Below are positions 1 through 64,000 of a stretch of 64,000 nucleotides of DNA, piece after piece. The first letter of the stretch is position 1, and each line of letters starts with the position of its first letter. This DNA comes from Novosphingobium olei (GTDB taxonomy: Bacteria > Pseudomonadota > Alphaproteobacteria > Sphingomonadales > Sphingomonadaceae). The DNA is taken from NCBI RefSeq assembly GCF_012927405.1, contig NZ_JABBGM010000006.1, positions 186,001-250,000 of the forward strand. Direction: 5' to 3'. The notes under the pieces are model-generated. The model was not told the origin of the DNA and searched no databases. It saw only the letters and a list, made by a program, of their open reading frames with translations. Made by a program: the position numbers and the translations under genes.

Positions 1-540
1 CTGGTCTTCGGGGTAATGCCAGGCACCTTCCGGCATCAGCGAAGCGAGCCGCGTCTTGAGTTCCGCCACGCCGTCGTTGGTCAGCGCCGAAACGAAGAAC
101 ACTTCGTCGAAATTGCCCAGCGGCACCAGCTCTTCCGCCGCAACCAGCAACGGTTCCTTGGGCGTTGCATCCACCTTGTTGAGCACGAGGATCTTGCGCT
201 CGGGGCGGTCTTTCAGGCTCGACAGGATCGGTTCGAGATAATCGCGCTTCTTCTTTCGGGCATCGACCACCAGCAGGATCGCGTCGGCCTCGGCCGCGCC
301 TTCCCAAACCGCGTTGACCATGGCCCGGTCGAGCCGCCTCTTGGGCTCGAACAGGCCGGGCGTGTCGGCAAGGATGATCTGGGTTTCACCTTCGAGCGCG
401 ATGCCCATCAGGCGGGCACGCGTGGTCTGGGCCTTGGCCGAGACGATCGCGACCTTCTGGCCGACGAGCGCGTTCACGAGCGTCGACTTGCCCGCATTCG
501 GGGCACCGATCACGGCGACGAGGCCGCACTTTTCCGTCAC
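1..540 (-). CDS. era: GTPase Era, N-terminal 180 residues (partial)
   Basis: This is the ribosome-associated GTPase of 30S maturation (16S rRNA 3' end). Only the first 180 of roughly 300 residues lie in the window; the C-terminal KH domain is off the left edge. Reading the minus strand from a GTG at 540, the G1 P-loop GAPNAGKST appears at about residues 12-20, a switch I region AQTTRARLMG follows, then G3 DTPGLF and G4 NKVD. The start codon lies inside an 11-bp palindrome, CACGTTACGTG (538-548). It sits 49 bp downstream of rnc, in the usual lepB-rnc-era order, so cotranscription is likely. The G motifs make the identity firm. The GTG start is less certain, because the frame stays open a short way upstream and no strong ribosome binding site is visible. 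Confidence 0.95.
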   Translation of the reverse strand, partial: MTEKCGLVAVIGAPNAGKSTLVNALVGQKVAIVSAKAQTTRARLMGIALEGETQIILADTPGLFEPKRRLDRAMVNAVWEGAAEADAILLVVDARKKKRDYLEPILSSLKDRPERKILVLNKVDATPKEPLLVAAEELVPLGNFDEVFFVSALTNDGVAELKTRLASLMPEGAWHYPEDQ

Positions 541-589
541 GTTACGTGTATTCCGTTCTTTTAGAGGACTTGCTGTGCGCCCGACTATA

Positions 590-1363
590 TCAGCCGAAGC
601 GCTCCATGAACATCCGCGCGGCGGCCGTCTCGGCCTCCTGCTTGCTCGAACCGCGGGCTTCCGCTTCGCCAACGCCGCCGACGCTGACGCGGACGGTGAA
701 CACGGCGGCATGGTCCGGGCCATCCCGGCTCGCCAGCGTGTAGACCGGCGGCTTGCGCCGATTGCCTGCGGCCCATTCCTGCAGCGCCGCCTTGGGGTGC
801 TTGCGCTGCCCCGTGCCGCCGGCCATCGGCTTGGTCCAGGCCTTGCGCACGAACGCCCGCGCCGCATCGAACCCGCGTTCGAGGAAGAGCGCGCCGATCA
901 GCGCTTCCATCACGTCGCCAAGGATATTGTCGCTGTTGGCGCCGCCATCGTCACGCGCCTGCTTGCCCATGCGGATGTGGGGCGGGACGGAAAGGGCGCG
1001 CGCTACGTCGGCGCAGGTTTCGCGGGCCACCAGCGCGTTGAGCCGCTGCGACAGCTTGCCCTCGGCAGCCCCGGTGGTCTCATAAAGCCAATCCGCGATG
1101 ACAAGGCCGAGGACGCGATCGCCCAGGAATTCGAGCCGCTGGTAATCCGAAGCTTCGCCCAGCGAACCGTGCGTTAGCGCGGCATGCCACAGCGCACCGT
1201 TCTGCAGCGGCGCGCCGGTCAGGTCGGTTAGGAATTGCGCCGTCTCGTCGGTCAGGACGGGGGCAGGGGCCTTGCTCAGAATGTGCCCCCGATCCGGTTC
1301 CAGCGCGCGGCGGTGAACCAGGTCCACGGCAGGAACCAGTTGGCACTGCCGTCGGTCGACCAC
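590..1363 (-). CDS. rnc: ribonuclease III
   Basis: This double-stranded-RNA endonuclease processes rRNA precursors and some mRNAs. The RNase III signature YQRLEFLGDRVLGLVIADWL is present, followed by the second acidic site (GDVMEALIGALFLERGFD) and a C-terminal dsRNA-binding domain (KAALQEWAAGN ... GSSKQEAETAAARMF). The first ATG, at 1363, lies deep inside lepB. Conserved sequence appears to begin near LSKAPAPVLTDE, just where lepB ends (1276-1278). No ATG, GTG or TTG occurs in frame there, only ATT-CTG. The true start is therefore either the upstream ATG, a GTG near 1330, or a rare codon giving an overlap with the lepB stop. Coordinates give the longest plausible version (257 aa); the mature protein is probably about 228 residues. 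Confidence 0.93.
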   Translation of the reverse strand: MVDRRQCQLVPAVDLVHRRALEPDRGHILSKAPAPVLTDETAQFLTDLTGAPLQNGALWHAALTHGSLGEASDYQRLEFLGDRVLGLVIADWLYETTGAAEGKLSQRLNALVARETCADVARALSVPPHIRMGKQARDDGGANSDNILGDVMEALIGALFLERGFDAARAFVRKAWTKPMAGGTGQRKHPKAALQEWAAGNRRKPPVYTLASRDGPDHAAVFTVRVSVGGVGEAEARGSSKQEAETAAARMFMERFG

Positions 1364-2157
1364 ATCACGATCGTTGCACGACCGACCAGGTTGTCCTGCG
1401 GCACCATGCCGATCCCTGCGCCTTCGACCGCCGGAAAACGGCTGTCCATCGAATTGTCGCGGTTATCGCCCATCAGGAACAGGTGGCCTGCAGGCACCAC
1501 GACGGGCGGCGTATCGTCCTGCGGGCGATAGCCGAGGTCGAGCACGTTGTAGCTCTTGCCCTCGGGCAGCGTCTCGCGGAACTGCGGATAGTGGCAACTG
1601 GCCGAACCGTCCTGCTCCAGCGCCTCGAATTCGGGGGCGACGCAGTTGGTGTTGGCCGAAACCGGGATCACGAAGTCCGCGATCTTTTCCTTCTTCACCG
1701 GCTTGCCGTTGATGTTGAGCACGCCGCCGATCATCTGGATCGTGTCGCCCGGCAGGCCGATCACGCGCTTGATGTAGTCGACGTCGTTGCCGGGAGGCGC
1801 CTTGAAGATCACCACGTCGCCGCGATTGGGCTGGCTGGCGAAGATGCGCTTGGGCAGCAGCGGCGCGCTGAACGGCAGGGAGTAGCTCGAATAGCCAAAT
1901 GGCCACTTGGCAGCGAGCAGATAATCCCCGTTCTCAAGCCGTGGCAACATCGATTCGGACGGGATGTTGAACGGCGAGAAGATGAAGCTGCGGAAGATCG
2001 CGACCACCAGCACCAGCTTGATCAGGAAGACGGGAAAGCTGTCCTCCTTCTTCTCGTTCCGCGTTTTCGGGGTTTTTGAGCCGCCTTGCGGCTGTGCCGG
2101 TGCGGCGATCCCTTCGACGGGGGCATTTTCGGGCTGATCGGTCATCGTCGCGGTCAT
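1276..2157 (-). CDS. lepB: signal peptidase I
   Basis: This inner-membrane protease removes signal peptides from exported proteins. It is 293 aa. A disordered N-terminus is followed by a membrane segment (VFLIKLVLVVAIFRSFIF, about residues 43-60). The catalytic serine box is PSESMLPRLENGDYLL and the catalytic lysine box is YIKRVIGLPGD. The C-terminal box GDNRDNSMDSR is intact. It is the first gene of the minus-strand lepB-rnc-era group and is divergent from pgi across a 158-bp gap. A second in-frame ATG four codons downstream could also serve as the start. Confidence 0.96.
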   Translation of the reverse strand: MTATMTDQPENAPVEGIAAPAQPQGGSKTPKTRNEKKEDSFPVFLIKLVLVVAIFRSFIFSPFNIPSESMLPRLENGDYLLAAKWPFGYSSYSLPFSAPLLPKRIFASQPNRGDVVIFKAPPGNDVDYIKRVIGLPGDTIQMIGGVLNINGKPVKKEKIADFVIPVSANTNCVAPEFEALEQDGSASCHYPQFRETLPEGKSYNVLDLGYRPQDDTPPVVVPAGHLFLMGDNRDNSMDSRFPAVEGAGIGMVPQDNLVGRATIVMWSTDGSANWFLPWTWFTAARWNRIGGTF

Positions 2158-2315
2158 GTGGAGGGGCCTTGCCTACGTCAAGCGGGATTTCGCGCTTCGA
2201 GTGCTGGCAAAATACGATTTCGCACAGGGACGATCGACCAACAGCAGTGCTTGGCGGACGAAGCTCAAGCGGGCATTGAGGCGGTGCATATCGCAGTTGC
2301 GAAAGGATCAGACGA

Positions 2316-3836
2316 ATGGCGGACCCGGCACAAGCGCTCTGGAGCGAGCTCGAAAGCCTCGAAACGCCAAGCCTTTCCGCGCTCTTCGAGGGGCAGGACC
2401 GGCTTGCCCGCTACTGTTCGGAGCTGGAAATTCCCGGCGGCCCGATTCGCTTCGATTGGAGCAAGACCCACCTGACCCCGGCCGTTGAGGATGTCCTCGG
2501 CCGTATCGCGGGTGCAATGGACCTCGATGGCAAGCGCGATGCGCTGTTCGCGGGCGAGGCGATCAACAACACCGAAGGCCGAGCCGCCCAGCACAGCGCC
2601 GAGCGCGGCATTGGCGCGCCCACTGCGGTGGTCGAGGCCGAGGCGCTTCACGCCCGGATGAAGGGCCTTGTCGAAGCGATCCACGAAGGCCTGCTGGGAG
2701 AGGTCAAGAGCCTGATCCACATCGGCATCGGCGGATCGGCGCTTGGCCCGGCGCTCGCGATCGACGCGCTTGCCCGTGACGAGGCGAAAGTCGCCATCCA
2801 CGTCGTCTCCAACATCGACGGCTGCGCGCTTGAAGCGGCGATGAAGCAGTGCGATCCCGCCACGACCATGGTGGCGGTGGCGTCGAAGACCTTCACCACC
2901 ACCGAAACCATGACCAACGCGAACTCGGCGCTCGACTGGCTGCGCCAAGGTGGAGTCTCCGATCCCTACGGCCGCGTCGTCGCGCTGACGGCCAGCCCGG
3001 ACAAGGCGGTTGAATGGGGCGTCGACGAGACCCGTGTCCTGCCCTTCAGCGAGACGGTGGGCGGTCGCTACTCCCTGTGGTCGTCGATAGGATTTCCGGT
3101 CGCACTGGCGCTGGGCTGGGATGCCTTCGCCGAATTCCTCGATGGCGCCGCGGCGATCGACACGCACTTCATCGAGGCGCCGTACGATGCCAACGTCGTC
3201 GTGCGCGCGGCCTTTGCTGATCTCTATTACACGCAGGCCAAGGGTCGCCAGACCCGCGCGGTCTTCGCTTATGACGAACGGCTTGCACTGCTGCCCGACT
3301 ATCTCCAGCAGCTCGAGATGGAATCGAACGGCAAGCGCGTTACGGCACAAGGTGAACCGCTCACCCGGCCGTCCGCGCCGATCACCTGGGGCGGCGTCGG
3401 CACCGATGCCCAGCACGCGGTGTTCCAGCTGCTGCATCAGGGCACGCACCTGATCCCGGTCGATTTCCTCGCGGTGAAGGTGCCCGGCCACGATCTCGAC
3501 CCGCTCCACCACCAGATTTTGCTGTCGAACTGCTTCGCCCAAGGGGCCGCGCTGATGGCGGGCAAGGCTTCGGACGATGGCGCGCGGGCCTATCCGGGGA
3601 ACCGTCCTTCGGCCACGATCCTGTGCGACGACCTCACGCCGGGCACGCTGGGGGCGCTGATCGCGTTCCACGAGCATCGCACCTTCGTTTCGGCGATGCT
3701 GCTGGGAATCAATCCGTTCGACCAGTTCGGCGTCGAACTGGGCAAGGCGATCGCCAAGCAGATCGATGCGGGCGGAGGCGAGGGCTTCGATCCTTCGACC
3801 GAGGCGCTGCTCGCCGCAGCCGGCATCGGCGCGTAA
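2316..3836 (+). CDS. pgi: glucose-6-phosphate isomerase
   Basis: It interconverts glucose 6-phosphate and fructose 6-phosphate in the cytoplasm. It is 506 aa, near the normal family size. The phosphosugar-binding stretch GIGGSALGPALA, PGI signature 1 (GGRYSLWSSIGFP) and signature 2 (PFDQFGVELGK) are all present and intact. An HNH-type gene begins 4 bp after the TAA stop, so the two are likely cotranscribed. The stop codon is embedded in one copy of the CGTWACG motif (3832-3838) that is enriched in this part of the window, and another copy lies inside the gene (3338). Confidence 0.97.
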   Translation: MADPAQALWSELESLETPSLSALFEGQDRLARYCSELEIPGGPIRFDWSKTHLTPAVEDVLGRIAGAMDLDGKRDALFAGEAINNTEGRAAQHSAERGIGAPTAVVEAEALHARMKGLVEAIHEGLLGEVKSLIHIGIGGSALGPALAIDALARDEAKVAIHVVSNIDGCALEAAMKQCDPATTMVAVASKTFTTTETMTNANSALDWLRQGGVSDPYGRVVALTASPDKAVEWGVDETRVLPFSETVGGRYSLWSSIGFPVALALGWDAFAEFLDGAAAIDTHFIEAPYDANVVVRAAFADLYYTQAKGRQTRAVFAYDERLALLPDYLQQLEMESNGKRVTAQGEPLTRPSAPITWGGVGTDAQHAVFQLLHQGTHLIPVDFLAVKVPGHDLDPLHHQILLSNCFAQGAALMAGKASDDGARAYPGNRPSATILCDDLTPGTLGALIAFHEHRTFVSAMLLGINPFDQFGVELGKAIAKQIDAGGGEGFDPSTEALLAAAGIGA

Positions 3837-3840
3837 CGTT

Positions 3841-4173
3841 ATGGCCCGCAAGAACAAATACGATCCTTACGCGGACGACGAGCCCGAGCAGGAAGCGCCG
3901 CCGCCGGTGCCCTGCTGGCTCTGTGGCCGGCCGACGGGAAGCACGATCGTCTGGCACCACCCCGTACCCAAAAGCCGGGGCGGGCGCGATGTCGTGCCGA
4001 TGCACGGGATCTGCCAGCAGACCCTGATCGCCAACTTCACCAATTCCGAGCTGCAGCGCGCCGGATTGGACGTCGATCAGCTGCTCGCCAACCCGACGGT
4101 GCGCAAGTTCGTCGACTGGGTGGCGAACAAGGACCCCGATTTCACCGCGACGATCGCCAAGAAGAAGCGCTGA
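3841..4173 (+). CDS. small HNH endonuclease-like protein
   Basis: This 110-aa protein has an acidic N-terminus, then a CWLCGR zinc knuckle, an HNH-like core WHHPVPKSRGGRD, a second Cys in HGICQQ, and a lysine-rich C-terminus. The arrangement CxxC ... HH ... H..C is that of compact HNH nucleases, which bind zinc and a catalytic metal. The start is the ATG at 3841, 4 bp after the pgi stop; an upstream in-frame ATG lies inside pgi and is unlikely. No partner methylase or phage gene is nearby, so a housekeeping DNA-processing role is as likely as defence. The specific target is unknown. Confidence 0.8.
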   Translation: MARKNKYDPYADDEPEQEAPPPVPCWLCGRPTGSTIVWHHPVPKSRGGRDVVPMHGICQQTLIANFTNSELQRAGLDVDQLLANPTVRKFVDWVANKDPDFTATIAKKKR

Positions 4174-4250
4174 ATCAGGGCGCCATCGGCCTTTGGGGCT
4201 CTTGGCAACGCAACGTGCGCCCACAATATGCGCACGTACTGGAGGATTGC

Positions 4251-5609
4251 ATGGCCGAGCAGGAATACGACTACGATCTTTTCGTCATCGGCGCGGGTTC
4301 GGGCGGGGTACGGGCAAGCCGCATCGCTTCCTCGCACGGCGCACGCGTGGCGGTGGCGGAGGAGTATCGCGTCGGCGGCACCTGCGTGATCCGTGGCTGC
4401 GTGCCCAAGAAGCTGCTGGTCTACGGCTCGCACTTCGCCGAAGAACTGCAGGACGCGGCCAACTATGGCTGGACGGTCGATAAGATGAACTTCGACTGGC
4501 CCACGCTGCGCGATGCGGTGAATAAGGACGTCGACCGGCTCAACGCCGCGTACACCTCCACGCTCGAGAACAACAAGGTCGAACGCTTCCTCGAACGCGC
4601 GACTATCACCGGCCCGCATTCGGTGAAACTGGCCGACAGCGGGCGCGAGATCACGGCGAAATACATCCTTGTCGCCACCGGCGCCTGGCCCGTCACCCCC
4701 ACCTTCGAGGGTGCCGAGCACTGCATCACGTCGAACGAGGTGTTCCATCTGCCCGAACTGCCGCGCAAGGTCATTATTGCCGGCGCTGGCTACATCGCGC
4801 TCGAATTCGCGGGGATTTTCAATGCGCTCGGCAGTCACGTAACGGTCGTCAACCGAAGCGAGACGCTCCTGCGCGGCTATGACGAAACGCTGCGCGACCG
4901 CCTGCTCCAGATCACCATGGCACGCGGCATCGAATACAAGTTCAACTGCCCGTTCGAAAAGGTTGTGAAGCGCGAGGACGGCTGCATGGAAGCCTACCTG
5001 AAGAACCAGCCCGATCCGATCGTCGCGGACGTGATCCTCGTTGCCACCGGCCGCAAGCCCAAGGTCGAAGGGCTGGGCCTGGAAAACGCCGGGGTGGAGC
5101 TTGGCGAGCGCGGCGAGATCAAGGTCGACGAGCACAACCGCACCAGCTGCGACAGCATCTATGCGGTGGGTGACGTAACGGACCGCGTCCAGCTCACCCC
5201 CGTCGCCATCCGCGAAGGCCAGGCGTTTGCCGACCGCGTGTTCGGCGGGATCGAGCGCAAGGTCGACTACGACTGCATCCCGAGCGCAGTGTTCTCGCAG
5301 CCGCCACTTGCGGCCGTAGGGCTTACTGAGGGCCAGGCCCGCAATCGGTACGGCAACGTGAAGGTCTATTCCTCGGACTTCCGCCCGATGAAGAACGTCT
5401 TCGGGCACCGGCCTGAGCGCGGCCTGTACAAGATGGTCGTCGATGCCAACACCGACAAGGTGCTCGGCATCCACATGATCGGTCCTGAGGCGCCCGAAAT
5501 CCTCCAGGCGGCCGCCGTGGCGGTAAAGGCCGGGCTGACCAAGGCCGCGTTTGACGATACGGTCGCCCTGCATCCTTCCATGGCCGAGGAACTGGTCCTC
5601 CTCAAATAA
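4251..5609 (+). CDS. gor: glutathione-disulfide reductase
   Basis: This FAD and NADPH enzyme keeps cytoplasmic glutathione reduced. It is 452 aa. The N-terminal FAD motif GAGSGGVRAS is followed by the redox-active disulfide GTCVIRGCVPKK (about residues 41-52). An NAD(P)-binding motif GAGYIALEFAG and the late FAD motif YAVGDVTDR follow, and the C-terminal His-Glu segment HPSMAEELV is intact. The ATG at 4251 is preceded by a clear GGAGG (about 4240-4245), so it is preferred over an ATG 36 bp upstream. Its product would also supply glutathione for the formaldehyde pathway genes at the right end of the window. Confidence 0.95.
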   Translation: MAEQEYDYDLFVIGAGSGGVRASRIASSHGARVAVAEEYRVGGTCVIRGCVPKKLLVYGSHFAEELQDAANYGWTVDKMNFDWPTLRDAVNKDVDRLNAAYTSTLENNKVERFLERATITGPHSVKLADSGREITAKYILVATGAWPVTPTFEGAEHCITSNEVFHLPELPRKVIIAGAGYIALEFAGIFNALGSHVTVVNRSETLLRGYDETLRDRLLQITMARGIEYKFNCPFEKVVKREDGCMEAYLKNQPDPIVADVILVATGRKPKVEGLGLENAGVELGERGEIKVDEHNRTSCDSIYAVGDVTDRVQLTPVAIREGQAFADRVFGGIERKVDYDCIPSAVFSQPPLAAVGLTEGQARNRYGNVKVYSSDFRPMKNVFGHRPERGLYKMVVDANTDKVLGIHMIGPEAPEILQAAAVAVKAGLTKAAFDDTVALHPSMAEELVLLK

Positions 5610-5626
5610 GGTTGCGCATTGCAACC
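5610..5626. promoter_or_regulatory. inverted repeat upstream of SDR gene
   Basis: GGTTGC-GCATT-GCAACC is a perfect 6-bp inverted repeat 3 bp after the gor coding end and about 48 bp before the SDR start. It lacks a T-run, so a repressor or activator operator for the SDR gene is more likely than a terminator. The regulator is unknown. Confidence 0.4.
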
Positions 5627-5673
5627 TATATGTTAGTCTCCCTCGCAACGACACTTGTGGGGGAGACGGTCGC

Positions 5674-6396
5674 TTGGATCTCAACGGAAAACTCGTGCTG
5701 CTGACTGGCGGCACCGACGGAATTGGGCTGCGCCTCGCGCGGCAATTGCGCGAAAAAGGCGCGCAGGTTGTCGTTACGGGACGCACGCCCGAACGGATCG
5801 CGGCGGCGCAGGCCGAGGGCTTCGAGGTCCTTGCCGCCGATCTCGCCACCTCCGAAGGCGTCACTGGCCTGCTCGCTGCGGTGGCCGGACGCCCTATCGA
5901 CGTCCTCGTCAACAACGCCGGTATGGGCACGCCGCACGACTATCGGGTCGCGACACCCGATGCGCAGGCTGACGAACGCACGCTGCAGCTCAACGTCCAT
6001 GCCCCGATCCGGCTGATCGCTGGGCTGATCGAACCGCTCAAGGCCCGTCCCGAAGCGATGATCGTCAATGTTACCTCTGGCCTCGCCATCGCACCCAACA
6101 CCGCCAGCGCGATCTATTGCGCCACCAAAGCCGCCTTGCGCAGCTACACCATGTCCTTGCGCAAGCAACTTGAGGCCACACGCATTCACGTGCTCGAGGT
6201 CCTGCCACCGGTGGTCGAAACGGCGATGACCGCGGACCTCGCCATGAAGAAGCTCGCGCCCGAGGCCTGCGCTGCCGAGATCGTGCGGGCGATGGAACGT
6301 AACGCCGATGAAGCCAACGTCGGGCAGGTGAAGTTCCTGCGCCGCGTCTATTCGCTCTCGCCGGCGCTCGCACGCCGCATCATGCTCGCCTTCTGA
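5674..6396 (+). CDS. short-chain dehydrogenase/reductase (DltE-like)
   Basis: A classical SDR of 240 aa when started at TTG 5674, which lies 8 bp after a GGGGGAG ribosome binding site. The first residues then read LDLNGKLVLLTGG, which matches SDR N-termini. It shows the cofactor motif TGGTDGIGLRLA, the NNAG motif (NNAGMG), and the catalytic YCATK with a preceding Ser (TSGLAI). The substrate is unknown. The gene is 13 bp upstream of an extended-SDR gene, and the two probably form one operon. Some annotators would extend it upstream to an ATG at 5551 that overlaps gor; the ribosome binding site argues against that. Confidence 0.85.
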   Translation: MDLNGKLVLLTGGTDGIGLRLARQLREKGAQVVVTGRTPERIAAAQAEGFEVLAADLATSEGVTGLLAAVAGRPIDVLVNNAGMGTPHDYRVATPDAQADERTLQLNVHAPIRLIAGLIEPLKARPEAMIVNVTSGLAIAPNTASAIYCATKAALRSYTMSLRKQLEATRIHVLEVLPPVVETAMTADLAMKKLAPEACAAEIVRAMERNADEANVGQVKFLRRVYSLSPALARRIMLAF

Positions 6397-6409
6397 AGGG
6401 AGTCCGACA

Positions 6410-7438
6410 ATGACCCAGACCGTGCTCGTCACCGGAGGCAGCGGCTACATCGCCGGCTTCCTGATCCGCCAGCTGCTCGATGCCGGCTGGACCGTCCACA
6501 CCACCGTGCGCAGCCTGTCGCGCGAAGCCGAATTGCGGCTGGTCCTGGGCGGAACCAAGGAAACGCTGCGGTTTTTCGCCGCGGACCTGACTTCGGACGC
6601 CGGGTGGGACGATGCGGCCGCCGGGTGTACGCATGTTGCACATGTCGCCTCGCCGTTCCCGCTGCATGTCCCGAAGGATCCCGAGGAACTCGTCGGCCCG
6701 GCCCGTGATGGTGCCCTGCGGGCCCTGTGCGCGGCGAAGAAGGCGGGCGTGAAGCGCTTCGTCCAGACGTCCTCGTTCGCCGCAGTCGGCTACGGGCACC
6801 CGGCCGGGCGTTACGTTGCGGGCCAGGTCTTCACCGAGGCTGACTGGACCGACCTCTCGAACCCCAATGTCGCCCCCTACATGCGCAGCAAGACCGTCGC
6901 CGAACGCGCCGCGCGCGACTGGATCGCCGCGGAGGGCGAAGGGATGGAGTACGTTTCGGTCAATCCGGTCGCCGTACTGGGGCCGGTGACCAACGGCGAC
7001 CTTTCGACCTCGATCGAACTGGTCAAGCAGCTGCTCGAAGGCGCGATCCCCGCGCTTCCCGACGTCGGTTTCGGCATCGTCGACGTGCGTGACGTTGCGG
7101 ACCTGCACGTGCGCGCGCTGAACCAGCCGGGCCTCAACGGCGAACGCTTCCTCGCCACCGGCCCGTTTCTGACCTTTGCGGAGATCGCCGCGGTCCTGAA
7201 ACGCCGCTTGGGGCACGAGGCGCGCAAGGTGCCCACCCGGCGGTTGCCGGACTTCGTGGTCAAGATCGGGGCTCTGTTCAGCCCATCGCTCAAGCAGATC
7301 GCCGGCGAACTCGGCAAAGTCCGCGCAGGCACGTCCGCGCATGCCCAGCAGCGCGTCGGCTGGACGCTGCACCCGGTCGAGGAGACCATCGTCGACACGG
7401 CGCGCAGCCTGATCGACCTCAAGATCGTGAAGGTGTGA
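6410..7438 (+). CDS. NAD-dependent epimerase/dehydratase family (dihydroflavonol-reductase-like)
   Basis: An extended SDR of 342 aa. The N-terminal NAD(P) motif is VTGGSGYIAGFLIRQLL, the active-site region has YMRSKTVAE (YxxxK), and VSVNPVAVLGP is characteristic of the anthocyanidin/dihydroflavonol reductase-like branch. Bacterial members reduce aldehydes or ketones of varied origin, so no substrate is assigned. The ATG at 6410 follows an AAGGGAG ribosome binding site. The stop is followed at once by a CGTTACG copy (7439) and then by the convergent molybdopterin reductase gene. Confidence 0.87.
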   Translation: MTQTVLVTGGSGYIAGFLIRQLLDAGWTVHTTVRSLSREAELRLVLGGTKETLRFFAADLTSDAGWDDAAAGCTHVAHVASPFPLHVPKDPEELVGPARDGALRALCAAKKAGVKRFVQTSSFAAVGYGHPAGRYVAGQVFTEADWTDLSNPNVAPYMRSKTVAERAARDWIAAEGEGMEYVSVNPVAVLGPVTNGDLSTSIELVKQLLEGAIPALPDVGFGIVDVRDVADLHVRALNQPGLNGERFLATGPFLTFAEIAAVLKRRLGHEARKVPTRRLPDFVVKIGALFSPSLKQIAGELGKVRAGTSAHAQQRVGWTLHPVEETIVDTARSLIDLKIVKV

Positions 7439-7453
7439 CGTTACGCCGGGACT

Positions 7454-8203
7454 TCAGATCCCGGCATACCACTGGTAGCCCTTACGGTCTTCCCAGTAGC
7501 CGCCACCACCGCCGTGGATGCCGGCAAGGCTGGCCACCGCCTGCACGCGCATGACGTACTTCGCCTGCTTGTAGCCCAGCTGCCGCTCGACCCGCAGCCG
7601 CAACGGCGCGCCGTGGCCGACCGACAGCGGTTGTCGGTTCATGTGGTGCGCCAGGATCGTCTGGGGATGGAACGCCTCGACCAGGTCGATGCTCTCGTAA
7701 TAGGGCGTGCCGTGGTAATCGTCGGCGCAGTGGAACACCACGTAACGGGCGTTCGACGATAACGCCGCCGCCTTGAGCAGCAGCATCAGCGGCACCCCGG
7801 TCCATTCGCCGATCGCGCTCCAGCCCTCGACGCAATCGTGGCGGGTGATCTGCGTGCGCGCCGGCATCGCCTGCAGTTGCGCCAGGCTGAGCGAAAGCGG
7901 GCGCGCCACCATTCCATCCACGACGAGGCGCCAGTCGGCAAAGCCGCGTGCCACGTGCGCCTGATAGGCCGCGTCGCCGGGGGCGGTGGTGCCGTTAACG
8001 CAGAAGTTGGGCGAAAGATCGGTTGCGGAGAACTCGGGCGCCAGCGCGGTGCGGTCCGTTACGAGACGCTGCCCGCTCATCGTGGCCTTTTCGCCCAGCG
8101 TCAGCACCTTCCTGACCGTGGGCGAGGCGACGATGCGATCGCACCCCGCCAGCATCAGCCCGGCGCCGCCGACCAGCGCATTGCGGCGGGTGACGATCGT
8201 CAT
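7454..8203 (-). CDS. molybdopterin-dependent oxidoreductase, MsrP/YedY-like
   Basis: This is a 249-aa catalytic subunit of the sulfite-oxidase/YedY fold. It begins with a Tat-like signal (TRRNALVGGAGLMLAGC), which could also act as a lipobox. The Mo-ligand cysteine is seen in HDCVEGWSAIGEW, and a pterin-binding Arg/His segment (APLRLRVERQLGYKQAKYV) follows. Known YedY/MsrP enzymes repair oxidised methionine in periplasmic proteins. This protein is shorter than E. coli MsrP (334 aa) and could act on another substrate. Its start overlaps the stop of the cytochrome b gene by ATGA, so the two are translationally coupled. Confidence 0.85.
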   Translation of the reverse strand: MTIVTRRNALVGGAGLMLAGCDRIVASPTVRKVLTLGEKATMSGQRLVTDRTALAPEFSATDLSPNFCVNGTTAPGDAAYQAHVARGFADWRLVVDGMVARPLSLSLAQLQAMPARTQITRHDCVEGWSAIGEWTGVPLMLLLKAAALSSNARYVVFHCADDYHGTPYYESIDLVEAFHPQTILAHHMNRQPLSVGHGAPLRLRVERQLGYKQAKYVMRVQAVASLAGIHGGGGGYWEDRKGYQWYAGI

Positions 8204-8925
8204 GGCCGCTTCTCCTCTGGCAGGCGATACCAGCCCGTCAACATCGAGCGCAGTTCGTTGATCGGCCCGGCGAGCAGGACCATCAGCAGGTGCACCGCGA
8301 TGAACAGCGCAAGGCCTGCGGCGCAAAGGAAGTGGATCGAGCGCGCAGACTGCCGCCCGCCGAACAGGTCGAGCAGGAAGGGGAAGGCGGCATTCATCGC
8401 CGGGCTCATGGTCAGGCCGGTCAGGATCACCAGCGGGATCAACACCAGCACGACACCGAGGTAGGCGATCTTCTGCAGCGGGTTATAGCCGCGCGCCGCC
8501 TCGCCGGTGGGAAAGCGCAGCCGGGCGTGTTCCTTGATGTCGTGCCACAAGTGGCCAAACGAACGTTCCTCGCGCTTGAGCCACAAGTCCCGCGTCAGGT
8601 GGCGCGATAGCAGCGCATAGACCAGAAACAGCACGATGCCGATCGCCAGCACCCACGCGAAGAAGAAGTGCCACTGCCGCGCCGCGGCGAGGTCATAGCT
8701 GCTGGGGATCGTGACTAACGGCGGGAATGGATCGTCGTAGCCGGGGAATTTCGGCAGTTCGAGCCAGGCCTTGTCCGGGTTCGCGCCATACTTGCCCCAG
8801 TAGAGTCGCGGATGGGCGTTGAGGATCATCATCCCGCTCATCAGCATGACGAACACGCTCAAGGCATTGAACCAGTGCCAGATCCGCACCGGCAGATTCG
8901 TTCGATAGACCAGCTTGCCGTCCAT
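8200..8925 (-). CDS. cytochrome b561-family membrane subunit
   Basis: This 241-aa protein has about four membrane spans and candidate haem histidines in RIWHWFNALSV, RQWHFFFAW and near SARSIHFLCAAGLALFIAVHLL. It is the likely electron donor for the molybdopterin reductase encoded immediately downstream with an ATGA overlap, paralleling the MsrQ-MsrP pair, though the family here is thiosulfate-reductase/cytochrome b561-like. The ATG at 8925 (MDGKLVYRTNLPVRI) was chosen because conserved sequence begins there; the frame is open further upstream. A CGTAACG copy lies 36 bp upstream (8961). Confidence 0.85.
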   Translation of the reverse strand: MDGKLVYRTNLPVRIWHWFNALSVFVMLMSGMMILNAHPRLYWGKYGANPDKAWLELPKFPGYDDPFPPLVTIPSSYDLAAARQWHFFFAWVLAIGIVLFLVYALLSRHLTRDLWLKREERSFGHLWHDIKEHARLRFPTGEAARGYNPLQKIAYLGVVLVLIPLVILTGLTMSPAMNAAFPFLLDLFGGRQSARSIHFLCAAGLALFIAVHLLMVLLAGPINELRSMLTGWYRLPEEKRP

Positions 8926-8990
8926 CGCCTGTCTCCCGTCGTCCGGGGCGGAAGATGCCACGTAACGGCCGAGCGGCCTAGCCCGAAAGC

Positions 8991-9545
8991 TCAGGCCTTG
9001 CCGGCGTGTGCGTGCAGCCAGTCCGCGTGGCGCGGCGCCTTCTTGGTCTGCGACCATTCGTCCAGCATCGGCCCGGCGACGCGCGCCAACTCGGCATACT
9101 GTTCCTCGGTGCCGATATCCGTGGCCAGCTCCACCCGGTGGCCGTTGGGATCGAAAAAGTAGATCGACTGGAACACCCCGTGGTGCGTCGGTCCCAGCAC
9201 GTCGACGCCATGCGCCTCGAGATGCGCCTTGGCCGCCAGCAGAGCATCCATGTCCGCCACGCGGAAGGCAAGGTGCTGCACCCAGGCGGGCGTGTTCGGA
9301 TCGCGCCCCATCTCGGGCTGCTGCGGGAGTTCGAAGAAGGCGAGCACGTTGCCGTTCCCGGCGTCGAGGAACACGTGCATGTAGGGATCATAGGCCCCGG
9401 TCGAGGGTACGTGGTCCTCGGCGAATGCCGTCACGTAGCGCATGCCCAGCATGCGCTCGTACCACTCGACCGTCTCCTTCGCGTCGCGGCAGCGATAGGC
9501 GGCGTGATGGATGCCGCCGAGCTGCACGGGATGGTCTGCCGTCAC
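8991..9545 (-). CDS. VOC-family dioxygenase/glyoxalase-like protein
   Basis: This 184-aa vicinal-oxygen-chelate protein has candidate metal ligands in [19 protein letters not shown] and [11 protein letters not shown]. Its start overlaps the hppD stop by 4 bp (ATGA), so it is almost certainly cotranscribed with hppD. That pairing suggests a role in tyrosine or aromatic catabolism, but VOC proteins span extradiol dioxygenases, glyoxalases and isomerases. No reaction is assigned. Confidence 0.82.
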
Positions 9546-10639
9546 GATGCCGGCTCCTCTACATTGAGCGCGCCGCGGCGAATCTGGTCGGCTTCCATCG
9601 ACTTGAACAGCGCAGTAAAGTTACCTTCGCCAAAGCCTTCGTCGCGTTTCCTCTGAATGAACTCGAAGAAGACCGGGCCGATCATCGTCTGCGAGAAGAT
9701 CTGCAGCAGCAGCCGGGGATCGCCTGCCTCGGTCGATCCGTCGAGCAGGATGCCGCGCTTCTGCAGTTCGTCGACCGGCTCGCCATGGCCCGGCAGTCGC
9801 TCTTCCAGCATCTCGTAATAAGTTGCGGGCGGCGCGGGCGCGAACGGCGCGCCAGACGCGGCGAGTTTGTCCCAGGTGGCGAGAAGATCGTCGCAGGCAA
9901 AGGCAATGTGCTGGATACCCTCGCCGTTATAGGCGCGCAGGTATTCCTCGATTTGCCCGCCGCCCGCTTTTCCTTCTTCGTTCAGCGGAATCCGGATCTT
10001 GCCGTCGGGCGCCGTCATCGCGCGACTGGTAAGCCCGGTATATTCGCCCTTGATGTCGAAATAGCGGATCTCGCGGAAGTTGAAGATCCGCTCGTAGAAT
10101 GCCGCCCAGTGCGCCATGCGCCCACCGTAAAGGTTGTGGGTCAGATGGTCGATGATCTGCAGGCCCGCGCCAACGGGGTGGCGGTCCACGCCCGGCTCCC
10201 ACACGAAGTCGATGTCATAGATCGACAGTTCGCCCGCGCCCGTATCGTAACGGTCGATCAGGTAGATGATCGAGCCGCCGATGCCCCGGATCGCGGGGAG
10301 ACGCAGTTCCATCGGTCCGGTACGGACCTCGACCGGTTCGGCCCCGCGTTCCAGCGCCTGTTCATAGGCGGCGCGGGCATCGCGGACCCGAAATCCCATG
10401 CCGCAGGCCGAAGCGCCATGCTCGGCGGCGAACCAGGCTGCCGGGCTTTTCGGTTCGTAGTTGGCAATCAGGTTGATGCCGCCCTGCCGCCATAACGTGA
10501 CGGCCTTGGAGCGATGACGGGCAACCAGCGTGAAGCCCATGGCGGCAAAGACCGGTTCAAGCATGCCGGGCTGCGGTGCGCAGAATTCCACGAACTCGAA
10601 ACCGTCGAGCCCCAGCGGATTGTCGAACAGGTCAGCCAT
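9542..10639 (-). CDS. hppD: 4-hydroxyphenylpyruvate dioxygenase
   Basis: It converts 4-hydroxyphenylpyruvate to homogentisate in tyrosine degradation, using Fe(II). It is 365 aa, the normal bacterial size. The candidate iron ligands are present: His in IDHLTHN, His in [10 protein letters not shown] and Glu in VFFEFIQRK. The ATG at 10639 ([19 protein letters not shown]) follows a GGAGAG ribosome binding site; upstream open sequence runs towards crtB and was not used. An inverted repeat TTGGTT-N8-AACCAA lies just upstream of the ribosome binding site and could be an operator. The VOC gene downstream is translationally coupled. Confidence 0.94.
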
Positions 10640-10652
10640 CGCATCTCTCCAG

Positions 10653-10672
10653 TTGGTTTCCAATGTAACCAA
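10653..10672. promoter_or_regulatory. inverted repeat at hppD 5' end
   Basis: TTGGTT and AACCAA arms are separated by 8 bp, directly upstream of the hppD ribosome binding site and 14 bp before crtB ends. The position suits a repressor site for tyrosine-catabolism control. The regulator is not in the window. Confidence 0.4.
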
Positions 10673-10686
10673 TGGGCGAGGGTGGG

Positions 10687-11661
10687 TCAAGGAAGCGGCA
10701 CGCCCTGTTTGCTGGCATAGGCAATCAGGTCGCTCCGGGTGTGGCGCCGGGCATCGGCACCCTTGTGGCACGATCGCGGAACCGGGCGCAGCGCCCGCAA
10801 GCCGGCCCGCGCGATCCACTGCAGCTTGCGGCCGTTACTCACGACGGTGCGGCTGTCCCACGCGCTCGTGCCGCGTCGCTCCACCTCGCGCGCGATCTCG
10901 CCATAAATGCCCGCCGCGGCAAGGATCGCCCAGCGCTGGCGCGGCTGCAGGCGCCCGGCGCCGATCCGGGCCGAACACTCGTGCGCGTGGGCCATGCGGC
11001 ACATCCGCTGGGCCAACTTGGCCATCGCCCTACGGTGCATCGGCTTCATCTGTTCGCCGGGCGGAATGTCCACTTCGGCAAGCCATTCCAGCGGTACGTA
11101 ACAGCGCTGGGCCGCATCGTCCTCGGCCAGATCGCGCGAAATGTTGGCCAGCTGGAAGGCAAGCCCAAGGTCGCAGGCGCGGTCGAGCGTGTCCTCGTCC
11201 GCGGGCGATACGCCCATCACCACCGCCATCATCACGCCCACCGCGCCGGCGACGTGCCAGCAGTATCGCATCAGGTCGGCTTCGCTGCGCGGCTGCCAGT
11301 CGGCGGCGTCGAGAGCAAAGCCGTCGATCACCGCACCCGCCATTTCGAGCGTCAGCCCGGTCTCGCGCGCGACGAGGCCGAGTGCATCGAACGCCGGGTC
11401 CCCGCTGGGCTTGCCGGCAAAGGCCAGCGCGGTCCTGTCGCGCACCGCTGCCAGCCGTTCCGTAACGCCGACGGCGCTTCCCAGCGCGCCGCCATGATCC
11501 TGATCGTCGATCAGGTCGTCGCAGCGCCGGCACCAGGCGTAGAGCAGCCAGACCCGCTCGCGCGTCTCCCGGTCGAACAGCGCGCTGGCCGCGGCGAAGC
11601 TTTTCGAGCCCTTGCGGATCGAATCGCGCGCTGCGGCGACAAGGGTACTTCGATCTTCCAT
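10687..11661 (-). CDS. crtB: 15-cis-phytoene synthase
   Basis: It condenses two geranylgeranyl diphosphates to phytoene, the first committed carotenoid step. It is 324 aa. The first Asp-rich motif is DDLIDDQDH (about residues 48-56) and the second is [19 protein letters not shown]. It is the last gene of the minus-strand crtY-crtI-LOG-crtB group, starting 11 bp after the LOG-family stop. A CGTAACG copy lies inside the gene at 11461, read out of frame with the Val-Thr version seen in other genes. Confidence 0.95.
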
Positions 11662-11672
11662 CTGCGCCGACG

Positions 11673-12254
11673 TTACAGGTCGTCTGGCGTCATCGCAAAG
11701 ATCGGCCGGTGCGGCTTGTGCGCCGCCATGCGGGCAAGCAGCACGTCGATCTCGGGCTCGGCGATCAGGATGCCCACATGGGCCTCGCGCACGAAGCCCA
11801 CGTCGATCATCCGGCGGTTGAATGCCAGCAAATCGTCATAGAAGCCGAAGGCGTTCAGCAGACCAACCGGCTTGGCGTGATAGCCGAGCTGCGCCCAGCT
11901 GACTGCCTCCCACAACTCGTCCATCGTACCGACCCCGCCGGGCAGGGTCAGGAATCCGTCCGAAAGGTCGGTGAACGCCTGCTTGCGCTGGTGCATGTTG
12001 GCCACCACGTGCAGTTCGGTGCAATCGTGGTTGGCGACTTCGGCATTGGCCAGCGCTTCGGGGATCACCCCGATAACCTCGCCACCGGCTTCCAGCGCGC
12101 CAGCGGCGACAGCGCCCATCAATCCCAGCCTGCCGCCGCCATAAACCACGCCGATCCCGCGCGTGGCGAGCGTCTGGCCCACCTCGCGCGCCAGCGCAAC
12201 GTAACGCGGATCGGCGGGCGAGGCGGAGCCGCAATAGACGGCGATGCGTTTCAC
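11673..12254 (-). CDS. LOG-family phosphoribohydrolase (TIGR00730-like)
   Basis: This 193-aa Rossmann-fold protein begins VKRIAVYCGSASP from a GTG at 12254 whose GTGA overlaps the crtI stop. It has GGGRLGLMGAVAAGAL and the family signature PGGVGTMDELWEAVSW. Characterised LOG proteins release cytokinin bases from nucleoside 5'-monophosphates; most bacterial members are unproven for that role and may hydrolyse AMP or other nucleotides. Its position between crtI and crtB, with overlaps on that side and an 11-bp gap on the other, places it firmly in the carotenoid operon. An open frame continuing upstream into crtI is not credible as coding. Confidence 0.9.
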   Translation of the reverse strand: MKRIAVYCGSASPADPRYVALAREVGQTLATRGIGVVYGGGRLGLMGAVAAGALEAGGEVIGVIPEALANAEVANHDCTELHVVANMHQRKQAFTDLSDGFLTLPGGVGTMDELWEAVSWAQLGYHAKPVGLLNAFGFYDDLLAFNRRMIDVGFVREAHVGILIAEPEIDVLLARMAAHKPHRPIFAMTPDDL

Positions 12255-13729
12255 AAGAGGTCCTCTAGCATGATCTTGGCTGTCGCCTTGGCGCTGCCGA
12301 CGACACCAGGAATCCCGGCGCCCGGATGGGTTCCCGCACCCACCAGGTACAGGTTCGGGATCTGGTCGTCGCGGTTGTGCGCCCGGAACCACGCGCTCTG
12401 CGTCAGCAGTGGCTCAAGGCTGAAAGCGCTGCCCAGGTGCGCCGAAAGGTCGGTGGCGAAGTCGCTGGGTGCGTAGTGGAACTTCGTTACGATACGGCTG
12501 TGGATGTCTGGGATCAGCCGGCGGCCCACCTCGTCCAGGATGCGCTTTTCCAGCATCGGGCCGATTTCGTCCCAATCCACCGGCAGCTTGCCCATGTTGG
12601 CAACGGGCACCAGCGCATAGAACGTGCTCATGCCTTCGGGCGCCATCGACGGATCGGTCACCGTTGGATGGTGCAGGTAGATCGAGAAGTCCTCGGGCAG
12701 CACGCCGTGGCTGTAGATGTCGTCGAGCAGGCCCTTGTAGCGCGGGCCGAACAGGATCATGTGGTGCGGGATGCCCGGCCAGGTGCCCTCGATACCGAAG
12801 TGCACGACGAACAGGCTGGGCGAAAACTTCTTGCGCTTCAGAGACTTCGCCTGTCGTGCCGCATGCGTGTTGCCTTCGAGCAGGTCGCGATAGGTGTGCA
12901 TCAGATCGCCGTTTGATGCGATCGCGTCGAAGCTGCCCTGCCAGCCGCTCCTGGTCTCGAGGCCCGTCACGCGGTTACCCAGCGAATGGATCTTCGTCAC
13001 CGCATCGCCGAGCCGCACCGTACCGCCGAGCCGCTCGAAGTGGCGAACCATCGCATCGATCAAGCGGTTGGTGCCGCCCTTGGCCCACCACACCCCGCCA
13101 TCCTTTTCCAGCTTGTGGATCAGCGCGTAGATCGAACTTGTCTTCATCGGGTTGCCGCCGACCAGCAGCGTGTGGAAGCTGAACGCCTCGCGAAGCTTTT
13201 CGCTCTCGATGTACTTGGACACCATCGAATAGACCGAGCGCCACGCCTGGTACTTGGCGAGCGCGGGGGCGGCCTTGATCATGCTGGCGAAATCGAGGAA
13301 CGGCACCGAGCCGAGCTTGACGTACCCTTCCTCGAAGACTCCTGCCGAATAATCGAGGAACGCGTCGTAACCTGCTACGTCGCGTGGATTAATTTTGGCA
13401 ATCTCGTTGCGCAGGCCGGTTTCGTCGTTCGAGTAGTCGAAGTTCGTCCCGTCCGCCCAGTTCAGCCGGTAGAACGGCATCACCGGCATCAGTTCGATGT
13501 CGTCCTCCATCCTGTGGCCCTTGAGCGCCCACAGCTCCTGCAGGCACGGCGGATCGGTGATGACGGTGGGGCCGGCATCGAAGGTGAAGCCGTCGCGTTC
13601 CCAGAAATAGGCGCGTCCGCCCGGCTTGTCGCGGGCTTCGACCACCGTGGTCTCGATCCCGGCGGACTGCAGCCGGATGGCGAGCGCAAGCCCGCCGAAC
13701 CCTGCACCGATCACGCAGGCCTTCTTCAT
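12251..13729 (-). CDS. crtI: phytoene desaturase
   Basis: This FAD enzyme introduces double bonds into phytoene on the way to lycopene. It is 492 aa. The N-terminal dinucleotide motif is GAGFGGLALAIRLQ, followed by the desaturase segments DKPGGRAYFWERDGFTFDAG and the C-terminal signature GTHPGAGIPGVVGSAKA. The ATG at 13729 has GAAGGGA seven bases upstream. Another in-frame ATG at 13744 would overlap the crtY stop as ATGA and is also possible, adding five residues. CGTWACG occurs once inside the gene (12485). Confidence 0.96.
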   Translation of the reverse strand: MKKACVIGAGFGGLALAIRLQSAGIETTVVEARDKPGGRAYFWERDGFTFDAGPTVITDPPCLQELWALKGHRMEDDIELMPVMPFYRLNWADGTNFDYSNDETGLRNEIAKINPRDVAGYDAFLDYSAGVFEEGYVKLGSVPFLDFASMIKAAPALAKYQAWRSVYSMVSKYIESEKLREAFSFHTLLVGGNPMKTSSIYALIHKLEKDGGVWWAKGGTNRLIDAMVRHFERLGGTVRLGDAVTKIHSLGNRVTGLETRSGWQGSFDAIASNGDLMHTYRDLLEGNTHAARQAKSLKRKKFSPSLFVVHFGIEGTWPGIPHHMILFGPRYKGLLDDIYSHGVLPEDFSIYLHHPTVTDPSMAPEGMSTFYALVPVANMGKLPVDWDEIGPMLEKRILDEVGRRLIPDIHSRIVTKFHYAPSDFATDLSAHLGSAFSLEPLLTQSAWFRAHNRDDQIPNLYLVGAGTHPGAGIPGVVGSAKATAKIMLEDLL

Positions 13730-13740
13730 CGTTGGTCCCT

Positions 13741-14940
13741 TCATTTGGTCCGTGTACCGGCGAGCGAGAGCGCCTGGGGCTTTTCCCCGAACCCGCCGAG
13801 CACGCGCATCGCGGCAAGGACGGGGACGGGGGGCTTGCCGGAAAGAATGCGGATCTTGTCGCGCAGCGTGGTGCGCCCGGCGTAGAACCGTTCGACCAGC
13901 CGCTCGTCCAGCCGGTAGAAGCGTTCCAGCACCCTGTAGCGATCCATCGGTGCGGCAGCGCCGAACAGCATGGCGGTCAGCTGCCGCAGGAAAATCGACT
14001 TCTTCCAGTGCTTTCGAGCATATTGCTCGGAATACTTGGCGAGTTCATCCCCGCTGCAGTCGGCGCGCCGTGCGATCGCCATGGCATAGCGCACGGCATC
14101 GGGCACCGAATAGCTGGTCACGGCATGGAACAGTCCCGCGCGGGTGCCGGCGCGGGCGGTATCCTTGCCGGTCGATCGCCAGAATGCGTCGAAATCGCCG
14201 CCCGAGACCACGGGCAGCACGCCCTGTTCTTCGTGCACCACGCTGTCCACACTCCAGCCGCGCCGCCGGGCATATTCGGCGATGCGCCCGGCAAGTGCGT
14301 CCCGGTCGATCGTCGCGCTGTCGGAATAGTAGGTGTCTTCGACGAAGACTTCGTCCTCGCTGAACGGCAGGACATAGACGAACCGGTAGCCATCGAGCTG
14401 CTCGACCGTCGCGTCCATGATCACCGGCCGTTCGATCCCGTGCGGCGCTTTCAACTTCAGGCGTTGTCCCAGAAACTTCTGCCAACCACCTGTCAGATGG
14501 CCAAGATTGCGGATACCACGCGCGTCGATCACCGCGCGTGCCTCGATCCGCTGCCCATCTGTCAGCGTCGCGCTCGTTGCGCTCGTTGCCAGCACCCGCG
14601 CTTCCGACAGGATCGCTTGCGCCGGCAGGGCGGCGCGGATGGTCCGGTCGAACCGGTCCGAGGTCATCGCGTAATAGCTCGTGCCGAGCGTGCGCTCGAA
14701 AGCCGGAAAGCGCACCTCGTACCCCGCCCAGGCTGCCGCCACCGCGGGGCCGAGCAGCTCGCGCCCCGCCTTGCCGACGTCGCTGCCGAAGAACGACCAC
14801 ACGTGATTGCCGCCAAGCCGCGCGTCCTGCTCGACCAGCAACAGCGAAAGGTCCGGCCGATGGCGGGCCAGCGCCAGCGCGATCAGGCCGCCGGCAAGGC
14901 CTCCGCCGAGGATGGCGATGTCACAATGCCGCGCACTCAT
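13741..14940 (-). CDS. crtY: lycopene beta-cyclase
   Basis: It forms beta-rings on lycopene, giving gamma- then beta-carotene. It is 399 aa. The N-terminal nucleotide motif is ILGGGLAGGLIALALA, and the C-terminal region LTAMLFGAAAPMDRYRVLER followed by FYRLDERLVERFYAGR is typical of the CrtY type. The ATG at 14940 (MSARHCDIAIL) was taken because conserved sequence starts there. It is the first gene of the crt operon; the 144 bp between it and the divergent DUF2585 gene should hold both promoters. No crtZ, crtW or glycosyltransferase gene is seen, so hydroxylation must be encoded elsewhere. Confidence 0.94.
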   Translation of the reverse strand: MSARHCDIAILGGGLAGGLIALALARHRPDLSLLLVEQDARLGGNHVWSFFGSDVGKAGRELLGPAVAAAWAGYEVRFPAFERTLGTSYYAMTSDRFDRTIRAALPAQAILSEARVLATSATSATLTDGQRIEARAVIDARGIRNLGHLTGGWQKFLGQRLKLKAPHGIERPVIMDATVEQLDGYRFVYVLPFSEDEVFVEDTYYSDSATIDRDALAGRIAEYARRRGWSVDSVVHEEQGVLPVVSGGDFDAFWRSTGKDTARAGTRAGLFHAVTSYSVPDAVRYAMAIARRADCSGDELAKYSEQYARKHWKKSIFLRQLTAMLFGAAAPMDRYRVLERFYRLDERLVERFYAGRTTLRDKIRILSGKPPVPVLAAMRVLGGFGEKPQALSLAGTRTK

Positions 14941-15084
14941 GCTTCCGGCGTTAGGGGCAAGCCGATCCACGCGCAACCGCAGCGTTGTCGCAAGGCCCCG
15001 CGCGGACACCAAAGGGCAGGGCGCGTGCTTGCAGCGGGGCGCCGGGCAAGGCAAACCTCCCCGCGATCTGGGGGAGGCACGCGC

Positions 15085-15687
15085 ATGATCGCCGGGAGCA
15101 CCGCAACGTTACGACCCGACCGGCGGGGCGCGATCGCCGCTTTGGTGGTCGCTCTGCTGGTCGTCGCGATCCTGCTCGCGATGCATCGCCCGCCGATCTG
15201 CCCCTGCGGCAGGATCCATCTGTGGGCAGGGCAGGTGCAATCGGCCGAGAACAGCCAGCAACTATCCGATTGGTACAGCTTCAGCCACCTGATCCACGGC
15301 ATGCTTTTCTACGGCGCGGCGCACCTGCTCTGGCGCCGGAGCGGCCTTGGCCGCTTCATCAGCCCGCGCTGGGTGCTGGCCTGTGCCGTCGCCATCGAAG
15401 GTGGGTGGGAACTGCTGGAAAACTCGCCGATCGTCATCGATCGCTACCGTGCCGTAACGGTGAGCTACGGCTACAGCGGCGACAGCGTGCTCAATTCGGC
15501 GTCCGACATCGCCTGCATGGTGCTGGGCTTCCTGTTCGCCGCCCAGGTGCCCGCCCGCGTCACCGTGGCAGTCGCGCTTGCCTTCGAGCTGTTCACGCTC
15601 GCCATGATCCGCGACAATCTTACGCTCAACGTGCTGATGCTGGCCTGGCCGATCGAAGCGGTGCGCCACTGGCAGGCGGCGGCCTGA
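15085..15687 (+). CDS. DUF2585 (UPF0314) membrane protein
   Basis: This 200-aa protein has several hydrophobic spans, including AALVVALLVVAILLAMHR near the N-terminus and later segments around DIACMVLGFLFAA and LTLNVLMLAWPIEAV. The stretches HGMLFYGAAHLL and EGGWELLENSP are typical of the alphaproteobacterial UPF0314/DUF2585 family, whose function is unknown. The ATG at 15085 follows GGGGGAGG. It is divergent from crtY and is not obviously linked to carotenoid synthesis. Two CGTWACG copies lie close by (15107 and 15453), both inside the coding sequence. Confidence 0.85.
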   Translation: MIAGSTATLRPDRRGAIAALVVALLVVAILLAMHRPPICPCGRIHLWAGQVQSAENSQQLSDWYSFSHLIHGMLFYGAAHLLWRRSGLGRFISPRWVLACAVAIEGGWELLENSPIVIDRYRAVTVSYGYSGDSVLNSASDIACMVLGFLFAAQVPARVTVAVALAFELFTLAMIRDNLTLNVLMLAWPIEAVRHWQAAA

Positions 15688-15827
15688 AACGGTTCATCCG
15701 GCCTTTTTTAGTCGATCAACGAAAAGCCCTGCCGAATCCGGTTTCGATTTGATATTGGTCAAGGCGTCCTAGCCGCGGAAGACGGCAGAACGACGCTATC
15801 AAGCGATAATCGAGTGGAGAGAGCGAC

Positions 15828-17363
15828 ATGGCACAAGCGGACGCATCAGGTGAAAGGGCCCAGCATTTCGACGTGCTGATCGTCGGCGCCGGCATTTCCG
15901 GGATCGGTTCGGCCTACCACCTGCAGGATCAGTGCCCCGGCAAGACCTACGCCGTGCTCGAAAGGATGCACACCTTCGGTGGCACGTGGGAAACCCACAA
16001 GTACCCGGGCGTCCGTTCCGACTCCGATCTCTACACTTTCGGTTACCGCTTCAAGCCGTGGACCGACGCGCCGATCGCCAGCGCACAGGCGATCCTCGAC
16101 TACATGGGCGAAGTGATCGAGGAAAACGGCATCGACCAGCACATCCGCTATGGCCACACGATTACCGGCTGTTCCTGGTCGAGCGAGCGCAACCTGTGGA
16201 CCGTTACGGCACGGACCGAAGACGGCAAGACCCACGTCTTCACCGCCACGCTGCTGTGGATGTGTCAGGGCTATTACGACCATGAAACGCCGTACATTCC
16301 GCCCGAATGGACGGCGAAGAACCTCGGTGCCTACAAGGGCCAGTTCATCCACGCCCAGCTGTGGGACCCGAACATCGATTACACGGGCAAGCGCATCGTC
16401 GTGATCGGCTCGGGCGCCACGGCCGCTACCGTCGTCCCCGCCTTTGCGGAAAAGGCGGCGCAGGTCACCGTGGTGCAGCGTTCGCCCACCTACTTCTTCT
16501 GCCATCCCAACCAGAACGAGCTGGCCGACCGGCTGCGCGAGATCGGGGTGGACGAACCGACCATCCACCGCATCGTCCGCATGCAGGTGATGCATGACCA
16601 GGCGGTGATGGATAAGCGTTGCGTCGAGGAGCCCGACGTCGTCGTCGAGGAACTGCGCGCGCTGGTCCGCGCCTATGTCGGCGAGGATTTCCAGTTCGAA
16701 CCGCACTTCACGCCCAAGTACCGCCCGTGGCAGCAGCGCCTGGCGTTCTGCCCCGATGCCGACCTGTTCCAGCTAGCCGCGCAGGGCAAGGTGTCGATGG
16801 TCACGGACACGATCGACCACTTCACCGAAACCGGCCTTGTCGTCAGCTCGGGCGAGGCGGTGGATGGCGACATCATCGTCGCCTGCACCGGCTTCAACCT
16901 GAAGGTCCTGGGCGACATCCCGTTCGAGGTCGATGGCCAGAAGGTCAACTGGGGCGATACCGTTACGTATCGCGGCATGATGTTCACCGGCGTGCCCAAC
17001 ATGCTGTGGGTGTTCGGCTACTTCCGCGCCTCGTGGACCCTGCGCGTCGACATGCTGGGCGATTTCGTGTGCCGCATGCTCAAGCACATGGACGAACGCG
17101 GCGCCCGCAAGATCGAGGTGAAACTGCGGCCAGAGGACAAGGACATGGAAATCCTCCCCTGGATCGAGACCGAGAACTTCAACCCGAACTACCTGATCCG
17201 CGATCTCGACAAGCTGCCCAAGCGCGGCGACAACGAAGTATGGCGCCACAACCAGAACTACTGGGCCGAAAAGGACGCGATTCCGGCGATCGACCTCGAT
17301 GGACCCGAATTCTGGTACGACAACCAGCCCGCCGCGGCCGAGGTGCTCGAAGCAGCCGAATAA
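15828..17363 (+). CDS. flavin-containing Baeyer-Villiger-type monooxygenase
   Basis: This 511-aa FAD/NADPH monooxygenase has the FAD motif VGAGISGIGSAYHL, then FGGTWETHKYPGVRSDSDLY, which is characteristic of Baeyer-Villiger enzymes. A YKGQFIHAQLWD segment follows; it matches the FxGxxxHxxxW fingerprint with Tyr for Phe. The second dinucleotide motif is VIGSGATAATV. Such enzymes turn ketones into esters or lactones, often on steroids, terpenes or cyclic ketones; the substrate here is unknown. A strong bidirectional hairpin separates it from the convergent FMO-like gene. Confidence 0.9.
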   Translation: MAQADASGERAQHFDVLIVGAGISGIGSAYHLQDQCPGKTYAVLERMHTFGGTWETHKYPGVRSDSDLYTFGYRFKPWTDAPIASAQAILDYMGEVIEENGIDQHIRYGHTITGCSWSSERNLWTVTARTEDGKTHVFTATLLWMCQGYYDHETPYIPPEWTAKNLGAYKGQFIHAQLWDPNIDYTGKRIVVIGSGATAATVVPAFAEKAAQVTVVQRSPTYFFCHPNQNELADRLREIGVDEPTIHRIVRMQVMHDQAVMDKRCVEEPDVVVEELRALVRAYVGEDFQFEPHFTPKYRPWQQRLAFCPDADLFQLAAQGKVSMVTDTIDHFTETGLVVSSGEAVDGDIIVACTGFNLKVLGDIPFEVDGQKVNWGDTVTYRGMMFTGVPNMLWVFGYFRASWTLRVDMLGDFVCRMLKHMDERGARKIEVKLRPEDKDMEILPWIETENFNPNYLIRDLDKLPKRGDNEVWRHNQNYWAEKDAIPAIDLDGPEFWYDNQPAAAEVLEAAE

Positions 17364-17382
17364 CCGTCACGTTACGACGCTG

Positions 17383-17417
17383 AAAAGGGGGCGGGCCGCA
17401 AGGCTCGCCCCCTTTTT
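17383..17417. terminator. bidirectional rho-independent terminator
   Basis: GGGGGCGGGCC-GCAA-GGCTCGCCCCC has one G-T wobble in an 11-bp stem, flanked by AAAA on the left and TTTTT on the right. It lies between two convergent monooxygenase genes and can terminate both. Confidence 0.9.
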
Positions 17418-17460
17418 CGTGGCGCCTGGCCCCTTCCGCTGCGGGAAGGGGCTGCGCTCG

Positions 17461-18828
17461 TCAGGCCGCTTCCGCCAGCGTAGCCCTTGCGGGGACGGGC
17501 AGGGCATTGCCCTTGGCCGCCGCCCGCTTCGCGCCGCGTTCCAGTTCCTTCTTGAGCGCGCGGACGTAGTGATCGAAGTCCAGCTGGATGGTGTGCCGGC
17601 GCGCCTGGTAATAGCTGCCGGTGTAGAATTCCTCGTCCGCCTTGATCACCTGGTGCATCTCGTCGGCGGGCGGCGGCGCGTATTGCCCCGCGAGGTAGGC
17701 TGCGACCAGCTTTGACTGCTGCTCCGCAAAGTTGACCAGCGTCGGCAGCGGCTGTGCCAGCCCCATGTAGAACAGGTCCGGCACCTCGGGCTTCATGATC
17801 CGCTTGTACAGCGCGGGCGGTCGGTTGTCGGAATCGGCGCAGAACGAAGGCTCGTCGAAGAACGGGAATTTGATGTCATAGCCCGTGGCCCAGACGATTA
17901 CGTCGATCTCTTCGCGCGTGCCGTCGGTGAATACCACCCCATTGCCATCCAGCCGCTCGATGCCGGGGCGCATCACGATGTCGCCCGATCCCGCGCGGAG
18001 CAGGAATTCACCGGAAACGGTGCCGTGGCTTTCGAACGGTTCGATCTCTGGCTCGGGCAGGCCATAGTCGCTCATCCGGCCGACGAGCTTCTTGATCATC
18101 CGCGAACCCAGCCACTGGCGAAGGCCCTTGGGCATCCACGCCGGAGCGGGGTTCTTGTCGAGCGGCTGCCCGCGATAGTACTTGGGGAAGATCCACACGC
18201 CGCGCCGCGCCGAAACGTAGAGGCGCTTCGCCATCGGCCGCTGCGAAAGTTCGCTCGCGATATCCATCGCGCTGTTGCCAAGGCCGACGACCAGCACCTT
18301 CTTGCCGATGCAGTTCACCGGCTCGAACGGGGTGCGGTAATGGTGCGAATGGATCTGCGCGCCGTCGAATTGGCCGGGATATTCGGGAATGCGCGCCGCC
18401 CAGTGATGGCCATTCGCCACCACCAGCGCGTCGTAACGTAACGTCTCTCCGGTCGACAGGGTTACCTCCCAACCGCCGCCCGAAAGCCGCTTTGCCTTCT
18501 CCACCCTGGTATTGAAGCGGATCGACGGGCGCAGGCCGAAATGGTCCACGTAGTCGTGGAAGTACTGCAGCAGCTGCGCGTGATGGGGATAGTCCGGCCA
18601 GTCGGCGGGCACGGGATAGTCCTCGAACGCCAGCCGCCACTTCGAGGTGTCGATGTGCAGGCTCTGGTAGCAGGACGAAACCCCGTTGGGGTTGTTGTAG
18701 TACCAGTTGCCGCCGATGTCGTCAGACGCTTCGTAGATGTCGAACGGAATGCCATAGTCCTTGAGCCGCTTGGCGGTGGTGAAGCCGGAACACCCGGCGC
18801 CGATGATGCACACTTTCGGCAGGCTCAT
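17461..18828 (-). CDS. FMO-like flavin monooxygenase
   Basis: This 455-aa flavoprotein has the FAD motif IIGAGCSGFTTAKRL, then IGGNWYYNNPNG. The flavin-monooxygenase fingerprint FDGAQIHSHHY (FxGxxxHxxxY) and a second nucleotide motif VVGLGNSAMDIASEL follow. A WATGYDIKFPFFDEP segment is typical of the late FMO region. The family oxygenates N, S or carbonyl carbon. It starts 34 bp downstream of the P450 gene on the same strand, so the two are likely cotranscribed. Overlapping CGTAACG copies occur inside it (18432 and 18437), and one lies in the gap to the P450 (18843). Confidence 0.9.
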   Translation of the reverse strand: MSLPKVCIIGAGCSGFTTAKRLKDYGIPFDIYEASDDIGGNWYYNNPNGVSSCYQSLHIDTSKWRLAFEDYPVPADWPDYPHHAQLLQYFHDYVDHFGLRPSIRFNTRVEKAKRLSGGGWEVTLSTGETLRYDALVVANGHHWAARIPEYPGQFDGAQIHSHHYRTPFEPVNCIGKKVLVVGLGNSAMDIASELSQRPMAKRLYVSARRGVWIFPKYYRGQPLDKNPAPAWMPKGLRQWLGSRMIKKLVGRMSDYGLPEPEIEPFESHGTVSGEFLLRAGSGDIVMRPGIERLDGNGVVFTDGTREEIDVIVWATGYDIKFPFFDEPSFCADSDNRPPALYKRIMKPEVPDLFYMGLAQPLPTLVNFAEQQSKLVAAYLAGQYAPPPADEMHQVIKADEEFYTGSYYQARRHTIQLDFDHYVRALKKELERGAKRAAAKGNALPVPARATLAEAA

Positions 18829-18862
18829 GGCCGCAAATCTCCCGTAACGTTATGGCTGGTTG

Positions 18863-20098
18863 TCAGTCGATCTCGATCTTCACCGGCATGGCGGTGAAGC
18901 CGTGGAGGAAGGGGCTGGCCAAGCGCGTTGGCGCGGCCTGCGGCACGATCCGCCAGCGCCGCGCGACGATCTCCTCGATCAGCGCGGTGATCTGCACTTC
19001 GGCCAGGCGCGCGCCCACGCAGCGGTGGATGCCGTGCCCGAAGGCGACATGGCGGCGAGCATTTTCGCGGGTCACGTCGAAGCGTTCGGCGTCTTTGAAG
19101 ACCGTCTCGTCACGGTTGCCCGAAATGTACCACAGCACCACCTTCGAACCTTCCGGGATCAGCTGCCCGGCAAGTTCGGTGTCGCGCGTGGTGGTCCGGC
19201 GCATGTGGGTCACCGGCGATTGCCAGCGGATGATCTCCTGCGCGGCATTGACCGCAAGCTTCGGGTCGGCGCGCAGCTTTTCGAGCTGGTCGGGATACTT
19301 GTGCAGCGCTTCGACCAGCCCGCTCATCGAATTGCGGGTGGTGTCGTTGCCGCCTACGATCAGCAGGGCGATGTTGGCGATGCGTTCGGGCGGGGTCAGG
19401 TTGCCCATCGCCTCGGAATGGACCATCCGGCTCAGCAGGTCGTCGCGCGGCGCTTCCTTGCGGCGCGCTTCCAACTCGCGGTCGAAGCGTTCCAGCATCT
19501 GGCCCATCTGGACCAGGAATTCGGCGCGATAATCGTCGTTGAGGTTGTCTTCCGAAACGCCGCTGCCCCAGTCGGACCAGCGCTTGATGTCGGGCCATTC
19601 CTCGAACGGCATGTCGAACAGGATCAGCAGCATGCCCAGCGTCATCGGGATCGATACGCTGTCGACCCAGTCGAACGTCTCGCCCACCGGCAACGCGTCG
19701 AGCAGCTGCGTCACGCGTTCGCGCACCAGCTTTTCCAGCTTAACCATCTGGCTGGGGCCGAAGGCCGGCGCGATGACCTTGCGCTGGGCGGTGTGGACCG
19801 GCGGGTCCATGGCGATGAAGTTGGGAAAGGGGTTGTCGTTGACGTTGTCGGCAATCGTGATGTTGCCGCGATCCCACGACGAGGAATAAGTCTCGGTATC
19901 GAGTTCGACCTTCTGGATCAGGTCGTGGGTCACGACCGACCAGTAGGCGCCAAACGGGCTCTCCTCGCGCAGGCTGACCGGCATGTTGGCGCGCAGCCAG
20001 GCGAAGGGCTCGCGCCATTTGTCCTCGGTATACAACGCGTTGACGCTGACGTCATACGGATTGAGCGCCTTGTCCCGCGCGGACGGAGCGGATGCCAT
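18863..20098 (-). CDS. cytochrome P450
   Basis: This soluble bacterial P450 of 411 aa shows the I-helix oxygen-binding segment IVGGNDTTRN, the ExxR motif (QEIIRWQSP) and the haem loop FGHGIHRCVGARL, with the Cys ligand near residue 359. No ferredoxin or ferredoxin reductase is adjacent, so electron transfer partners must come from elsewhere. It is likely cotranscribed with the FMO-like gene downstream. Together with the convergent Baeyer-Villiger enzyme it forms an oxygenase group suited to alicyclic or terpenoid substrates; that is inference from context. Confidence 0.94.
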   Translation of the reverse strand: MASAPSARDKALNPYDVSVNALYTEDKWREPFAWLRANMPVSLREESPFGAYWSVVTHDLIQKVELDTETYSSSWDRGNITIADNVNDNPFPNFIAMDPPVHTAQRKVIAPAFGPSQMVKLEKLVRERVTQLLDALPVGETFDWVDSVSIPMTLGMLLILFDMPFEEWPDIKRWSDWGSGVSEDNLNDDYRAEFLVQMGQMLERFDRELEARRKEAPRDDLLSRMVHSEAMGNLTPPERIANIALLIVGGNDTTRNSMSGLVEALHKYPDQLEKLRADPKLAVNAAQEIIRWQSPVTHMRRTTTRDTELAGQLIPEGSKVVLWYISGNRDETVFKDAERFDVTRENARRHVAFGHGIHRCVGARLAEVQITALIEEIVARRWRIVPQAAPTRLASPFLHGFTAMPVKIEID

Positions 20099-20164
20099 GA
20101 CAAATTCTCCCGTGGCCGGATCGATTCTGGTCGGCCTTGACCGGGAGTATCGTTAATCAAGCAA

Positions 20165-21430
20165 TTAAAGTCCAGCGCGCTTTGGGGAGAGCCGGGGCCG
20201 CGCCTCCGTCTTCAGGCGCCGTCCGGCCCGTGCCGATCGCTTCTTCATCCAGATCACCACGCCCGTTACCGACAGCATCGTCACAGCCAGCCCCAGCACG
20301 CTCACGAACACGCGATAAGGCAGGCCGAACACTTGCGCCATGTGCAGCGCGGTCAGCCAGTTGGTGAAGGTGTTGGCACCATTGGCCCCGCTCGGCAGTT
20401 CGACGCCGTGCACCGCGCCGCTGTCGCTGTCGAAGGCGATGCGGGTGCCGCCGCCGTGCTCGCCGATGTCGGCGCTGGTGGTGAAGCCATAGACGTAGAG
20501 CCCGCTCGTCGGCACGTGCCAGATCCACCGCTCCCCTTCGCTGCGCAGGGCGAGGCCATGCTCTTTCGCCAGATCACGCGCCAGTGCTTCGCCCCGCGCC
20601 GTCGCGGCCGTGAAGTCCAGCCTCGGTGCGTTGCGCGGCGCGGGCAGGGCGTTGCGCACGAACACCTCGCGCGCGTCCTCGGCGCCGAACAGCTTCATCA
20701 CCGGCGCGTGCACCTGCGGCAGGTTGAAAGACACGCTCGACCACGCGAACACCAGCAGCAGCGGCCAGAGCCACAGCCCGCTCGCGCGGTGCAGGTCGAA
20801 GTTCAGCTTGTAGGCGCTTTTGCCCCGCCGCACCTGCCAGCTCGGCCGCCAGCGCTTCCAGAACGGCGCCCCCGGTGCGCGGGGCGGCAGGGTGAGGAAG
20901 AACCCGACGAAGCAGTCGATCGTCCACACGATCGCCGCAACGCCCATCACCAGCAGCCCGGCCGTGCCCGCTGCCAGCGTGTAGTGCAGGCGATAGACGA
21001 ACGGCATCAGGTTCTTTGCGCCCTGGCCGATATCGCCCCATTCGCGCCGACCCAGTTCCTTGCCCGTCACCGGGTCGAGAAACAGGTCGTCCCAATCGGG
21101 CACGCCTGGCCCATGTTCGCGCTCCAGCCCGCTCGCGGGGTCCATCCAGTGCAGGTGCAGCCGCAACGAATGCCCCGGCTCCACCGTCAACGGCAGGAAA
21201 TCGACCGCCGCTCCGGGATAGCGCTGCAGCACCTGCGCCCGGATCGCCAGCGGATCGGGGGCGCCAGGTGTCTGCGACAGGTGCAGCTCGGGCGCAGTCA
21301 GCGCCTCCAGCTCCTCGATCCACGGCATCAGAGCGCCCGTAAGGCCCGCCACGGCCAGGAACAGCGCCAGCGACAGCCCGGCCCAGCGATGCGCGATGAC
21401 CCAGAACGGGCGCCCCGGCAGCCCGGCCAT
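20165..21430 (-). CDS. PepSY-associated inner-membrane protein
   Basis: This 421-aa protein has membrane spans at the N-terminus (IAHRWAGLSLALFLAVAGL), in the middle (LLVMGVAAIVWTIDCFVGF and LWLWPLLLVFAWSSVSF) and near the C-terminus (VFGLPYRVFVSVLGLAV). These are the four-span layout of PepSY-TM proteins found next to siderophore receptors. Related proteins act as ferric-siderophore reductases or accessory factors; that role is inferred here from the neighbour. Its start overlaps the receptor stop (TGATG), so the two genes are coupled and presumably iron regulated. Confidence 0.88.
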   Translation of the reverse strand: MAGLPGRPFWVIAHRWAGLSLALFLAVAGLTGALMPWIEELEALTAPELHLSQTPGAPDPLAIRAQVLQRYPGAAVDFLPLTVEPGHSLRLHLHWMDPASGLEREHGPGVPDWDDLFLDPVTGKELGRREWGDIGQGAKNLMPFVYRLHYTLAAGTAGLLVMGVAAIVWTIDCFVGFFLTLPPRAPGAPFWKRWRPSWQVRRGKSAYKLNFDLHRASGLWLWPLLLVFAWSSVSFNLPQVHAPVMKLFGAEDAREVFVRNALPAPRNAPRLDFTAATARGEALARDLAKEHGLALRSEGERWIWHVPTSGLYVYGFTTSADIGEHGGGTRIAFDSDSGAVHGVELPSGANGANTFTNWLTALHMAQVFGLPYRVFVSVLGLAVTMLSVTGVVIWMKKRSARAGRRLKTEARPRLSPKRAGL

Positions 21431-23517
21431 CAGAACGACAGCCGCACCGAACCCAGCACGCTACGCGGCGCGGCGTAGAACGCCTGGTCCCAGTACAGGC
21501 TGGTCAGATGCTTGTGGTTGGTCGCATTGGCCACGTTGACGTTGAACGCCACGTTCTCGGTCAGGTCATAGCCTGCCTGCAGCTGCACCGTGGCATAGGA
21601 CGGCTGCCGGATCGTGCCGAGCGCGTTGGTGATATAGACGTCGTCCTGCCAGCGCAGCCCTGCGCCCAGGTGCACCTTCTCCACCGGGCTCCAGCGCACC
21701 AGAAGGTTCGCCGTGGTGCGCGGCACATAAGTCCGCGCGGCATTGCCTGTCTTGTCCTTGATCGAAAGGTGGGTCACGCCGCCCTGCACGCTGAGGTTCG
21801 AGGTGATGTTGCCGCCGATTTCCGCTTCCACGCCAGTACTGCGCACGTCGATCCCGCGATAGAGCGTCTGGCCGAGCGTGGTGTCGAACCCGGCCGCTTC
21901 GGCAAGGTTCGACTGCTCCGAGCGGAACACCGCGATCGAGCCGAACAGCGCCTTGTCCGCGGTCTGCGCCTTCACGCCGCCCTCCCAGCTCTTGCCCTTC
22001 GCCGATCCCAGCGGAGTGAGCGCGGTCGAGATTTCCTTCTGCGGCGAGAAGATCCCGCTATAGCTGGCATAGAGGTTCACGCCCGGCACCACGCCCCAGG
22101 TCACCCCCACGAACGGATTGGCCCCGCTTTCGCGCCGCTGCGCGCTCACGCCGAAAGTGAACCCGTCGGTCCGCACGTTCAGGTAATTGACCCCCAGCAC
22201 CAGGTTGAGCCGCTCGGCCAGCGACAGGTCGGTCGCTGCGCGCAGGCGCCACTGGCGGTCCTTGATCCGCGCGCTGACCACGGCATCGCCGAACGCGGGG
22301 TGGGGGACTTCGGTGCCGTTCCAGCTGTTGACGTCGCCCGGCAGCGCACCCCAGGCCGGATCGGTCGTCGGCACGGGATAGCTGAGGTAGCCGAACGTCG
22401 CCTCGGTATACTGCGCGCCGAGGCTGATCGCCTGCTCGCGCCCCAGCAGGCGGAACGTGCCGCGTACCGAACTGTCCGAGATCCAGCCTCGCGCGGTCGA
22501 AAGGTAGCCGCCGGGATAGCCATAGAGCCCCGCGCCGGTCTCCGCATCGGGCGCGCCATAGACATAGAACAACCGCGAAGGTTCGTCGGATACGCGCCGG
22601 GTCACGTGCTGGCGCGCGGTCCAGCCCGGCGCGAATTCCCACGAAAGCTCGCCATAGGCGGTCTGGTCGGTCCGCTTCCAGTAGGTCCAGTCCTGCGTCG
22701 TGGAAGCGCCGGTGTCCCACTCCAGCTGGTTGCCAGCGGCATCCTGCAGCGGCAGCGCCCCCCACAGCACCCCGCGCGACGTGCCGGTCTGGCGGGTATA
22801 ACCGGCCGAGAGCTTGAGCGTATCGGTGATCTGCCCGTCGAGCACGGCCTGTACCACCGACCGCTTCGAGCGATAATCGCGCAGGTACGAATCCGCGTTC
22901 TGCACTGCGCCGGTCACCCGGATCGCCCAGCGCCCGTCTTTGGTGATCGGCGTGTCGAGATCGAACTCGCCGCGCACCTTGCCCCACGATCCTGCGGAGA
23001 GCTCAGTGGAGACATGGCGCTCGCCGGTCGGATGGCGGCGGTGATAGTTGATCGTGCCCGAAGGGTTGCCGACGCCCGCCATCATCGCGTTCGCGCCGCG
23101 GATCACCTCGATCGAATCCCACGCCACCGTATCGACCGCGCCGATCGTTGGGCCCCAGAAATTCGGGATCGCGATGCCGTCGACCATCGCCTCGCTGATA
23201 TCGAAGCCGCGCGCGTTGTAATACGTCCGGTCGGTCTCGGCCTGCTCGACGTTCACGCCGGTGACATAGCGGAGCACCTCGTTGGTCTCATCGAGGCCGA
23301 AGGTGTCGAGCGCCGCGCGGTCCACTACCGTGACCGCCTGCGGCGTATCAAACACCGAAAGCGGAAGCCCCGTTGCCCCCGACGGAACCTGCTCGCCAGC
23401 CCTTCCGATCACGGTGATGCGCTCGGCCTCGCTCGCCTCTTCGGCGTGGGCGCTGGCAGATCCCAGGGCCAGGGCAGAGGCGGCGGCGGTGGCAAGAAGG
23501 CTTTGGCGAAACTGCAC
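21430..23517 (-). CDS. TonB-dependent ferric-siderophore receptor
   Basis: This 695-aa outer-membrane receptor has a 25-residue signal peptide (ATAAASALALGSASAHA), then a TonB-box-like ERITVIG. A plug domain with YYNARGFDISEAMVDGIAIP follows, matching the siderophore-receptor subfamily, then a beta-barrel ending in a terminal Phe (GSVRLSF). Two Fur-like sites lie upstream, and the PepSY reductase-like protein is coupled downstream. The siderophore is unknown, and no biosynthesis genes are in the window, so it may use a xenosiderophore. Confidence 0.93.
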   Translation of the reverse strand: MQFRQSLLATAAASALALGSASAHAEEASEAERITVIGRAGEQVPSGATGLPLSVFDTPQAVTVVDRAALDTFGLDETNEVLRYVTGVNVEQAETDRTYYNARGFDISEAMVDGIAIPNFWGPTIGAVDTVAWDSIEVIRGANAMMAGVGNPSGTINYHRRHPTGERHVSTELSAGSWGKVRGEFDLDTPITKDGRWAIRVTGAVQNADSYLRDYRSKRSVVQAVLDGQITDTLKLSAGYTRQTGTSRGVLWGALPLQDAAGNQLEWDTGASTTQDWTYWKRTDQTAYGELSWEFAPGWTARQHVTRRVSDEPSRLFYVYGAPDAETGAGLYGYPGGYLSTARGWISDSSVRGTFRLLGREQAISLGAQYTEATFGYLSYPVPTTDPAWGALPGDVNSWNGTEVPHPAFGDAVVSARIKDRQWRLRAATDLSLAERLNLVLGVNYLNVRTDGFTFGVSAQRRESGANPFVGVTWGVVPGVNLYASYSGIFSPQKEISTALTPLGSAKGKSWEGGVKAQTADKALFGSIAVFRSEQSNLAEAAGFDTTLGQTLYRGIDVRSTGVEAEIGGNITSNLSVQGGVTHLSIKDKTGNAARTYVPRTTANLLVRWSPVEKVHLGAGLRWQDDVYITNALGTIRQPSYATVQLQAGYDLTENVAFNVNVANATNHKHLTSLYWDQAFYAAPRSVLGSVRLSF

Positions 23518-23546
23518 GTTTGAACTCCCGTCGATGATGGGCCGCC

Positions 23547-23600
23547 TTTAATGCGAGCGATTCTCAAGAGTCAATGCAATTAGGAATCATTCGCATTAAC
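23547..23600. promoter_or_regulatory. two Fur-box-like sites
   Basis: TTTAATGCGAGCGATTCTCAA (23547-23567) and ATGCAATTAGGAATCATTCG (from 23574) carry the AT-rich GANAATNATTNNCATT-like pattern of Fur operators. They lie 30-80 bp upstream of the siderophore receptor start, where they would cover its promoter. The basis is visual similarity only. Confidence 0.65.
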
Positions 23601-23667
23601 TCTATTCATACCTCACCTTTCTAGGCGGTTGCTCCCGCCCGCTCACAAGCCTAAAAGGCGTCATACC

Positions 23668-23800
23668 CCGGGGAGCCAGTGGGGTCCGGGCGGGCGCTCA
23701 TCGTTGAGCGATCGCGCGGAACGAACGGCTGAGAGGGGCTGGTCACGCAGCCCGACCCGTCGAACCTGAACCCGTTAGCACGGGCGGAGGGAAGGGCCGG
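23668..23800 (+). ncRNA. TPP riboswitch (THI element) upstream of thiC
   Basis: The conserved blocks are present in order: GGGAGCC, then GGCTGAGAGG (about 23738), then GACCCGTCGAACCTGAACCC (23753-23772), and finally GCGGAGGGAA (about 23784-23793). An expanded P3 arm includes a CGCTCA/TGAGCG hairpin between the first two blocks. It lies 45 bp before thiC, so thiamine pyrophosphate presumably represses thiC through translation or termination. Confidence 0.92.
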
Positions 23801-23833
23801 CTTCAACCCGCGCTCGGTCCGTCCGCCTCTTGA

Positions 23834-25726
<1,893 letters not shown>

Positions 25727-25755
25727 CCGGCCACCGCCCCGATTGTCTGAAATCC

Positions 25756-25795
25756 AGGCGGCCGCTTCCAAAGGTGAAGCGGCCGCCTCTTTTTT
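25756..25795 (+). terminator. rho-independent terminator after thiC
   Basis: The 12-bp stem AGGCGGCCGCTT / AAGCGGCCGCCT has a 9-nt loop and is followed by CTTTTTT. It begins 29 bp after the thiC stop. Confidence 0.93.
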
Positions 25796-26215
25796 GGCCT
25801 GCCGTCGCGCTACGTTGCGCTGTCCTGCGTCTCGTTGCGAAGCGTGGAGGCCGGCCGGCGCGTGCCCCGTAGCGCGGCATCGGCGTGACATCGCTATGAC
25901 CGGGGCCTGACCGATTTAGCAGCCGCTTCGGCTATGCAACTTTGCCCGACAATTTGGTAGCGCACGCGGGCTATGCAAGACGCGTTGCACCATCCCGATC
26001 CCCGTTTGACACGGCATGCATATGCAACCTGTATCCACAACGCGTCCCGCCCTGTCCTACAGTGCCCCTTTCGGGTAAGAGCACGCTATGAACGCGTCGC
26101 TTCTCCCTGAAATCGCGCACTTTTGTTTGGCGAGGGAGGCCGCATGGGCCGGTTCGTGCATTTCATCTCTGAAGTCTGTCAACTTCGTCAACTTGGCCGA
26201 TTTAGGAAGAGCCGC
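25796..26215. other. 420-bp intergenic region with repeated TATGCAA
   Basis: No convincing gene is seen. GGCTATGCAA occurs at 25930-25939 and again near 25970-25979, and a third TATGCAAC is at 26021-26028, giving spacings of about 40 and 51 bp. A promoter-like TTGACA (26006-26011) is followed 18 bp later by TGTATC, and the second half is AT-richer than its surroundings. The region may hold the promoter and a long leader for the NTF2-like gene, or an unannotated small RNA. The short open frame starting at 26123 merges into the NTF2 gene and was not used. Confidence 0.45.
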
Positions 26216-26614
26216 ATGACCCCATCGAATCCCGCTGCCGAATTCGCCGTCCGCTCCGCCCGGGCCGCTTTCAACCGTGCCCTTGCCGAAGCCGATCTAG
26301 GCGCGATCGGTCCTCTGCTCGCCCGCGACGTGGTGCTCATCACCGGCAGCGACAGCGGCGTCGTTGCCGGGCGGCAGGCACAGCTGATAGCCTGGAAACG
26401 CGAATTTTCCGCGCGGCCGCGCACCGTCTATGTCCGCACCACGCAATCGGTCACGGCCTCCACTATCGAACCGATCGCGCTGGAACAGGGGATCTGGGAA
26501 GGCACGATCGAAGGGCAGGGGACGCTTGTCGCGGGCGGGGTCTACAGTGCCAAGTGGCGGCAGACGGACGGCGCCTGGCGGCTGATCGCCGAAATCTTCG
26601 TGACCTTGCGTTAG
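26216..26614 (+). CDS. SnoaL/NTF2-like protein (DUF4440 type)
   Basis: This 132-aa protein has the NTF2-fold pattern: an N-terminal helix (AARAAFNRALAEADLGAIGPLLA), then DVVLITGSDSGVVAGRQAQLIAWK, and a terminal strand WRQTDGAWRLIAEIFVTL. The family includes small hydrolases, isomerases and accessory domains, so no reaction is assigned. The ATG at 26216 follows AGGAAGAG; a start 93 bp upstream would add 31 residues unlike the family. No operon partner is evident. Confidence 0.78.
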   Translation: MTPSNPAAEFAVRSARAAFNRALAEADLGAIGPLLARDVVLITGSDSGVVAGRQAQLIAWKREFSARPRTVYVRTTQSVTASTIEPIALEQGIWEGTIEGQGTLVAGGVYSAKWRQTDGAWRLIAEIFVTLR

Positions 26615-26708
26615 TATCGTTTTCGGGAACCGCGTGCGCGCACAACCATTGCCGTGACGCACCGGGCGCGGCGTTGCGCCCTAACCCTGAAAAGAAGGAG
26701 CAGGCGCC

Positions 26709-27179
26709 ATGAAGAAGGCCCTCTTGCTTTCCGCCCTCGCCGCCGCGTCGCTGACGTCGGCCTGCACCGATACCTATGGCTACGGTGATCGCCCCGGCTA
26801 CGCCAGCGACGGCTACGCCGGCGATTGGGGCTATTACGATCGCGGCTACTACGACCGCTACGGCCGGTACGACTACAACAATCCCGATCCGAACTACGGC
26901 GGTTATTACGCTGACCGTTACTACCGCCAGAGCCCGCGCTATCGCGAACGCTATCTCAGCTACAACGATCGCGTGTACCGCGGCAACGATGGCCGTTACT
27001 ATTGCCGCCGTTCGGACGGGTCGACCGGCCTGATCGTCGGTGGTTTGGCTGGCGCCACGGCGGGCGCGTTGATCGCCCAGGGCGACAGCAAGCCGCTCGG
27101 CGCGATCATCGGCGCGATCGGTGGCGCGGCCGTGGGTGCTGCGGCCGATAGCGGCCGGTCGAACGTACGCTGCCGCTAA
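26709..27179 (+). CDS. glycine-zipper outer-membrane lipoprotein
   Basis: This 156-aa protein starts with a lipoprotein signal (LLLSALAAASLTSAC, lipobox LTSAC with Cys20). A tyrosine- and glycine-rich linker of repeated YGGYY/RYGRY-type units covers about residues 24-90, and a C-terminal glycine zipper (GLIVGGLAGATAGALIAQG ... IIGAIGGAAVGAAADSG) follows. It resembles the 17-kDa surface antigen/glycine-zipper 2TM group, thought to sit in the outer membrane. The ATG follows AAGAAGGAG. A terminator shared with the convergent small gene lies downstream. Confidence 0.83.
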   Translation: MKKALLLSALAAASLTSACTDTYGYGDRPGYASDGYAGDWGYYDRGYYDRYGRYDYNNPDPNYGGYYADRYYRQSPRYRERYLSYNDRVYRGNDGRYYCRRSDGSTGLIVGGLAGATAGALIAQGDSKPLGAIIGAIGGAAVGAAADSGRSNVRCR

Positions 27180-27208
27180 GCCCGCAGGCTGGCCGGACAC
27201 CAAGAAAA

Positions 27209-27237
27209 AGGCCCCTCGACTGCTGTCGGGGGGCCTT
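27209..27237. terminator. bidirectional rho-independent terminator
   Basis: AAGGCCCCTCGAC-TGCT-GTCGGGGGGCCTT has one wobble pair, is preceded by AAAA and ends in TT. It lies between two convergent genes (26709-27179 and 27264-27521). Confidence 0.8.
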
Positions 27238-27263
27238 CCTCGCGGGACTGGATGAAAGCTGGA

Positions 27264-27521
27264 TCAGCCCGGGCTGTCGTTGTTGCAGTTGTCGACGACC
27301 ACCCAGGTCACCGTGGCGATGCCGGCCACGATCGCGATGATCGGGATCAGCTGCAGCGCGTTGCTGCGCACGCCGCGCACCGGAGCCTTGGTGCGGGTCA
27401 GTGCCGTCTTCGCCGGGAGAGCGTTGCCCGAACGGGTCTCGGCAGCGGAGGCAACGCCCGGAAGAACGAGCGTGGCGGCGAGCACGGCCGACAGGCCATG
27501 GCGAAGAGCCTTTGTGATCAT
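27264..27521 (-). CDS. small exported protein with one C-terminal membrane span
   Basis: This 85-aa hypothetical protein starts MITKALRHGLSAVLAATLVL with a cleavable signal ending GVASAAE. A basic stretch (KTALTRTKAPVRGVRSN) and a hydrophobic span LIPIIAIVAGIATVTWVVV follow before DNCNNDSPG. The ATG at 27521 has GGGGAC upstream. A second CGTAACG-poor-zone copy of the motif (27557) lies 36 bp upstream. No family is recognised, but small sphingomonad proteins of this layout are common. Confidence 0.6.
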   Translation of the reverse strand: MITKALRHGLSAVLAATLVLPGVASAAETRSGNALPAKTALTRTKAPVRGVRSNALQLIPIIAIVAGIATVTWVVVDNCNNDSPG

Positions 27522-27817
27522 CGAATAAGTCCCCATGTTTTTCTGATGCAGCGCAACGTAACGCTGCCTCGCAGTTCTCATCTCCCACCACTATGGTGGC
27601 AAATGCAAGCGCCTTTTTACAACCTGTTCATGATGAAAAGGCGCTGAGCAGCAGTCAAAGTATTGAAATTCGAGATCTTTGGGGGTCCCAAAAGGAGAAT
27701 GGGACATCTTCTTAAATTCGTATTAACCCTTTGCCTTGACTGGTTTTGCACCTGCACAGAGCAGCCGCCGGCGCAATGTCGATCCGTGACGGGAAGGCGC
27801 CGCGAATCCCCGGGCCG

Positions 27818-29362
27818 TCAGTCGATGCCGAAGCGGCTCAGCACATTGCGGGTGATGCGGGTGACGAACGGGTCGCGGGCGGCGAGGGCATGGGCCCATT
27901 CGGTGGTGCCGCAGTTGAACACTTCGCCGCGCCCCCGCCTGAACGAGGCCATCACCGCGTGGCCGCGAATGATCCCGGGACTGGTGGCATAGGCGGGATC
28001 GCCGAATACGTCGCGGGCGATGATGTCGAGGTTTTCGGGCGGAATGATCGGGGGGTAGGGGCTGCCCGGCTCCTCCCCGAAGGCACAGGGCGCGATGGCG
28101 ACGATCTCCAGGTTTTCCGGCACGCCCAGCGTCGGAACCGCGCGTGGCACCCCGTCGCTGCCGAAGGTGAAGCGGCACCCGTCGTTCTCGTAGCCCAGCA
28201 GCGGCAGTTCCGGCGCGATCAGGTCCCCATAGTAGAGATCGGTGCCCGCAAGCGACCAGTGTAAGCTGTCGTAGACCGTGTATCCGCCCTGGCCGCGCGC
28301 CGCGCACAGGCCCAGCCGATGGTAGCCGCCGAACAGGAAAGTGAGCCCGGTGATGGCCGCTTCGGGCCGTGCGAAGGCGTTGTGCGACCACAGGTGCGTG
28401 CCTTGCGCTGCATCGGCGCTGGCGGCGGGATCGTCTTCGAAACCGCGCCACTTGTGGCAGATGAAGCTGGCGCCGCCGTCGTCGAAGCGGACCTTCCAGA
28501 AAGCGGTGTTGCCCGAAAATATGGCGAAGTTGCCGCCGCCATCGACGTAAGCCTCGATCGCGTCGCGCTGGCCGGCGGTCCAGTATTCGCTGTGCCCGAC
28601 GACCATGACGGCGGCGTAGCCATCCAGCATTGCCGGTTCGCATTCGATGTCGCGATCGGTGGCGTAATCCAGCGCGATGCCTTCGCTCTCGGCCCACTCA
28701 ACGAAGCGGTGCTCCCACTTGTTGAGGAAGCCCGCCGAGCCATCGTAGGGCGTCATTTGCGCTCGCAGCCGCCATGTCGGGTCGGAAGCCCAGGGACGTT
28801 CGCCGAAACCCCGGGGGCGAAGGTTGGCAAGGCGGGGCACATCGTCCGGCGCAGCGATGATCGCCTGGGGGAAGGGGCGTCGGGTCGAAAGCACGCCGAT
28901 CGCCCCCGCCATCGCATCGGGCAGGCGCTTGCGCCCGCTCATCAGCGCGCCGACGTCGCAATAGGCAGAGCGCCCGCCCCAGTAGTTGTAGGCGTGGTAG
29001 GTGTTGGTGGCGAGGACGAGCAGGGCCTTCGCCGTCTTTTCGCCCCGCGCCGGGCGGACACAGACGAAATGGTGCCAGCGTTCGCCCGCGGCATTGGTCA
29101 GCGCCAGATCGTAGTAACCGGTCGGCCAGTCGCTGCCGATGGTGAAAGTATGCGCCAGCGGCCAGTCGCAGCCGGCGGTATCGGCATTGTCGGGCGTCGG
29201 ATGATGGCCCGGTGCGATGCCCGCGACCGTGTCGAACACCCGGCGATCCGCACCGACGCGGGCGATTTCGAGCGTGCATGGCCCGCCACTGTCGTCGCTG
29301 GCGAAGATCTGCACCGGTTCGCCCGGGCAGGCACTGAGACGGTCGGTATAGAAGGCGATCAT
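27818..29362 (-). CDS. N,N-dimethylformamidase large-subunit-like hydrolase
   Basis: This 514-aa protein matches the DMFase beta-subunit family by YDLALTN, TYHAYNYWGGRSAY, VVGHSEYWTAGQRDAIEAYV, NFAIFSGNTAFWKVRF and the C-terminal GEVFNCGTTEWAHAL. Known DMFases bind iron through two Tyr and one Glu and hydrolyse formamides. Candidate Tyr and Glu residues are seen (GHSEYW), but the exact ligands cannot be assigned by eye. No small subunit is adjacent. It is the last gene of a five-gene minus-strand operon and lacks a signal peptide, so a cytoplasmic C-N bond hydrolysis is inferred. The substrate is unknown. Confidence 0.75.
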   Translation of the reverse strand: MIAFYTDRLSACPGEPVQIFASDDSGGPCTLEIARVGADRRVFDTVAGIAPGHHPTPDNADTAGCDWPLAHTFTIGSDWPTGYYDLALTNAAGERWHHFVCVRPARGEKTAKALLVLATNTYHAYNYWGGRSAYCDVGALMSGRKRLPDAMAGAIGVLSTRRPFPQAIIAAPDDVPRLANLRPRGFGERPWASDPTWRLRAQMTPYDGSAGFLNKWEHRFVEWAESEGIALDYATDRDIECEPAMLDGYAAVMVVGHSEYWTAGQRDAIEAYVDGGGNFAIFSGNTAFWKVRFDDGGASFICHKWRGFEDDPAASADAAQGTHLWSHNAFARPEAAITGLTFLFGGYHRLGLCAARGQGGYTVYDSLHWSLAGTDLYYGDLIAPELPLLGYENDGCRFTFGSDGVPRAVPTLGVPENLEIVAIAPCAFGEEPGSPYPPIIPPENLDIIARDVFGDPAYATSPGIIRGHAVMASFRRGRGEVFNCGTTEWAHALAARDPFVTRITRNVLSRFGID

Positions 29363-29406
29363 CGAGAGCTCCCGTTCGATTGGCCGCGCGTATCCGGTTA
29401 AGCGGA

Positions 29407-30057
29407 TCAGCCTTGTTTCTGCTGTCCGTATCGCATGAAAGCCTGGCCGATCCGCGCCATTTCGGCGTCATCCAGCAACAGCGGCCCGCCGATGGCGAGT
29501 GTGCCGCAATAGACGGCGGCCTGTTCCTCCACCTCGTCAGCCACGGCGAGCGCCTGGTGGATCGTGCGGCCGACGGCGATCTGGCCGTGGTTGGTCATCA
29601 GGCAGGCGCGATAGCCATCGAGCGTGGCGGCAATTGCATGGGCGAGCTCTTCGGAACCGAAGGTGGCATAGGGGGCAAGCGGCACTTTTGCCCCGCCCGC
29701 GACCGCGACCATGTAGTGGACCGAGGGTATCTCTCGCCCCGCGCAGGCCAGGATGGTGGCGTGGCGCGAATGGCAGTGGACCACCGCGCCAACCTCGCCG
29801 CGCGCGAGATAGAGGCCGAGATGCATCCGCCACTCGGATGAGGGGCGCGGCCCCTGATCGTCCCAGTTGCCTGCATTGTCGACGAAGACCATCTGCTCCG
29901 CCGTCAGCCGGCCGGGGACGACGCCCGAGGGCGTAACCAGCATGCCGCCATCGACGCGGATGGAAACGTTGCCCGAGGTGCCGCGATTGAGGCCGCGCGC
30001 ATCCATCTGCTGCATGACATCGACCATCGATTGCCGCAGCGCCTGTTCGTTACCCAT
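29407..30057 (-). CDS. class II aldolase/adducin-family protein
   Basis: This 216-aa protein has the fuculose-phosphate aldolase-like pattern: NRGTSGNVSIRV near residue 24, SEWRMHLGLYLA with the acidic residue, zinc histidines in VVHCHSRHATILA, and a later MTNHGQIAVG. The family cleaves or isomerises phosphorylated keto-sugars with zinc. Its start overlaps the end of the PfkB kinase by 8 bp, which suggests the kinase makes its substrate. Ribulose-phosphate epimerase-type activity is also possible for this family. Confidence 0.85.
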   Translation of the reverse strand: MGNEQALRQSMVDVMQQMDARGLNRGTSGNVSIRVDGGMLVTPSGVVPGRLTAEQMVFVDNAGNWDDQGPRPSSEWRMHLGLYLARGEVGAVVHCHSRHATILACAGREIPSVHYMVAVAGGAKVPLAPYATFGSEELAHAIAATLDGYRACLMTNHGQIAVGRTIHQALAVADEVEEQAAVYCGTLAIGGPLLLDDAEMARIGQAFMRYGQQKQG

Positions 30058-31018
30058 GGGAAGCGTCCGTGGCCGTCTGGTGGGTGGCCATGAAATCGAC
30101 CACGCCCTGATAGCTGGCAAGTGTTCCGGTTGTGCCGATGCCCGAGGCGACCTGCGCGGCCGTCGCGCAGGCGAACGCCATCGCATCGCGATCCGAAAGC
30201 CCGCGATGCCGCGCGGCGTGAAATCCCGCGCAGACGGAATCGCCGCAGCTGGTGGTATCGACCGGATCGATCCGCCAAGGCGGCACTTCGATCACGCTGT
30301 CGTGCGTCAATAGCGCGGCACCCCGCGCGCCGAGCTTGAACAGGCAGGCGCCGGCTCCCTTGGCGATGAAGTGATCGGCCGCGGCGCGCAGATCATCGGT
30401 CTTGCCGAACAGGACCGCCACTTCGGCCAGGCTGGGCATGAAGATGTCGACGTGCGGCAGCAGCGCGTCGAGGTCCTGCGCGGCAGCGGGGGATGGTGCG
30501 ATCAGGTCGCAGGTGACGAACGCACCCCTGGCCTTTGCCGCGGCCAGGAACCCGGCGCCTTGCCCTGCGGTACCGGGAAAGCCCACCGCCGCCCAGTGCA
30601 CCGCCGCGGTGCGGTCGAGCGCTTCGAGCACGGCGGGCGTGACCGGTGCGAACAGACTGGCGCCGAGCATGTGCCAGTTCGGCCGGTCGCCGTTGGGCCT
30701 GATCGGCAGCACGGTCGTCGACGTGGGCATCGCGACGTCATCGACGAGCAGCGTGGTATCGACCCCTTCGGCTTCGAGCATCGAGCGCACCAGCTGGCCC
30801 TGCGGGTCGATTCCGATGGCCGAGCCCACGGCCGCCTGCAGCCCGAGACGCTGCGCGACATAGGCGGTGCCCGCCGCCGTCCCCGCTGGAGACAGCGCGA
30901 TGCGCTCGACGATCTGGCCTTCCTCTCCCGGCAGCGACGCGACCGGATGAACGGCGATATCGAGCGTGGTGAGGCCGACCGCCATCAGGTCGATCGGGCG
31001 CGAAGCGGCAGGGATCAC
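30050..31018 (-). CDS. PfkB-family carbohydrate kinase
   Basis: This 322-aa kinase is started at GTG 31018, 7 bp after AGAGGCG. It has the PfkB glycine-rich segment SPAGTAAGTAYVAQRLG near the N-terminus and the ATP/catalytic signature DTTSCGDSVCAGFHAA, in which Ser-Cys replaces the usual Gly-Ala of GAGD. It probably phosphorylates a sugar or aminosugar derivative. The gene lies 10 bp after the aminotransferase and overlaps the aldolase, so the three are tightly coupled. The sugar is unknown. Confidence 0.85.
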   Translation of the reverse strand: MIPAASRPIDLMAVGLTTLDIAVHPVASLPGEEGQIVERIALSPAGTAAGTAYVAQRLGLQAAVGSAIGIDPQGQLVRSMLEAEGVDTTLLVDDVAMPTSTTVLPIRPNGDRPNWHMLGASLFAPVTPAVLEALDRTAAVHWAAVGFPGTAGQGAGFLAAAKARGAFVTCDLIAPSPAAAQDLDALLPHVDIFMPSLAEVAVLFGKTDDLRAAADHFIAKGAGACLFKLGARGAALLTHDSVIEVPPWRIDPVDTTSCGDSVCAGFHAARHRGLSDRDAMAFACATAAQVASGIGTTGTLASYQGVVDFMATHQTATDASHG

Positions 31019-31028
31019 AATGCGCCTC

Positions 31029-32297
31029 TCAGTGCGCGCCGAACATGGCGACGAGCACCGGATGTGGTTCGAGCGAAGGCTGCCGGGCCTTGAGCGCGGC
31101 GAACGCCGCCTCTGCCGCTTCGAGCGCGAAGTCGATGTCGGCATCGGTCATCGCCGCGCACAGGAACATGTTGTGCCAAGGGTGCACATAGACCCCGCGC
31201 TTGAGCATCTCCTCGCCCCAGGCATAACCGGTGCGGAAATCCGGATCTTCGGCGAACAGGATCTGCGGCATCTGCACCGGGCCGCTCTGGCGCAAGGCAT
31301 AGCCGTGGCGGGCTGCGGCCGCATCGAGCCCTTCGCGCCAGCGATTGCCGAGGTGGACGGTGTGTTCGAGGTAGTCGGTTTCGCGGATGATCCGCAGCGT
31401 TTCGATGGCCGCCGCCATCGGCACGGCGGACAGCCAGAACGATCCAGTGGCGTAGATCTGGCCCGCACCATCGCGGCAGGAATCGTTGCCCAGCAGGGCC
31501 GAAATCGGGTGCCCGTTGGCAAAGCACTTGCCCCAGGCGGACAGGTCTGGCTGCACGCCAAGGCTTGTCCAGCTGCTGCCGCGCGCAAGGCGGAAGCCCG
31601 CACGCACTTCATCGACGATCAGCTTGGCGCCGGCAGCATCGCACAGTTCGCGCGCGCGGCGGGCATAGGCCGGATCGGGCAGTTCCTGATCGATGAAGGC
31701 ATCGTGCTTGAAGGGCGAGGCAAAGATCGCGGCAAGGTCGTCACCCGCTTCGGTCACGGCCTTTTCCAGGCTTTCGACGTCGTTGTAGGTGTAATAGCGC
31801 AGGTGCGCGCGATCTTCGGGCACCACGCCGGCCGGGATCGGGGTGCACCACGGCGCCGCGCCGTGGTAGGCGCCGGCGGCGAGCAGCACGACCTTGCGCC
31901 CGGTCTGCGCACGGGCGACGCTCATCGCCATGGTCGTGGCATCGGTGCCGTTCTTGCAGAAGATCGCCCAGTCGGCGTGATCGACCATTTCGACCAGCGT
32001 TTCGGCCAGATCGACCAGCAGGGGGGAGGGACCGGTCAGCGTATCGCCCAGCGCCGTTTGCGCGCGGGCGGCGGCTTCGACGCGTTCGTCGCGATAGCCG
32101 AGCAGGCTGGGGCCGTAGGCGCACATGAAATCGAGATAGCGGTTGCCATCCGCGTCCCAGATATAGGCGCCTTCGGCCTTGCTGAAGAATTGCGGATAGA
32201 GCGCGGGCAGCAGGCGGGTGGATTCGTGGCCGTACATCCCGTTGGGGATGACCTTGAGGGCGCGGGCGCGTAGCGCCTCGTCAGCGGAGCGGTTCAT
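31029..32297 (-). CDS. class III PLP aminotransferase (glutamate-1-semialdehyde aminomutase-like)
   Basis: This 422-aa protein has YIWDADGNRYLDFMCAYGPS, FCKNGTDATTMAMSVARA, LIVDEVRAGFRL and the PLP-lysine segment LSAWGKCFANGHPISAL, all hallmarks of the GSA-aminotransferase branch of class III. True HemL is normally in a haem context, which is absent here. The operon position between a TonB receptor and a sugar kinase points to amine transfer on a catabolic substrate. It starts 34 bp after the receptor stop. Confidence 0.88.
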   Translation of the reverse strand: MNRSADEALRARALKVIPNGMYGHESTRLLPALYPQFFSKAEGAYIWDADGNRYLDFMCAYGPSLLGYRDERVEAAARAQTALGDTLTGPSPLLVDLAETLVEMVDHADWAIFCKNGTDATTMAMSVARAQTGRKVVLLAAGAYHGAAPWCTPIPAGVVPEDRAHLRYYTYNDVESLEKAVTEAGDDLAAIFASPFKHDAFIDQELPDPAYARRARELCDAAGAKLIVDEVRAGFRLARGSSWTSLGVQPDLSAWGKCFANGHPISALLGNDSCRDGAGQIYATGSFWLSAVPMAAAIETLRIIRETDYLEHTVHLGNRWREGLDAAAARHGYALRQSGPVQMPQILFAEDPDFRTGYAWGEEMLKRGVYVHPWHNMFLCAAMTDADIDFALEAAEAAFAALKARQPSLEPHPVLVAMFGAH

Positions 32298-32331
32298 GGA
32301 TGGGGTGCTCTTCGATCGTTGAAGGGGGACA

Positions 32332-34566
32332 TCAGAACTTGAACGAGACCTGCACGCCGTAGGTGGCCGGATCGTTGTAGTTGACCTCGTCCATCGTGAT
32401 CACCGGCGAGACATAAGTGGTGAAGCGCGTGTTGGTGATGTTCTTGGCCCACAGCGCCAGCTCCAGCTTCTCGTCGCGGGAAAGCCACGAGAGGCGCGCG
32501 TTGGCGAGCGCATAGGGCGCGACGCGGTTGCTGGCGAGGTTGTCGGGCGCGAGGAACGTTTCGGACTGGAAGCTGCCGTCCATGCGCAGGCGCAGCGCAC
32601 TGTCGCCGGGCAGGGGTTGGGTGACGGTGAACCCGGCCGACACGGCGACCGACGGCGCGTTGACCAGCTGGTTGCCCGAATAGTCGGCCGCGCTCAACGC
32701 GGTGAACGTCTTGTAGCGCGCGTGCAGCAGGCTGAGGTTGACGAAGGCGTTGAAGTTGCGGCTCGGCTGCGCCTGCAGTTCGGCTTCCACGCCATAGATC
32801 TCGGCATTGCCGGCATTCAGCTTGCGCTGCACCGGGATGGTGCCCGAAGTATCGAACACGAAGACCTGCAGGTCCTTGTAATTATAGTAGAACCCGGCAG
32901 CGTTGAAGCGCAGCGTGCGGCCGAGCAGCTCGCTCTTGAAGCCGGCTTCGTAGGCATAGAGCTTTTCCGAACGGAACGGCTTCAACTGGGCCGGATCGGA
33001 CGAGGACCCGCCCGCGAAACCGCCGCTGTTGTAGCCCTTCGATGCGCTGGCATAGAGCAGCACGTCGCGGCTCGCCTGGTAGGACACCGCACCGCGCCAC
33101 GACAGGTCGTGAAACGTCTTCGACCCCGTGAAATCGAGCACGGGGACGAAGATCACGTCGTCGAACGCCGAATGGAAATCGAAGTCGATCTTGTCGGTTG
33201 AATAGCGCAAGCCGCCGGTGACGGTCAGCTTGTCGGTGAGCTTGACGTCGGCCTGCGCGAAGGCAGCCCAGCTCTCGGTCTTCTGCGTGTAGGGGAAGGC
33301 GAAGTTGCCGATCGAGTTGACTGGATCGAACGTGCCCAGCAGGTCGTTGGGATCGCGGAACACGCGCAGGATGTCGTACGAGCTTTTCGTCACGAGGTTG
33401 TCGTGGAAGTAGTAGCCGCCGACAATCCAGTTGACCTTGGTGCTGTCGCGCGATTGCAGGCGGATTTCCTGGCTGAACTGGTCCGGCCGGTCGATGTACG
33501 TGGCGGTCAGGACATTGTTGGGGCTGGCGTCGGTATCCTCCAGCGTCTTGCGGCGGACTTGTTCATAGGCGCTGATCGACGTGAGCGAGACCTTGTCGAA
33601 CTGGACGCTGGCGGTGAGCGAGGCACCGAACACGTCCACCCGTTCCTTGCCCTCGACGTCGTAGTCGCCTGCGTTCAGGTTGTTGTCGGTATCGGCATAG
33701 CCGAGCCCGTCGAGCGGCACGCCGCTGGCGCTGAAGTTGGGGTTGCCGGCGAAATCGACGCCCTGGCCGCGATGCTGGAATTGCCGCGCGCCGCCCCGGT
33801 TCTGGCCGCCATGCACGATGGCGCGGACCAGCACGTCGCTGTTCGGGGTGAAATCGACGATGGCGCGGCCCGCCCACATGTCGAGATCGTTGAGCTTGTG
33901 ACCGGTCACGCGGTTGAGCAGCCAGCCATCACGTTTGAGATAGGTGCCCGAAACGCGGGCCTTGAGCACATCGCCCGCGATCGGGCCGCCCATGCCGCCT
34001 TCGAGCTGGATCTCGTTGTAGCGGCCATAGGAGGCCGAACCGTTGGCGGTGAAGGTGTCGGTCGGCTTGCGCGATGTGAAGCGGATCGCGCCTGCGGTGG
34101 TGTTGCGGCCATAGAGCGTGCCCTGCGGCCCTTTCAGCACTTCGATGCCATCGCTGTCGAAGACGTTGAACAGCTTGCCGGCATTCGCGCCGAGGAACAC
34201 GTCGTCAACATAGACGCCGACCGCGCCGGTGGTGTTCGAGTTGAAATCGCCGATGCCGACACCGCGCAGGAACAGCGATGTGGTGGTGGCCGCCGTGCCC
34301 GCCTGCGAGGAAAGCCCGGGAACCAGCAGCGACAGGTCGCGCGGATCGCGGATGCCGGCCTGCGACAGGGCCTCGCCGCTGATGGCCGCGATGCTGATCG
34401 GCACATCCTGCACGTTCTGGGCACGCCGCTGGGCGGTGACGACGATTTCGCCGAGGCCCTCGCTTTTTTTGGGGGCGCCTTCAGGGGGAGCGGCTTCCTG
34501 CGCCTGTGCGGCGAGAGGGGTTAGAGCCAGCAACGAAACCGATAGCAGGGCAGCAACGCGCATCAT
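32332..34566 (-). CDS. TonB-dependent receptor (sphingomonad type)
   Basis: This 744-aa outer-membrane transporter has a signal peptide MMRVAALLSVSLLALTPLAA followed by QAQEAAP, a TonB-box-like EIVVTAQRRAQNVQDVPISI, the plug segment KGPQGTLYGRNTTAGAIRF, and a barrel ending VQVSFKF. The ATG at 34566 has GAGGGA about eight bases upstream; an ATG at 34572 is too close to it. Upstream open sequence runs through the promoter and into tetR and is not coding. It heads a five-gene catabolic operon and is presumably its nutrient importer. Confidence 0.92.
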   Translation of the reverse strand: MMRVAALLSVSLLALTPLAAQAQEAAPPEGAPKKSEGLGEIVVTAQRRAQNVQDVPISIAAISGEALSQAGIRDPRDLSLLVPGLSSQAGTAATTTSLFLRGVGIGDFNSNTTGAVGVYVDDVFLGANAGKLFNVFDSDGIEVLKGPQGTLYGRNTTAGAIRFTSRKPTDTFTANGSASYGRYNEIQLEGGMGGPIAGDVLKARVSGTYLKRDGWLLNRVTGHKLNDLDMWAGRAIVDFTPNSDVLVRAIVHGGQNRGGARQFQHRGQGVDFAGNPNFSASGVPLDGLGYADTDNNLNAGDYDVEGKERVDVFGASLTASVQFDKVSLTSISAYEQVRRKTLEDTDASPNNVLTATYIDRPDQFSQEIRLQSRDSTKVNWIVGGYYFHDNLVTKSSYDILRVFRDPNDLLGTFDPVNSIGNFAFPYTQKTESWAAFAQADVKLTDKLTVTGGLRYSTDKIDFDFHSAFDDVIFVPVLDFTGSKTFHDLSWRGAVSYQASRDVLLYASASKGYNSGGFAGGSSSDPAQLKPFRSEKLYAYEAGFKSELLGRTLRFNAAGFYYNYKDLQVFVFDTSGTIPVQRKLNAGNAEIYGVEAELQAQPSRNFNAFVNLSLLHARYKTFTALSAADYSGNQLVNAPSVAVSAGFTVTQPLPGDSALRLRMDGSFQSETFLAPDNLASNRVAPYALANARLSWLSRDEKLELALWAKNITNTRFTTYVSPVITMDEVNYNDPATYGVQVSFKF

Positions 34567-34707
34567 CGTCATTCCCTCATTGCCGTTTTCGACATTTGTC
34601 GCATTAGGAGTGACCGAATCTCGAAATGTGTCAAGTTTGAAAATTGGCGAGATAATTTTTTCGGACAGATGATTGATTTTCGCGCGGTCCCGTAAGATCG
34701 TGGCACC
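34567..34707. promoter_or_regulatory. divergent promoter region, TonB receptor / tetR
   Basis: This AT-rich 141-bp region lies between the receptor operon and the divergent tetR-MFS pair. A short GACA-TT-TGTC inverted repeat at 34591-34600 and a minus-strand TTGACA near 34629-34634 are candidate control elements. Autoregulation by the TetR protein is the likely arrangement. Confidence 0.4.
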
Positions 34708-35385
34708 ATGACCGAAGGACGCACCGCAGAGCGGGGATCGACCCGCGCCGACATCCGCCGCCCGGCGCAGAAGCGCAGCAAGGCGCGTTTCGAGGCGATC
34801 CTCGACGGGGCCGAGCGCCTGCTGGAAAAGGTGCCGACCGCGGCGCTCAGCATTCACGCGATTGCCGCCGAAGTCGGCATCTCGCCGCCGTCGATCTATC
34901 ACTTCTTTCCCGAACCCCAGCTCGTCTTCAGCGCGCTGGCCGAACGCTACCTGACGCGCTTCGAGCAGTCCGTGCTGGCCGATCCGCCAACCGAGGTGGA
35001 AAGCTGGCAGGACCTGCAGACGCGGCAGTTCCGATCGGCGCAGCGCTGGTTCAACGCCCATCCTGCGGCGCGGCAGGTGCTGTTGGGCGGGCCGGCCTGG
35101 TCGCCCGACATCGGCATCCAGGATCACGACAGCAATTACGTCACCGCTGGCCGGATGCTCGAGCTGCTCGATGCGCTGTTCGTGCTGCCGGAAATCCCCG
35201 ATCTGCGCGACAGGCTGGTGGAAGTCATCGTCATCAGCGACGCTATCTGGTCGCTTTCGGTCCATCGCCATGGCCAGATTACCGACGCGATGGAGGAACA
35301 GGCGCGACGCGCGCGCATCGCCTATTCCCGCACGTTCCTGCCCGAATACCTGACGCGGCGCGCGCCGGTGGACGCCGCCGAATGA
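34708..35385 (+). CDS. TetR-family transcriptional regulator
   Basis: This 225-aa protein has an N-terminal helix-turn-helix (IHAIAAEVGISPPSIYHFFPE, about residues 51-71) preceded by FEAILDGAERLLEKVP. The C-terminal ligand domain has no recognisable subfamily. It is divergent from the receptor operon and overlaps the MFS gene by ATGA. It probably represses one or both in the absence of the operon's substrate. Confidence 0.9.
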   Translation: MTEGRTAERGSTRADIRRPAQKRSKARFEAILDGAERLLEKVPTAALSIHAIAAEVGISPPSIYHFFPEPQLVFSALAERYLTRFEQSVLADPPTEVESWQDLQTRQFRSAQRWFNAHPAARQVLLGGPAWSPDIGIQDHDSNYVTAGRMLELLDALFVLPEIPDLRDRLVEVIVISDAIWSLSVHRHGQITDAMEEQARRARIAYSRTFLPEYLTRRAPVDAAE

Positions 35386-36530
35386 GGGGTGCGGTCCGCG
35401 GCATCGGCGGCGGCGTGCTGACCGTGGCGCTGACCATCGGCTCGGTCGGGCTGCTGGTGCTGGGGCTGCAGCCGCTGCTGCTCGGCGGGCTGGTGCTCGA
35501 ACGCCGCATTTCCGAAGCGGAGATCGGCAACCTCGTCACCGTGGAGATGCTGGCGATCGCGCTCGGCTCACTGGCCGGCGTCTGGCTGTTCCGGCGGGCT
35601 AATCCGCGTGCCGTGGCGATCCTTGCGGCAATCGGTCTCGCCGCAGTGGACCTGCTCTGCATCGGGGGCGGTCATGACGCCTGGCTGCTGCTGCTGCGCG
35701 GCGCGGCCGGCCTGTGCGAAGGCGTGCTCGTGGCGGCGGCGCTGGTGGCGATTGCCCTGTCCGCGCATGTAGAGCGCGCAAGCGCGCTGTTTCTGGCGGG
35801 GCAGACGCTGCTGCAGGCTATTGTCGCCTTTACCCTGCCGTATGTCGAAGGCGCGGGGTCTGCTGCGGATCATGTGTTCGCAGCGCTGGCCGGCGCGGCG
35901 GTGCTCGCGGCGCTTCTGGCCCTGGCGGTGCCATCGACGATGCGGCCGGTTGCTTCCGACGAGAGCGGCGGCGCGCTTTCACCTGCAAGCCTTGTGGCGC
36001 TGTGCTGTTCGGGGCTCTTCCTGGGAGCAATCGTCACGACCTGGAGCTATCTTGGCATTTGGCTCGCCAAGTATGGGCATTCGGCAAAGTTCGAGGGGCT
36101 GATCGTCGCCTCTTCGCTGGTCGCGCAGATCGCGGGGGCAAGCATTGCCGCGCGCTGGGGCGAGCGGGTCCATTACCGGACGGCGATTGCCGGCGGCGCG
36201 CTTGTCGCCGGGTTGCTGATCGCCGGGTTTTTCCTGGCGCGCGAAAGCAGCGCGGGGCTGGTGCTGGTGGGCGTGTGCTTCGGCTTCGTCTGGCTGTTCG
36301 TGCCCCCCTTCTTCGCAGGCTGGCTGATCGAGATCGATCCAGCCCGCCGCGCCGTGCTCTATCTCACCGCGTTCCAGCTGGGCGGTGCGGCGTTCCTTCC
36401 CTCGGCGGCGGCGCTGCTGGTGGATCGCTGGTCGGTCGATGCCGCGCTGTGTTCCAGCGGCGGGATCTTCATCCTGCTGTCGCTGATCGTCTATGCGGCA
36501 ACGGCCGGGAACCGGCGCGCAGCGGCCTGA
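35382..36530 (+). CDS. MFS transporter
   Basis: This 382-aa membrane protein has about twelve hydrophobic segments, the first being VLTVALTIGSVGLLVLGLQPL. WLFRRANPRAVAILAAIG follows the second span where motif A sits. The start overlaps tetR (ATGA), so the two are cotranscribed. It is the probable inner-membrane carrier for the substrate or product of the operon on the other strand. The direction of transport is not evident. Confidence 0.85.
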   Translation: MRGAVRGIGGGVLTVALTIGSVGLLVLGLQPLLLGGLVLERRISEAEIGNLVTVEMLAIALGSLAGVWLFRRANPRAVAILAAIGLAAVDLLCIGGGHDAWLLLLRGAAGLCEGVLVAAALVAIALSAHVERASALFLAGQTLLQAIVAFTLPYVEGAGSAADHVFAALAGAAVLAALLALAVPSTMRPVASDESGGALSPASLVALCCSGLFLGAIVTTWSYLGIWLAKYGHSAKFEGLIVASSLVAQIAGASIAARWGERVHYRTAIAGGALVAGLLIAGFFLARESSAGLVLVGVCFGFVWLFVPPFFAGWLIEIDPARRAVLYLTAFQLGGAAFLPSAAALLVDRWSVDAALCSSGGIFILLSLIVYAATAGNRRAAA

Positions 36531-36696
36531 TCCGCGCGCGCCTGCGCTCTAGAGAGCGTCTTGCTGCAAGTGCGCACATTATCGCGACGCGACGTGGTGT
36601 TAATGGCAATGGACGCTCCTGCTGCCCCGTCCTAGTCCCCGAACCCGGGTCGTAACAGGCGCGGATGCGCGCCGGCTTTCCGTTCGGGGCAGTTCT

Positions 36697-39183
36697 TTGA
36701 TCAAGCCAGTCCGCCGCGCAGTTATTGGTCGCGCGCTGCTTTTCGCAAGCGCGCTGACCGCCGCGACGTCCGCCCTCGTCGCCACGCGCGGCGCGGGCGC
36801 GGTAGAGACCGACGGCACGATGCTGGCCGCCGCCGCCGCGCGGATCGAACCCATGCTCGATACATACTGTTCGCGCTGCCATAACGACGTCGACAATGTC
36901 GCCGGGCTGTCGGTTGCCGATCTGAAGGTCGAGGACTTGCGCACCGGCCGCAATGCCGAGGCGTGGGAGAAGATCCTGCGCCGCGTCGCCTCGGGCGAGA
37001 TGCCGCCGCATTCCAAGCCCCAGCCCGATCCGCAAATGCGCGCCGCCTTCGTCGATTTCCTCAATGCGAGCCGAGCAAGCTTCGTCGCGGCGAACCCCGA
37101 TCCCGGGCGCAGCGTGCTGCGGCGGCTCAACCGTGCCGAATACGCCAACGCGGTGCGCGATCTGCTGGGCGTAGAGGGCGATTTCGCGCGCGAGCTGCCG
37201 GCGGACAATTCGGGCTTCGGCTTCGACAACATCGCCGATGTGTTGAGCGTTTCGCCGACGCTGATGGAGCGATACGTCGCCGTTGCCGGAAAGGTCGCGC
37301 GGCAGGCGACCGGGCTGACCGCCAAGCGCGACTACGTCACCACGTTCCAGGTGGCGAAGGACGGGTCGGTAATGAATTCGGGCATTCCCGCCTACAACGA
37401 GCGCGCGGGCGCGGACCTGCCGCTCGCGTCGCGCGGGGGGATCGCGGTGCGCTATAACGCGCGCTACGACGGCAAGTACGACATCGCCGCCTGGCTCAAT
37501 TCGAACACCAACAACGAAAGCGACCGGCTGATCGAGGACCGCTATGTGGCGCGGGTGCCGATGAAGGCCGGGCCGCACACGGTCAGCATGGCGTTCCGCC
37601 GCCAGACCTGGCCCGACGAGACGGTGCAGACGCTGCGCAACGACACGTCCTACGTGCCGCTGCCGATCGACAAGCCGGCGCTGCTGCCGCTCGACGTGTG
37701 GGTCGATGGCGTGCGGGCGAGCACGCTGATGGTGCCATCGTGGCGGATGCATTCGCGCTATTCGCAGCGCAACTTCCCGCGCGATCTGCTGCAACTGGAC
37801 GTCGCCGGTCCCTTCGAGGCCAAGGGCCTTGCCGAAACGCCTTCGCGCCGGGCGATTTTCATCTGCACGCCCCGCTCCGTGGCGCAGGAAGAGCCGTGCG
37901 CGCGGCAGATCCTCGCAACGCTGGCGCGGCGCGCATGGCGACGCCCGGTCAGCCCGGCCGATGTCGCGCCGCTGCTGGCCATCTATAACGGAGAGCGCAA
38001 GCAGTCGGACTTCGGGCACGGGATCGAGGCCGCGATCGAGGCGCTGCTGGTCTCGCCGCGCTTCCTGTTCGTGGTGGAAAGCCCGCCGCCGGGCACGCCA
38101 GCGGGCGCGGCCTACCCGGTTTCGGACTTAGACCTTGCCACGCGGCTTTCGCTGTTCCTGTGGAGCTCGATCCCCGATGAACGCCTGCTTGCGCTCGCCG
38201 AGCAGGGCAGGTTGCGCACGCCCGCGGTGCTCGATGGCGAGATCGCGCGGATGCTGGCCGATCCCAGGGCAGGCGCGCTGACAGACAACTTCGCCGGTCA
38301 GTGGCTCTACTTGCGCAATCTCGACCAGCAGCGCCCCGACATCACGGTGTTCCCGCAATTCGATCACCGCCTGCGCGAGGCGATGGCGACGGAGACGCGG
38401 ATGTTCTTCGCCAACGTGCTGTCGGCCAACCGGCCGGTGACCGATTTCATCCGCTCGGACTACACGTTCCTCAACCAGCGGCTTGCCGAACACTACGGGA
38501 TTGCGGGCGTGCGCGGCCCTGCCTTCCGCAAGGTGGCGCTCGATCCGGCATCGCCGCGCGGCGGACTGCTGGGGCAGGCGAGCATCCTGACGGTGACGTC
38601 GTATGGCAACCACACTTCTGTGGTGAAGCGTGGCAAGTGGATACTCGACAACATGCTGGCATCGCCCCCGCCGCCGCCGCCGCCGGACGTTCCCGCGCTC
38701 AAGACCGAGCATGACGGCCGCTTGCTTACCGCGCGCCAGCAGCTCGAACTGCATCGCGCCAACGCATCGTGCGCCGCTTGCCACATGAAGATGGACCCGC
38801 TGGGCTTCGCGCTCGAAAACTTCGACGCGGTGGGCGCCTGGCGCACCAGCGACGCCGGCCAGGCGATCGACAACACCGCCACGCTGCCGACCGGCGCGAA
38901 CATCGCGGGCGTCGGCGGCCTGCGCGACGTGCTGATGGCTCGGCGCGACGAATTCGCGCAGGCTTTTACCGAGCGGCTGATGACCTATGCCCTGGCACGC
39001 GGGCTGGGGCCGCAGGACATGCCGGCGGTGCGCGCCATCGCCCGGCAGGCGGCGCGCGACGACTATCGCGCGCAGACCATCGTGCGCGGGATCGTGACGA
39101 GTCCGGGGTTCACCATGCGCAAGGCCGCGATGAGCGTCGTCGCCGTCACTCCGGGTGCAGCATCGGGCAGGAGAGCGAAGTGA
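36697..39183 (+). CDS. DUF1587/DUF1592/DUF1588/DUF1585 multidomain haem protein
   Basis: This 828-aa exported protein is started at TTG 36697, with a hydrophobic signal (ALLFASALTAATSALVA). A CxxCH haem motif (CSRCH, residues 58-62) is followed by the LRRLNRAEYANAVRDLLGV segment of DUF1587. Later come LDLATRLSLFLWSSIPDERLL (DUF1592), a second CxxCH (CAACH, residues 692-696) with MDPLGFALENFDAVG (DUF1588), and the C-terminal LARGLGPQDMP (DUF1585). These domain sets are typical of planctomycete-type periplasmic proteins of unknown function. Two CxxCH motifs suggest a di-haem, redox-active protein. It overlaps the DUF1552 gene by 4 bp. Confidence 0.9.
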   Translation: MIKPVRRAVIGRALLFASALTAATSALVATRGAGAVETDGTMLAAAAARIEPMLDTYCSRCHNDVDNVAGLSVADLKVEDLRTGRNAEAWEKILRRVASGEMPPHSKPQPDPQMRAAFVDFLNASRASFVAANPDPGRSVLRRLNRAEYANAVRDLLGVEGDFARELPADNSGFGFDNIADVLSVSPTLMERYVAVAGKVARQATGLTAKRDYVTTFQVAKDGSVMNSGIPAYNERAGADLPLASRGGIAVRYNARYDGKYDIAAWLNSNTNNESDRLIEDRYVARVPMKAGPHTVSMAFRRQTWPDETVQTLRNDTSYVPLPIDKPALLPLDVWVDGVRASTLMVPSWRMHSRYSQRNFPRDLLQLDVAGPFEAKGLAETPSRRAIFICTPRSVAQEEPCARQILATLARRAWRRPVSPADVAPLLAIYNGERKQSDFGHGIEAAIEALLVSPRFLFVVESPPPGTPAGAAYPVSDLDLATRLSLFLWSSIPDERLLALAEQGRLRTPAVLDGEIARMLADPRAGALTDNFAGQWLYLRNLDQQRPDITVFPQFDHRLREAMATETRMFFANVLSANRPVTDFIRSDYTFLNQRLAEHYGIAGVRGPAFRKVALDPASPRGGLLGQASILTVTSYGNHTSVVKRGKWILDNMLASPPPPPPPDVPALKTEHDGRLLTARQQLELHRANASCAACHMKMDPLGFALENFDAVGAWRTSDAGQAIDNTATLPTGANIAGVGGLRDVLMARRDEFAQAFTERLMTYALARGLGPQDMPAVRAIARQAARDDYRAQTIVRGIVTSPGFTMRKAAMSVVAVTPGAASGRRAK

Positions 39184-40517
39184 GGATCATCCGCAAGCCC
39201 CTGTCACGCCGCACCGTCCTGCGCGGCGCCGGCACGGCCATGGCGCTGCCGCTGCTCGAAGCGATGCTGCCGAACAGTGCCATGGCGGATACGGCGCAGC
39301 GGCCGAAGCGGCTGCAGGTGTTCTATACCCCCAACGGCATGACGATGGACGCGTATCGCCCGGCGTCGACGGGGCGCGACTATGCGCTGCCACCCACGCT
39401 GGCGCCGCTCGCCCCGCATCGCGACAGCATGGTCGTGGTGTCCGGGCTGGGCCATCCGCAGGCGGCGGCGATGGGCGATCGTCCGGCGGGTCACGGCCGG
39501 TCCTGCCCCGCGTTCCTGACCGGCGCGCACGCCAAGCAGACCGAAGGGCCCGATATCCGCTGCGGCGTGTCGATGGACCAGGTGTTCGCCGCGCATCTGG
39601 GCGATGCGACGCAGATCCCCTCGCTCGAACTGGGGATCGACCAGGCGAGCCTGCTGGGCAGCTGCGACATCAACTATTCCTGTGCCTATACCAACGGCAT
39701 TTCCTGGCTGACGCCCACCGTGCCGCTGCCGGTCACCGCCAACCCGCGCGACGTGTTCGAGCGCCTGTTCGGCGATGGCGAGGCGCTGGATGCGAAAAGC
39801 CGCACCGCGCAGGCGCGGCGGCAGACCTCGATCCTGGACTTCGTGCGCGAGGATGCGGCGCGGCTTTCGGGCGCGCTCGGTGTTGAGGACCGGCACAAGC
39901 TCGACGAATATCTCGAAGCCTCGCGCGCGATCGAACGCCGCATCCAGCGGGCCGAAGCCGGGCCCGCCGTGGTGCAGACCGGCCTCCAGCAGCCGGCGGG
40001 CATCCCCGCCACCTTTGCCGACCACGTGCGCCTGATGATCGACCTGCAGGTGCTGGCGATGCAGGCCGACCTGACGCGCGTGGGCACGTTCATGATCGGG
40101 CGCGAGATTTCCAACCGCACCTACCCCGAGATCGGCGTGCCGGATTCGCACCACATGCTGAGCCATCACGGCAAGAACCCGGACAAGATGGCCAAGCTGG
40201 CGCAGATCAACCGTTATCACATGGAATTCTTCGCCTACGCGCTGCAGCGGATGAAGGACACGCGCGATGGCGCGGGCTCGCTGCTCGACAGCACGCTGGT
40301 GATCCGGGGATCGGCGTTCGGCGATTCCAACGATCACGACTTCATGGATCTGCCGGTGATCGTCGCGGGCGGGCTGGTGAAGGGCGGGCGCCATGTCGAA
40401 GTGGCCAAGGGCACTTCGATGTCGAACCTGATGCTCGCCGGGCTCAACCTGCTGGGCGTCCAGACCGACAGGTTCGGCGACAGCACTGGCCCCTTGCGAG
40501 AACTGACCGATGCGTAG
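39180..40517 (+). CDS. DUF1552 Tat-exported protein
   Basis: This 445-aa protein is started at GTG 39180, within a GTGA overlap with the preceding stop. A Tat-like signal LSRRTVLRGAGTAMALPLLE leads into MLPNSAMADTAQRPKRLQVF, and the DUF1552 body contains VVVSGLGHPQAA, GHGRSCPAFLTG and YTNGISWLTP. The family belongs to the alkaline-phosphatase/sulfatase-like DUF1501/DUF1552 group and nearly always sits beside DUF1592 proteins. The function is unknown; a periplasmic partner of the haem protein is inferred. Confidence 0.9.
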   Translation: MRIIRKPLSRRTVLRGAGTAMALPLLEAMLPNSAMADTAQRPKRLQVFYTPNGMTMDAYRPASTGRDYALPPTLAPLAPHRDSMVVVSGLGHPQAAAMGDRPAGHGRSCPAFLTGAHAKQTEGPDIRCGVSMDQVFAAHLGDATQIPSLELGIDQASLLGSCDINYSCAYTNGISWLTPTVPLPVTANPRDVFERLFGDGEALDAKSRTAQARRQTSILDFVREDAARLSGALGVEDRHKLDEYLEASRAIERRIQRAEAGPAVVQTGLQQPAGIPATFADHVRLMIDLQVLAMQADLTRVGTFMIGREISNRTYPEIGVPDSHHMLSHHGKNPDKMAKLAQINRYHMEFFAYALQRMKDTRDGAGSLLDSTLVIRGSAFGDSNDHDFMDLPVIVAGGLVKGGRHVEVAKGTSMSNLMLAGLNLLGVQTDRFGDSTGPLRELTDA

Positions 40518-41841
40518 GCTGCTGCTGGCGGTGGCCTTGTCGGCGAGCGTGACGGCCGGTGCCGCGCATGCGCAGGACGATCGCGTGGCCGATGCGATTG
40601 GGCGCGACGATGTGGCCGCGCTCGGGGCGGCACTCGCCGGGGGCGCGGATGCGAACCAGCGGCTCGCCTATGGCGAAACCCCGCTGGCGCGCGCGGTGGA
40701 GGTGCAGGACGCAGACCTTGTCCGCATGCTGCTGGCCCATGGCGCGAAAGCCAGCGTGGCCGATGCCTCGGGGCTTACGCCGCTGGGGCTTGCCTGCGAA
40801 CGCGGCGATCCGGCGATCGTGCTGGCGCTTGTCGACGCCGGCGCCGATGTGCACCGGGCCTCGGCGGAGGGCGCCTCGCCGCTGGCGCTGTGCGCGCGCT
40901 TTTCGACCCCCGCCACGGTCCGGGCGCTCCTAGATCGCGGCGCCCCGGTCGAAAGCCTTGACCCGCGCGGGCAGACCCCGCTGATGTGGGCTGCCTCTGC
41001 CGGACAGGCTGAAGCGGTGGCGCTCCTGCTGAAGGCCGGCGCGAAGGTCGAACGGGAAGCGAAGGGCGGCTTCACCCCGCTGTTCTTCGCCATCGCCGGC
41101 GGCAACCCGGCGGTGTTCGATGCGATCGTCGCGGCCGGTGCCGACCTTTCTCGCCGTGGGCCGGAAAACACCAGCGCGCTGCAGATGGCGCTCTACCAGA
41201 AGAACTGGGCCGTGGCGCAGAAGCTGATCGAACGCGGCGGCGATCTGGCCGAGATCGACCGCAACGGCAACCGCCCGCTCCACGTCGCCGCTGCCGCAGG
41301 GGCGGACGCGCTCGTCGCCGCGATGCTGGCACACGGGGCCGATGCCAATGGCCTGACCGGACCCTCTCGGATCACCTGGGTGACCGAGGCGAACTTCGGC
41401 GTGCCGCCGCCGCCCGTTCCGCCGACGCCGCCGTTGCTGCGGGCGGCGCAGTCGGGACAGGCCGCGGTCATGCGGCGACTTGTCGCAGGCGGCGCCGACA
41501 AGACCTTCGTCGCCGCGGACGGGACCAACGTGCTGCTGGCCGCAGCTTCCAGCCAGAGCCCTGAGGCTGTGGCGCTGGCCATCGAACTTGTCGGCAATGT
41601 CGACGTGCAGGATGCGAGCGGTAAGACGGCGCTGCACCGCGTTCTGGATGGAGGCTACCACCCGCAGCAGGGCGCGATGCTGAAGCTGCTGGCAGACCAT
41701 CGCGCGCGCACCGACATCGCGGACAAATCCGGTCGCACCGCGCAGCAGGCCGCAGCCGGTGCTATCTCCGAGGTCAAGGCGGCGTATGGGCAGGCGTTTC
41801 CCAAGGCCGATCCCGGCGCAAGACTGCCTGCCGTGCGCTAG
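40510..41841 (+). CDS. exported ankyrin-repeat protein
   Basis: This 443-aa protein has a signal peptide MRRLLLAVALSASVTAGAAHA, then about nine ankyrin repeats (for example GETPLARAVEVQDADLVRML, GLTPLGLACERGDPAIVLAL, GQTPLMWAASAGQAEAVALL). The start overlaps DUF1552 by 8 bp, giving a three-gene coupled operon. Ankyrin arrays bind proteins, so it may scaffold the two large periplasmic partners. A short proline-rich insert (VPPPPVPPTPP) splits the repeats at about residue 300. It converges on the nucleoside-hydrolase-like gene with a 4-bp overlap. Confidence 0.9.
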   Translation: MRRLLLAVALSASVTAGAAHAQDDRVADAIGRDDVAALGAALAGGADANQRLAYGETPLARAVEVQDADLVRMLLAHGAKASVADASGLTPLGLACERGDPAIVLALVDAGADVHRASAEGASPLALCARFSTPATVRALLDRGAPVESLDPRGQTPLMWAASAGQAEAVALLLKAGAKVEREAKGGFTPLFFAIAGGNPAVFDAIVAAGADLSRRGPENTSALQMALYQKNWAVAQKLIERGGDLAEIDRNGNRPLHVAAAAGADALVAAMLAHGADANGLTGPSRITWVTEANFGVPPPPVPPTPPLLRAAQSGQAAVMRRLVAGGADKTFVAADGTNVLLAAASSQSPEAVALAIELVGNVDVQDASGKTALHRVLDGGYHPQQGAMLKLLADHRARTDIADKSGRTAQQAAAGAISEVKAAYGQAFPKADPGARLPAVR

Positions 41842-42878
41842 GCCCCGGAGGCGGACCGAGAGCGCCCATCCTGGGCGCGGATGCGGGCGAACATGCTGCG
41901 GAACGTCAGCCCCGCATCGATCCGCGTATAGATGCGCATCGGCCTGCCGCCGGGATTGGCCCGATATTCGCCCGAAGGTCCGAGCCGGGGGGTGGGCATG
42001 GTGACATAGTCGCTGGATGCCGCGTCGGGCTGGAACGGCGTTTGCAGCGCCGTCAGCGTGACCAGCGGGCTGTCGCCGAGCACGTAAGTCTCGGTTCGAG
42101 GAAGCGTTGCGGCGATCGCCGGGGGCATGGTGTCCAGTTTCCCCAGCAATGCTTCAAGCTCGCCATGGAGGTAGGCGCCCAGTGGGCCGTTGCTGGCGAG
42201 CGCGCGAATTTCGGCGATATCGACCAGCATCTGCCGATAGGCGTTGCGCGGCACCTGCCAGATTTCGATGTCGCTTTCGTTGAAGATGACCTGCGCGGCC
42301 AAGGGATCGATCGTCAGATTGTATTCGACTTCGGGCGGTCCCGGCAGCACGGGGCCAAGCCCTGCGTGCTCGTTGCCGCCGATCCAGATCAGCTTCAACC
42401 GTTTGCCGATGCGCGGATCGGCGCGCCAGGCGCGGGCGATCTCGGTGAGTCCGGCGCCGGCGGCATAGATCAGCGGTTCGCCGGTATCCTCGCGCAGCGC
42501 TTCGTGTACAATTGCGCTGGTGGCCGGGCTGCTCGTGCGATCCTGCAGCGAGGCGAGGGCGGTCTCTCCGCCAGCGATCACCGGCGTCTGCATGCCAAGC
42601 AGGGCAAGCAGGTCTTTGGCCTTGTCGGCAGCATTGCGGGCCTGCCGACTGCTCGGATCAAAAGGCGATCCGGGCTGAAGATGCGTGCCGACGATGAGCG
42701 TGGTCCGGGTTGCCGGGCACAGCAGTTGATGGGCAAGCTGGAACAGCCCGTCCGGATCGCCACCGAAGTCGTTGTCGACGACAAGGCGGGCAATCGCGGG
42801 CCGTTCACCGAATGCCGGCATTGCGGCGAGGCCGGCAAGCAGGGCGCCGGACGTGCCGAGAAATGACCGTCGATCCAC
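41838..42878 (-). CDS. nucleoside-hydrolase-like protein, Tat-exported
   Basis: This 346-aa protein is started at GTG 42878, six bases after AAGGAG (a TTG two codons upstream is possible). A Tat-like signal DRRSFLGTSGALLAGLAAMP is followed by VVDNDFGGDPDGLFQLAHQLL. This is the nucleoside-hydrolase metal loop, in which the usual final Asp (D-D) reads D-G (Gly44). The rest fits the fold (SAIVHEALREDTGEPLIYAAG, LKLIWIGGN). With the altered loop, catalysis on classical nucleosides is uncertain. It lies 17 bp after GH30 in a carbohydrate operon. Confidence 0.8.
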   Translation of the reverse strand: MDRRSFLGTSGALLAGLAAMPAFGERPAIARLVVDNDFGGDPDGLFQLAHQLLCPATRTTLIVGTHLQPGSPFDPSSRQARNAADKAKDLLALLGMQTPVIAGGETALASLQDRTSSPATSAIVHEALREDTGEPLIYAAGAGLTEIARAWRADPRIGKRLKLIWIGGNEHAGLGPVLPGPPEVEYNLTIDPLAAQVIFNESDIEIWQVPRNAYRQMLVDIAEIRALASNGPLGAYLHGELEALLGKLDTMPPAIAATLPRTETYVLGDSPLVTLTALQTPFQPDAASSDYVTMPTPRLGPSGEYRANPGGRPMRIYTRIDAGLTFRSMFARIRAQDGRSRSASGA

Positions 42879-42895
42879 GCGCAACTCCTTGGGCT

Positions 42896-44392
42896 TCAGC
42901 CGATCATGCTCGCCGGCAGGACGATCGTGTTGAGGGAATCGGGCGCGAGTTCAAGGGACAGCATCCTGCCGCCGATCATGTTGCGCACGGTCAACGGCTG
43001 CGCGATGGCGTTGTTGGTCACCAGCACGAGCGAACCGTCGGGATTGCGGAAGGCCAGCTGGTCATCGAAGCCCAGGAAGCTGTCGACCGGCACGAAGCGG
43101 GCGCCCGGGCGCACGAACGCGGCAAGGTGTCGAATAAGCCAATAGTCTTCGGTCAGCCGATACGTGCCCGCAGCGGTGTCCACTTCGACAAGGCTGTTCT
43201 GCGGCCAACCCCACCCGCTCATGCCGCCCTTGGGCATGGCCATGTTCCAGTATGTCCATGCACTCGCCCCGTACTGGAAATAGCGCTTGATCGTTGCCCA
43301 GCCATAGCGCGCATAGTGCCAGTCGTTGGTGCCGACGCCACATTCCTGCTCCGAACCCCAGAGCTCAAGCTTGGGGAAGCGTTCGGCGAGGGCGGGAAGT
43401 GCCGCCTTTCCGGCCCACTGCACGCCCAGGCCCTTGATGACCGCCGCCGCTTCCGGATGCGCCATCACCGCCGAGACCAGATCGGCGTTGCCGCGCTCGA
43501 GCGTTCCGAAGAACACGCGCACGCCCAGCTTGTCCATCTCTCGCCCCACAAACGGGATGAACCTGGCGAGCCCTTCGGGCGTCCATGTGCAGCTCGGGAA
43601 CGGTTGTGCCGAGTTGAATTCGTTCTGCGGCATCACCGTGTCGATGCGGATGCCGGCCTTGGCGTATTCCTCGACATATCGCGCGAAATAGCGCGCGTAG
43701 GTTTCGAAGTAGCGATCTTCCTGGATGAAGGAATCGGTTCCTTCCCTGCCCAGCTGGTCTGGCCGGATGCCGTTGTCGGGATTGTTGGGCCATGCCGGGG
43801 CCTGCGCATAGTGGCCCCCCTTCTTCATCCACGTCGGAGGGGACCAGGGCGAGGCCCAGACCTTCAGGTCGGGGCGCAAGTCCTTTGCTGCCTTGATGTA
43901 GGGGATCAGCGTTTCGCGATCGTTGGCGACCGAGAAGTGGGACAGCGCGAAATCGCCGGGCGTTTCGTCGTAGCTGTACCACTTGCGCGAGATGTCGTTC
44001 GCCCCGATCGGCGTGCGGCATTGGCTGAAGGCGCAGCCATCATCGCCGAACAACCGCTCGAGCGCCGTGGCGCGGGCCGGTGCTGGCAAGGCCGAGAGCG
44101 CTTCCCAGCCCTTTTCACTGAAGGCACCGCCGAAGCCGGCGATCGTCTGCTTGGGCGCATCGAGCCGGATCTGCGCGCTCATCGCAAACGGATTGGCCGC
44201 TGCCGCAGTCAGTTCGGGCACTGCAACGGAGCGCCAGGGTTGCCCTGCCCGGGTCGAAAACCAGAGCGGGCCCGAACGTTCATGCGGGGGCGATCCGGTG
44301 GCCGCTCCTGCGAGACCCGGAACCGCGCTCGCCAGTGCACCTGCACCAACGAGACCGAATGCTTCCCTGCGACTGACGCCCGGGCCCGCCAT
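42896..44392 (-). CDS. glycoside hydrolase family 30 enzyme
   Basis: This 498-aa protein has a Tat-like signal (SRREAFGLVGAGALASA). The GH30 core begins QTIAGFGGAFSEKGWEAL, the candidate acid/base is Glu258 in VMPQNEFNS, and the nucleophile is probably Glu348 in ELWGSEQECG. The family includes glucosylceramidases and endo-beta-1,6-glucanases. No subfamily can be chosen by eye. It starts 2 bp after the GH3 stop, so the two enzymes likely work in series on a beta-glucoside in the periplasm. Confidence 0.9.
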   Translation of the reverse strand: MAGPGVSRREAFGLVGAGALASAVPGLAGAATGSPPHERSGPLWFSTRAGQPWRSVAVPELTAAAANPFAMSAQIRLDAPKQTIAGFGGAFSEKGWEALSALPAPARATALERLFGDDGCAFSQCRTPIGANDISRKWYSYDETPGDFALSHFSVANDRETLIPYIKAAKDLRPDLKVWASPWSPPTWMKKGGHYAQAPAWPNNPDNGIRPDQLGREGTDSFIQEDRYFETYARYFARYVEEYAKAGIRIDTVMPQNEFNSAQPFPSCTWTPEGLARFIPFVGREMDKLGVRVFFGTLERGNADLVSAVMAHPEAAAVIKGLGVQWAGKAALPALAERFPKLELWGSEQECGVGTNDWHYARYGWATIKRYFQYGASAWTYWNMAMPKGGMSGWGWPQNSLVEVDTAAGTYRLTEDYWLIRHLAAFVRPGARFVPVDSFLGFDDQLAFRNPDGSLVLVTNNAIAQPLTVRNMIGGRMLSLELAPDSLNTIVLPASMIG

Positions 44393-44394
44393 GG

Positions 44395-46605
44395 TCAGTC
44401 CTTCCAGCTGCGCGCGGCCATCTTCACCTTGACCACGGGGCCGAGGTCCTGTGCGTTGGCGCCGAGCGCAAACCCGTATTCGCCCGCCGGCATCGTCCAG
44501 CCGCCATCCTTCCAGTCGGCCAGCAGGCGCGGATCGATCTTCACGGTAACCTTCTGCGACGCGCCCGGCGCAAGGCTCACCCGCTGGAACCCGACGAGAC
44601 GCTGCTTGGCGCCGTCCGGGCGCGACACGAGATAGACCTGCCCGACGTCATCGCCGGCAACCTTGCCCGTGTTGGTCAGGGTGAAGCTTGCGGAAAGCCC
44701 CGCAACCTTCAGCGCATTGCGCGAGAAGGTCGTGTAGCTGAGGCCGTAACCGAACGGGAACAGCGGCTTGGCCCCGTTCCGCGCGAACCAGCGGTATCCG
44801 ACGTCCGAACCTTCGACGTCGTAATCCGCGACGAGCTTGTCCTTGCCCGGCTCCGGATCGCCCGAGAAATTGGGCTCGACCCAGTCGCTGCCGTCAAGCT
44901 TGGGCCGGGGCAGCTGGTTGACGCTGGCCGGGAACGTGACCGGCAGGCGGCCACCCGGGTTGGTATCGCCGAACAGCACCGACGCGATCGCTTCGCCACC
45001 GCGCGCACCGGGATACCAGGCTTCGACCACGGCGCCGGCCTTGTCGAGCCAGGGCATCGCGACGGGACCACCAGTTTCGAGGACGACGATGGTGTTCGGG
45101 TTGGCGGCGGCAACGGCAGCGATCAGCGCATCCTGGCCGTCCGGCAGCGACAGGTCGGGCTGGTCGAGACCTTCGGTGCGCCATTCGGTGGCGAACACGA
45201 TGGCGACTTCCGCCTGCTTTGCCTTTTCGACCGCATCGGCAATGTAGCGGCCATCGCGGAAGGTGACGGTGGCTTGCGGTGCAAGCGCCTTGATCGCCTT
45301 CAAAGGGGCAGACCGGTGGTAGGACTGCTGCATCAGCGCGGCAAACGGGCCATCGCCGCCCAGCGAACGCGTGGCCGCAGGGCCTTTTTCGTCGTGGACA
45401 AGGCTCGATCCCGAGCCTGCAACCACGCCGCTGTCGGCGTAGCCGCCGATCACCGCAATCGATTTGGCGGTCTTGGCCAGCGGCAGCAAGCCTTCGCGGT
45501 TCTTGAGCAGAACGATACCCTGCTTGGCGGTTTCTTCTGCCACCTGCGCGTTCTTCGCAAAGTCGATCGCGCCGCCCGGCTTGGCGGGGTTCTTGTCCAG
45601 CCCCGCGGCGTAGATCGCGGTCAGGACGCGCTTGTTCATGTCGTCGAGCCGCGCGCTCCAGGCCGGATCGGCGGCAGCCTTCGCCTTGAGCTGGTCTGCA
45701 AAGAACACGCCCTTGTCGAGCTGCTCGCCCGACTGCTGGTCTAGGCCCTTGATCGCCGCGTCCAGACCGGGGACGGCGCCCCAGTCCGACATGACGAAGC
45801 CCTTCCAGCCCCAGGACTGCTTGAGCACCTTGTTCAGCAGCCAGTCGCTGGCGCAGGCCTGGTCTCCATGCACGCGGTTATAGGCGCACATGACCGAGCC
45901 GGGCTGGCCCTGCTCGATGCCGATCTGGAAGGCGAGCAGGTCGCTTTCGCGCGCGGCGCCTTCGTTGATCTTGATGTCGACGTACTTTCGCCCGGTTTCC
46001 TGGCCGTTGAGCGCGAAGTGCTTGATGGTCGAGATGATGTGATTGGACTGGACCCCGCGGATGGCCGCGCCGACGAGCATGCCCGAAAGCAGCGGGTCTT
46101 CTGCAAGGTATTCGAAAGTGCGGCCGTTGCGCGGATCGCGCATCAGGTTGACACCACCGGCGAGAAGGACGTTGAAACCCTTGGCCCGCGCTTCCGAGCC
46201 GATCATCGCGCCGCCCTGATAAAGCAGCTGCGGGTTCCACGACGCGGCCTGAGCGAGGCCTGAGGGGAGGGCGGTCGCCCCGTCTTTGCGCAACCCGCCA
46301 ACCCAGGCGACGCCAAGGCTGGCGTCCGTTTCGGTGAGCGCGGGTACCCCCAGCCGGGGCACGCCAGCGATATAGCCAGCGCCGGGGATCGCTTCCTTGG
46401 GCATGACTGTGCCCGGGAAGAAGGGCAGGGGCATCGGGCCGTGCGTCAGGATGACCTTCTCTTCGGCCGTCATCTGCTTGACGGTCGCAGCAGCGCGGGC
46501 CTCGGCCGCCTTCAGATCGACAGCAGGCGCCTGCTGGGCGTTTGCCGCACCGTGCGAAAGCGCGGCAAGGGCGACGCCGGCGGCAAGAATCCGGGAGAGG
46601 GTCAT
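44395..46605 (-). CDS. glycoside hydrolase family 3 beta-glucosidase
   Basis: This 736-aa exported enzyme is started at ATG 46605 (signal MTLSRILAAGVALAALSHG followed by AANAQQ). The GH3 N-domain shows IKHFALNGQE (about residue 195), and the nucleophile Asp274 is in GFVMSDWGAV. The C-terminal domain has IVFATEWRTEGLDQPDLSLP, followed by a fibronectin III-like end. It probably releases glucose from oligosaccharides made by the neighbouring GH30. The TonB receptor upstream starts the same strand group. Confidence 0.94.
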   Translation of the reverse strand: MTLSRILAAGVALAALSHGAANAQQAPAVDLKAAEARAAATVKQMTAEEKVILTHGPMPLPFFPGTVMPKEAIPGAGYIAGVPRLGVPALTETDASLGVAWVGGLRKDGATALPSGLAQAASWNPQLLYQGGAMIGSEARAKGFNVLLAGGVNLMRDPRNGRTFEYLAEDPLLSGMLVGAAIRGVQSNHIISTIKHFALNGQETGRKYVDIKINEGAARESDLLAFQIGIEQGQPGSVMCAYNRVHGDQACASDWLLNKVLKQSWGWKGFVMSDWGAVPGLDAAIKGLDQQSGEQLDKGVFFADQLKAKAAADPAWSARLDDMNKRVLTAIYAAGLDKNPAKPGGAIDFAKNAQVAEETAKQGIVLLKNREGLLPLAKTAKSIAVIGGYADSGVVAGSGSSLVHDEKGPAATRSLGGDGPFAALMQQSYHRSAPLKAIKALAPQATVTFRDGRYIADAVEKAKQAEVAIVFATEWRTEGLDQPDLSLPDGQDALIAAVAAANPNTIVVLETGGPVAMPWLDKAGAVVEAWYPGARGGEAIASVLFGDTNPGGRLPVTFPASVNQLPRPKLDGSDWVEPNFSGDPEPGKDKLVADYDVEGSDVGYRWFARNGAKPLFPFGYGLSYTTFSRNALKVAGLSASFTLTNTGKVAGDDVGQVYLVSRPDGAKQRLVGFQRVSLAPGASQKVTVKIDPRLLADWKDGGWTMPAGEYGFALGANAQDLGPVVKVKMAARSWKD

Positions 46606-46697
46606 GCGAACTCCTTGGATGAAATCTGGAATCGGGGGGAACCCCAAATAATTGGGCCGCAATCCGAAGACTGCGGCCCAGTTCAGGGTGGATCTGC

Positions 46698-48944
46698 TTA
46701 GAACTTGACCCCGGCGCGCACGCCGTAGGTTCGCGGTGCTTCGATCGTCACACCGGCGCCAAGACCCGACGCGGCATGCGCGATCGTGATGTTGTCTTCG
46801 ATGTTCTTCACGAAGCCCTGAACATAGAAACGGTCGTTCGGGGCGGTGTAGGTGATCGTCGCGTCGGTCTTGGTGAAGGCCGGCTGACGGAACTGCGACA
46901 GGTTGTTCAGATCGAGAATAAAGTATTCCGAGCTGAGGCGGCTGCGCACGCCGAGGTCCAGCTTGCCCGCGTCTCCGAGGACGATCGTGTGGGTCCAGGC
47001 GGCCGTCGCGACATGCTTGGGAGCATGGTCGAGCAGGGCGCCATTGAAGTTGAAGCTCGGGTAAGCAACCGGGTTGGGCGTGAAGTTGGTGTAACGCGAA
47101 TTGGTGTAGGTGTAGCCCAGATCGAAGCGGTCGTTGTCGCCCGGCTGCAGGGTGGCTTCAAGCTCAAGCCCATCGACCTTGGCCTTTGCGGCGTTGCTGA
47201 TGAGCGTGGCCGGGATCGGCACGGTCACGACCTGGCTGACCTGCAGCTTGTCGTAGTCGTAGTGGAACAACGAAGCGTTGAGCCGGAACGCGTTCGAGAA
47301 GCGCAGCTTTGCACCGACTTCGTACGAGGTCAGGTTCTCGGGGTTGTAGTACAGCGCATCGGCGGTCAGCGAACAGCCCACGCCGCTTCCGGTCACGCAG
47401 CCGTCGTTGAAGCCGCCCGCCTTGTAGCCGGTGGAAACGTTGGCATAGAACAGGCCGAGGCCCGGCGCATCGTAGTCGACGCCCACCTTCCAGATGGTCT
47501 TGTTCCAGGTCTTCTTGGCAATGTTTTCGTTGAGCGTGCAGCGCAGCGCGCCGCAGAACGACGATGCCACCGTTGGGAAGTCAACGACCGTGGCACCGTT
47601 CCGCGACTTGAAGTCGTTGGTGTAGCGCACGCCACCCGTCACGTGCAGGTCCGACGTCAGGTCATAGGTGACCTGGCCGAACACGGCCTTCGAACGCGAA
47701 ACGGTCGGGCCCTGCGGGAAGGCGAAGCCAGTCGCGCCGGCGACGACGAGGCTCGACAGCGGGGCACCCAGGTTGAATTCAAGGTCGGACTTTTCGTGGA
47801 AGTAATAGCCACCGACCTGACCGTGCAGCGGCGAGCCCTGACCGAACGCCAGACGCAGTTCGTGGCTGTCCTGCTTGAAATGGCCGAAGAAGAACGCGGG
47901 ATTGTTGAGCGCGCTGAACAGCAGCAGGTTGCGCGTGTCGTCACGGTCGGTCTTGCGATACGAACCGAGGTAGGTCAGCTGGACCGGACCGAAATCATAG
48001 GTGAACTCACCCATGATGCCGTAGGCCTTGTTGTTGCGCCAGTTCCGATAGGTGGGGTTGACGGTGAGCAGGCGCTGTTCATCGCTGCTGCGATTGACAT
48101 AGACCGGGTTGTTGGTTGGGGTCACCGTCGCGGGATCGAAGAAACGATCAAGCGTGACGAGATTGCCGTTCGTGCCGGTGCCACGGGTCTGCGTGTAGTC
48201 GCCGCGAATGACGAACTTGAGATTGCCGGTCTCGCCACCGAACGAGAGACGGCCCGACAGCACGTCGCGGAACGGGTTCAGTCGCGAAGACGCGCCTTCG
48301 ACGGTGTAGTACGGGTCCTGGCGCTGATAGTTGGCGGCAGCACGGATGCCGAGGCCGTTGCCGAGCCCGACGTTGACCATGGCGGATGCATCGACGGTGT
48401 TCAGGTTGCCGTAGCTTGCATCGACCGAGGCGTGGAAGGCATCGACCGGCCGGTTGGCGATGACGTTGATCACGCCCGCCGTGGTGTTGCGGCCATAGAG
48501 CGTGCCCTGCGGCCCGCGCAGGACTTCGACGCGCTCGACGTCGTAGAAGCTGCCCAGCGTGTCGGCGGGGCGGGCGATGTAGATGCCGTCAAGCAGGAAG
48601 GCGGCCGAAGGGTCACCCTTTTCGGTGGTGTCGGTGCTGGTCACGCCACGGATCGAGATGCGAACGGCATCGCCGCTTTCGGTCAGCGCAAGGTTCGGAA
48701 TGGCGGTGGTCAGTGCGCGCGCGTCCGTGATGCCCGAGCTCTTCAGGCCGTCGCCGGTAATGGCCGAAAGCGTGATCGGGGTCTTGGACAACAGGGTCGA
48801 CTGGCGGGTCGCCGTCACCACGATGTCGCCGGTCGGCACGGCATCGGCGCTCTGCTGCGCGGTGGTCTGCGCTGCATCCTGGGCGTAGGCCGGCGCGGAA
48901 AGCGCGATCGCCGAGACCAGGCAGGCGGTCTTGATAAGCTTCAT
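46698..48944 (-). CDS. TonB-dependent receptor of the beta-glucoside locus
   Basis: This 748-aa receptor has a signal peptide MKLIKTACLVSAIALSAPAY, the TonB-box-like segment DIVVTATRQSTLLSKTPITL, the plug motif LRGPQGTLYGRNTTAGVINV, and a barrel ending VRAGVKF. It is the likely importer of the sugar degraded by GH30 and GH3 downstream. A LacI-type operator and a divergent lacI gene lie upstream, so expression is probably substrate induced. Confidence 0.92.
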   Translation of the reverse strand: MKLIKTACLVSAIALSAPAYAQDAAQTTAQQSADAVPTGDIVVTATRQSTLLSKTPITLSAITGDGLKSSGITDARALTTAIPNLALTESGDAVRISIRGVTSTDTTEKGDPSAAFLLDGIYIARPADTLGSFYDVERVEVLRGPQGTLYGRNTTAGVINVIANRPVDAFHASVDASYGNLNTVDASAMVNVGLGNGLGIRAAANYQRQDPYYTVEGASSRLNPFRDVLSGRLSFGGETGNLKFVIRGDYTQTRGTGTNGNLVTLDRFFDPATVTPTNNPVYVNRSSDEQRLLTVNPTYRNWRNNKAYGIMGEFTYDFGPVQLTYLGSYRKTDRDDTRNLLLFSALNNPAFFFGHFKQDSHELRLAFGQGSPLHGQVGGYYFHEKSDLEFNLGAPLSSLVVAGATGFAFPQGPTVSRSKAVFGQVTYDLTSDLHVTGGVRYTNDFKSRNGATVVDFPTVASSFCGALRCTLNENIAKKTWNKTIWKVGVDYDAPGLGLFYANVSTGYKAGGFNDGCVTGSGVGCSLTADALYYNPENLTSYEVGAKLRFSNAFRLNASLFHYDYDKLQVSQVVTVPIPATLISNAAKAKVDGLELEATLQPGDNDRFDLGYTYTNSRYTNFTPNPVAYPSFNFNGALLDHAPKHVATAAWTHTIVLGDAGKLDLGVRSRLSSEYFILDLNNLSQFRQPAFTKTDATITYTAPNDRFYVQGFVKNIEDNITIAHAASGLGAGVTIEAPRTYGVRAGVKF

Positions 48945-49142
48945 TGGTTGTTCCTCCCTTGGCTGTCGACGGCTCGCAAGCCGCCAAACCATCGCTCCCC
49001 ACGAGCGATCGAAACGGTCAGGCAGCTCGTCGGCGGAGGTCCGGACGTGGCGAGATGCGGTCGCATCGCCATGCCGGGATAGGGGCTGTCCTCTCCATCG
49101 ACGGACTGTCTCGTCCGCTTCGAGCGAGGGTCTTGATGCCGA

Positions 49143-49158
49143 TTGGCAACGCTGTCAA
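49143..49158. promoter_or_regulatory. LacI-type operator
   Basis: TTGGCAACGCTGTCAA is an imperfect palindrome of the TGNCANCGNTGNCA type used by LacI sugar repressors. A related half-site (TTGCGCTGTCAA) follows at 49161-49172. It lies in the 288-bp gap between the TonB receptor and lacI and could control both. Confidence 0.6.
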
Positions 49159-49232
49159 GATTGCGCTGTCAATTGCTGTCCTTTTTCGCAGGGTGGGTGA
49201 CGGCGGCCCCACAAGCGGCCATAAGATGAACC

Positions 49233-50309
49233 ATGAAGAGGATCATGAAGGCTAAAATCGAATCCGATTTGGCGGGTGCCGGGCATGCAACCATGCAGGA
49301 TGTCGCGCGTCATGCGGGGGTTTCGCTCAAGAGCGTGAGTCGCGTGGTAAATCGGGAACCACACGTTTCCGAAAAGCTCCGCATGAAGGTCGAAGCCGCG
49401 ATCGCGGACCTCAACTATATTCCTGATATCGCTGCGCGCTCGCTCGCAGGATCGCGCACGTTCATCATCGGCCTGCTGTTCGACAATCCCAGTCCGAACT
49501 ACACCATGAAGCTGCAGGCCGGGGTTTACCGCGCCTGCACCGAGCATGGCTATCATCTGCGGATCGACAACGTGGATTCGTCGTGTTCGCCGGCGGTGCT
49601 CGAATCGCGGCTGGATGCCATCGTGCGCAACAGCCGTTGCGACGGCTTCGTCCTCACGCCGCCGCTGACGGACAATCCGCAGGTCCTCGATTTCTTCGAC
49701 GCACGTGGCGTTCGTTACGTTCGCATTGCACCCTCGGTCGAGGTGGACAGATCGCCCGGCGTGCTGATCGACGATGAGGCTGCCGCAGGCAGCGTTGCCA
49801 GATACCTGTGGGACCTGGGACACAGGCGTTTCGGGCTGGTCACTGGCCCGGTCGAGCACGGTGCCGCGGCAAAGCGACGCGCCGGTTTTCTCGACATGCT
49901 GTCGGGACTCGGCCTAACCGAACCGGTGGCCGAAGCCGCCGGTGGTTTCTCGTTCGAAGGCGGGATCACGGCCGGTCAGCAGCTGCTCGCCGCGCAGCAC
50001 AAGCCGACGGCCATCTTCGCGACCAACGACGATTCGGCCGCGGGCGTGATGGTGGCTTGCAGCCAGGCGGGCGTGGCGGTTCCAGCCGACTTGTCGCTGT
50101 GCGGGTTCGACGACAGCTGGATCGCCAAATCGGTGTGGCCATACCTCACCACGATTTCACAACCGATCGAGGAAATGGGGCACGCGGCGGCGACCTTCCT
50201 GCTCGATCGACGTGATTCCCAGCCGGCGTTGCGCACTTTGCAATTTCATCTGGTCCAGCGCGACTCGGTCGCCGCCCCGGCCCAGGAGAAATCGACCTCG
50301 GTCGCCTGA
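49233..50309 (+). CDS. LacI-family transcriptional regulator
   Basis: This 358-aa protein has the LacI helix-turn-helix MQDVARHAGVSLKSVSRVVN, hinge region AARSLAGSRT, and a periplasmic-binding-protein-like ligand domain (IIGLLFDNPSPNYTMKLQ, TAIFATNDDSAAGVMVA, LCGFDDSWIAKSVWP). The start at 49233 may be moved to 49245, where AGAGG is better placed. It is divergent from the receptor-GH3-GH30 genes and presumably represses them. It ends 2 bp before the convergent chemoreceptor gene, with no terminator between. Confidence 0.94.
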   Translation: MKRIMKAKIESDLAGAGHATMQDVARHAGVSLKSVSRVVNREPHVSEKLRMKVEAAIADLNYIPDIAARSLAGSRTFIIGLLFDNPSPNYTMKLQAGVYRACTEHGYHLRIDNVDSSCSPAVLESRLDAIVRNSRCDGFVLTPPLTDNPQVLDFFDARGVRYVRIAPSVEVDRSPGVLIDDEAAAGSVARYLWDLGHRRFGLVTGPVEHGAAAKRRAGFLDMLSGLGLTEPVAEAAGGFSFEGGITAGQQLLAAQHKPTAIFATNDDSAAGVMVACSQAGVAVPADLSLCGFDDSWIAKSVWPYLTTISQPIEEMGHAAATFLLDRRDSQPALRTLQFHLVQRDSVAAPAQEKSTSVA

Positions 50310-50311
50310 CG

Positions 50312-52165
50312 TCAGAACTCCGACCAGTCCTCGGCGAGCGCCTGGCTGCTGCGGCTGACCGCGGGGCGAGCCACCGGAGAGACGGGGGGCGGGGGCGTGA
50401 ACGCGACGACTGCGGGTGCGCGATCGCCGATCGCGCGGCCGGGCAGGGCGCCCGGCTTGGGCGCGCTGTCGCCGATGCGGAAGCTCGCGAACGTCTTCGA
50501 CAGGTGCGATGCTTCCTGCGTCAGGTTCTTGGTCGCGGCATTCGTTTCCTCGACCATCGCGGCGTTCTGCTGCGTCATCTGGTCCATTGCGCTGATCGAT
50601 TCGCTGATCTTGCGCAGCGCAACCGACTGTTGGCCCGCCGTGTCCGCGATCGTGGAGATCGACATCGTCACCGTGCCGACCTGGCCGATGATCGTCTCGA
50701 GCGCCTCGCCCGTTTCGTTGACGAGCGCAACGCCCGCGCGAACGTGCTGCGTCACTGCTTCCACCCGCTGCTTGATCGCGCTGGCAGCTTCGGTCGCCCG
50801 CAGAGCAAGTGCGCGGACTTCCGAGGCGACGACGGCGAAGCCCTTGCCGGCTTCACCTGCTCGCGCTGCTTCTACACCGGCGTTGAGCGCCAGCAGGTTG
50901 GTCTGGAACGCAATCCCGTCGATCATCGCGGTGATGTCGGAAATCTCGGCGCTGGCGCGGTCGACCTTGTCCATCGCGTCGATCGCCTTGGTCACCACCG
51001 CGCCGCCGGTCTGGGCATGGCCGCGCGCTTCGACCATCGAGGTGCTGACGTCGGCGGCGATCTTGGCGTAGTCCTCGATCTGGCGGGTGAGCGAGTCCAT
51101 CTCGTTCGACGATGCCTGCAGGCTGGCGGCCTGCATCTCGCTCCGGCTGGCGAGGTCCGTGGTTGCCTGGCGGATTTCGTTGGAAGTCAGGTCGATGTTG
51201 CCGATGCTTTCCTGCACCTGGCCCATCGCTTCGCACAGGCGCGACATGGCGTCGTTGAAATCGCGGGCCACGGGTTCGAACGCCGGCGGCACATCGGTGA
51301 CGCGCACCGAAAGATCCGCCATCGCCACCGCGTGCAGGTTGTCGCCGATCTTGGCCATCGCCGCTTCGCGATCGGCCACGGCCCGTTGCCGGTCGATGGC
51401 GGCATCGCGGAAGTATTCCACCGTGCGGGCCATGTCGCCCAGTTCGTCGGTGCGCTCGGTGCCCGGCACGACCACCGCGTTGTTGCCGTCGGCAAGCGCA
51501 GTCATCGTCTGGGTTAGCTGCCCGATCGGGGTCGCCAGCGATTGCGCCAGCTTGCGTGACAGCAGCACGGCCAGCGCGATCATCGTCGCACCGCCCAGCA
51601 CCAGCGCGATCCACGCGAAGAACACGGCGCGTTCCTGCGATGCGGTGTCGGAATCGATCTCGGCCTGCTGCGCCTTGCGCAGGTCGCGCAGCGGGGTGAC
51701 GGCATCGCTCACCAGCACGGCCTTGCCCCCGGCGCGGATCGCGGCGACGGCGTCGTCAAGATGGCCGGCCTTGACGGTTTCGATCGAGCGGTCGCCCCAG
51801 GCCTGGCGCCACTTGGCGGTTTCCTCGCGCGAGGTGCGGACCAGCGCCTGGCGCGCGGGATCGGTCAGCCGCGCCTCCAGCTGCTGCGACGTCTTGTCGT
51901 AGTCGTCACGGCCTTCGTAGTACGACTTGAGGTAGCTCTCATCCGCCGTGACCAGATAGCCGCGCATCTGGCTGTTCTGGCGCAGCAGCGCGGTCTCCAG
52001 CGTCAGCGCATCGGCCAGGATCGACTGGCTTTCCGTGTTGCGGACCGCGATGCGCGAAATCATCGCCAGGCTGATGCCGAAGACCAGCATCATCGCCACC
52101 GCGGAGATGATCACGGCCACGAACGACATGCCAAGCCGGCGGGGAATGTTCATGCGATCGAACAC
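50312..52165 (-). CDS. methyl-accepting chemotaxis protein
   Basis: This 617-aa chemoreceptor has TM1 at about residues 12-35, a CHASE3-like periplasmic helical domain (about 40-175), and TM2 [25 protein letters not shown] follows (about 208-260), then the signalling hairpin whose tip is [20 protein letters not shown]. The last five residues, DWSEF, fit the CheB/CheR docking pattern xWxxF, so adaptation enzymes can bind it directly. No che genes are adjacent. Its position beside the sugar locus suggests, but does not show, a link to that nutrient. Confidence 0.95.
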
Positions 52166-52538
52166 GATGCACCTTTGTTTTCTAGAGTATCCGCACGAGA
52201 GCGCGTGGGCAGGATCGGGGTCAGGGGTCCGGGATCGGAGCGCGGATCCTTCAGGGCAGGCGAGTGCCGGGTCGGCGAATGCCGGGTCCGCGGGCCGGAT
52301 CGCTCACCCTGTCGCCGGTGGATAGTGCCATGCTGCCATCTGCATCCTCGCTGGAGATTGGCCGTCATGCATAAGGGCGCAGATTAAAGCCGGCGGATAT
52401 CGGCAAGTATGCATTTTATCTTAGTATTCGTGATGGGAAACGGGTGATTACCGCGCAAGCGGGGCTTCTGCGTAGCGCCGGTTATTCAAATATGCACCGC
52501 GGCACCGATAGCTTTCCGTTGAATTTCAGTGGGACGCC
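52166..52538. other. 373-bp intergenic region with short GC repeats
   Basis: No gene is seen. The block 52255-52300 carries two copies of the near-repeat GAGTGCCGGGTC/GAATGCCGGGTC and GC-rich neighbours. Towards 52400-52430 an AT-rich stretch (TATGCATTTTATCTTAGTAT) is a plausible promoter for the DUF2332 gene, about 110 bp upstream of its start. Confidence 0.4.
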
Positions 52539-53603
52539 ATGGGTATACTTGCAAATCTGACCTCGGCGACCGCGCAGGAGTGGACAGGGATCGATCTTCG
52601 GCGGCAAGCCGATTTCATGCGCCAGCAGCACGCGCCGTTCTCGGCCCGCGTCATGGATGCAGCGGCGATCCATCTGCCCCAGGCTCCATTCTGCCTGTCG
52701 ATGTTCGAAGGCTGGTCCGGCGATCGCCGCTCCGCCGCGCTGCCGCTGCGGCTGCTCGCCGGCTTGCACAACCTGGCGCGCCGGGGCGTCGTCCCCGAAC
52801 TGTCCGCCGCGTTCGCCACGCTCGATCCCGATTGCGAACAGGCGGTCGCCCTGGCTCTGGCGACAGGCGATGCCATGATCGCGCCATGGCTGATGCGCCC
52901 GACGCAGACCAACGAGGTGGCGCGCAGTGCCGCGACGATGGCGGCGCTGCGGGTCGTGGCGGGGCGCTTCCGGCTGCCCATCCACCTGCATGAAATGGGC
53001 GCGAGCGCGGGGCTCAACCTGCTGCTCGATGGCTATGCGTTCGATCTGGGCGGCGTGCGCGCGGGCGATCCGGCGAGCCCCCTGGTGATCCGCCCGCGCT
53101 GGTCCGGGCAGGCCCCGCGCGGTGCGCAGCCCACCATCGTGCAGGCCTGCGGGGTCGATCGCACGCCGCTCGATTTCCGCGATCCCGGCGATTGCGAACG
53201 ACTGTTTTCCTATGTCTGGCCCGATCGCGCGGAGCGGTTGCGCCGGCTGCGCCTGGCGATCCAGCTCGCCCGGCATCGCACCGTCGATCTTCAGGCCGGC
53301 AGCGCGGTGGAATGGCTGCGCGACAAGCTGGCCGCACCGCGCACCGGCGGCGTCGTCCAGTGCATCGTCCACACCATGTTCCACCAGTATCTCGGCGACG
53401 AGGACAAGGCAGACGTCGAGGCGATCTTCGCAGAGGCGGGGGCAGCAGCGACCGAGGCCGCGCCGCTGGCCCGCATTTCGCTCGAATGGACGCCATCGCG
53501 CAGCGTGGTGGAGCTTGTCCTCACCACCTGGCCCACCGGCACGCGCGAGGTGCTGGCCCATGCCCACCCCTATGGCGCGTGGATCCGCTGGCTCGGCGAC
53601 TGA
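52539..53603 (+). CDS. DUF2332 family protein
   Basis: This 354-aa cytoplasmic protein has the DUF2332 features LYPLRLLAGLHNL-like (LPLRLLAGLHNLARRG), QTNEVARSAATMAALR, and LHEMGASAGLNLLLDGYAFD. The family's function is unknown. The GASAGLNL element is reminiscent of a methyltransferase-like glycine loop, but no activity is claimed. It is transcribed alone, away from the chemoreceptor. Confidence 0.85.
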   Translation: MGILANLTSATAQEWTGIDLRRQADFMRQQHAPFSARVMDAAAIHLPQAPFCLSMFEGWSGDRRSAALPLRLLAGLHNLARRGVVPELSAAFATLDPDCEQAVALALATGDAMIAPWLMRPTQTNEVARSAATMAALRVVAGRFRLPIHLHEMGASAGLNLLLDGYAFDLGGVRAGDPASPLVIRPRWSGQAPRGAQPTIVQACGVDRTPLDFRDPGDCERLFSYVWPDRAERLRRLRLAIQLARHRTVDLQAGSAVEWLRDKLAAPRTGGVVQCIVHTMFHQYLGDEDKADVEAIFAEAGAAATEAAPLARISLEWTPSRSVVELVLTTWPTGTREVLAHAHPYGAWIRWLGD

Positions 53604-53637
53604 CGCTCCGGGCGGCCGAGCCTTCCGGCGGCCCCGA

Positions 53638-54978
53638 TCAGGCGCGCCGCCCTTCCTTGACCCACAGCACCGACAAGGCGGCGAGGATCAGCGCAACGCC
53701 GCATAGCGTCAGCATCTGTCCGGGATCGCCGCCCAGCAGCTTGCCATATAGCCCGATTCCCAGCGTCACGAAGCCGAGGTCGAGCGAGCTCATCAGGATC
53801 GAGAAGAGCATCATCGGGATAACGATCATCATGTTGAAGATGCCCATGTACACGCCGGTCCGCTCGGCCGGGATCGAGCTGGCGAGGATGGCGTAAGGGT
53901 TGCCCATGATGCTGCCCCAGGCAAAGCCGACCCCGGCGGCGGGCAGGAACAGCAGCGCCTTGTCGGCGATGTGGGGCAGGGCGATCATGCCGATGCCGCC
54001 CAGCGTCAGGCACAGCGCGTGGACGATGCCCGGGCCAAGCCGGCGCACCAGCGGCACCATGGCAAAGGCCACCACGAACGCCACCGCGTTGTAGAACGCC
54101 GCCACTTCGCCATTGGTCAGCACGGCGCTGTGGAACGCGGGCGACTGCGCATCGGCCGTGGCATAGACGGTGCGGCCGATCGAGTAGGTGACGTAAGTCC
54201 AGTATCCGTACATGCCGAACCACTGGAACAGGCTCATCACCCCCAGCTTGCGCATCGCGCGCGGCATTTCCACGATGGCCTCGCCGATTTCGGCAAGCGT
54301 CGCAGCCGCGCCGCGCGGGGCGGCCGCGATCCGCGCCTGTTCCTCAGTCCCCAGCGGCAGTTCGGGCACGCGCAGCACCGACCACAGGATCGTCGAGAGC
54401 GACAGCACAGCGCCGAAGATGAAGACGACGTGCACGGTATAGGGGATGTTGTGATCGTCGACCCAGTCCTTGCTCATGCCCAGCGCGACGAGCAGCGACG
54501 GGGTGAGGTAGGCGAGCATCTGGGCCAGCCCGGTGAACGCGCTCTGCGACAGGAACCCGAACTGGCGCTGGTCGGGATCGAGCCGGTCCGAGACATAGGC
54601 GCGATAGGGTTCCATCGTGATGTTGTTGCCGGCATCGAGCAGCCAGAGCAGCGACACCGCCATCAGCAGCGACGAGGAGAACGGCATGGCCAGCAGCCCC
54701 GCCGCGCACAGCACCGCGCCCGCCACGAAGTAGGGGGTACGCCGGCCCCAGCGGCTCTGCGTCCGGTCGGACATCGCGCCGATCAGGGGCTGGATCAGCA
54801 GGCCGGTGACCGGACCGGCAAGGCTCAGGATCGGCAGCGCCGCCTCGTCCGCGCCGAGGTAGCTGTAAATCGGCCCCATGTTGCCCTGCTGCAGGCCGAA
54901 ACTGAACTGCAGCCCCAGGAACCCCAGGTTCATCTCGAGGATGCGCCACCATGGCAGGTGCGGTCGACCCGTGCTCAT
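53638..54978 (-). CDS. MFS sugar transporter (GPH/SLC45-like)
   Basis: This 446-aa twelve-span transporter contains QFSFGLQQGNMGPIYSYLG and IGAMSDRTQSRWGRRTPYFV (motif A). The run WLLDAGNNITMEPYRAYVSD follows, a pattern shared with sucrose/maltose/glucoside:H+ symporters. A LacI-type operator-like palindrome lies about 60 bp upstream of the ATG. It is probably the inner-membrane importer for the sugar handled by the GH3/GH30 locus, 4 kb away on the same strand. Confidence 0.9.
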   Translation of the reverse strand: MSTGRPHLPWWRILEMNLGFLGLQFSFGLQQGNMGPIYSYLGADEAALPILSLAGPVTGLLIQPLIGAMSDRTQSRWGRRTPYFVAGAVLCAAGLLAMPFSSSLLMAVSLLWLLDAGNNITMEPYRAYVSDRLDPDQRQFGFLSQSAFTGLAQMLAYLTPSLLVALGMSKDWVDDHNIPYTVHVVFIFGAVLSLSTILWSVLRVPELPLGTEEQARIAAAPRGAAATLAEIGEAIVEMPRAMRKLGVMSLFQWFGMYGYWTYVTYSIGRTVYATADAQSPAFHSAVLTNGEVAAFYNAVAFVVAFAMVPLVRRLGPGIVHALCLTLGGIGMIALPHIADKALLFLPAAGVGFAWGSIMGNPYAILASSIPAERTGVYMGIFNMMIVIPMMLFSILMSSLDLGFVTLGIGLYGKLLGGDPGQMLTLCGVALILAALSVLWVKEGRRA

Positions 54979-55036
54979 TGCTCTCTCCCAGCCTTATCCC
55001 GTTTTGCAGGATAACTGGCACAGCTCCAAGCGTTTG

Positions 55037-55048
55037 GCAATCGTTTGC
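55037..55048. promoter_or_regulatory. LacI-type operator-like site
   Basis: GCAATCGTTTGC is an imperfect palindrome with a central CG, about 60 bp upstream of the MFS sugar transporter start. It resembles GalR/LacI operators and may tie the transporter to the LacI regulator at 49.2 kb, although its arms differ from the site at 49143. Confidence 0.45.
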
Positions 55049-55097
55049 GGAAAAGGGCGCGCGCGTCCTGCCTGCGGGGGCAGCGACGCTGGCGGGG

Positions 55098-56834
55098 TCA
55101 GGCGCGTTCGGGCAGCAGCCCTTCGTAGTGGGCCTTCAGCTGCATGCCCAGCAGGCGGCAATAGAAGCGCACCTGCGACAGGTTCCCGCCCATGAACCAC
55201 AGACCGTCCTGCGCGGTGGGCTTCCACATGTTGCGCAGCTCGCCCTCCCACGGGCCGGGGTCGCCCTTGAAGCCAGAGCCATAGCCCCAGCACCGGCCGA
55301 CCTTTTCCGCCACGTCCTCGCCGATCAGCCGGGCCACCCACTGCTCCATCGCGCCGAAGCCGGTGGCATAGATGATGATGTCGGCATCAAGGTGCGTGCC
55401 GTCGGCGAATTCGACGCCGGTTTCGGTAATGCGGCTGATCTCGGTCCCGGTCTTGAGCGCGATGCGGCCGTCCGCGATCATCGCGCTGGCGCCCACGTCG
55501 ATGTAATAGCCCGACGCCGACCGCAGGTACTTGGCGGCGATCCCCGCTCCGTCTTCGGCGAAATCGAGCCGGAATCCCGCCCGTTCCAGCCCGGCGTAGA
55601 AGTCCTTGTCGCGCTCGCGCATCATCTTCCACGCCTCGCGGTTGCCCGCTTCCATCAGCCGCAGCGGCAGCGAGGCGACCATCATGTCCGCCGTCTCGGT
55701 CGTCACGCCTTCGTCGACGGCTTCCTGCGAGAACAGCGGCCGCATCATCACTTCGCTCATCGTCGACTGGCGGATGATGTGGGTGGAGGATCGCTGCACC
55801 ATCGTCGGCAGCGCGCCGTGATCGACCAGGTCGGCGCAGATGTCGTGAGCGCTGTTGTTGGCCCCGATCACCACCACGCGCTTGCCGGCAAGGCCTTCGC
55901 CGCCCTTGTGCGCGCTCGAATGGTACTGGGCCCCGCGGAAGCTTTCCTGTCCCTCGATCGTGGGTACCACGGGGAACCCGGCATTGCCCACCGCCATCAC
56001 CAGATGCGCCGGGCGCAGCTCGATCTCCTCGCCCTCGCGCCGGATCTTCGCGATCCAGGTGCCGTCGGCCTCGTTGCGTTCCGCCCGGACGAGTTCGGTC
56101 TCGGTCCAGACGTTGACTTCCATGATCGCGGCATAGTGCTCCAGCCAGTCGCCCATCTTGTCCTTGGGCGTGTAGGCCGGCCAGTGTTCGGGAAAGGGCA
56201 GGTACGGCATGTGGTCGTACCACACCGGATCGTGCAGGGTCAGCGACTTGTAGCGCGATCGCCATTGGTCGCCCACCCGCGGATGCTTGTCGATCAGCAG
56301 GTGCGGCACGCCCAGCAGGCGCAGCGTGGCCCCGATCGCCAGCCCGGCCTGCCCTGCGCCCACGACGAGGACGTAGGGTTGCACCTCGCGCCCGATGGCG
56401 GCCTGTTCGGCGCGCAACCGGTCCTGCCAGTTGGGTCCGGTCGGATCATGCTCCGCGCCGCTCGGCCGGCGATGGCCGAACGGGAACTCGTGCCCGCGCA
56501 GATCGCGCAGCACGGTCAGGAAGGTCAGCGCTACGCCATCGACCAGGCGCAGATAGCCCCTGGCCTGCCCGCTCGCGGTCTCGAATGAAAAGAAGCCCTC
56601 GCTCGCACCCTGGGCTGCCTCGCTGGTCCAGTTGCGGGCCTGCGTGATCTTGGCGCGGCGGGCGGCGAAGGCCGCAATCGCCTCGCGCCCTTCGTGCGTT
56701 GCCAGCGTCCAGTCGAAGGCCAGGAAATCGCGCCACAGGCCGTGCGGTGCGAAATGGGCGGCAACCGCCGCATCATCGGCCGAATCCAGCGCGCCCGAAA
56801 ACGATTCCAGCCATTCCGCAACGTCGCTTGGCAT
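55098..56834 (-). CDS. FMO-like monooxygenase with N-terminal NTF2-like domain
   Basis: This 578-aa fusion has an N-terminal SnoaL/NTF2-like domain (about residues 1-130, for example LESFSGALDSADDAAVAAHF). The flavin monooxygenase part has the FAD motif VVGAGQAGLAIGATLRLLG. It continues with RVGDQWRSRYKSLTLHDP, the fingerprint FRGAQYHSSAH and a second nucleotide motif VVIGANNSAHDICADL. The ATG at 56834 follows GGAGAG; frames open far upstream overlap the Crp/Fnr gene and are not coding. The substrate is unknown. The gene is divergent from crp/fnr, which may regulate it. Confidence 0.88.
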   Translation of the reverse strand: MPSDVAEWLESFSGALDSADDAAVAAHFAPHGLWRDFLAFDWTLATHEGREAIAAFAARRAKITQARNWTSEAAQGASEGFFSFETASGQARGYLRLVDGVALTFLTVLRDLRGHEFPFGHRRPSGAEHDPTGPNWQDRLRAEQAAIGREVQPYVLVVGAGQAGLAIGATLRLLGVPHLLIDKHPRVGDQWRSRYKSLTLHDPVWYDHMPYLPFPEHWPAYTPKDKMGDWLEHYAAIMEVNVWTETELVRAERNEADGTWIAKIRREGEEIELRPAHLVMAVGNAGFPVVPTIEGQESFRGAQYHSSAHKGGEGLAGKRVVVIGANNSAHDICADLVDHGALPTMVQRSSTHIIRQSTMSEVMMRPLFSQEAVDEGVTTETADMMVASLPLRLMEAGNREAWKMMRERDKDFYAGLERAGFRLDFAEDGAGIAAKYLRSASGYYIDVGASAMIADGRIALKTGTEISRITETGVEFADGTHLDADIIIYATGFGAMEQWVARLIGEDVAEKVGRCWGYGSGFKGDPGPWEGELRNMWKPTAQDGLWFMGGNLSQVRFYCRLLGMQLKAHYEGLLPERA

Positions 56835-57014
56835 TTTCTCTCCGATTTTTATGGCCTGTTTTCCGGCAGCTTCATGACCGCATAGCCTTCCTCTGAACAC
56901 CGGGGAAATAGCGTAATTGCTAGGCGGCGTGTCAACGCCGCCTAGGGCCCGACCGCACCACTTGTCCGCCCCTTCGCAACGCGATAGCCTTCGCCCTCGA
57001 AGGGGGGCGGGACA

Positions 57015-57707
57015 ATGCAGCACACCACAGCGGCGAACAACGTCCCTACCGACGGCCTGCACGCCATTGTCCGCCGCACGTTCGGATGTTCCGAAGACCT
57101 TGCCGGCGTCATCGCCGGTCGCGCCCGCGTTCGCGCGCATCGGCCGCGCAGCACCATCGTCGCTGGCGAAAGCGAGGCCGATCACGTCCACCTCGTCGTC
57201 GATGGCCACGCCCGGATGATCGCCATCGCGATGGAAGGGCGCTCCAGCGTGATCGAGGACTACGTCGACGGCGACCTGTTCGGCGAACGCGGCCTGTTCG
57301 GTGAAGCGCGTTCGGCGCACGATGTTGTGGCCGTGCGCCATTCGCAGATCGGCGCCTTTGCCAACGGCGATTTCCTGTCGCTGATGAACACCTACTCGGC
57401 CGTGGCCCTTGCCGTTTCGCGCCTGCTGGTGGCGCGGCTCGATCAGGCGCAGCGGCGGCTTGCCGAAGGATCGACGCTGTCGGTGCGCGGCCGGGTCTGT
57501 TCCGAAATCCTGCGCCTTGCCCGCAGCGGCGATGGCGTGAAGATCGCTCCGGCGCCCGTGCTCGCGCAGCTGGCGTTGAGCGTGGACAGCACGCGCGAGA
57601 CGGTTTCGCGCACGATCTCGCAGCTGGAAAAGAAGGGCCTGATCCGGCGCGACGAGGGTGCGCTCAGCATCGTTTCGGTGCGCCGGCTCGAAGAACTGGT
57701 CTATTGA
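57015..57707 (+). CDS. Crp/Fnr-family transcriptional regulator
   Basis: This 230-aa protein has a cyclic-nucleotide-binding-type beta-barrel (VDGDLFGERGLFGEARSAHD, retaining the Glu and Arg-Ser region). Its C-terminal winged helix-turn-helix is APVLAQLALSVDSTRETVSR. The four N-terminal cysteines of FNR are absent, so it is unlikely to carry an iron-sulfur cluster. It is divergent from the NTF2-FMO fusion across 180 bp and overlaps the end of the TPR/SLOG gene by 7 bp on the opposite strand. Confidence 0.9.
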   Translation: MQHTTAANNVPTDGLHAIVRRTFGCSEDLAGVIAGRARVRAHRPRSTIVAGESEADHVHLVVDGHARMIAIAMEGRSSVIEDYVDGDLFGERGLFGEARSAHDVVAVRHSQIGAFANGDFLSLMNTYSAVALAVSRLLVARLDQAQRRLAEGSTLSVRGRVCSEILRLARSGDGVKIAPAPVLAQLALSVDSTRETVSRTISQLEKKGLIRRDEGALSIVSVRRLEELVY

Positions 57708-59350
57708 GCCGCGCGCACCGCGAACAGCGGCGCTTCGTCCAGCATGCCCACTTCCTCGATTTCCATCTGTTCGGCGCAATTGACGCTGGCGGCGGCGGCA
57801 AAGGCTTCGGTCGCGACCAGCACCCCCGGCAGCGCCCGGCGCGACAGCGCGTCGAGTTGCGCCACCGCATTGCCGACCAGCGCATCGGGATCGCGCAGCC
57901 GGTGGGCAAGGCCATAGTGGCCAACGATGCGCAAGCTTTCGGCAGCGCCCGCGGCATCGAGCAGGCGGGCGGCGTGGTGCCAGGCAGCGTCGGGATCGGC
58001 AAAGGCGACGATGCGCGCGTTGCCGGCCGGCAGCAGCAGGTCGGGGCGCGGCTCGATCCGCGCGGCGCGGGCGCGGAAGGGTTCGACCACGAGATCGAGC
58101 GCATCGGCAAAGGCGTTGTCGTCCAGCTGGTCCAGCCCTTCGAACCCGATCTGCAGCATCGCGATCAGCTGCAGGTCGCCGCGCCCTTCGGGGGCCTTCG
58201 CGCCCGATGCGGTGACCGGGGCGGAGCGGGGCACGCGCAGGCACACCTGGCCGGAACCGCCGGTGCCGCGCCCGGCATTCCAGCGCTCGCCCATGTAGCG
58301 GGTGTTGAGCCCCAGGCCGAAGGGCCCTTCGCCATCGTCGATCACCAGCAGCTGGTGTGCCTCGGTCTGCAGACGGCGGGCATGGACGCGGGCGGCGCCC
58401 ATCGCCACATCGGCGGCAAGCCGTGTCGCCAGCGGTTGGTAGCCGCCATCGATCGTGGTCACCCAGCGCAGGCTCGTCGCGCGCTCGATCGCGTCGGCAA
58501 AGCGCCGTTCCCAGGCCGGGCCATAAGGCGTGACGGATTGCGCGCGAAAGGTATCGGGGGGCGTCGGCAGCACCACGTGCAGGTCGGCCCCCTGTTCGAG
58601 CAGCACTTCGGCGACGACGAGGTCCGCCCCGGCCGCCAGCGCGCCGAACCCCGCGCCGATGTTTTCATCGCCGATGACGGCAGCCACGCGTTCTCCCAGC
58701 ACCGCAGCCGCGCTTTGCGCCACGCCGAGATGGCCGGCAAAATGCAGCGCGCGGGTGGGGCGATAGGCATCGAGCCAGGCGGCATCCTCGCCCGCGGCGG
58801 CAAGGATAAGCGAAAGGCGCCGCATCGTCGCGGCGTGATCTTCGGGATCGTCGCGCGATAGCGCGGCGGCCTTGGCCAGCTGCACCTTCGCTCCGGCAGT
58901 GTCGCCCAGCAGCAGCAGCGCCTCGGCCCGCGCTGCCGCGAGCCAGCTCGGCGTTTCCTGCAATGGCCCGCCGCCATCGAGCGCGGCGAGCAGCGCGCGG
59001 GCCAGCTCCTGCGCGCGCTCGCGCTCTCCGGCAAGCCAGGTCATCGTGGCCTGGTTGATCTGGCTATAGGCCTGCGGATCGAGCGCGTTGGCGGCGGCGA
59101 AAGCGGCGGCCGCCTCGGCAAACAGGCGCGGCTTGCGGTCCTGGGGGGCCTGCAGCGCGCGGTCGCGGGCAAGCCGTCCGGCAACCGCCAGCGCAGCGGC
59201 ATCATCGGTGGCAGAGCCGAAGCCGCCAGCCTCGAAAAGCGCGGTCGCATGGCCCAGCGCACCCGCTCTCGCTGCGGTAACCACCTGCGCCAGGGTCGGC
59301 GCTCGCTGCGCGATTTTCATGAGCGCGCGGTATGCCGGAAGAAGCACCAT
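57701..59350 (-). CDS. TPR-S + SLOG-like + degenerate class III cyclase-like protein
   Basis: This 549-aa cytoplasmic protein has three parts. Residues about 55-200 are alpha-helical TPR-like (for example ERAQELARALLAALDGG), ending in RALHFAGHLGV. Residues about 205-345 form a SLOG-like Rossmann segment with GAGFGALAAGADLVVAEVLL, GADLHVVLPTP and AWERRFADAIERAT. Residues about 393-548 resemble a class III nucleotidyl cyclase fold. LQLIAMLQIGFEGL stands for the first metal motif, with Asp replaced by Gln; AGNARIVAF stands for the second, with Asp replaced by Asn. SLRIVGHYGLAHRL and PGVLVATEAFAAA then follow. The domain is therefore probably non-catalytic. Such TPR-S/SLOG proteins occur in prokaryotic conflict systems. 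The start at 59350 is uncertain; 59320 is an alternative. Confidence 0.75.
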   Translation of the reverse strand: MVLLPAYRALMKIAQRAPTLAQVVTAARAGALGHATALFEAGGFGSATDDAAALAVAGRLARDRALQAPQDRKPRLFAEAAAAFAAANALDPQAYSQINQATMTWLAGERERAQELARALLAALDGGGPLQETPSWLAAARAEALLLLGDTAGAKVQLAKAAALSRDDPEDHAATMRRLSLILAAAGEDAAWLDAYRPTRALHFAGHLGVAQSAAAVLGERVAAVIGDENIGAGFGALAAGADLVVAEVLLEQGADLHVVLPTPPDTFRAQSVTPYGPAWERRFADAIERATSLRWVTTIDGGYQPLATRLAADVAMGAARVHARRLQTEAHQLLVIDDGEGPFGLGLNTRYMGERWNAGRGTGGSGQVCLRVPRSAPVTASGAKAPEGRGDLQLIAMLQIGFEGLDQLDDNAFADALDLVVEPFRARAARIEPRPDLLLPAGNARIVAFADPDAAWHHAARLLDAAGAAESLRIVGHYGLAHRLRDPDALVGNAVAQLDALSRRALPGVLVATEAFAAAASVNCAEQMEIEEVGMLDEAPLFAVRAAQ

Positions 59351-59390
59351 TGTGCAAACACGCCTGGGTTGAGCAGCCCGGAATCGTGCT

Positions 59391-59447
59391 GGACGGGAAA
59401 GCGGGCTGGTGCTTTCCCGTCCAGTTGCCGGACCGCCCGGTCCGGCA
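59391..59447. repeat. two adjacent perfect hairpins
   Basis: GGACGGGAAAGC-N8-GCTTTCCCGTCC (59391-59422) and TTGCCGGACC-N4-GGTCCGGCAA (59424-59447) are separated by one base. They lie between urcA and the TPR/SLOG gene, both on the minus strand. Neither is followed by a clear T-run, so they may be an attenuator, a processing signal or binding sites rather than a standard terminator. Confidence 0.7.
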
Positions 59448-59460
59448 ATCGGTCTGGCCG

Positions 59461-59796
59461 TCAGTTGCCGACCGGCAGGGTGCGCGGCGTGGCGGCGGCG
59501 AGCGCCTGGCCATTGGCGTTCTTCTGCGCTTCGAGCCTGGCGAGCTGGGCCTGGGCCCCTGCCTTGGCGCGGCGGTAGCAATCGCGGGCAGCGCGCACTT
59601 CGGCCATGCTGAGGTCGGCGGGCTTGCACACCTTGCGCGCGGCGATCTCGATCTGCGCCTGTGCCTGCGCAAGGGTGAGCCGTTCGATGTTGATCGCCTG
59701 GCTGCCGGTTGCTTCGTAAGCCTGGGCGAAAGCGCCTGCCGGGGCGGCGACGATCAGCGCGGCGATCAGGGCGGGGCGGAAGAAGGTCTTGGTCAT
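59461..59796 (-). CDS. UrcA-family periplasmic protein
   Basis: This 111-aa protein has a signal peptide (FFRPALIAALIVAAPAGAFA) and the UrcA core: IAARKVCKPADLSMAEVRAA with two conserved Cys, then RDCYRRAKAGAQAQL. UrcA proteins are small exported proteins common in sphingomonads; their function is unknown. It lies between the TPR/SLOG gene and the divergent SLOG-TM gene, but its secretion makes a shared role unlikely. The ATG follows GGAGACGC. Confidence 0.85.
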   Translation of the reverse strand: MTKTFFRPALIAALIVAAPAGAFAQAYEATGSQAINIERLTLAQAQAQIEIAARKVCKPADLSMAEVRAARDCYRRAKAGAQAQLARLEAQKNANGQALAAATPRTLPVGN

Positions 59797-60002
59797 CGTG
59801 CGTCTCCTGGGTCCTTGGGGCCGGGGTTGTTTCCCTCGACAAGGAGACGTCTACGCCGGTGCGATTCGCGCTGCGCGTGACGGTGGTCACGCTTTTGCCG
59901 GCGATCGTTTTTTCCACGCCCGATACGCAGCGAGCAGGCTTTATCTCGCCCGCCGCTGGGTTAAGGAGTGAAGGTTCACGAACCCGTTGCGAAAGGTTGG
60001 AG

Positions 60003-61694
60003 ATGGCCGGCGCTGCGCTTGTCCGGATTGGCGTCACGGGTCATCGCCCCCGGCTGCTGGACCAGTGCGATCCCGCCGACCTGCGCACCCGCATCACCGC
60101 CACGATGCGCGCCATCGCCGCGCAGCTGGGCCCCGATGCCGCCATCACGGTGGTTTCGTGCGGCGCTGCCGGGGCGGACCAGCTGGCCGCGCGCTGCGCG
60201 CTCGATCTGGGCTGGCGGCACGAGCTGGTGATTCCGTTCGCACCCGCCGACTTCGCGCTCGACTTTGCGGAAGGGGCGGAGCGCGCGCAGTTCGACGCAA
60301 CGCTGGCAGGCGCAGCCCACACCTTCGCGCTAGATGGCGCGCGCACCGATGCGGATGCCGCGGCGCAGGCGTACGAGCGCGCGGGCCGGGTCATGCTGGC
60401 GCAGTCGGACATCGTCATCGCTATATGGAACGGCGGGCCCGCGGCCGGGATCGGCGGCACCGGGCAGATCGTTGCCGAAGCGGTGGGCGACGGCATCCCC
60501 GTCGTCCATCTGCCGACCACGGCCGCCGCCGCGCCGGTCCTGCTGTGGGGAAGCGGCGGGGAAAGCGATGCGGGCGGCGATACCCTGCAGACCGTGGCGC
60601 GCCTTCCGCTCGAAAGGATCGGCGATGTGCTGCGTGCGCTGCCGGGCGTCGCGTCGGCGCCAGCGCCGCAAGGCAGTGATGCGATGGGCTTGCGGGCGCG
60701 CCTCCTCGCCGTGCCCTATCGCCTGATGCTAAGCCTGACCGGCGCGCGTGATCCCGGCGCGGCCGGGGCGGCCCATGCCGAACTGCCGCTCGCCCCCGAA
60801 ATTGCCGAGGCCTTCAGCCGCGCCGACCGGACTGCCAGCGCAGCGGGATCGGCGTTTCGCGGGGCCTATGTCGCGAACTTCACGCTCGCTGCCGCAGCGG
60901 TGCTGGTCGCGCTGTCGGGGCTGCTGTTCCCGGTGGGGTTCAAGCCGGTGCTGCTCGCCAGCGAGTTGGCGCTGATCGGCTGCATCCTCGCCATCACGCG
61001 GATCGGCACGCGCGAAGACTGGCACCGCCGCTGGATGGAAAGCCGGCAACTGGCAGAGCGGCTGCGCTGCCTTGGCCTCGCGGCGCGGCTCGGCGAACTT
61101 GGGCTGCGTGCGCACGGAGCAAGGACCGCCGCCGATGTGCAGGCCAGCGCCAGAGCCGTCGCGCGTGCGGTCGGCCTGCCCGATGTCCGCGTCGATCGCC
61201 CCTGGCTGGAAGGAGTGCGGGGCGATCTCCTGTCTTTGATGGCAAGCCAGCGCGCTTATTTCGCGCGGGAAAGCCGCACGATGCACCGGCTCGATCATCG
61301 TCTCCATCGCGTCGGACTGCTGCTGTTTGCCGCCACCGCGCTGGTCTGCGCCGCGTTCCTCGGGTGGGAGGCGCTGCTCGGCCTCCATCTTGTGCAGATG
61401 GACGAAGAGGCGCTGCATCATGCGGCGGTGTGGGTCACCGTGGCGACCGCCGCGTTCCCGGCGCTGGGTGCGGCGCTCCACGGCATCCGCATGCAGGGCG
61501 ATTTCGCCGGGGTGGCCGATCGCAGCCACACGACGGAGCGCGATCTTGCCCGGCTCGAACAGGCGATCCTGGCCGAACCGGTCGAATTCGACCGGCTGCT
61601 GCTGCGCGTGCGCCGGGTCACCGCGCTCCTGACCGACGATCTCGACAGCTGGACCCACGCCTATCGCGGGCGACCGCTGGTGCTGCCGGGCTGA
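60003..61694 (+). CDS. SLOG-domain protein with four C-terminal membrane spans
   Basis: This 563-aa protein has a SLOG-like nucleotide-binding Rossmann domain (about residues 7-220): IGVTGHRPRLLD, VSCGAAGADQLAARCALDLG, ELVIPFAP, AQSDIVIAIWNGGP and GGTGQIVAEAVGDGIPVVHL. The C-terminal half has membrane spans at about 291-311, 315-333, 437-457 and 474-494. The layout, sensor plus paired TM helices, parallels SLOG-SLATT-type effectors in which a nucleotide signal triggers membrane damage. The start at 60003 has AAGG and GGAG upstream; a start near 59709 would overlap urcA. It is divergent from the TPR/SLOG/cyclase-like gene, and the two may form one system. Confidence 0.78.
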   Translation: MAGAALVRIGVTGHRPRLLDQCDPADLRTRITATMRAIAAQLGPDAAITVVSCGAAGADQLAARCALDLGWRHELVIPFAPADFALDFAEGAERAQFDATLAGAAHTFALDGARTDADAAAQAYERAGRVMLAQSDIVIAIWNGGPAAGIGGTGQIVAEAVGDGIPVVHLPTTAAAAPVLLWGSGGESDAGGDTLQTVARLPLERIGDVLRALPGVASAPAPQGSDAMGLRARLLAVPYRLMLSLTGARDPGAAGAAHAELPLAPEIAEAFSRADRTASAAGSAFRGAYVANFTLAAAAVLVALSGLLFPVGFKPVLLASELALIGCILAITRIGTREDWHRRWMESRQLAERLRCLGLAARLGELGLRAHGARTAADVQASARAVARAVGLPDVRVDRPWLEGVRGDLLSLMASQRAYFARESRTMHRLDHRLHRVGLLLFAATALVCAAFLGWEALLGLHLVQMDEEALHHAAVWVTVATAAFPALGAALHGIRMQGDFAGVADRSHTTERDLARLEQAILAEPVEFDRLLLRVRRVTALLTDDLDSWTHAYRGRPLVLPG

Positions 61695-61698
61695 TCCT

Positions 61699-62598
61699 TC
61701 AGGCGATCAGCGCGGGCAGCCGCCGTTCCAGCAAGTCGATCAGCGCGCGCACCTTGGGCACGGCGAAGCGGCGCTGGGGATAGACCGCCCAGATCGGTTC
61801 GGGCAGATCGTCGAAGGCATCGAGCACCGGGATCAGCGAACCCGCCGCGATGGCATCCTGCACATAGAACGCGGGCAGCTGGCACAGGCCCATCCCGCCC
61901 TGCGCCGCGCGCATCACCGCCACCCCGCTGTTGCAGCGCAGCCGCCCGGTGGGCACGATGCTGAGCCGCTGCCCGTCGACGCGAAAGTGCCAGTTGGTGT
62001 TGGTGCCCACCAGGCACTGGTGCGCCGCCAGGTCCGAAGGATGCGCAGGATGGCCGGCTTGCGCCAGGTACGCGGGCGCGGCGCAGGTCACCAGCGTGCG
62101 TTCGGCCACCTGCCGCGCGGCGAGACGCGCATCGAGCGGGCTGCCGGTGCGGATCGCGATGTCGAAGCCTTCGCTGACCAGATCGACGATGCGGTTGGTG
62201 GTCTCCAGCGTCACCGAAAGCCCGGGATGGTCGTGCAGGAATTCCTCCACCACGGGCGCCACGAAACGCTCCCCGATGGCGACGGACGACGTCAGCCGCA
62301 CTTCGCCGCGCATCTCGCCCTGCGCGCGCAGCTGGCGCAGCGCCTCGTCGCGCTCCTCGATGATCCGGCGGAACTGTTCGACGATCGAGCGGCCCGCATC
62401 GGTCAGAGCCACCGAACGCGTGGTGCGCTCGAACAGGCGCAGGCCAAGCCGTTCCTCGAGCCGCGCGACCGCCCGGCTGATCATCGAGGTGGATTCGCCC
62501 AGGCGCCGTGCGGCCGAAACGAAGCTCCCCGTGTCGGCAATCGCCACCACTTCGTCGAGCCCGTCCCATCGCGACACCGCATTGTCCCCAGATTGCAA
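61699..62598 (-). CDS. LysR-family transcriptional regulator
   Basis: This 299-aa protein has an N-terminal winged helix-turn-helix (GSFVSAARRLGESTSMISRA) and the LysR effector domain (GEVRLTSSVAIGERFVAPVV). It is divergent from frmA across 79 bp and is the natural candidate for its control, although LysR proteins next to frmA are not universal. It ends 4 bp after the convergent SLOG-TM gene stop. Confidence 0.92.
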   Translation of the reverse strand: MQSGDNAVSRWDGLDEVVAIADTGSFVSAARRLGESTSMISRAVARLEERLGLRLFERTTRSVALTDAGRSIVEQFRRIIEERDEALRQLRAQGEMRGEVRLTSSVAIGERFVAPVVEEFLHDHPGLSVTLETTNRIVDLVSEGFDIAIRTGSPLDARLAARQVAERTLVTCAAPAYLAQAGHPAHPSDLAAHQCLVGTNTNWHFRVDGQRLSIVPTGRLRCNSGVAVMRAAQGGMGLCQLPAFYVQDAIAAGSLIPVLDAFDDLPEPIWAVYPQRRFAVPKVRALIDLLERRLPALIA

Positions 62599-62677
62599 AA
62601 GTGAAAATCGGATTTCACGGTTTATCGCAGGGCCGCAGCAATGTTAAGCGGCGCGCATCCACTCGAAAGGGTTCTCC

Positions 62678-63790
<1,113 letters not shown>

Positions 63791-63806
63791 TCGGCCGGAT
63801 AGCGAG

Positions 63807-64000
63807 ATGACGATCGAGCAGGTCAGCGCCAACCGCAGCCACGGCGGTATCCAGAGCGTCCACACCCATCACAGCACGGCGACGGGCACGCCGATGACCT
63901 TTTCGGTGTTCGTCCCCGATCATGCCGAAGGCGAAAAGCTGCCGGTGCTGTGGTATCTCTCGGGGCTGACCTGCACCCACGCCAACGTCACCGAAAAGGG
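63807..64000 (+). CDS. frmB: S-formylglutathione hydrolase, N-terminal part (partial)
   Basis: The first 64 residues are in the window; the rest lies off the right edge. MTIEQVSANRSHGGIQSVHT and TPMTFSVFVPDHAEGEKLPV lead into the conserved VLWYLSGLTCTHANVTEKG, which is diagnostic of esterase D/FghA. It releases formate and glutathione from S-formylglutathione. The ATG at 63807 is 16 bp after the frmA stop, with a GCGAG ribosome binding site. Confidence 0.93.
   Translation, partial: MTIEQVSANRSHGGIQSVHTHHSTATGTPMTFSVFVPDHAEGEKLPVLWYLSGLTCTHANVTEK

Follow-up and report, generated by a model that had tools for sequence, protein, structure and literature searches.

A dense array of CGTWACG in ordinary genes

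Why should one run of ordinary genes in Novosphingobium olei be so densely dotted with a short palindromic word? The window, i.e. the whole stretch of 64,000 nucleotides that was analysed, contains 26 copies of CGTWACG, 24 of them at 540-18849 and the other two at 27557 and 49713. This cluster had been pointed out in an earlier note made from the sequence alone, and we verified all 26 positions. Dinucleotide shuffles of the window (n=100) gave a mean of 4.79 copies (sd 2.22, largest 11), and at 1.3 copies per kb the segment 540-18849 is approximately 25-fold enriched relative to the whole genome, which has 241 in 4.68 Mb (forward and reverse counts are both 241). The reversed pattern, by comparison, occurs 1149 times genome-wide. 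Synonymous-codon shuffling of the ORFs of C41:180-206 kb (about -6 to +20 kb of the window) gave 3.03 coding copies (sd 1.57, largest 8 in 300 shuffles) against 20 observed, and in the flanking stretches the observed and shuffled counts were 8 vs 4.8, 2 vs 3.9 and 0 vs 2.6; the ORFs used were the longest non-overlapping ones, some of which are on the wrong strand. Neither the 7-mers nor six longer forms were found as words in the literature text searched. The sites, which have no strand, and the genes discussed below are distributed in the window as follows:

540-18849: window part of the array, 24 sites, extending further left
540-546: CGTTACG in era, within the exact 12-mer CGTCACGTTACG at 535-546
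590-2157 (minus strand): rnc and lepB, within the array, 0 sites in 22 of 22 array genomes
3338-3344: CGTTACG in pgi
3832-3838: CGTAACG at the end of pgi, including the stop codon TAA
4215-5609 (plus strand): gor (our own label; Pfam: pyridine nucleotide-disulphide oxidoreductase), the densest gene
4838-4844: CGTAACG in gor, codons CAC-GTA-ACG, codon column 644, clade-conserved
5174-5180: CGTAACG in gor, codons GAC-GTA-ACG, codon column 980, clade-conserved
5772-5778: CGTTACG in a short-chain dehydrogenase gene
6298-6304: CGTAACG in the same short-chain dehydrogenase gene
6809-6815: CGTTACG in an epimerase-like gene
7439-7445: CGTTACG immediately past the stop of the epimerase-like gene
7741-7747: CGTAACG in a molybdopterin oxidoreductase gene
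8057-8063: CGTTACG in the same molybdopterin oxidoreductase gene
8961-8967: CGTAACG in a cytochrome b561 gene
10246-10252: CGTAACG in hppd
10687-13744 (minus strand): crtB, LOG-family gene and crtI, part of the core
11461-11467: CGTAACG in crtB
12200-12206: CGTAACG in the LOG-family gene, opening a pair with a spacing of 285 bp that recurs in relatives
12485-12491: CGTTACG in crtI, second of the 285-bp-spaced pair
15107-15113: CGTTACG in the crtY-FMO1 gap
15453-15459: CGTAACG in the crtY-FMO1 gap
16202-16208: CGTTACG in FMO1
16961-16967: CGTTACG in FMO1
17370-17376: CGTTACG shortly past FMO1, within the exact 12-mer CGTCACGTTACG at 17365-17376
18432-18443: overlapping site pair in FMO2, exact 12-mer CGTAACGTAACG
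18843-18849: CGTAACG in the FMO2-P450 gap, the final site
23846-25723 (plus strand): thiC, a syntenic marker past the array edge

The majority of the sites lie within coding sequence, away from promoters. Summed over 22 genomes gor has 55 sites in 30.2 kb, and the LOG-family gene has a site in all 17 genomes where the gene was found. The right edge of the array, at 18,849, is sharp. Beyond it the window carries the word at background level, which is not the depletion suggested by its near-absence there. To the left the array continues past the window start, with 14 further copies at C41:126,836-185,111; the dense extent noted earlier thus stands, but not its beginning at 540. Copies at stop codons, earlier described as several, are few: one holds the pgi TAA (3832), one comes right after a stop (7439) and one lies 6 bases past a stop (17370). 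The balanced orientation that had been offered as an argument carries little information, because the CGTWACG pattern is its own reverse complement.

The earlier note had also considered that the drop between the FMO and P450 genes could mark the boundary of horizontally acquired DNA. The GC content does not change across this edge, and the P450, PepSY, TonB and thiC genes continue past it in G070, the sister genome, with identities of 93-98%; a horizontal-transfer edge is ruled out by this synteny.

The 12-bp unit and selection on DNA

The actual unit of the array is a 12-bp pseudo-palindrome, CGTNACGTWACG. Two exact 12-mers CGTCACGTTACG are present in the window, and the exact 12-mer CGTAACGTAACG is made of two overlapping CGTWACG. 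In a scan for clustered words CGTWACG was the top locally clustered palindromic word in each of three array genomes, with, for example, 27 sites in 10 kb of G014 as opposed to 2.0 expected; it was absent from the five top clustered words of four further genomes, three of which were scanned around dif. In G094 and G077, array genomes whose contigs are very large, 4 of 7 and 7 of 11 exact copies of GTNACGTAACG, respectively, fall within about 5 kb. Isolated copies of CGTAACGTTACG in G027, G015 and G080 were set aside as unrelated: they lie in ubiE (as read by eye), encode RNVT and are hence protein-constrained. The same 12-mer is also seen in G009, G072, G068 and G058, where it may be of this kind too. 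The G050 genome (locus L126) has intergenic 12-mers, with four sites in about 480 bp that look like ordinary operators; the LuxR-type and TacA-type ORFs near them were considered as a lead to the binder and rejected, having no homologue in the other loci compared.

The proposal that the pressure is on DNA rather than protein is borne out by the spelling of conserved gor residues. At codon columns 644 and 980 GTA-ACG occurs in a site in 18 of the 22 array rows each, and in 0 and 1, respectively, of 42 other rows, which encode the same Val-Thr; the Gly preceding column 980 is GGT in 19/22 array rows versus 5/42 others. This comparison used 42 of 43 minus rows, L017, an array row, having been dropped and L011 and L013 retained although the PGI tree places both in the array clade. 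In 14 genes of the window GTA accounts for 24 of 454 Val codons and TTA for 2 of 534 Leu codons, and relatives without the array mostly have GTG/GTC and CTG/TTG where array species keep GTA and TTA. That most array species spell the gor sites with these rare codons at identical residues, which is hardly ever seen outside the group, implies selection on the DNA.

Conservation at aligned positions, which had been suggested as a check, is also seen: the sister genome keeps 21 of 25 sites as against 43 of 78 control palindromes. Across 19 comparisons, two of which are duplicate contigs, site conservation is above that of control palindromes in 15, equal in two (L007 and L020) and below in two (G009 and L011). 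Site density is kept regionally, and single sites turn over.

Phyletic distribution and position relative to the terminus

Within Novosphingobium the array is restricted to one clade, whose members carry it at a common locus (topA...rnc-lepB-pgi-gor...thiC). This clade is monophyletic in the PGI tree (support 0.998), with the array in 22 of its 24 tips and truncated loci in the other two, and 66 loci further out lack the array. Its size is approximately 8-40 sites over 3-80 kb, with one dense array per genome among those examined. Three pairs of entries are each a single contig: L008/G098, L017/G091 and L007/G009. G014, L011 and L013 lie inside the clade in the PGI tree and outside the main array clade in the gor protein tree; G014 has gor sites at aligned positions in common with other array genomes. 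G045, which is near G014 in the gor tree, has a partial PGI 83% identical, gor 89 kb from dif and 2 sites in 4.35 kb, and was left out of the counts of array and array-free genomes.

No E. coli-type dif was recovered in 10 genomes at up to 3 mismatches. We then defined a Novosphingobium dif at the polarity flip, which has matches in 72 of 99 genomes and 0 in the reversed control. Several genomes show 2-3 dif matches, not all of them chromosomal, the extras being probably on secondary replicons. Using dif together with the GGGNAGGG polarity flip, we obtained distances from dif to the array of 9-35 kb in G047, 63-77 kb in G014, 105-113 kb in G094 and 269-274 kb in G028. In these four, the array genomes with a placeable dif, the dense part never spans dif but lies to one side; the opposite side has 0 sites in 40 kb in G047, 1 in 44 kb in G014 and a thin scatter of 7 in 67 kb in G094. 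The position of the array is tied to the gene neighborhood, and its distance from dif varies from 9 to 274 kb. Tracking of the terminus by the word in species without the array failed as a test, there being no dense array around dif in G095, G057 and G043; in G024 gor is 53 kb from dif, with no site in the 4.4 kb around gor and 5 extended sites scattered. In view of this, the array may lie near the terminus through inherited synteny.

Possible functions of the array

The earlier suggestion of a site for a nucleoid-organizing or division protein remains the best reading; in the genomes with a placeable dif, the array lies near the terminus. We tentatively favor the view that the array is a compact set of sites for a putative dimeric protein that organizes or anchors the terminus-proximal chromosome. 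Its main rival, possible but doubtful, is regional control of transcription, in which a repressor on many intragenic sites would block or terminate elongation. The sites are indeed dense and intragenic, and in the 22 array genomes they avoid the housekeeping genes rnc, lepB, hemA and dprA in or beside the array, a hint of interference with transcription. Yet they also occur in topA (13/22 genomes) and pgi (7/22), and span about 80 kb in the window genome. Mycobacteriophage stoperators, the model for such control, are likewise many sites scattered through a genome that can stop transcription, but the available text of the source describes an asymmetric bound sequence in a phage genome (PMC9283540), whereas the putative binding sites here are pseudo-palindromes in core chromosomal genes; no stoperator-type repressor was found for the array. 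Another reading, an unlikely one, is that oxidative-stress and carotenoid genes (gor, crt) have an ordinary regulator for which extra operators have accumulated. Site density is highest in gor and the LOG gene, and crtB adjoins the locus in 17 of 22 array genomes versus none of 11 array-free loci read, which would suit such a regulator; against it, the sites do not cluster at promoters, and they reach topA, pgi, FMO and cytochrome genes. Furthermore, G084, L018, L019 and L020, with 10-15 sites, have no crtB in the 4-5 kb read past the cytochrome gene, four exceptions that refute a constant association of crt genes with the array.

Less likely again is a centromere-like array on which a partition or condensin-loading system with a ParB-like clamp would act. 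Like parS, which has a central ACGT, and Noc sites, the array is a cluster of palindromic sites such as chromosome-organizing proteins use, it has the central ACGT and it is dense and single in the genomes examined. However, its sequence differs, exact parS is absent from C41:86-269 kb, and in G094 the array lies opposite ParB and not near ori. Judged by score only in 20 genomes, there is one high ParB (185-205 bits) per genome plus weaker homologues, over the same range with and without the array, so that no array-specific ParB is apparent. An array without function, produced by locally biased mutation, by gene conversion, or by chance combined with shared ancestry, is improbable: orthologous sites have a common origin, which makes the species non-independent, and in 4 of 19 comparisons conservation does not exceed control, but sites beat control palindromes in the other 15 (with the two duplicate contigs among the 19), and GTA and TTA are retained synonymously in many species where array-free relatives mostly differ. 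A DNA methyltransferase site would likewise be palindromic and about 7 bp long, and is very improbable because the word is dense at a single locus and rare genome-wide relative to its reversed pattern. The last two properties also speak against an uptake sequence.

Comparison with terminus-organizing systems

KOPS and DNA uptake sequences are short overrepresented words, as is CGTWACG; it differs from KOPS in being non-polar and from uptake sequences in not being genome-wide. A parallel to the putative organizer is MatP/matS of the E. coli Ter macrodomain, where palindromic 12-13 bp sites in ordinary DNA near the terminus gather a ter-organizing protein, as the present sites could. The matS consensus is GTGACRNYGTCAC, with 0 matches in the window at up to 1 mismatch, and MatP (PF06303) is found in 0 of 15 Novosphingobium genomes, the E. 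coli control being positive. Unlike matS, with sites on both sides of dif, the array keeps its dense part to one side. In contrast to matS, for which the available text gives 23 copies over 800 kb (PMC3330122), the array is confined to one locus. The terminus-binding MerR-family protein ZapT of Caulobacter is also alphaproteobacterial, and an ihfA-MerR gene pair of its kind is present in array genomes as well: all 9 array genomes checked have a MerR_1 match no more than 0.2 kb from ihfA. MerR dimers usually need longer operators than the 12-bp unit. For ZapT itself 10 ChIP peaks are described, without a consensus motif in the available text (PMC7188993). Among the array proteins scanned for a binder there was no DNA-binding gene.

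A selected palindromic word packed in ordinary genes suggests a putative protein that grips the chromosome near the end of replication. We infer that a sequence-specific, probably dimeric DNA-binding protein recognizes CGTNAC/GTWACG, and that many bound copies would form a nucleoprotein complex, which would organize or anchor the terminus-proximal chromosome in the manner of MatP on matS or of ZapT, with a role in chromosome organization or segregation over gene control. More tentatively still, this might be a clade-specific organizer in which one compact CGTNACGTWACG array in core-gene codons near the terminus, tied to its gene neighborhood and not spread over the terminus, fills the MatP/matS role without MatP. 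With a precise motif, a precise locus and species with and without the array, the putative binding protein is directly fishable. The locus is a clear example of core genes retaining rare codons for a DNA-level signal, and bears on how the terminus is organized in alphaproteobacteria without MatP.

Enrichment and shape of the motif

The window holds 26 copies of CGTWACG against a mean of 4.8 in its shuffles, and 24 of them lie within 540-18849, bearing out the local crowding first seen by eye. The whole Novosphingobium olei genome (G000) contains 241 copies per 4,683,467 bases (1149 of the reversed pattern); the word is scarce genome-wide and locally 25-fold dense. On its contig C41, where the window spans 186001-250000, positions 86001-268893 hold 41 copies: none left of 126.8 kb, 14 at 126.8-185.1 kb, 24 in the window array and, beyond the abrupt right edge that the earlier note had described, three isolated ones. 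Coding sequence of C41:180-206 kb contains 20 copies against 3.0 after synonymous-codon shuffles of an imperfect ORF set.

Within C41:181-205 kb, with the remainder of the contig read as background, CGTAACG occurs 28 times versus 1.0, CGTN6ACG 40 versus 9.9 and CGTNNCGT 50 versus 17.5. CGTNACGTWACG with up to 2 mismatches is found 85 times in the window (23.3 expected), a single place often being scored on both strands. The profile from 215 sites in one orientation, 25 of them contributed by two genomes that have no dense array, is CGTNA-CGTAACG, and by its sequence the motif can be divided into the half-sites CGTNAC and GTWACG. Neither the 7-mers nor six longer forms were found as words in the literature searched, and of the matches listed on MatP/Novosphingobium and Sphingomonadales/ter (10 of 8,226 and 10 of 384) none describes a comparable array in its available portion.

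Spread among relatives and selection on DNA

Among 80 named loci sampled around PGI, 12 of the 14 nearest (L007-L020, 78-85% identity) carry 8-15 sites, the two with zero being L013, whose contig stops soon after gor (a pyridine nucleotide-disulphide oxidoreductase gene), and L015 (3.3 kb); the remaining 66 have 0-5 each. Whole-genome stretches brought in nine further array genomes (G070, G014, G094, G003, G084, G028, G047, G077, G011), and density is highest in G014, with 34 sites across 887.4-901.2 kb, 27 inside one 10-kb window. Array loci group in the PGI tree with support 0.998 (24 tips, 22 bearing the array). The gene crtB occurs at the locus in 17/22 array genomes versus 0/11 array-free loci read; it was not found in the array-bearing G084 and L018-L020, read 4-5 kb past the cytochrome gene, and the sequence of L012 stops before that stretch.

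Sites by gene in 22 distinct array genomes (n, genomes where that gene was found)
gor: 55 sites, present in 20/22
LOG gene: 20 sites, present in 17/17
molybdopterin gene: 23 sites, present in 15/21
crtB: 19 sites, present in 11/17
topA: 26 sites, present in 13/22
pgi: 12 sites, present in 7/22
era: sites in 3/22
rnc: sites in 0/22
lepB: sites in 0/22
dprA: sites in 0/20
hemA: sites in 0/9
P450: sites in 0/4
PepSY and TonB: sites in 0/5

Site-forming GTA-ACG fills gor codon column 644 in 18/22 array rows versus 0/42 others, and column 980 in 18/22 versus 1/42 (G096). At column 310 leucine is TTA in 13/22 array rows versus 0/42 others (one of them with a gap); TTA makes up 2/534 leucine codons in 14 window genes. 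As L008 and G098 are one contig, the distinct counts for columns 644, 980 and 310 are 17, 17 and 12 of 21. Conservation at aligned positions, the lack of which the earlier note had named as a refutation, was seen in most comparisons: sites are retained above composition-matched palindromes in 15/19, equal in 2 and below in 2, with G009/L007 and G091/L017 being duplicate pairs. In G009, gor is free of sites and crtB-LOG-crtI has 8, which suggests that the region rather than every single site is maintained.

Position relative to the terminus

A recognised dif coincides with the GGGNAGGG polarity flip in all seven genomes read on both sides of the match (G014, G094, G047, G028, G095, G057, G043). 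The array lies 9-35 kb from dif in G047, 63-77 kb in G014, 105-113 kb in G094 and 269-274 kb in G028. G094 has ParB at 3.686 Mb, opposite dif at 1.767 Mb (contig 3.74 Mb), and sparse extra sites near dif too (0-2 per 10 kb). In G000 the right end of C41 is oriented towards ter and the sole dif match (C42:113, 3 mismatches) is on another contig, so that dif would lie at least 64 kb from the array, the length of C41 up to its right end. GC falls to ~0.60 at this contig end (L006, C41:250001-268893), towards the inferred terminus.

Simple tracking of the terminus is counted against by 14 genomes without a gor array, where gor lies 53-492 kb from the dif match (polarity confirmed in three) with 0-2 sites per 3.8-4.4 kb around it, and by G095, G057 and G043, where no dense array was found around dif (11 sites/140 kb, 7/120 kb and 10/140 kb). 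G045 was placed in neither group.

Other site clusters and neighbouring DNA

L126:4365-7142 (G050:C132) has four CGTTACGTAACG-type sites in ~480 bp, apparently intergenic. On one side lies a small ORF of the LuxR-type HTH class whose C-terminal stretch is hydrophobic, on the other an ORF for a TacA-like antitoxin; the sites have the look of an operator cluster. Exact CGTTACGTAACG copies form two tandem pairs, 35 bp apart within each pair, at G087:C3:27137-27183 and 314085-314131, on a contig also bearing ParB-type genes, and are possibly a plasmid partition or control site. Four identically spaced CGTWACG are shared by two species (L091, G027:C1:1798065-1798992; L125, G015:C26:218463-219390) near genes that, on inspection by eye, look like those for a sigma-54 activator and RecF. 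In each of two species a second small focus, ~28 kb past gor on the side away from ter, has sites 297-300 bp apart (G000:C41:162423-163026; G047:C11:495068-495371). Window 26000-64000, which starts ~7 kb past the right edge of the array, is probably accessory DNA, since proteins of ~C41:212-251 kb have no match of at least 50% identity in what was read of G014 and G009.

Possible role of the array

The array is clade-specific, locus-bound, terminus-proximal and under selection on DNA. The chief rival reading, regional silencing, is favoured by the site-free rnc-lepB genes, and we consider it unlikely. MatP was not found in the 15 genomes searched, and no array-specific ParB is apparent by score in the 20 genomes compared for it. 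An ihfA-MerR pair of the zapT type is present in 9/9 genomes of a survey confined to array genomes; ZapT is the subject of PMC7188993 and PMC7858052. We tentatively propose, as a possibility somewhat short of even, that a putative dimeric protein would bind the array sites and that the bound array would serve chromosome organisation.
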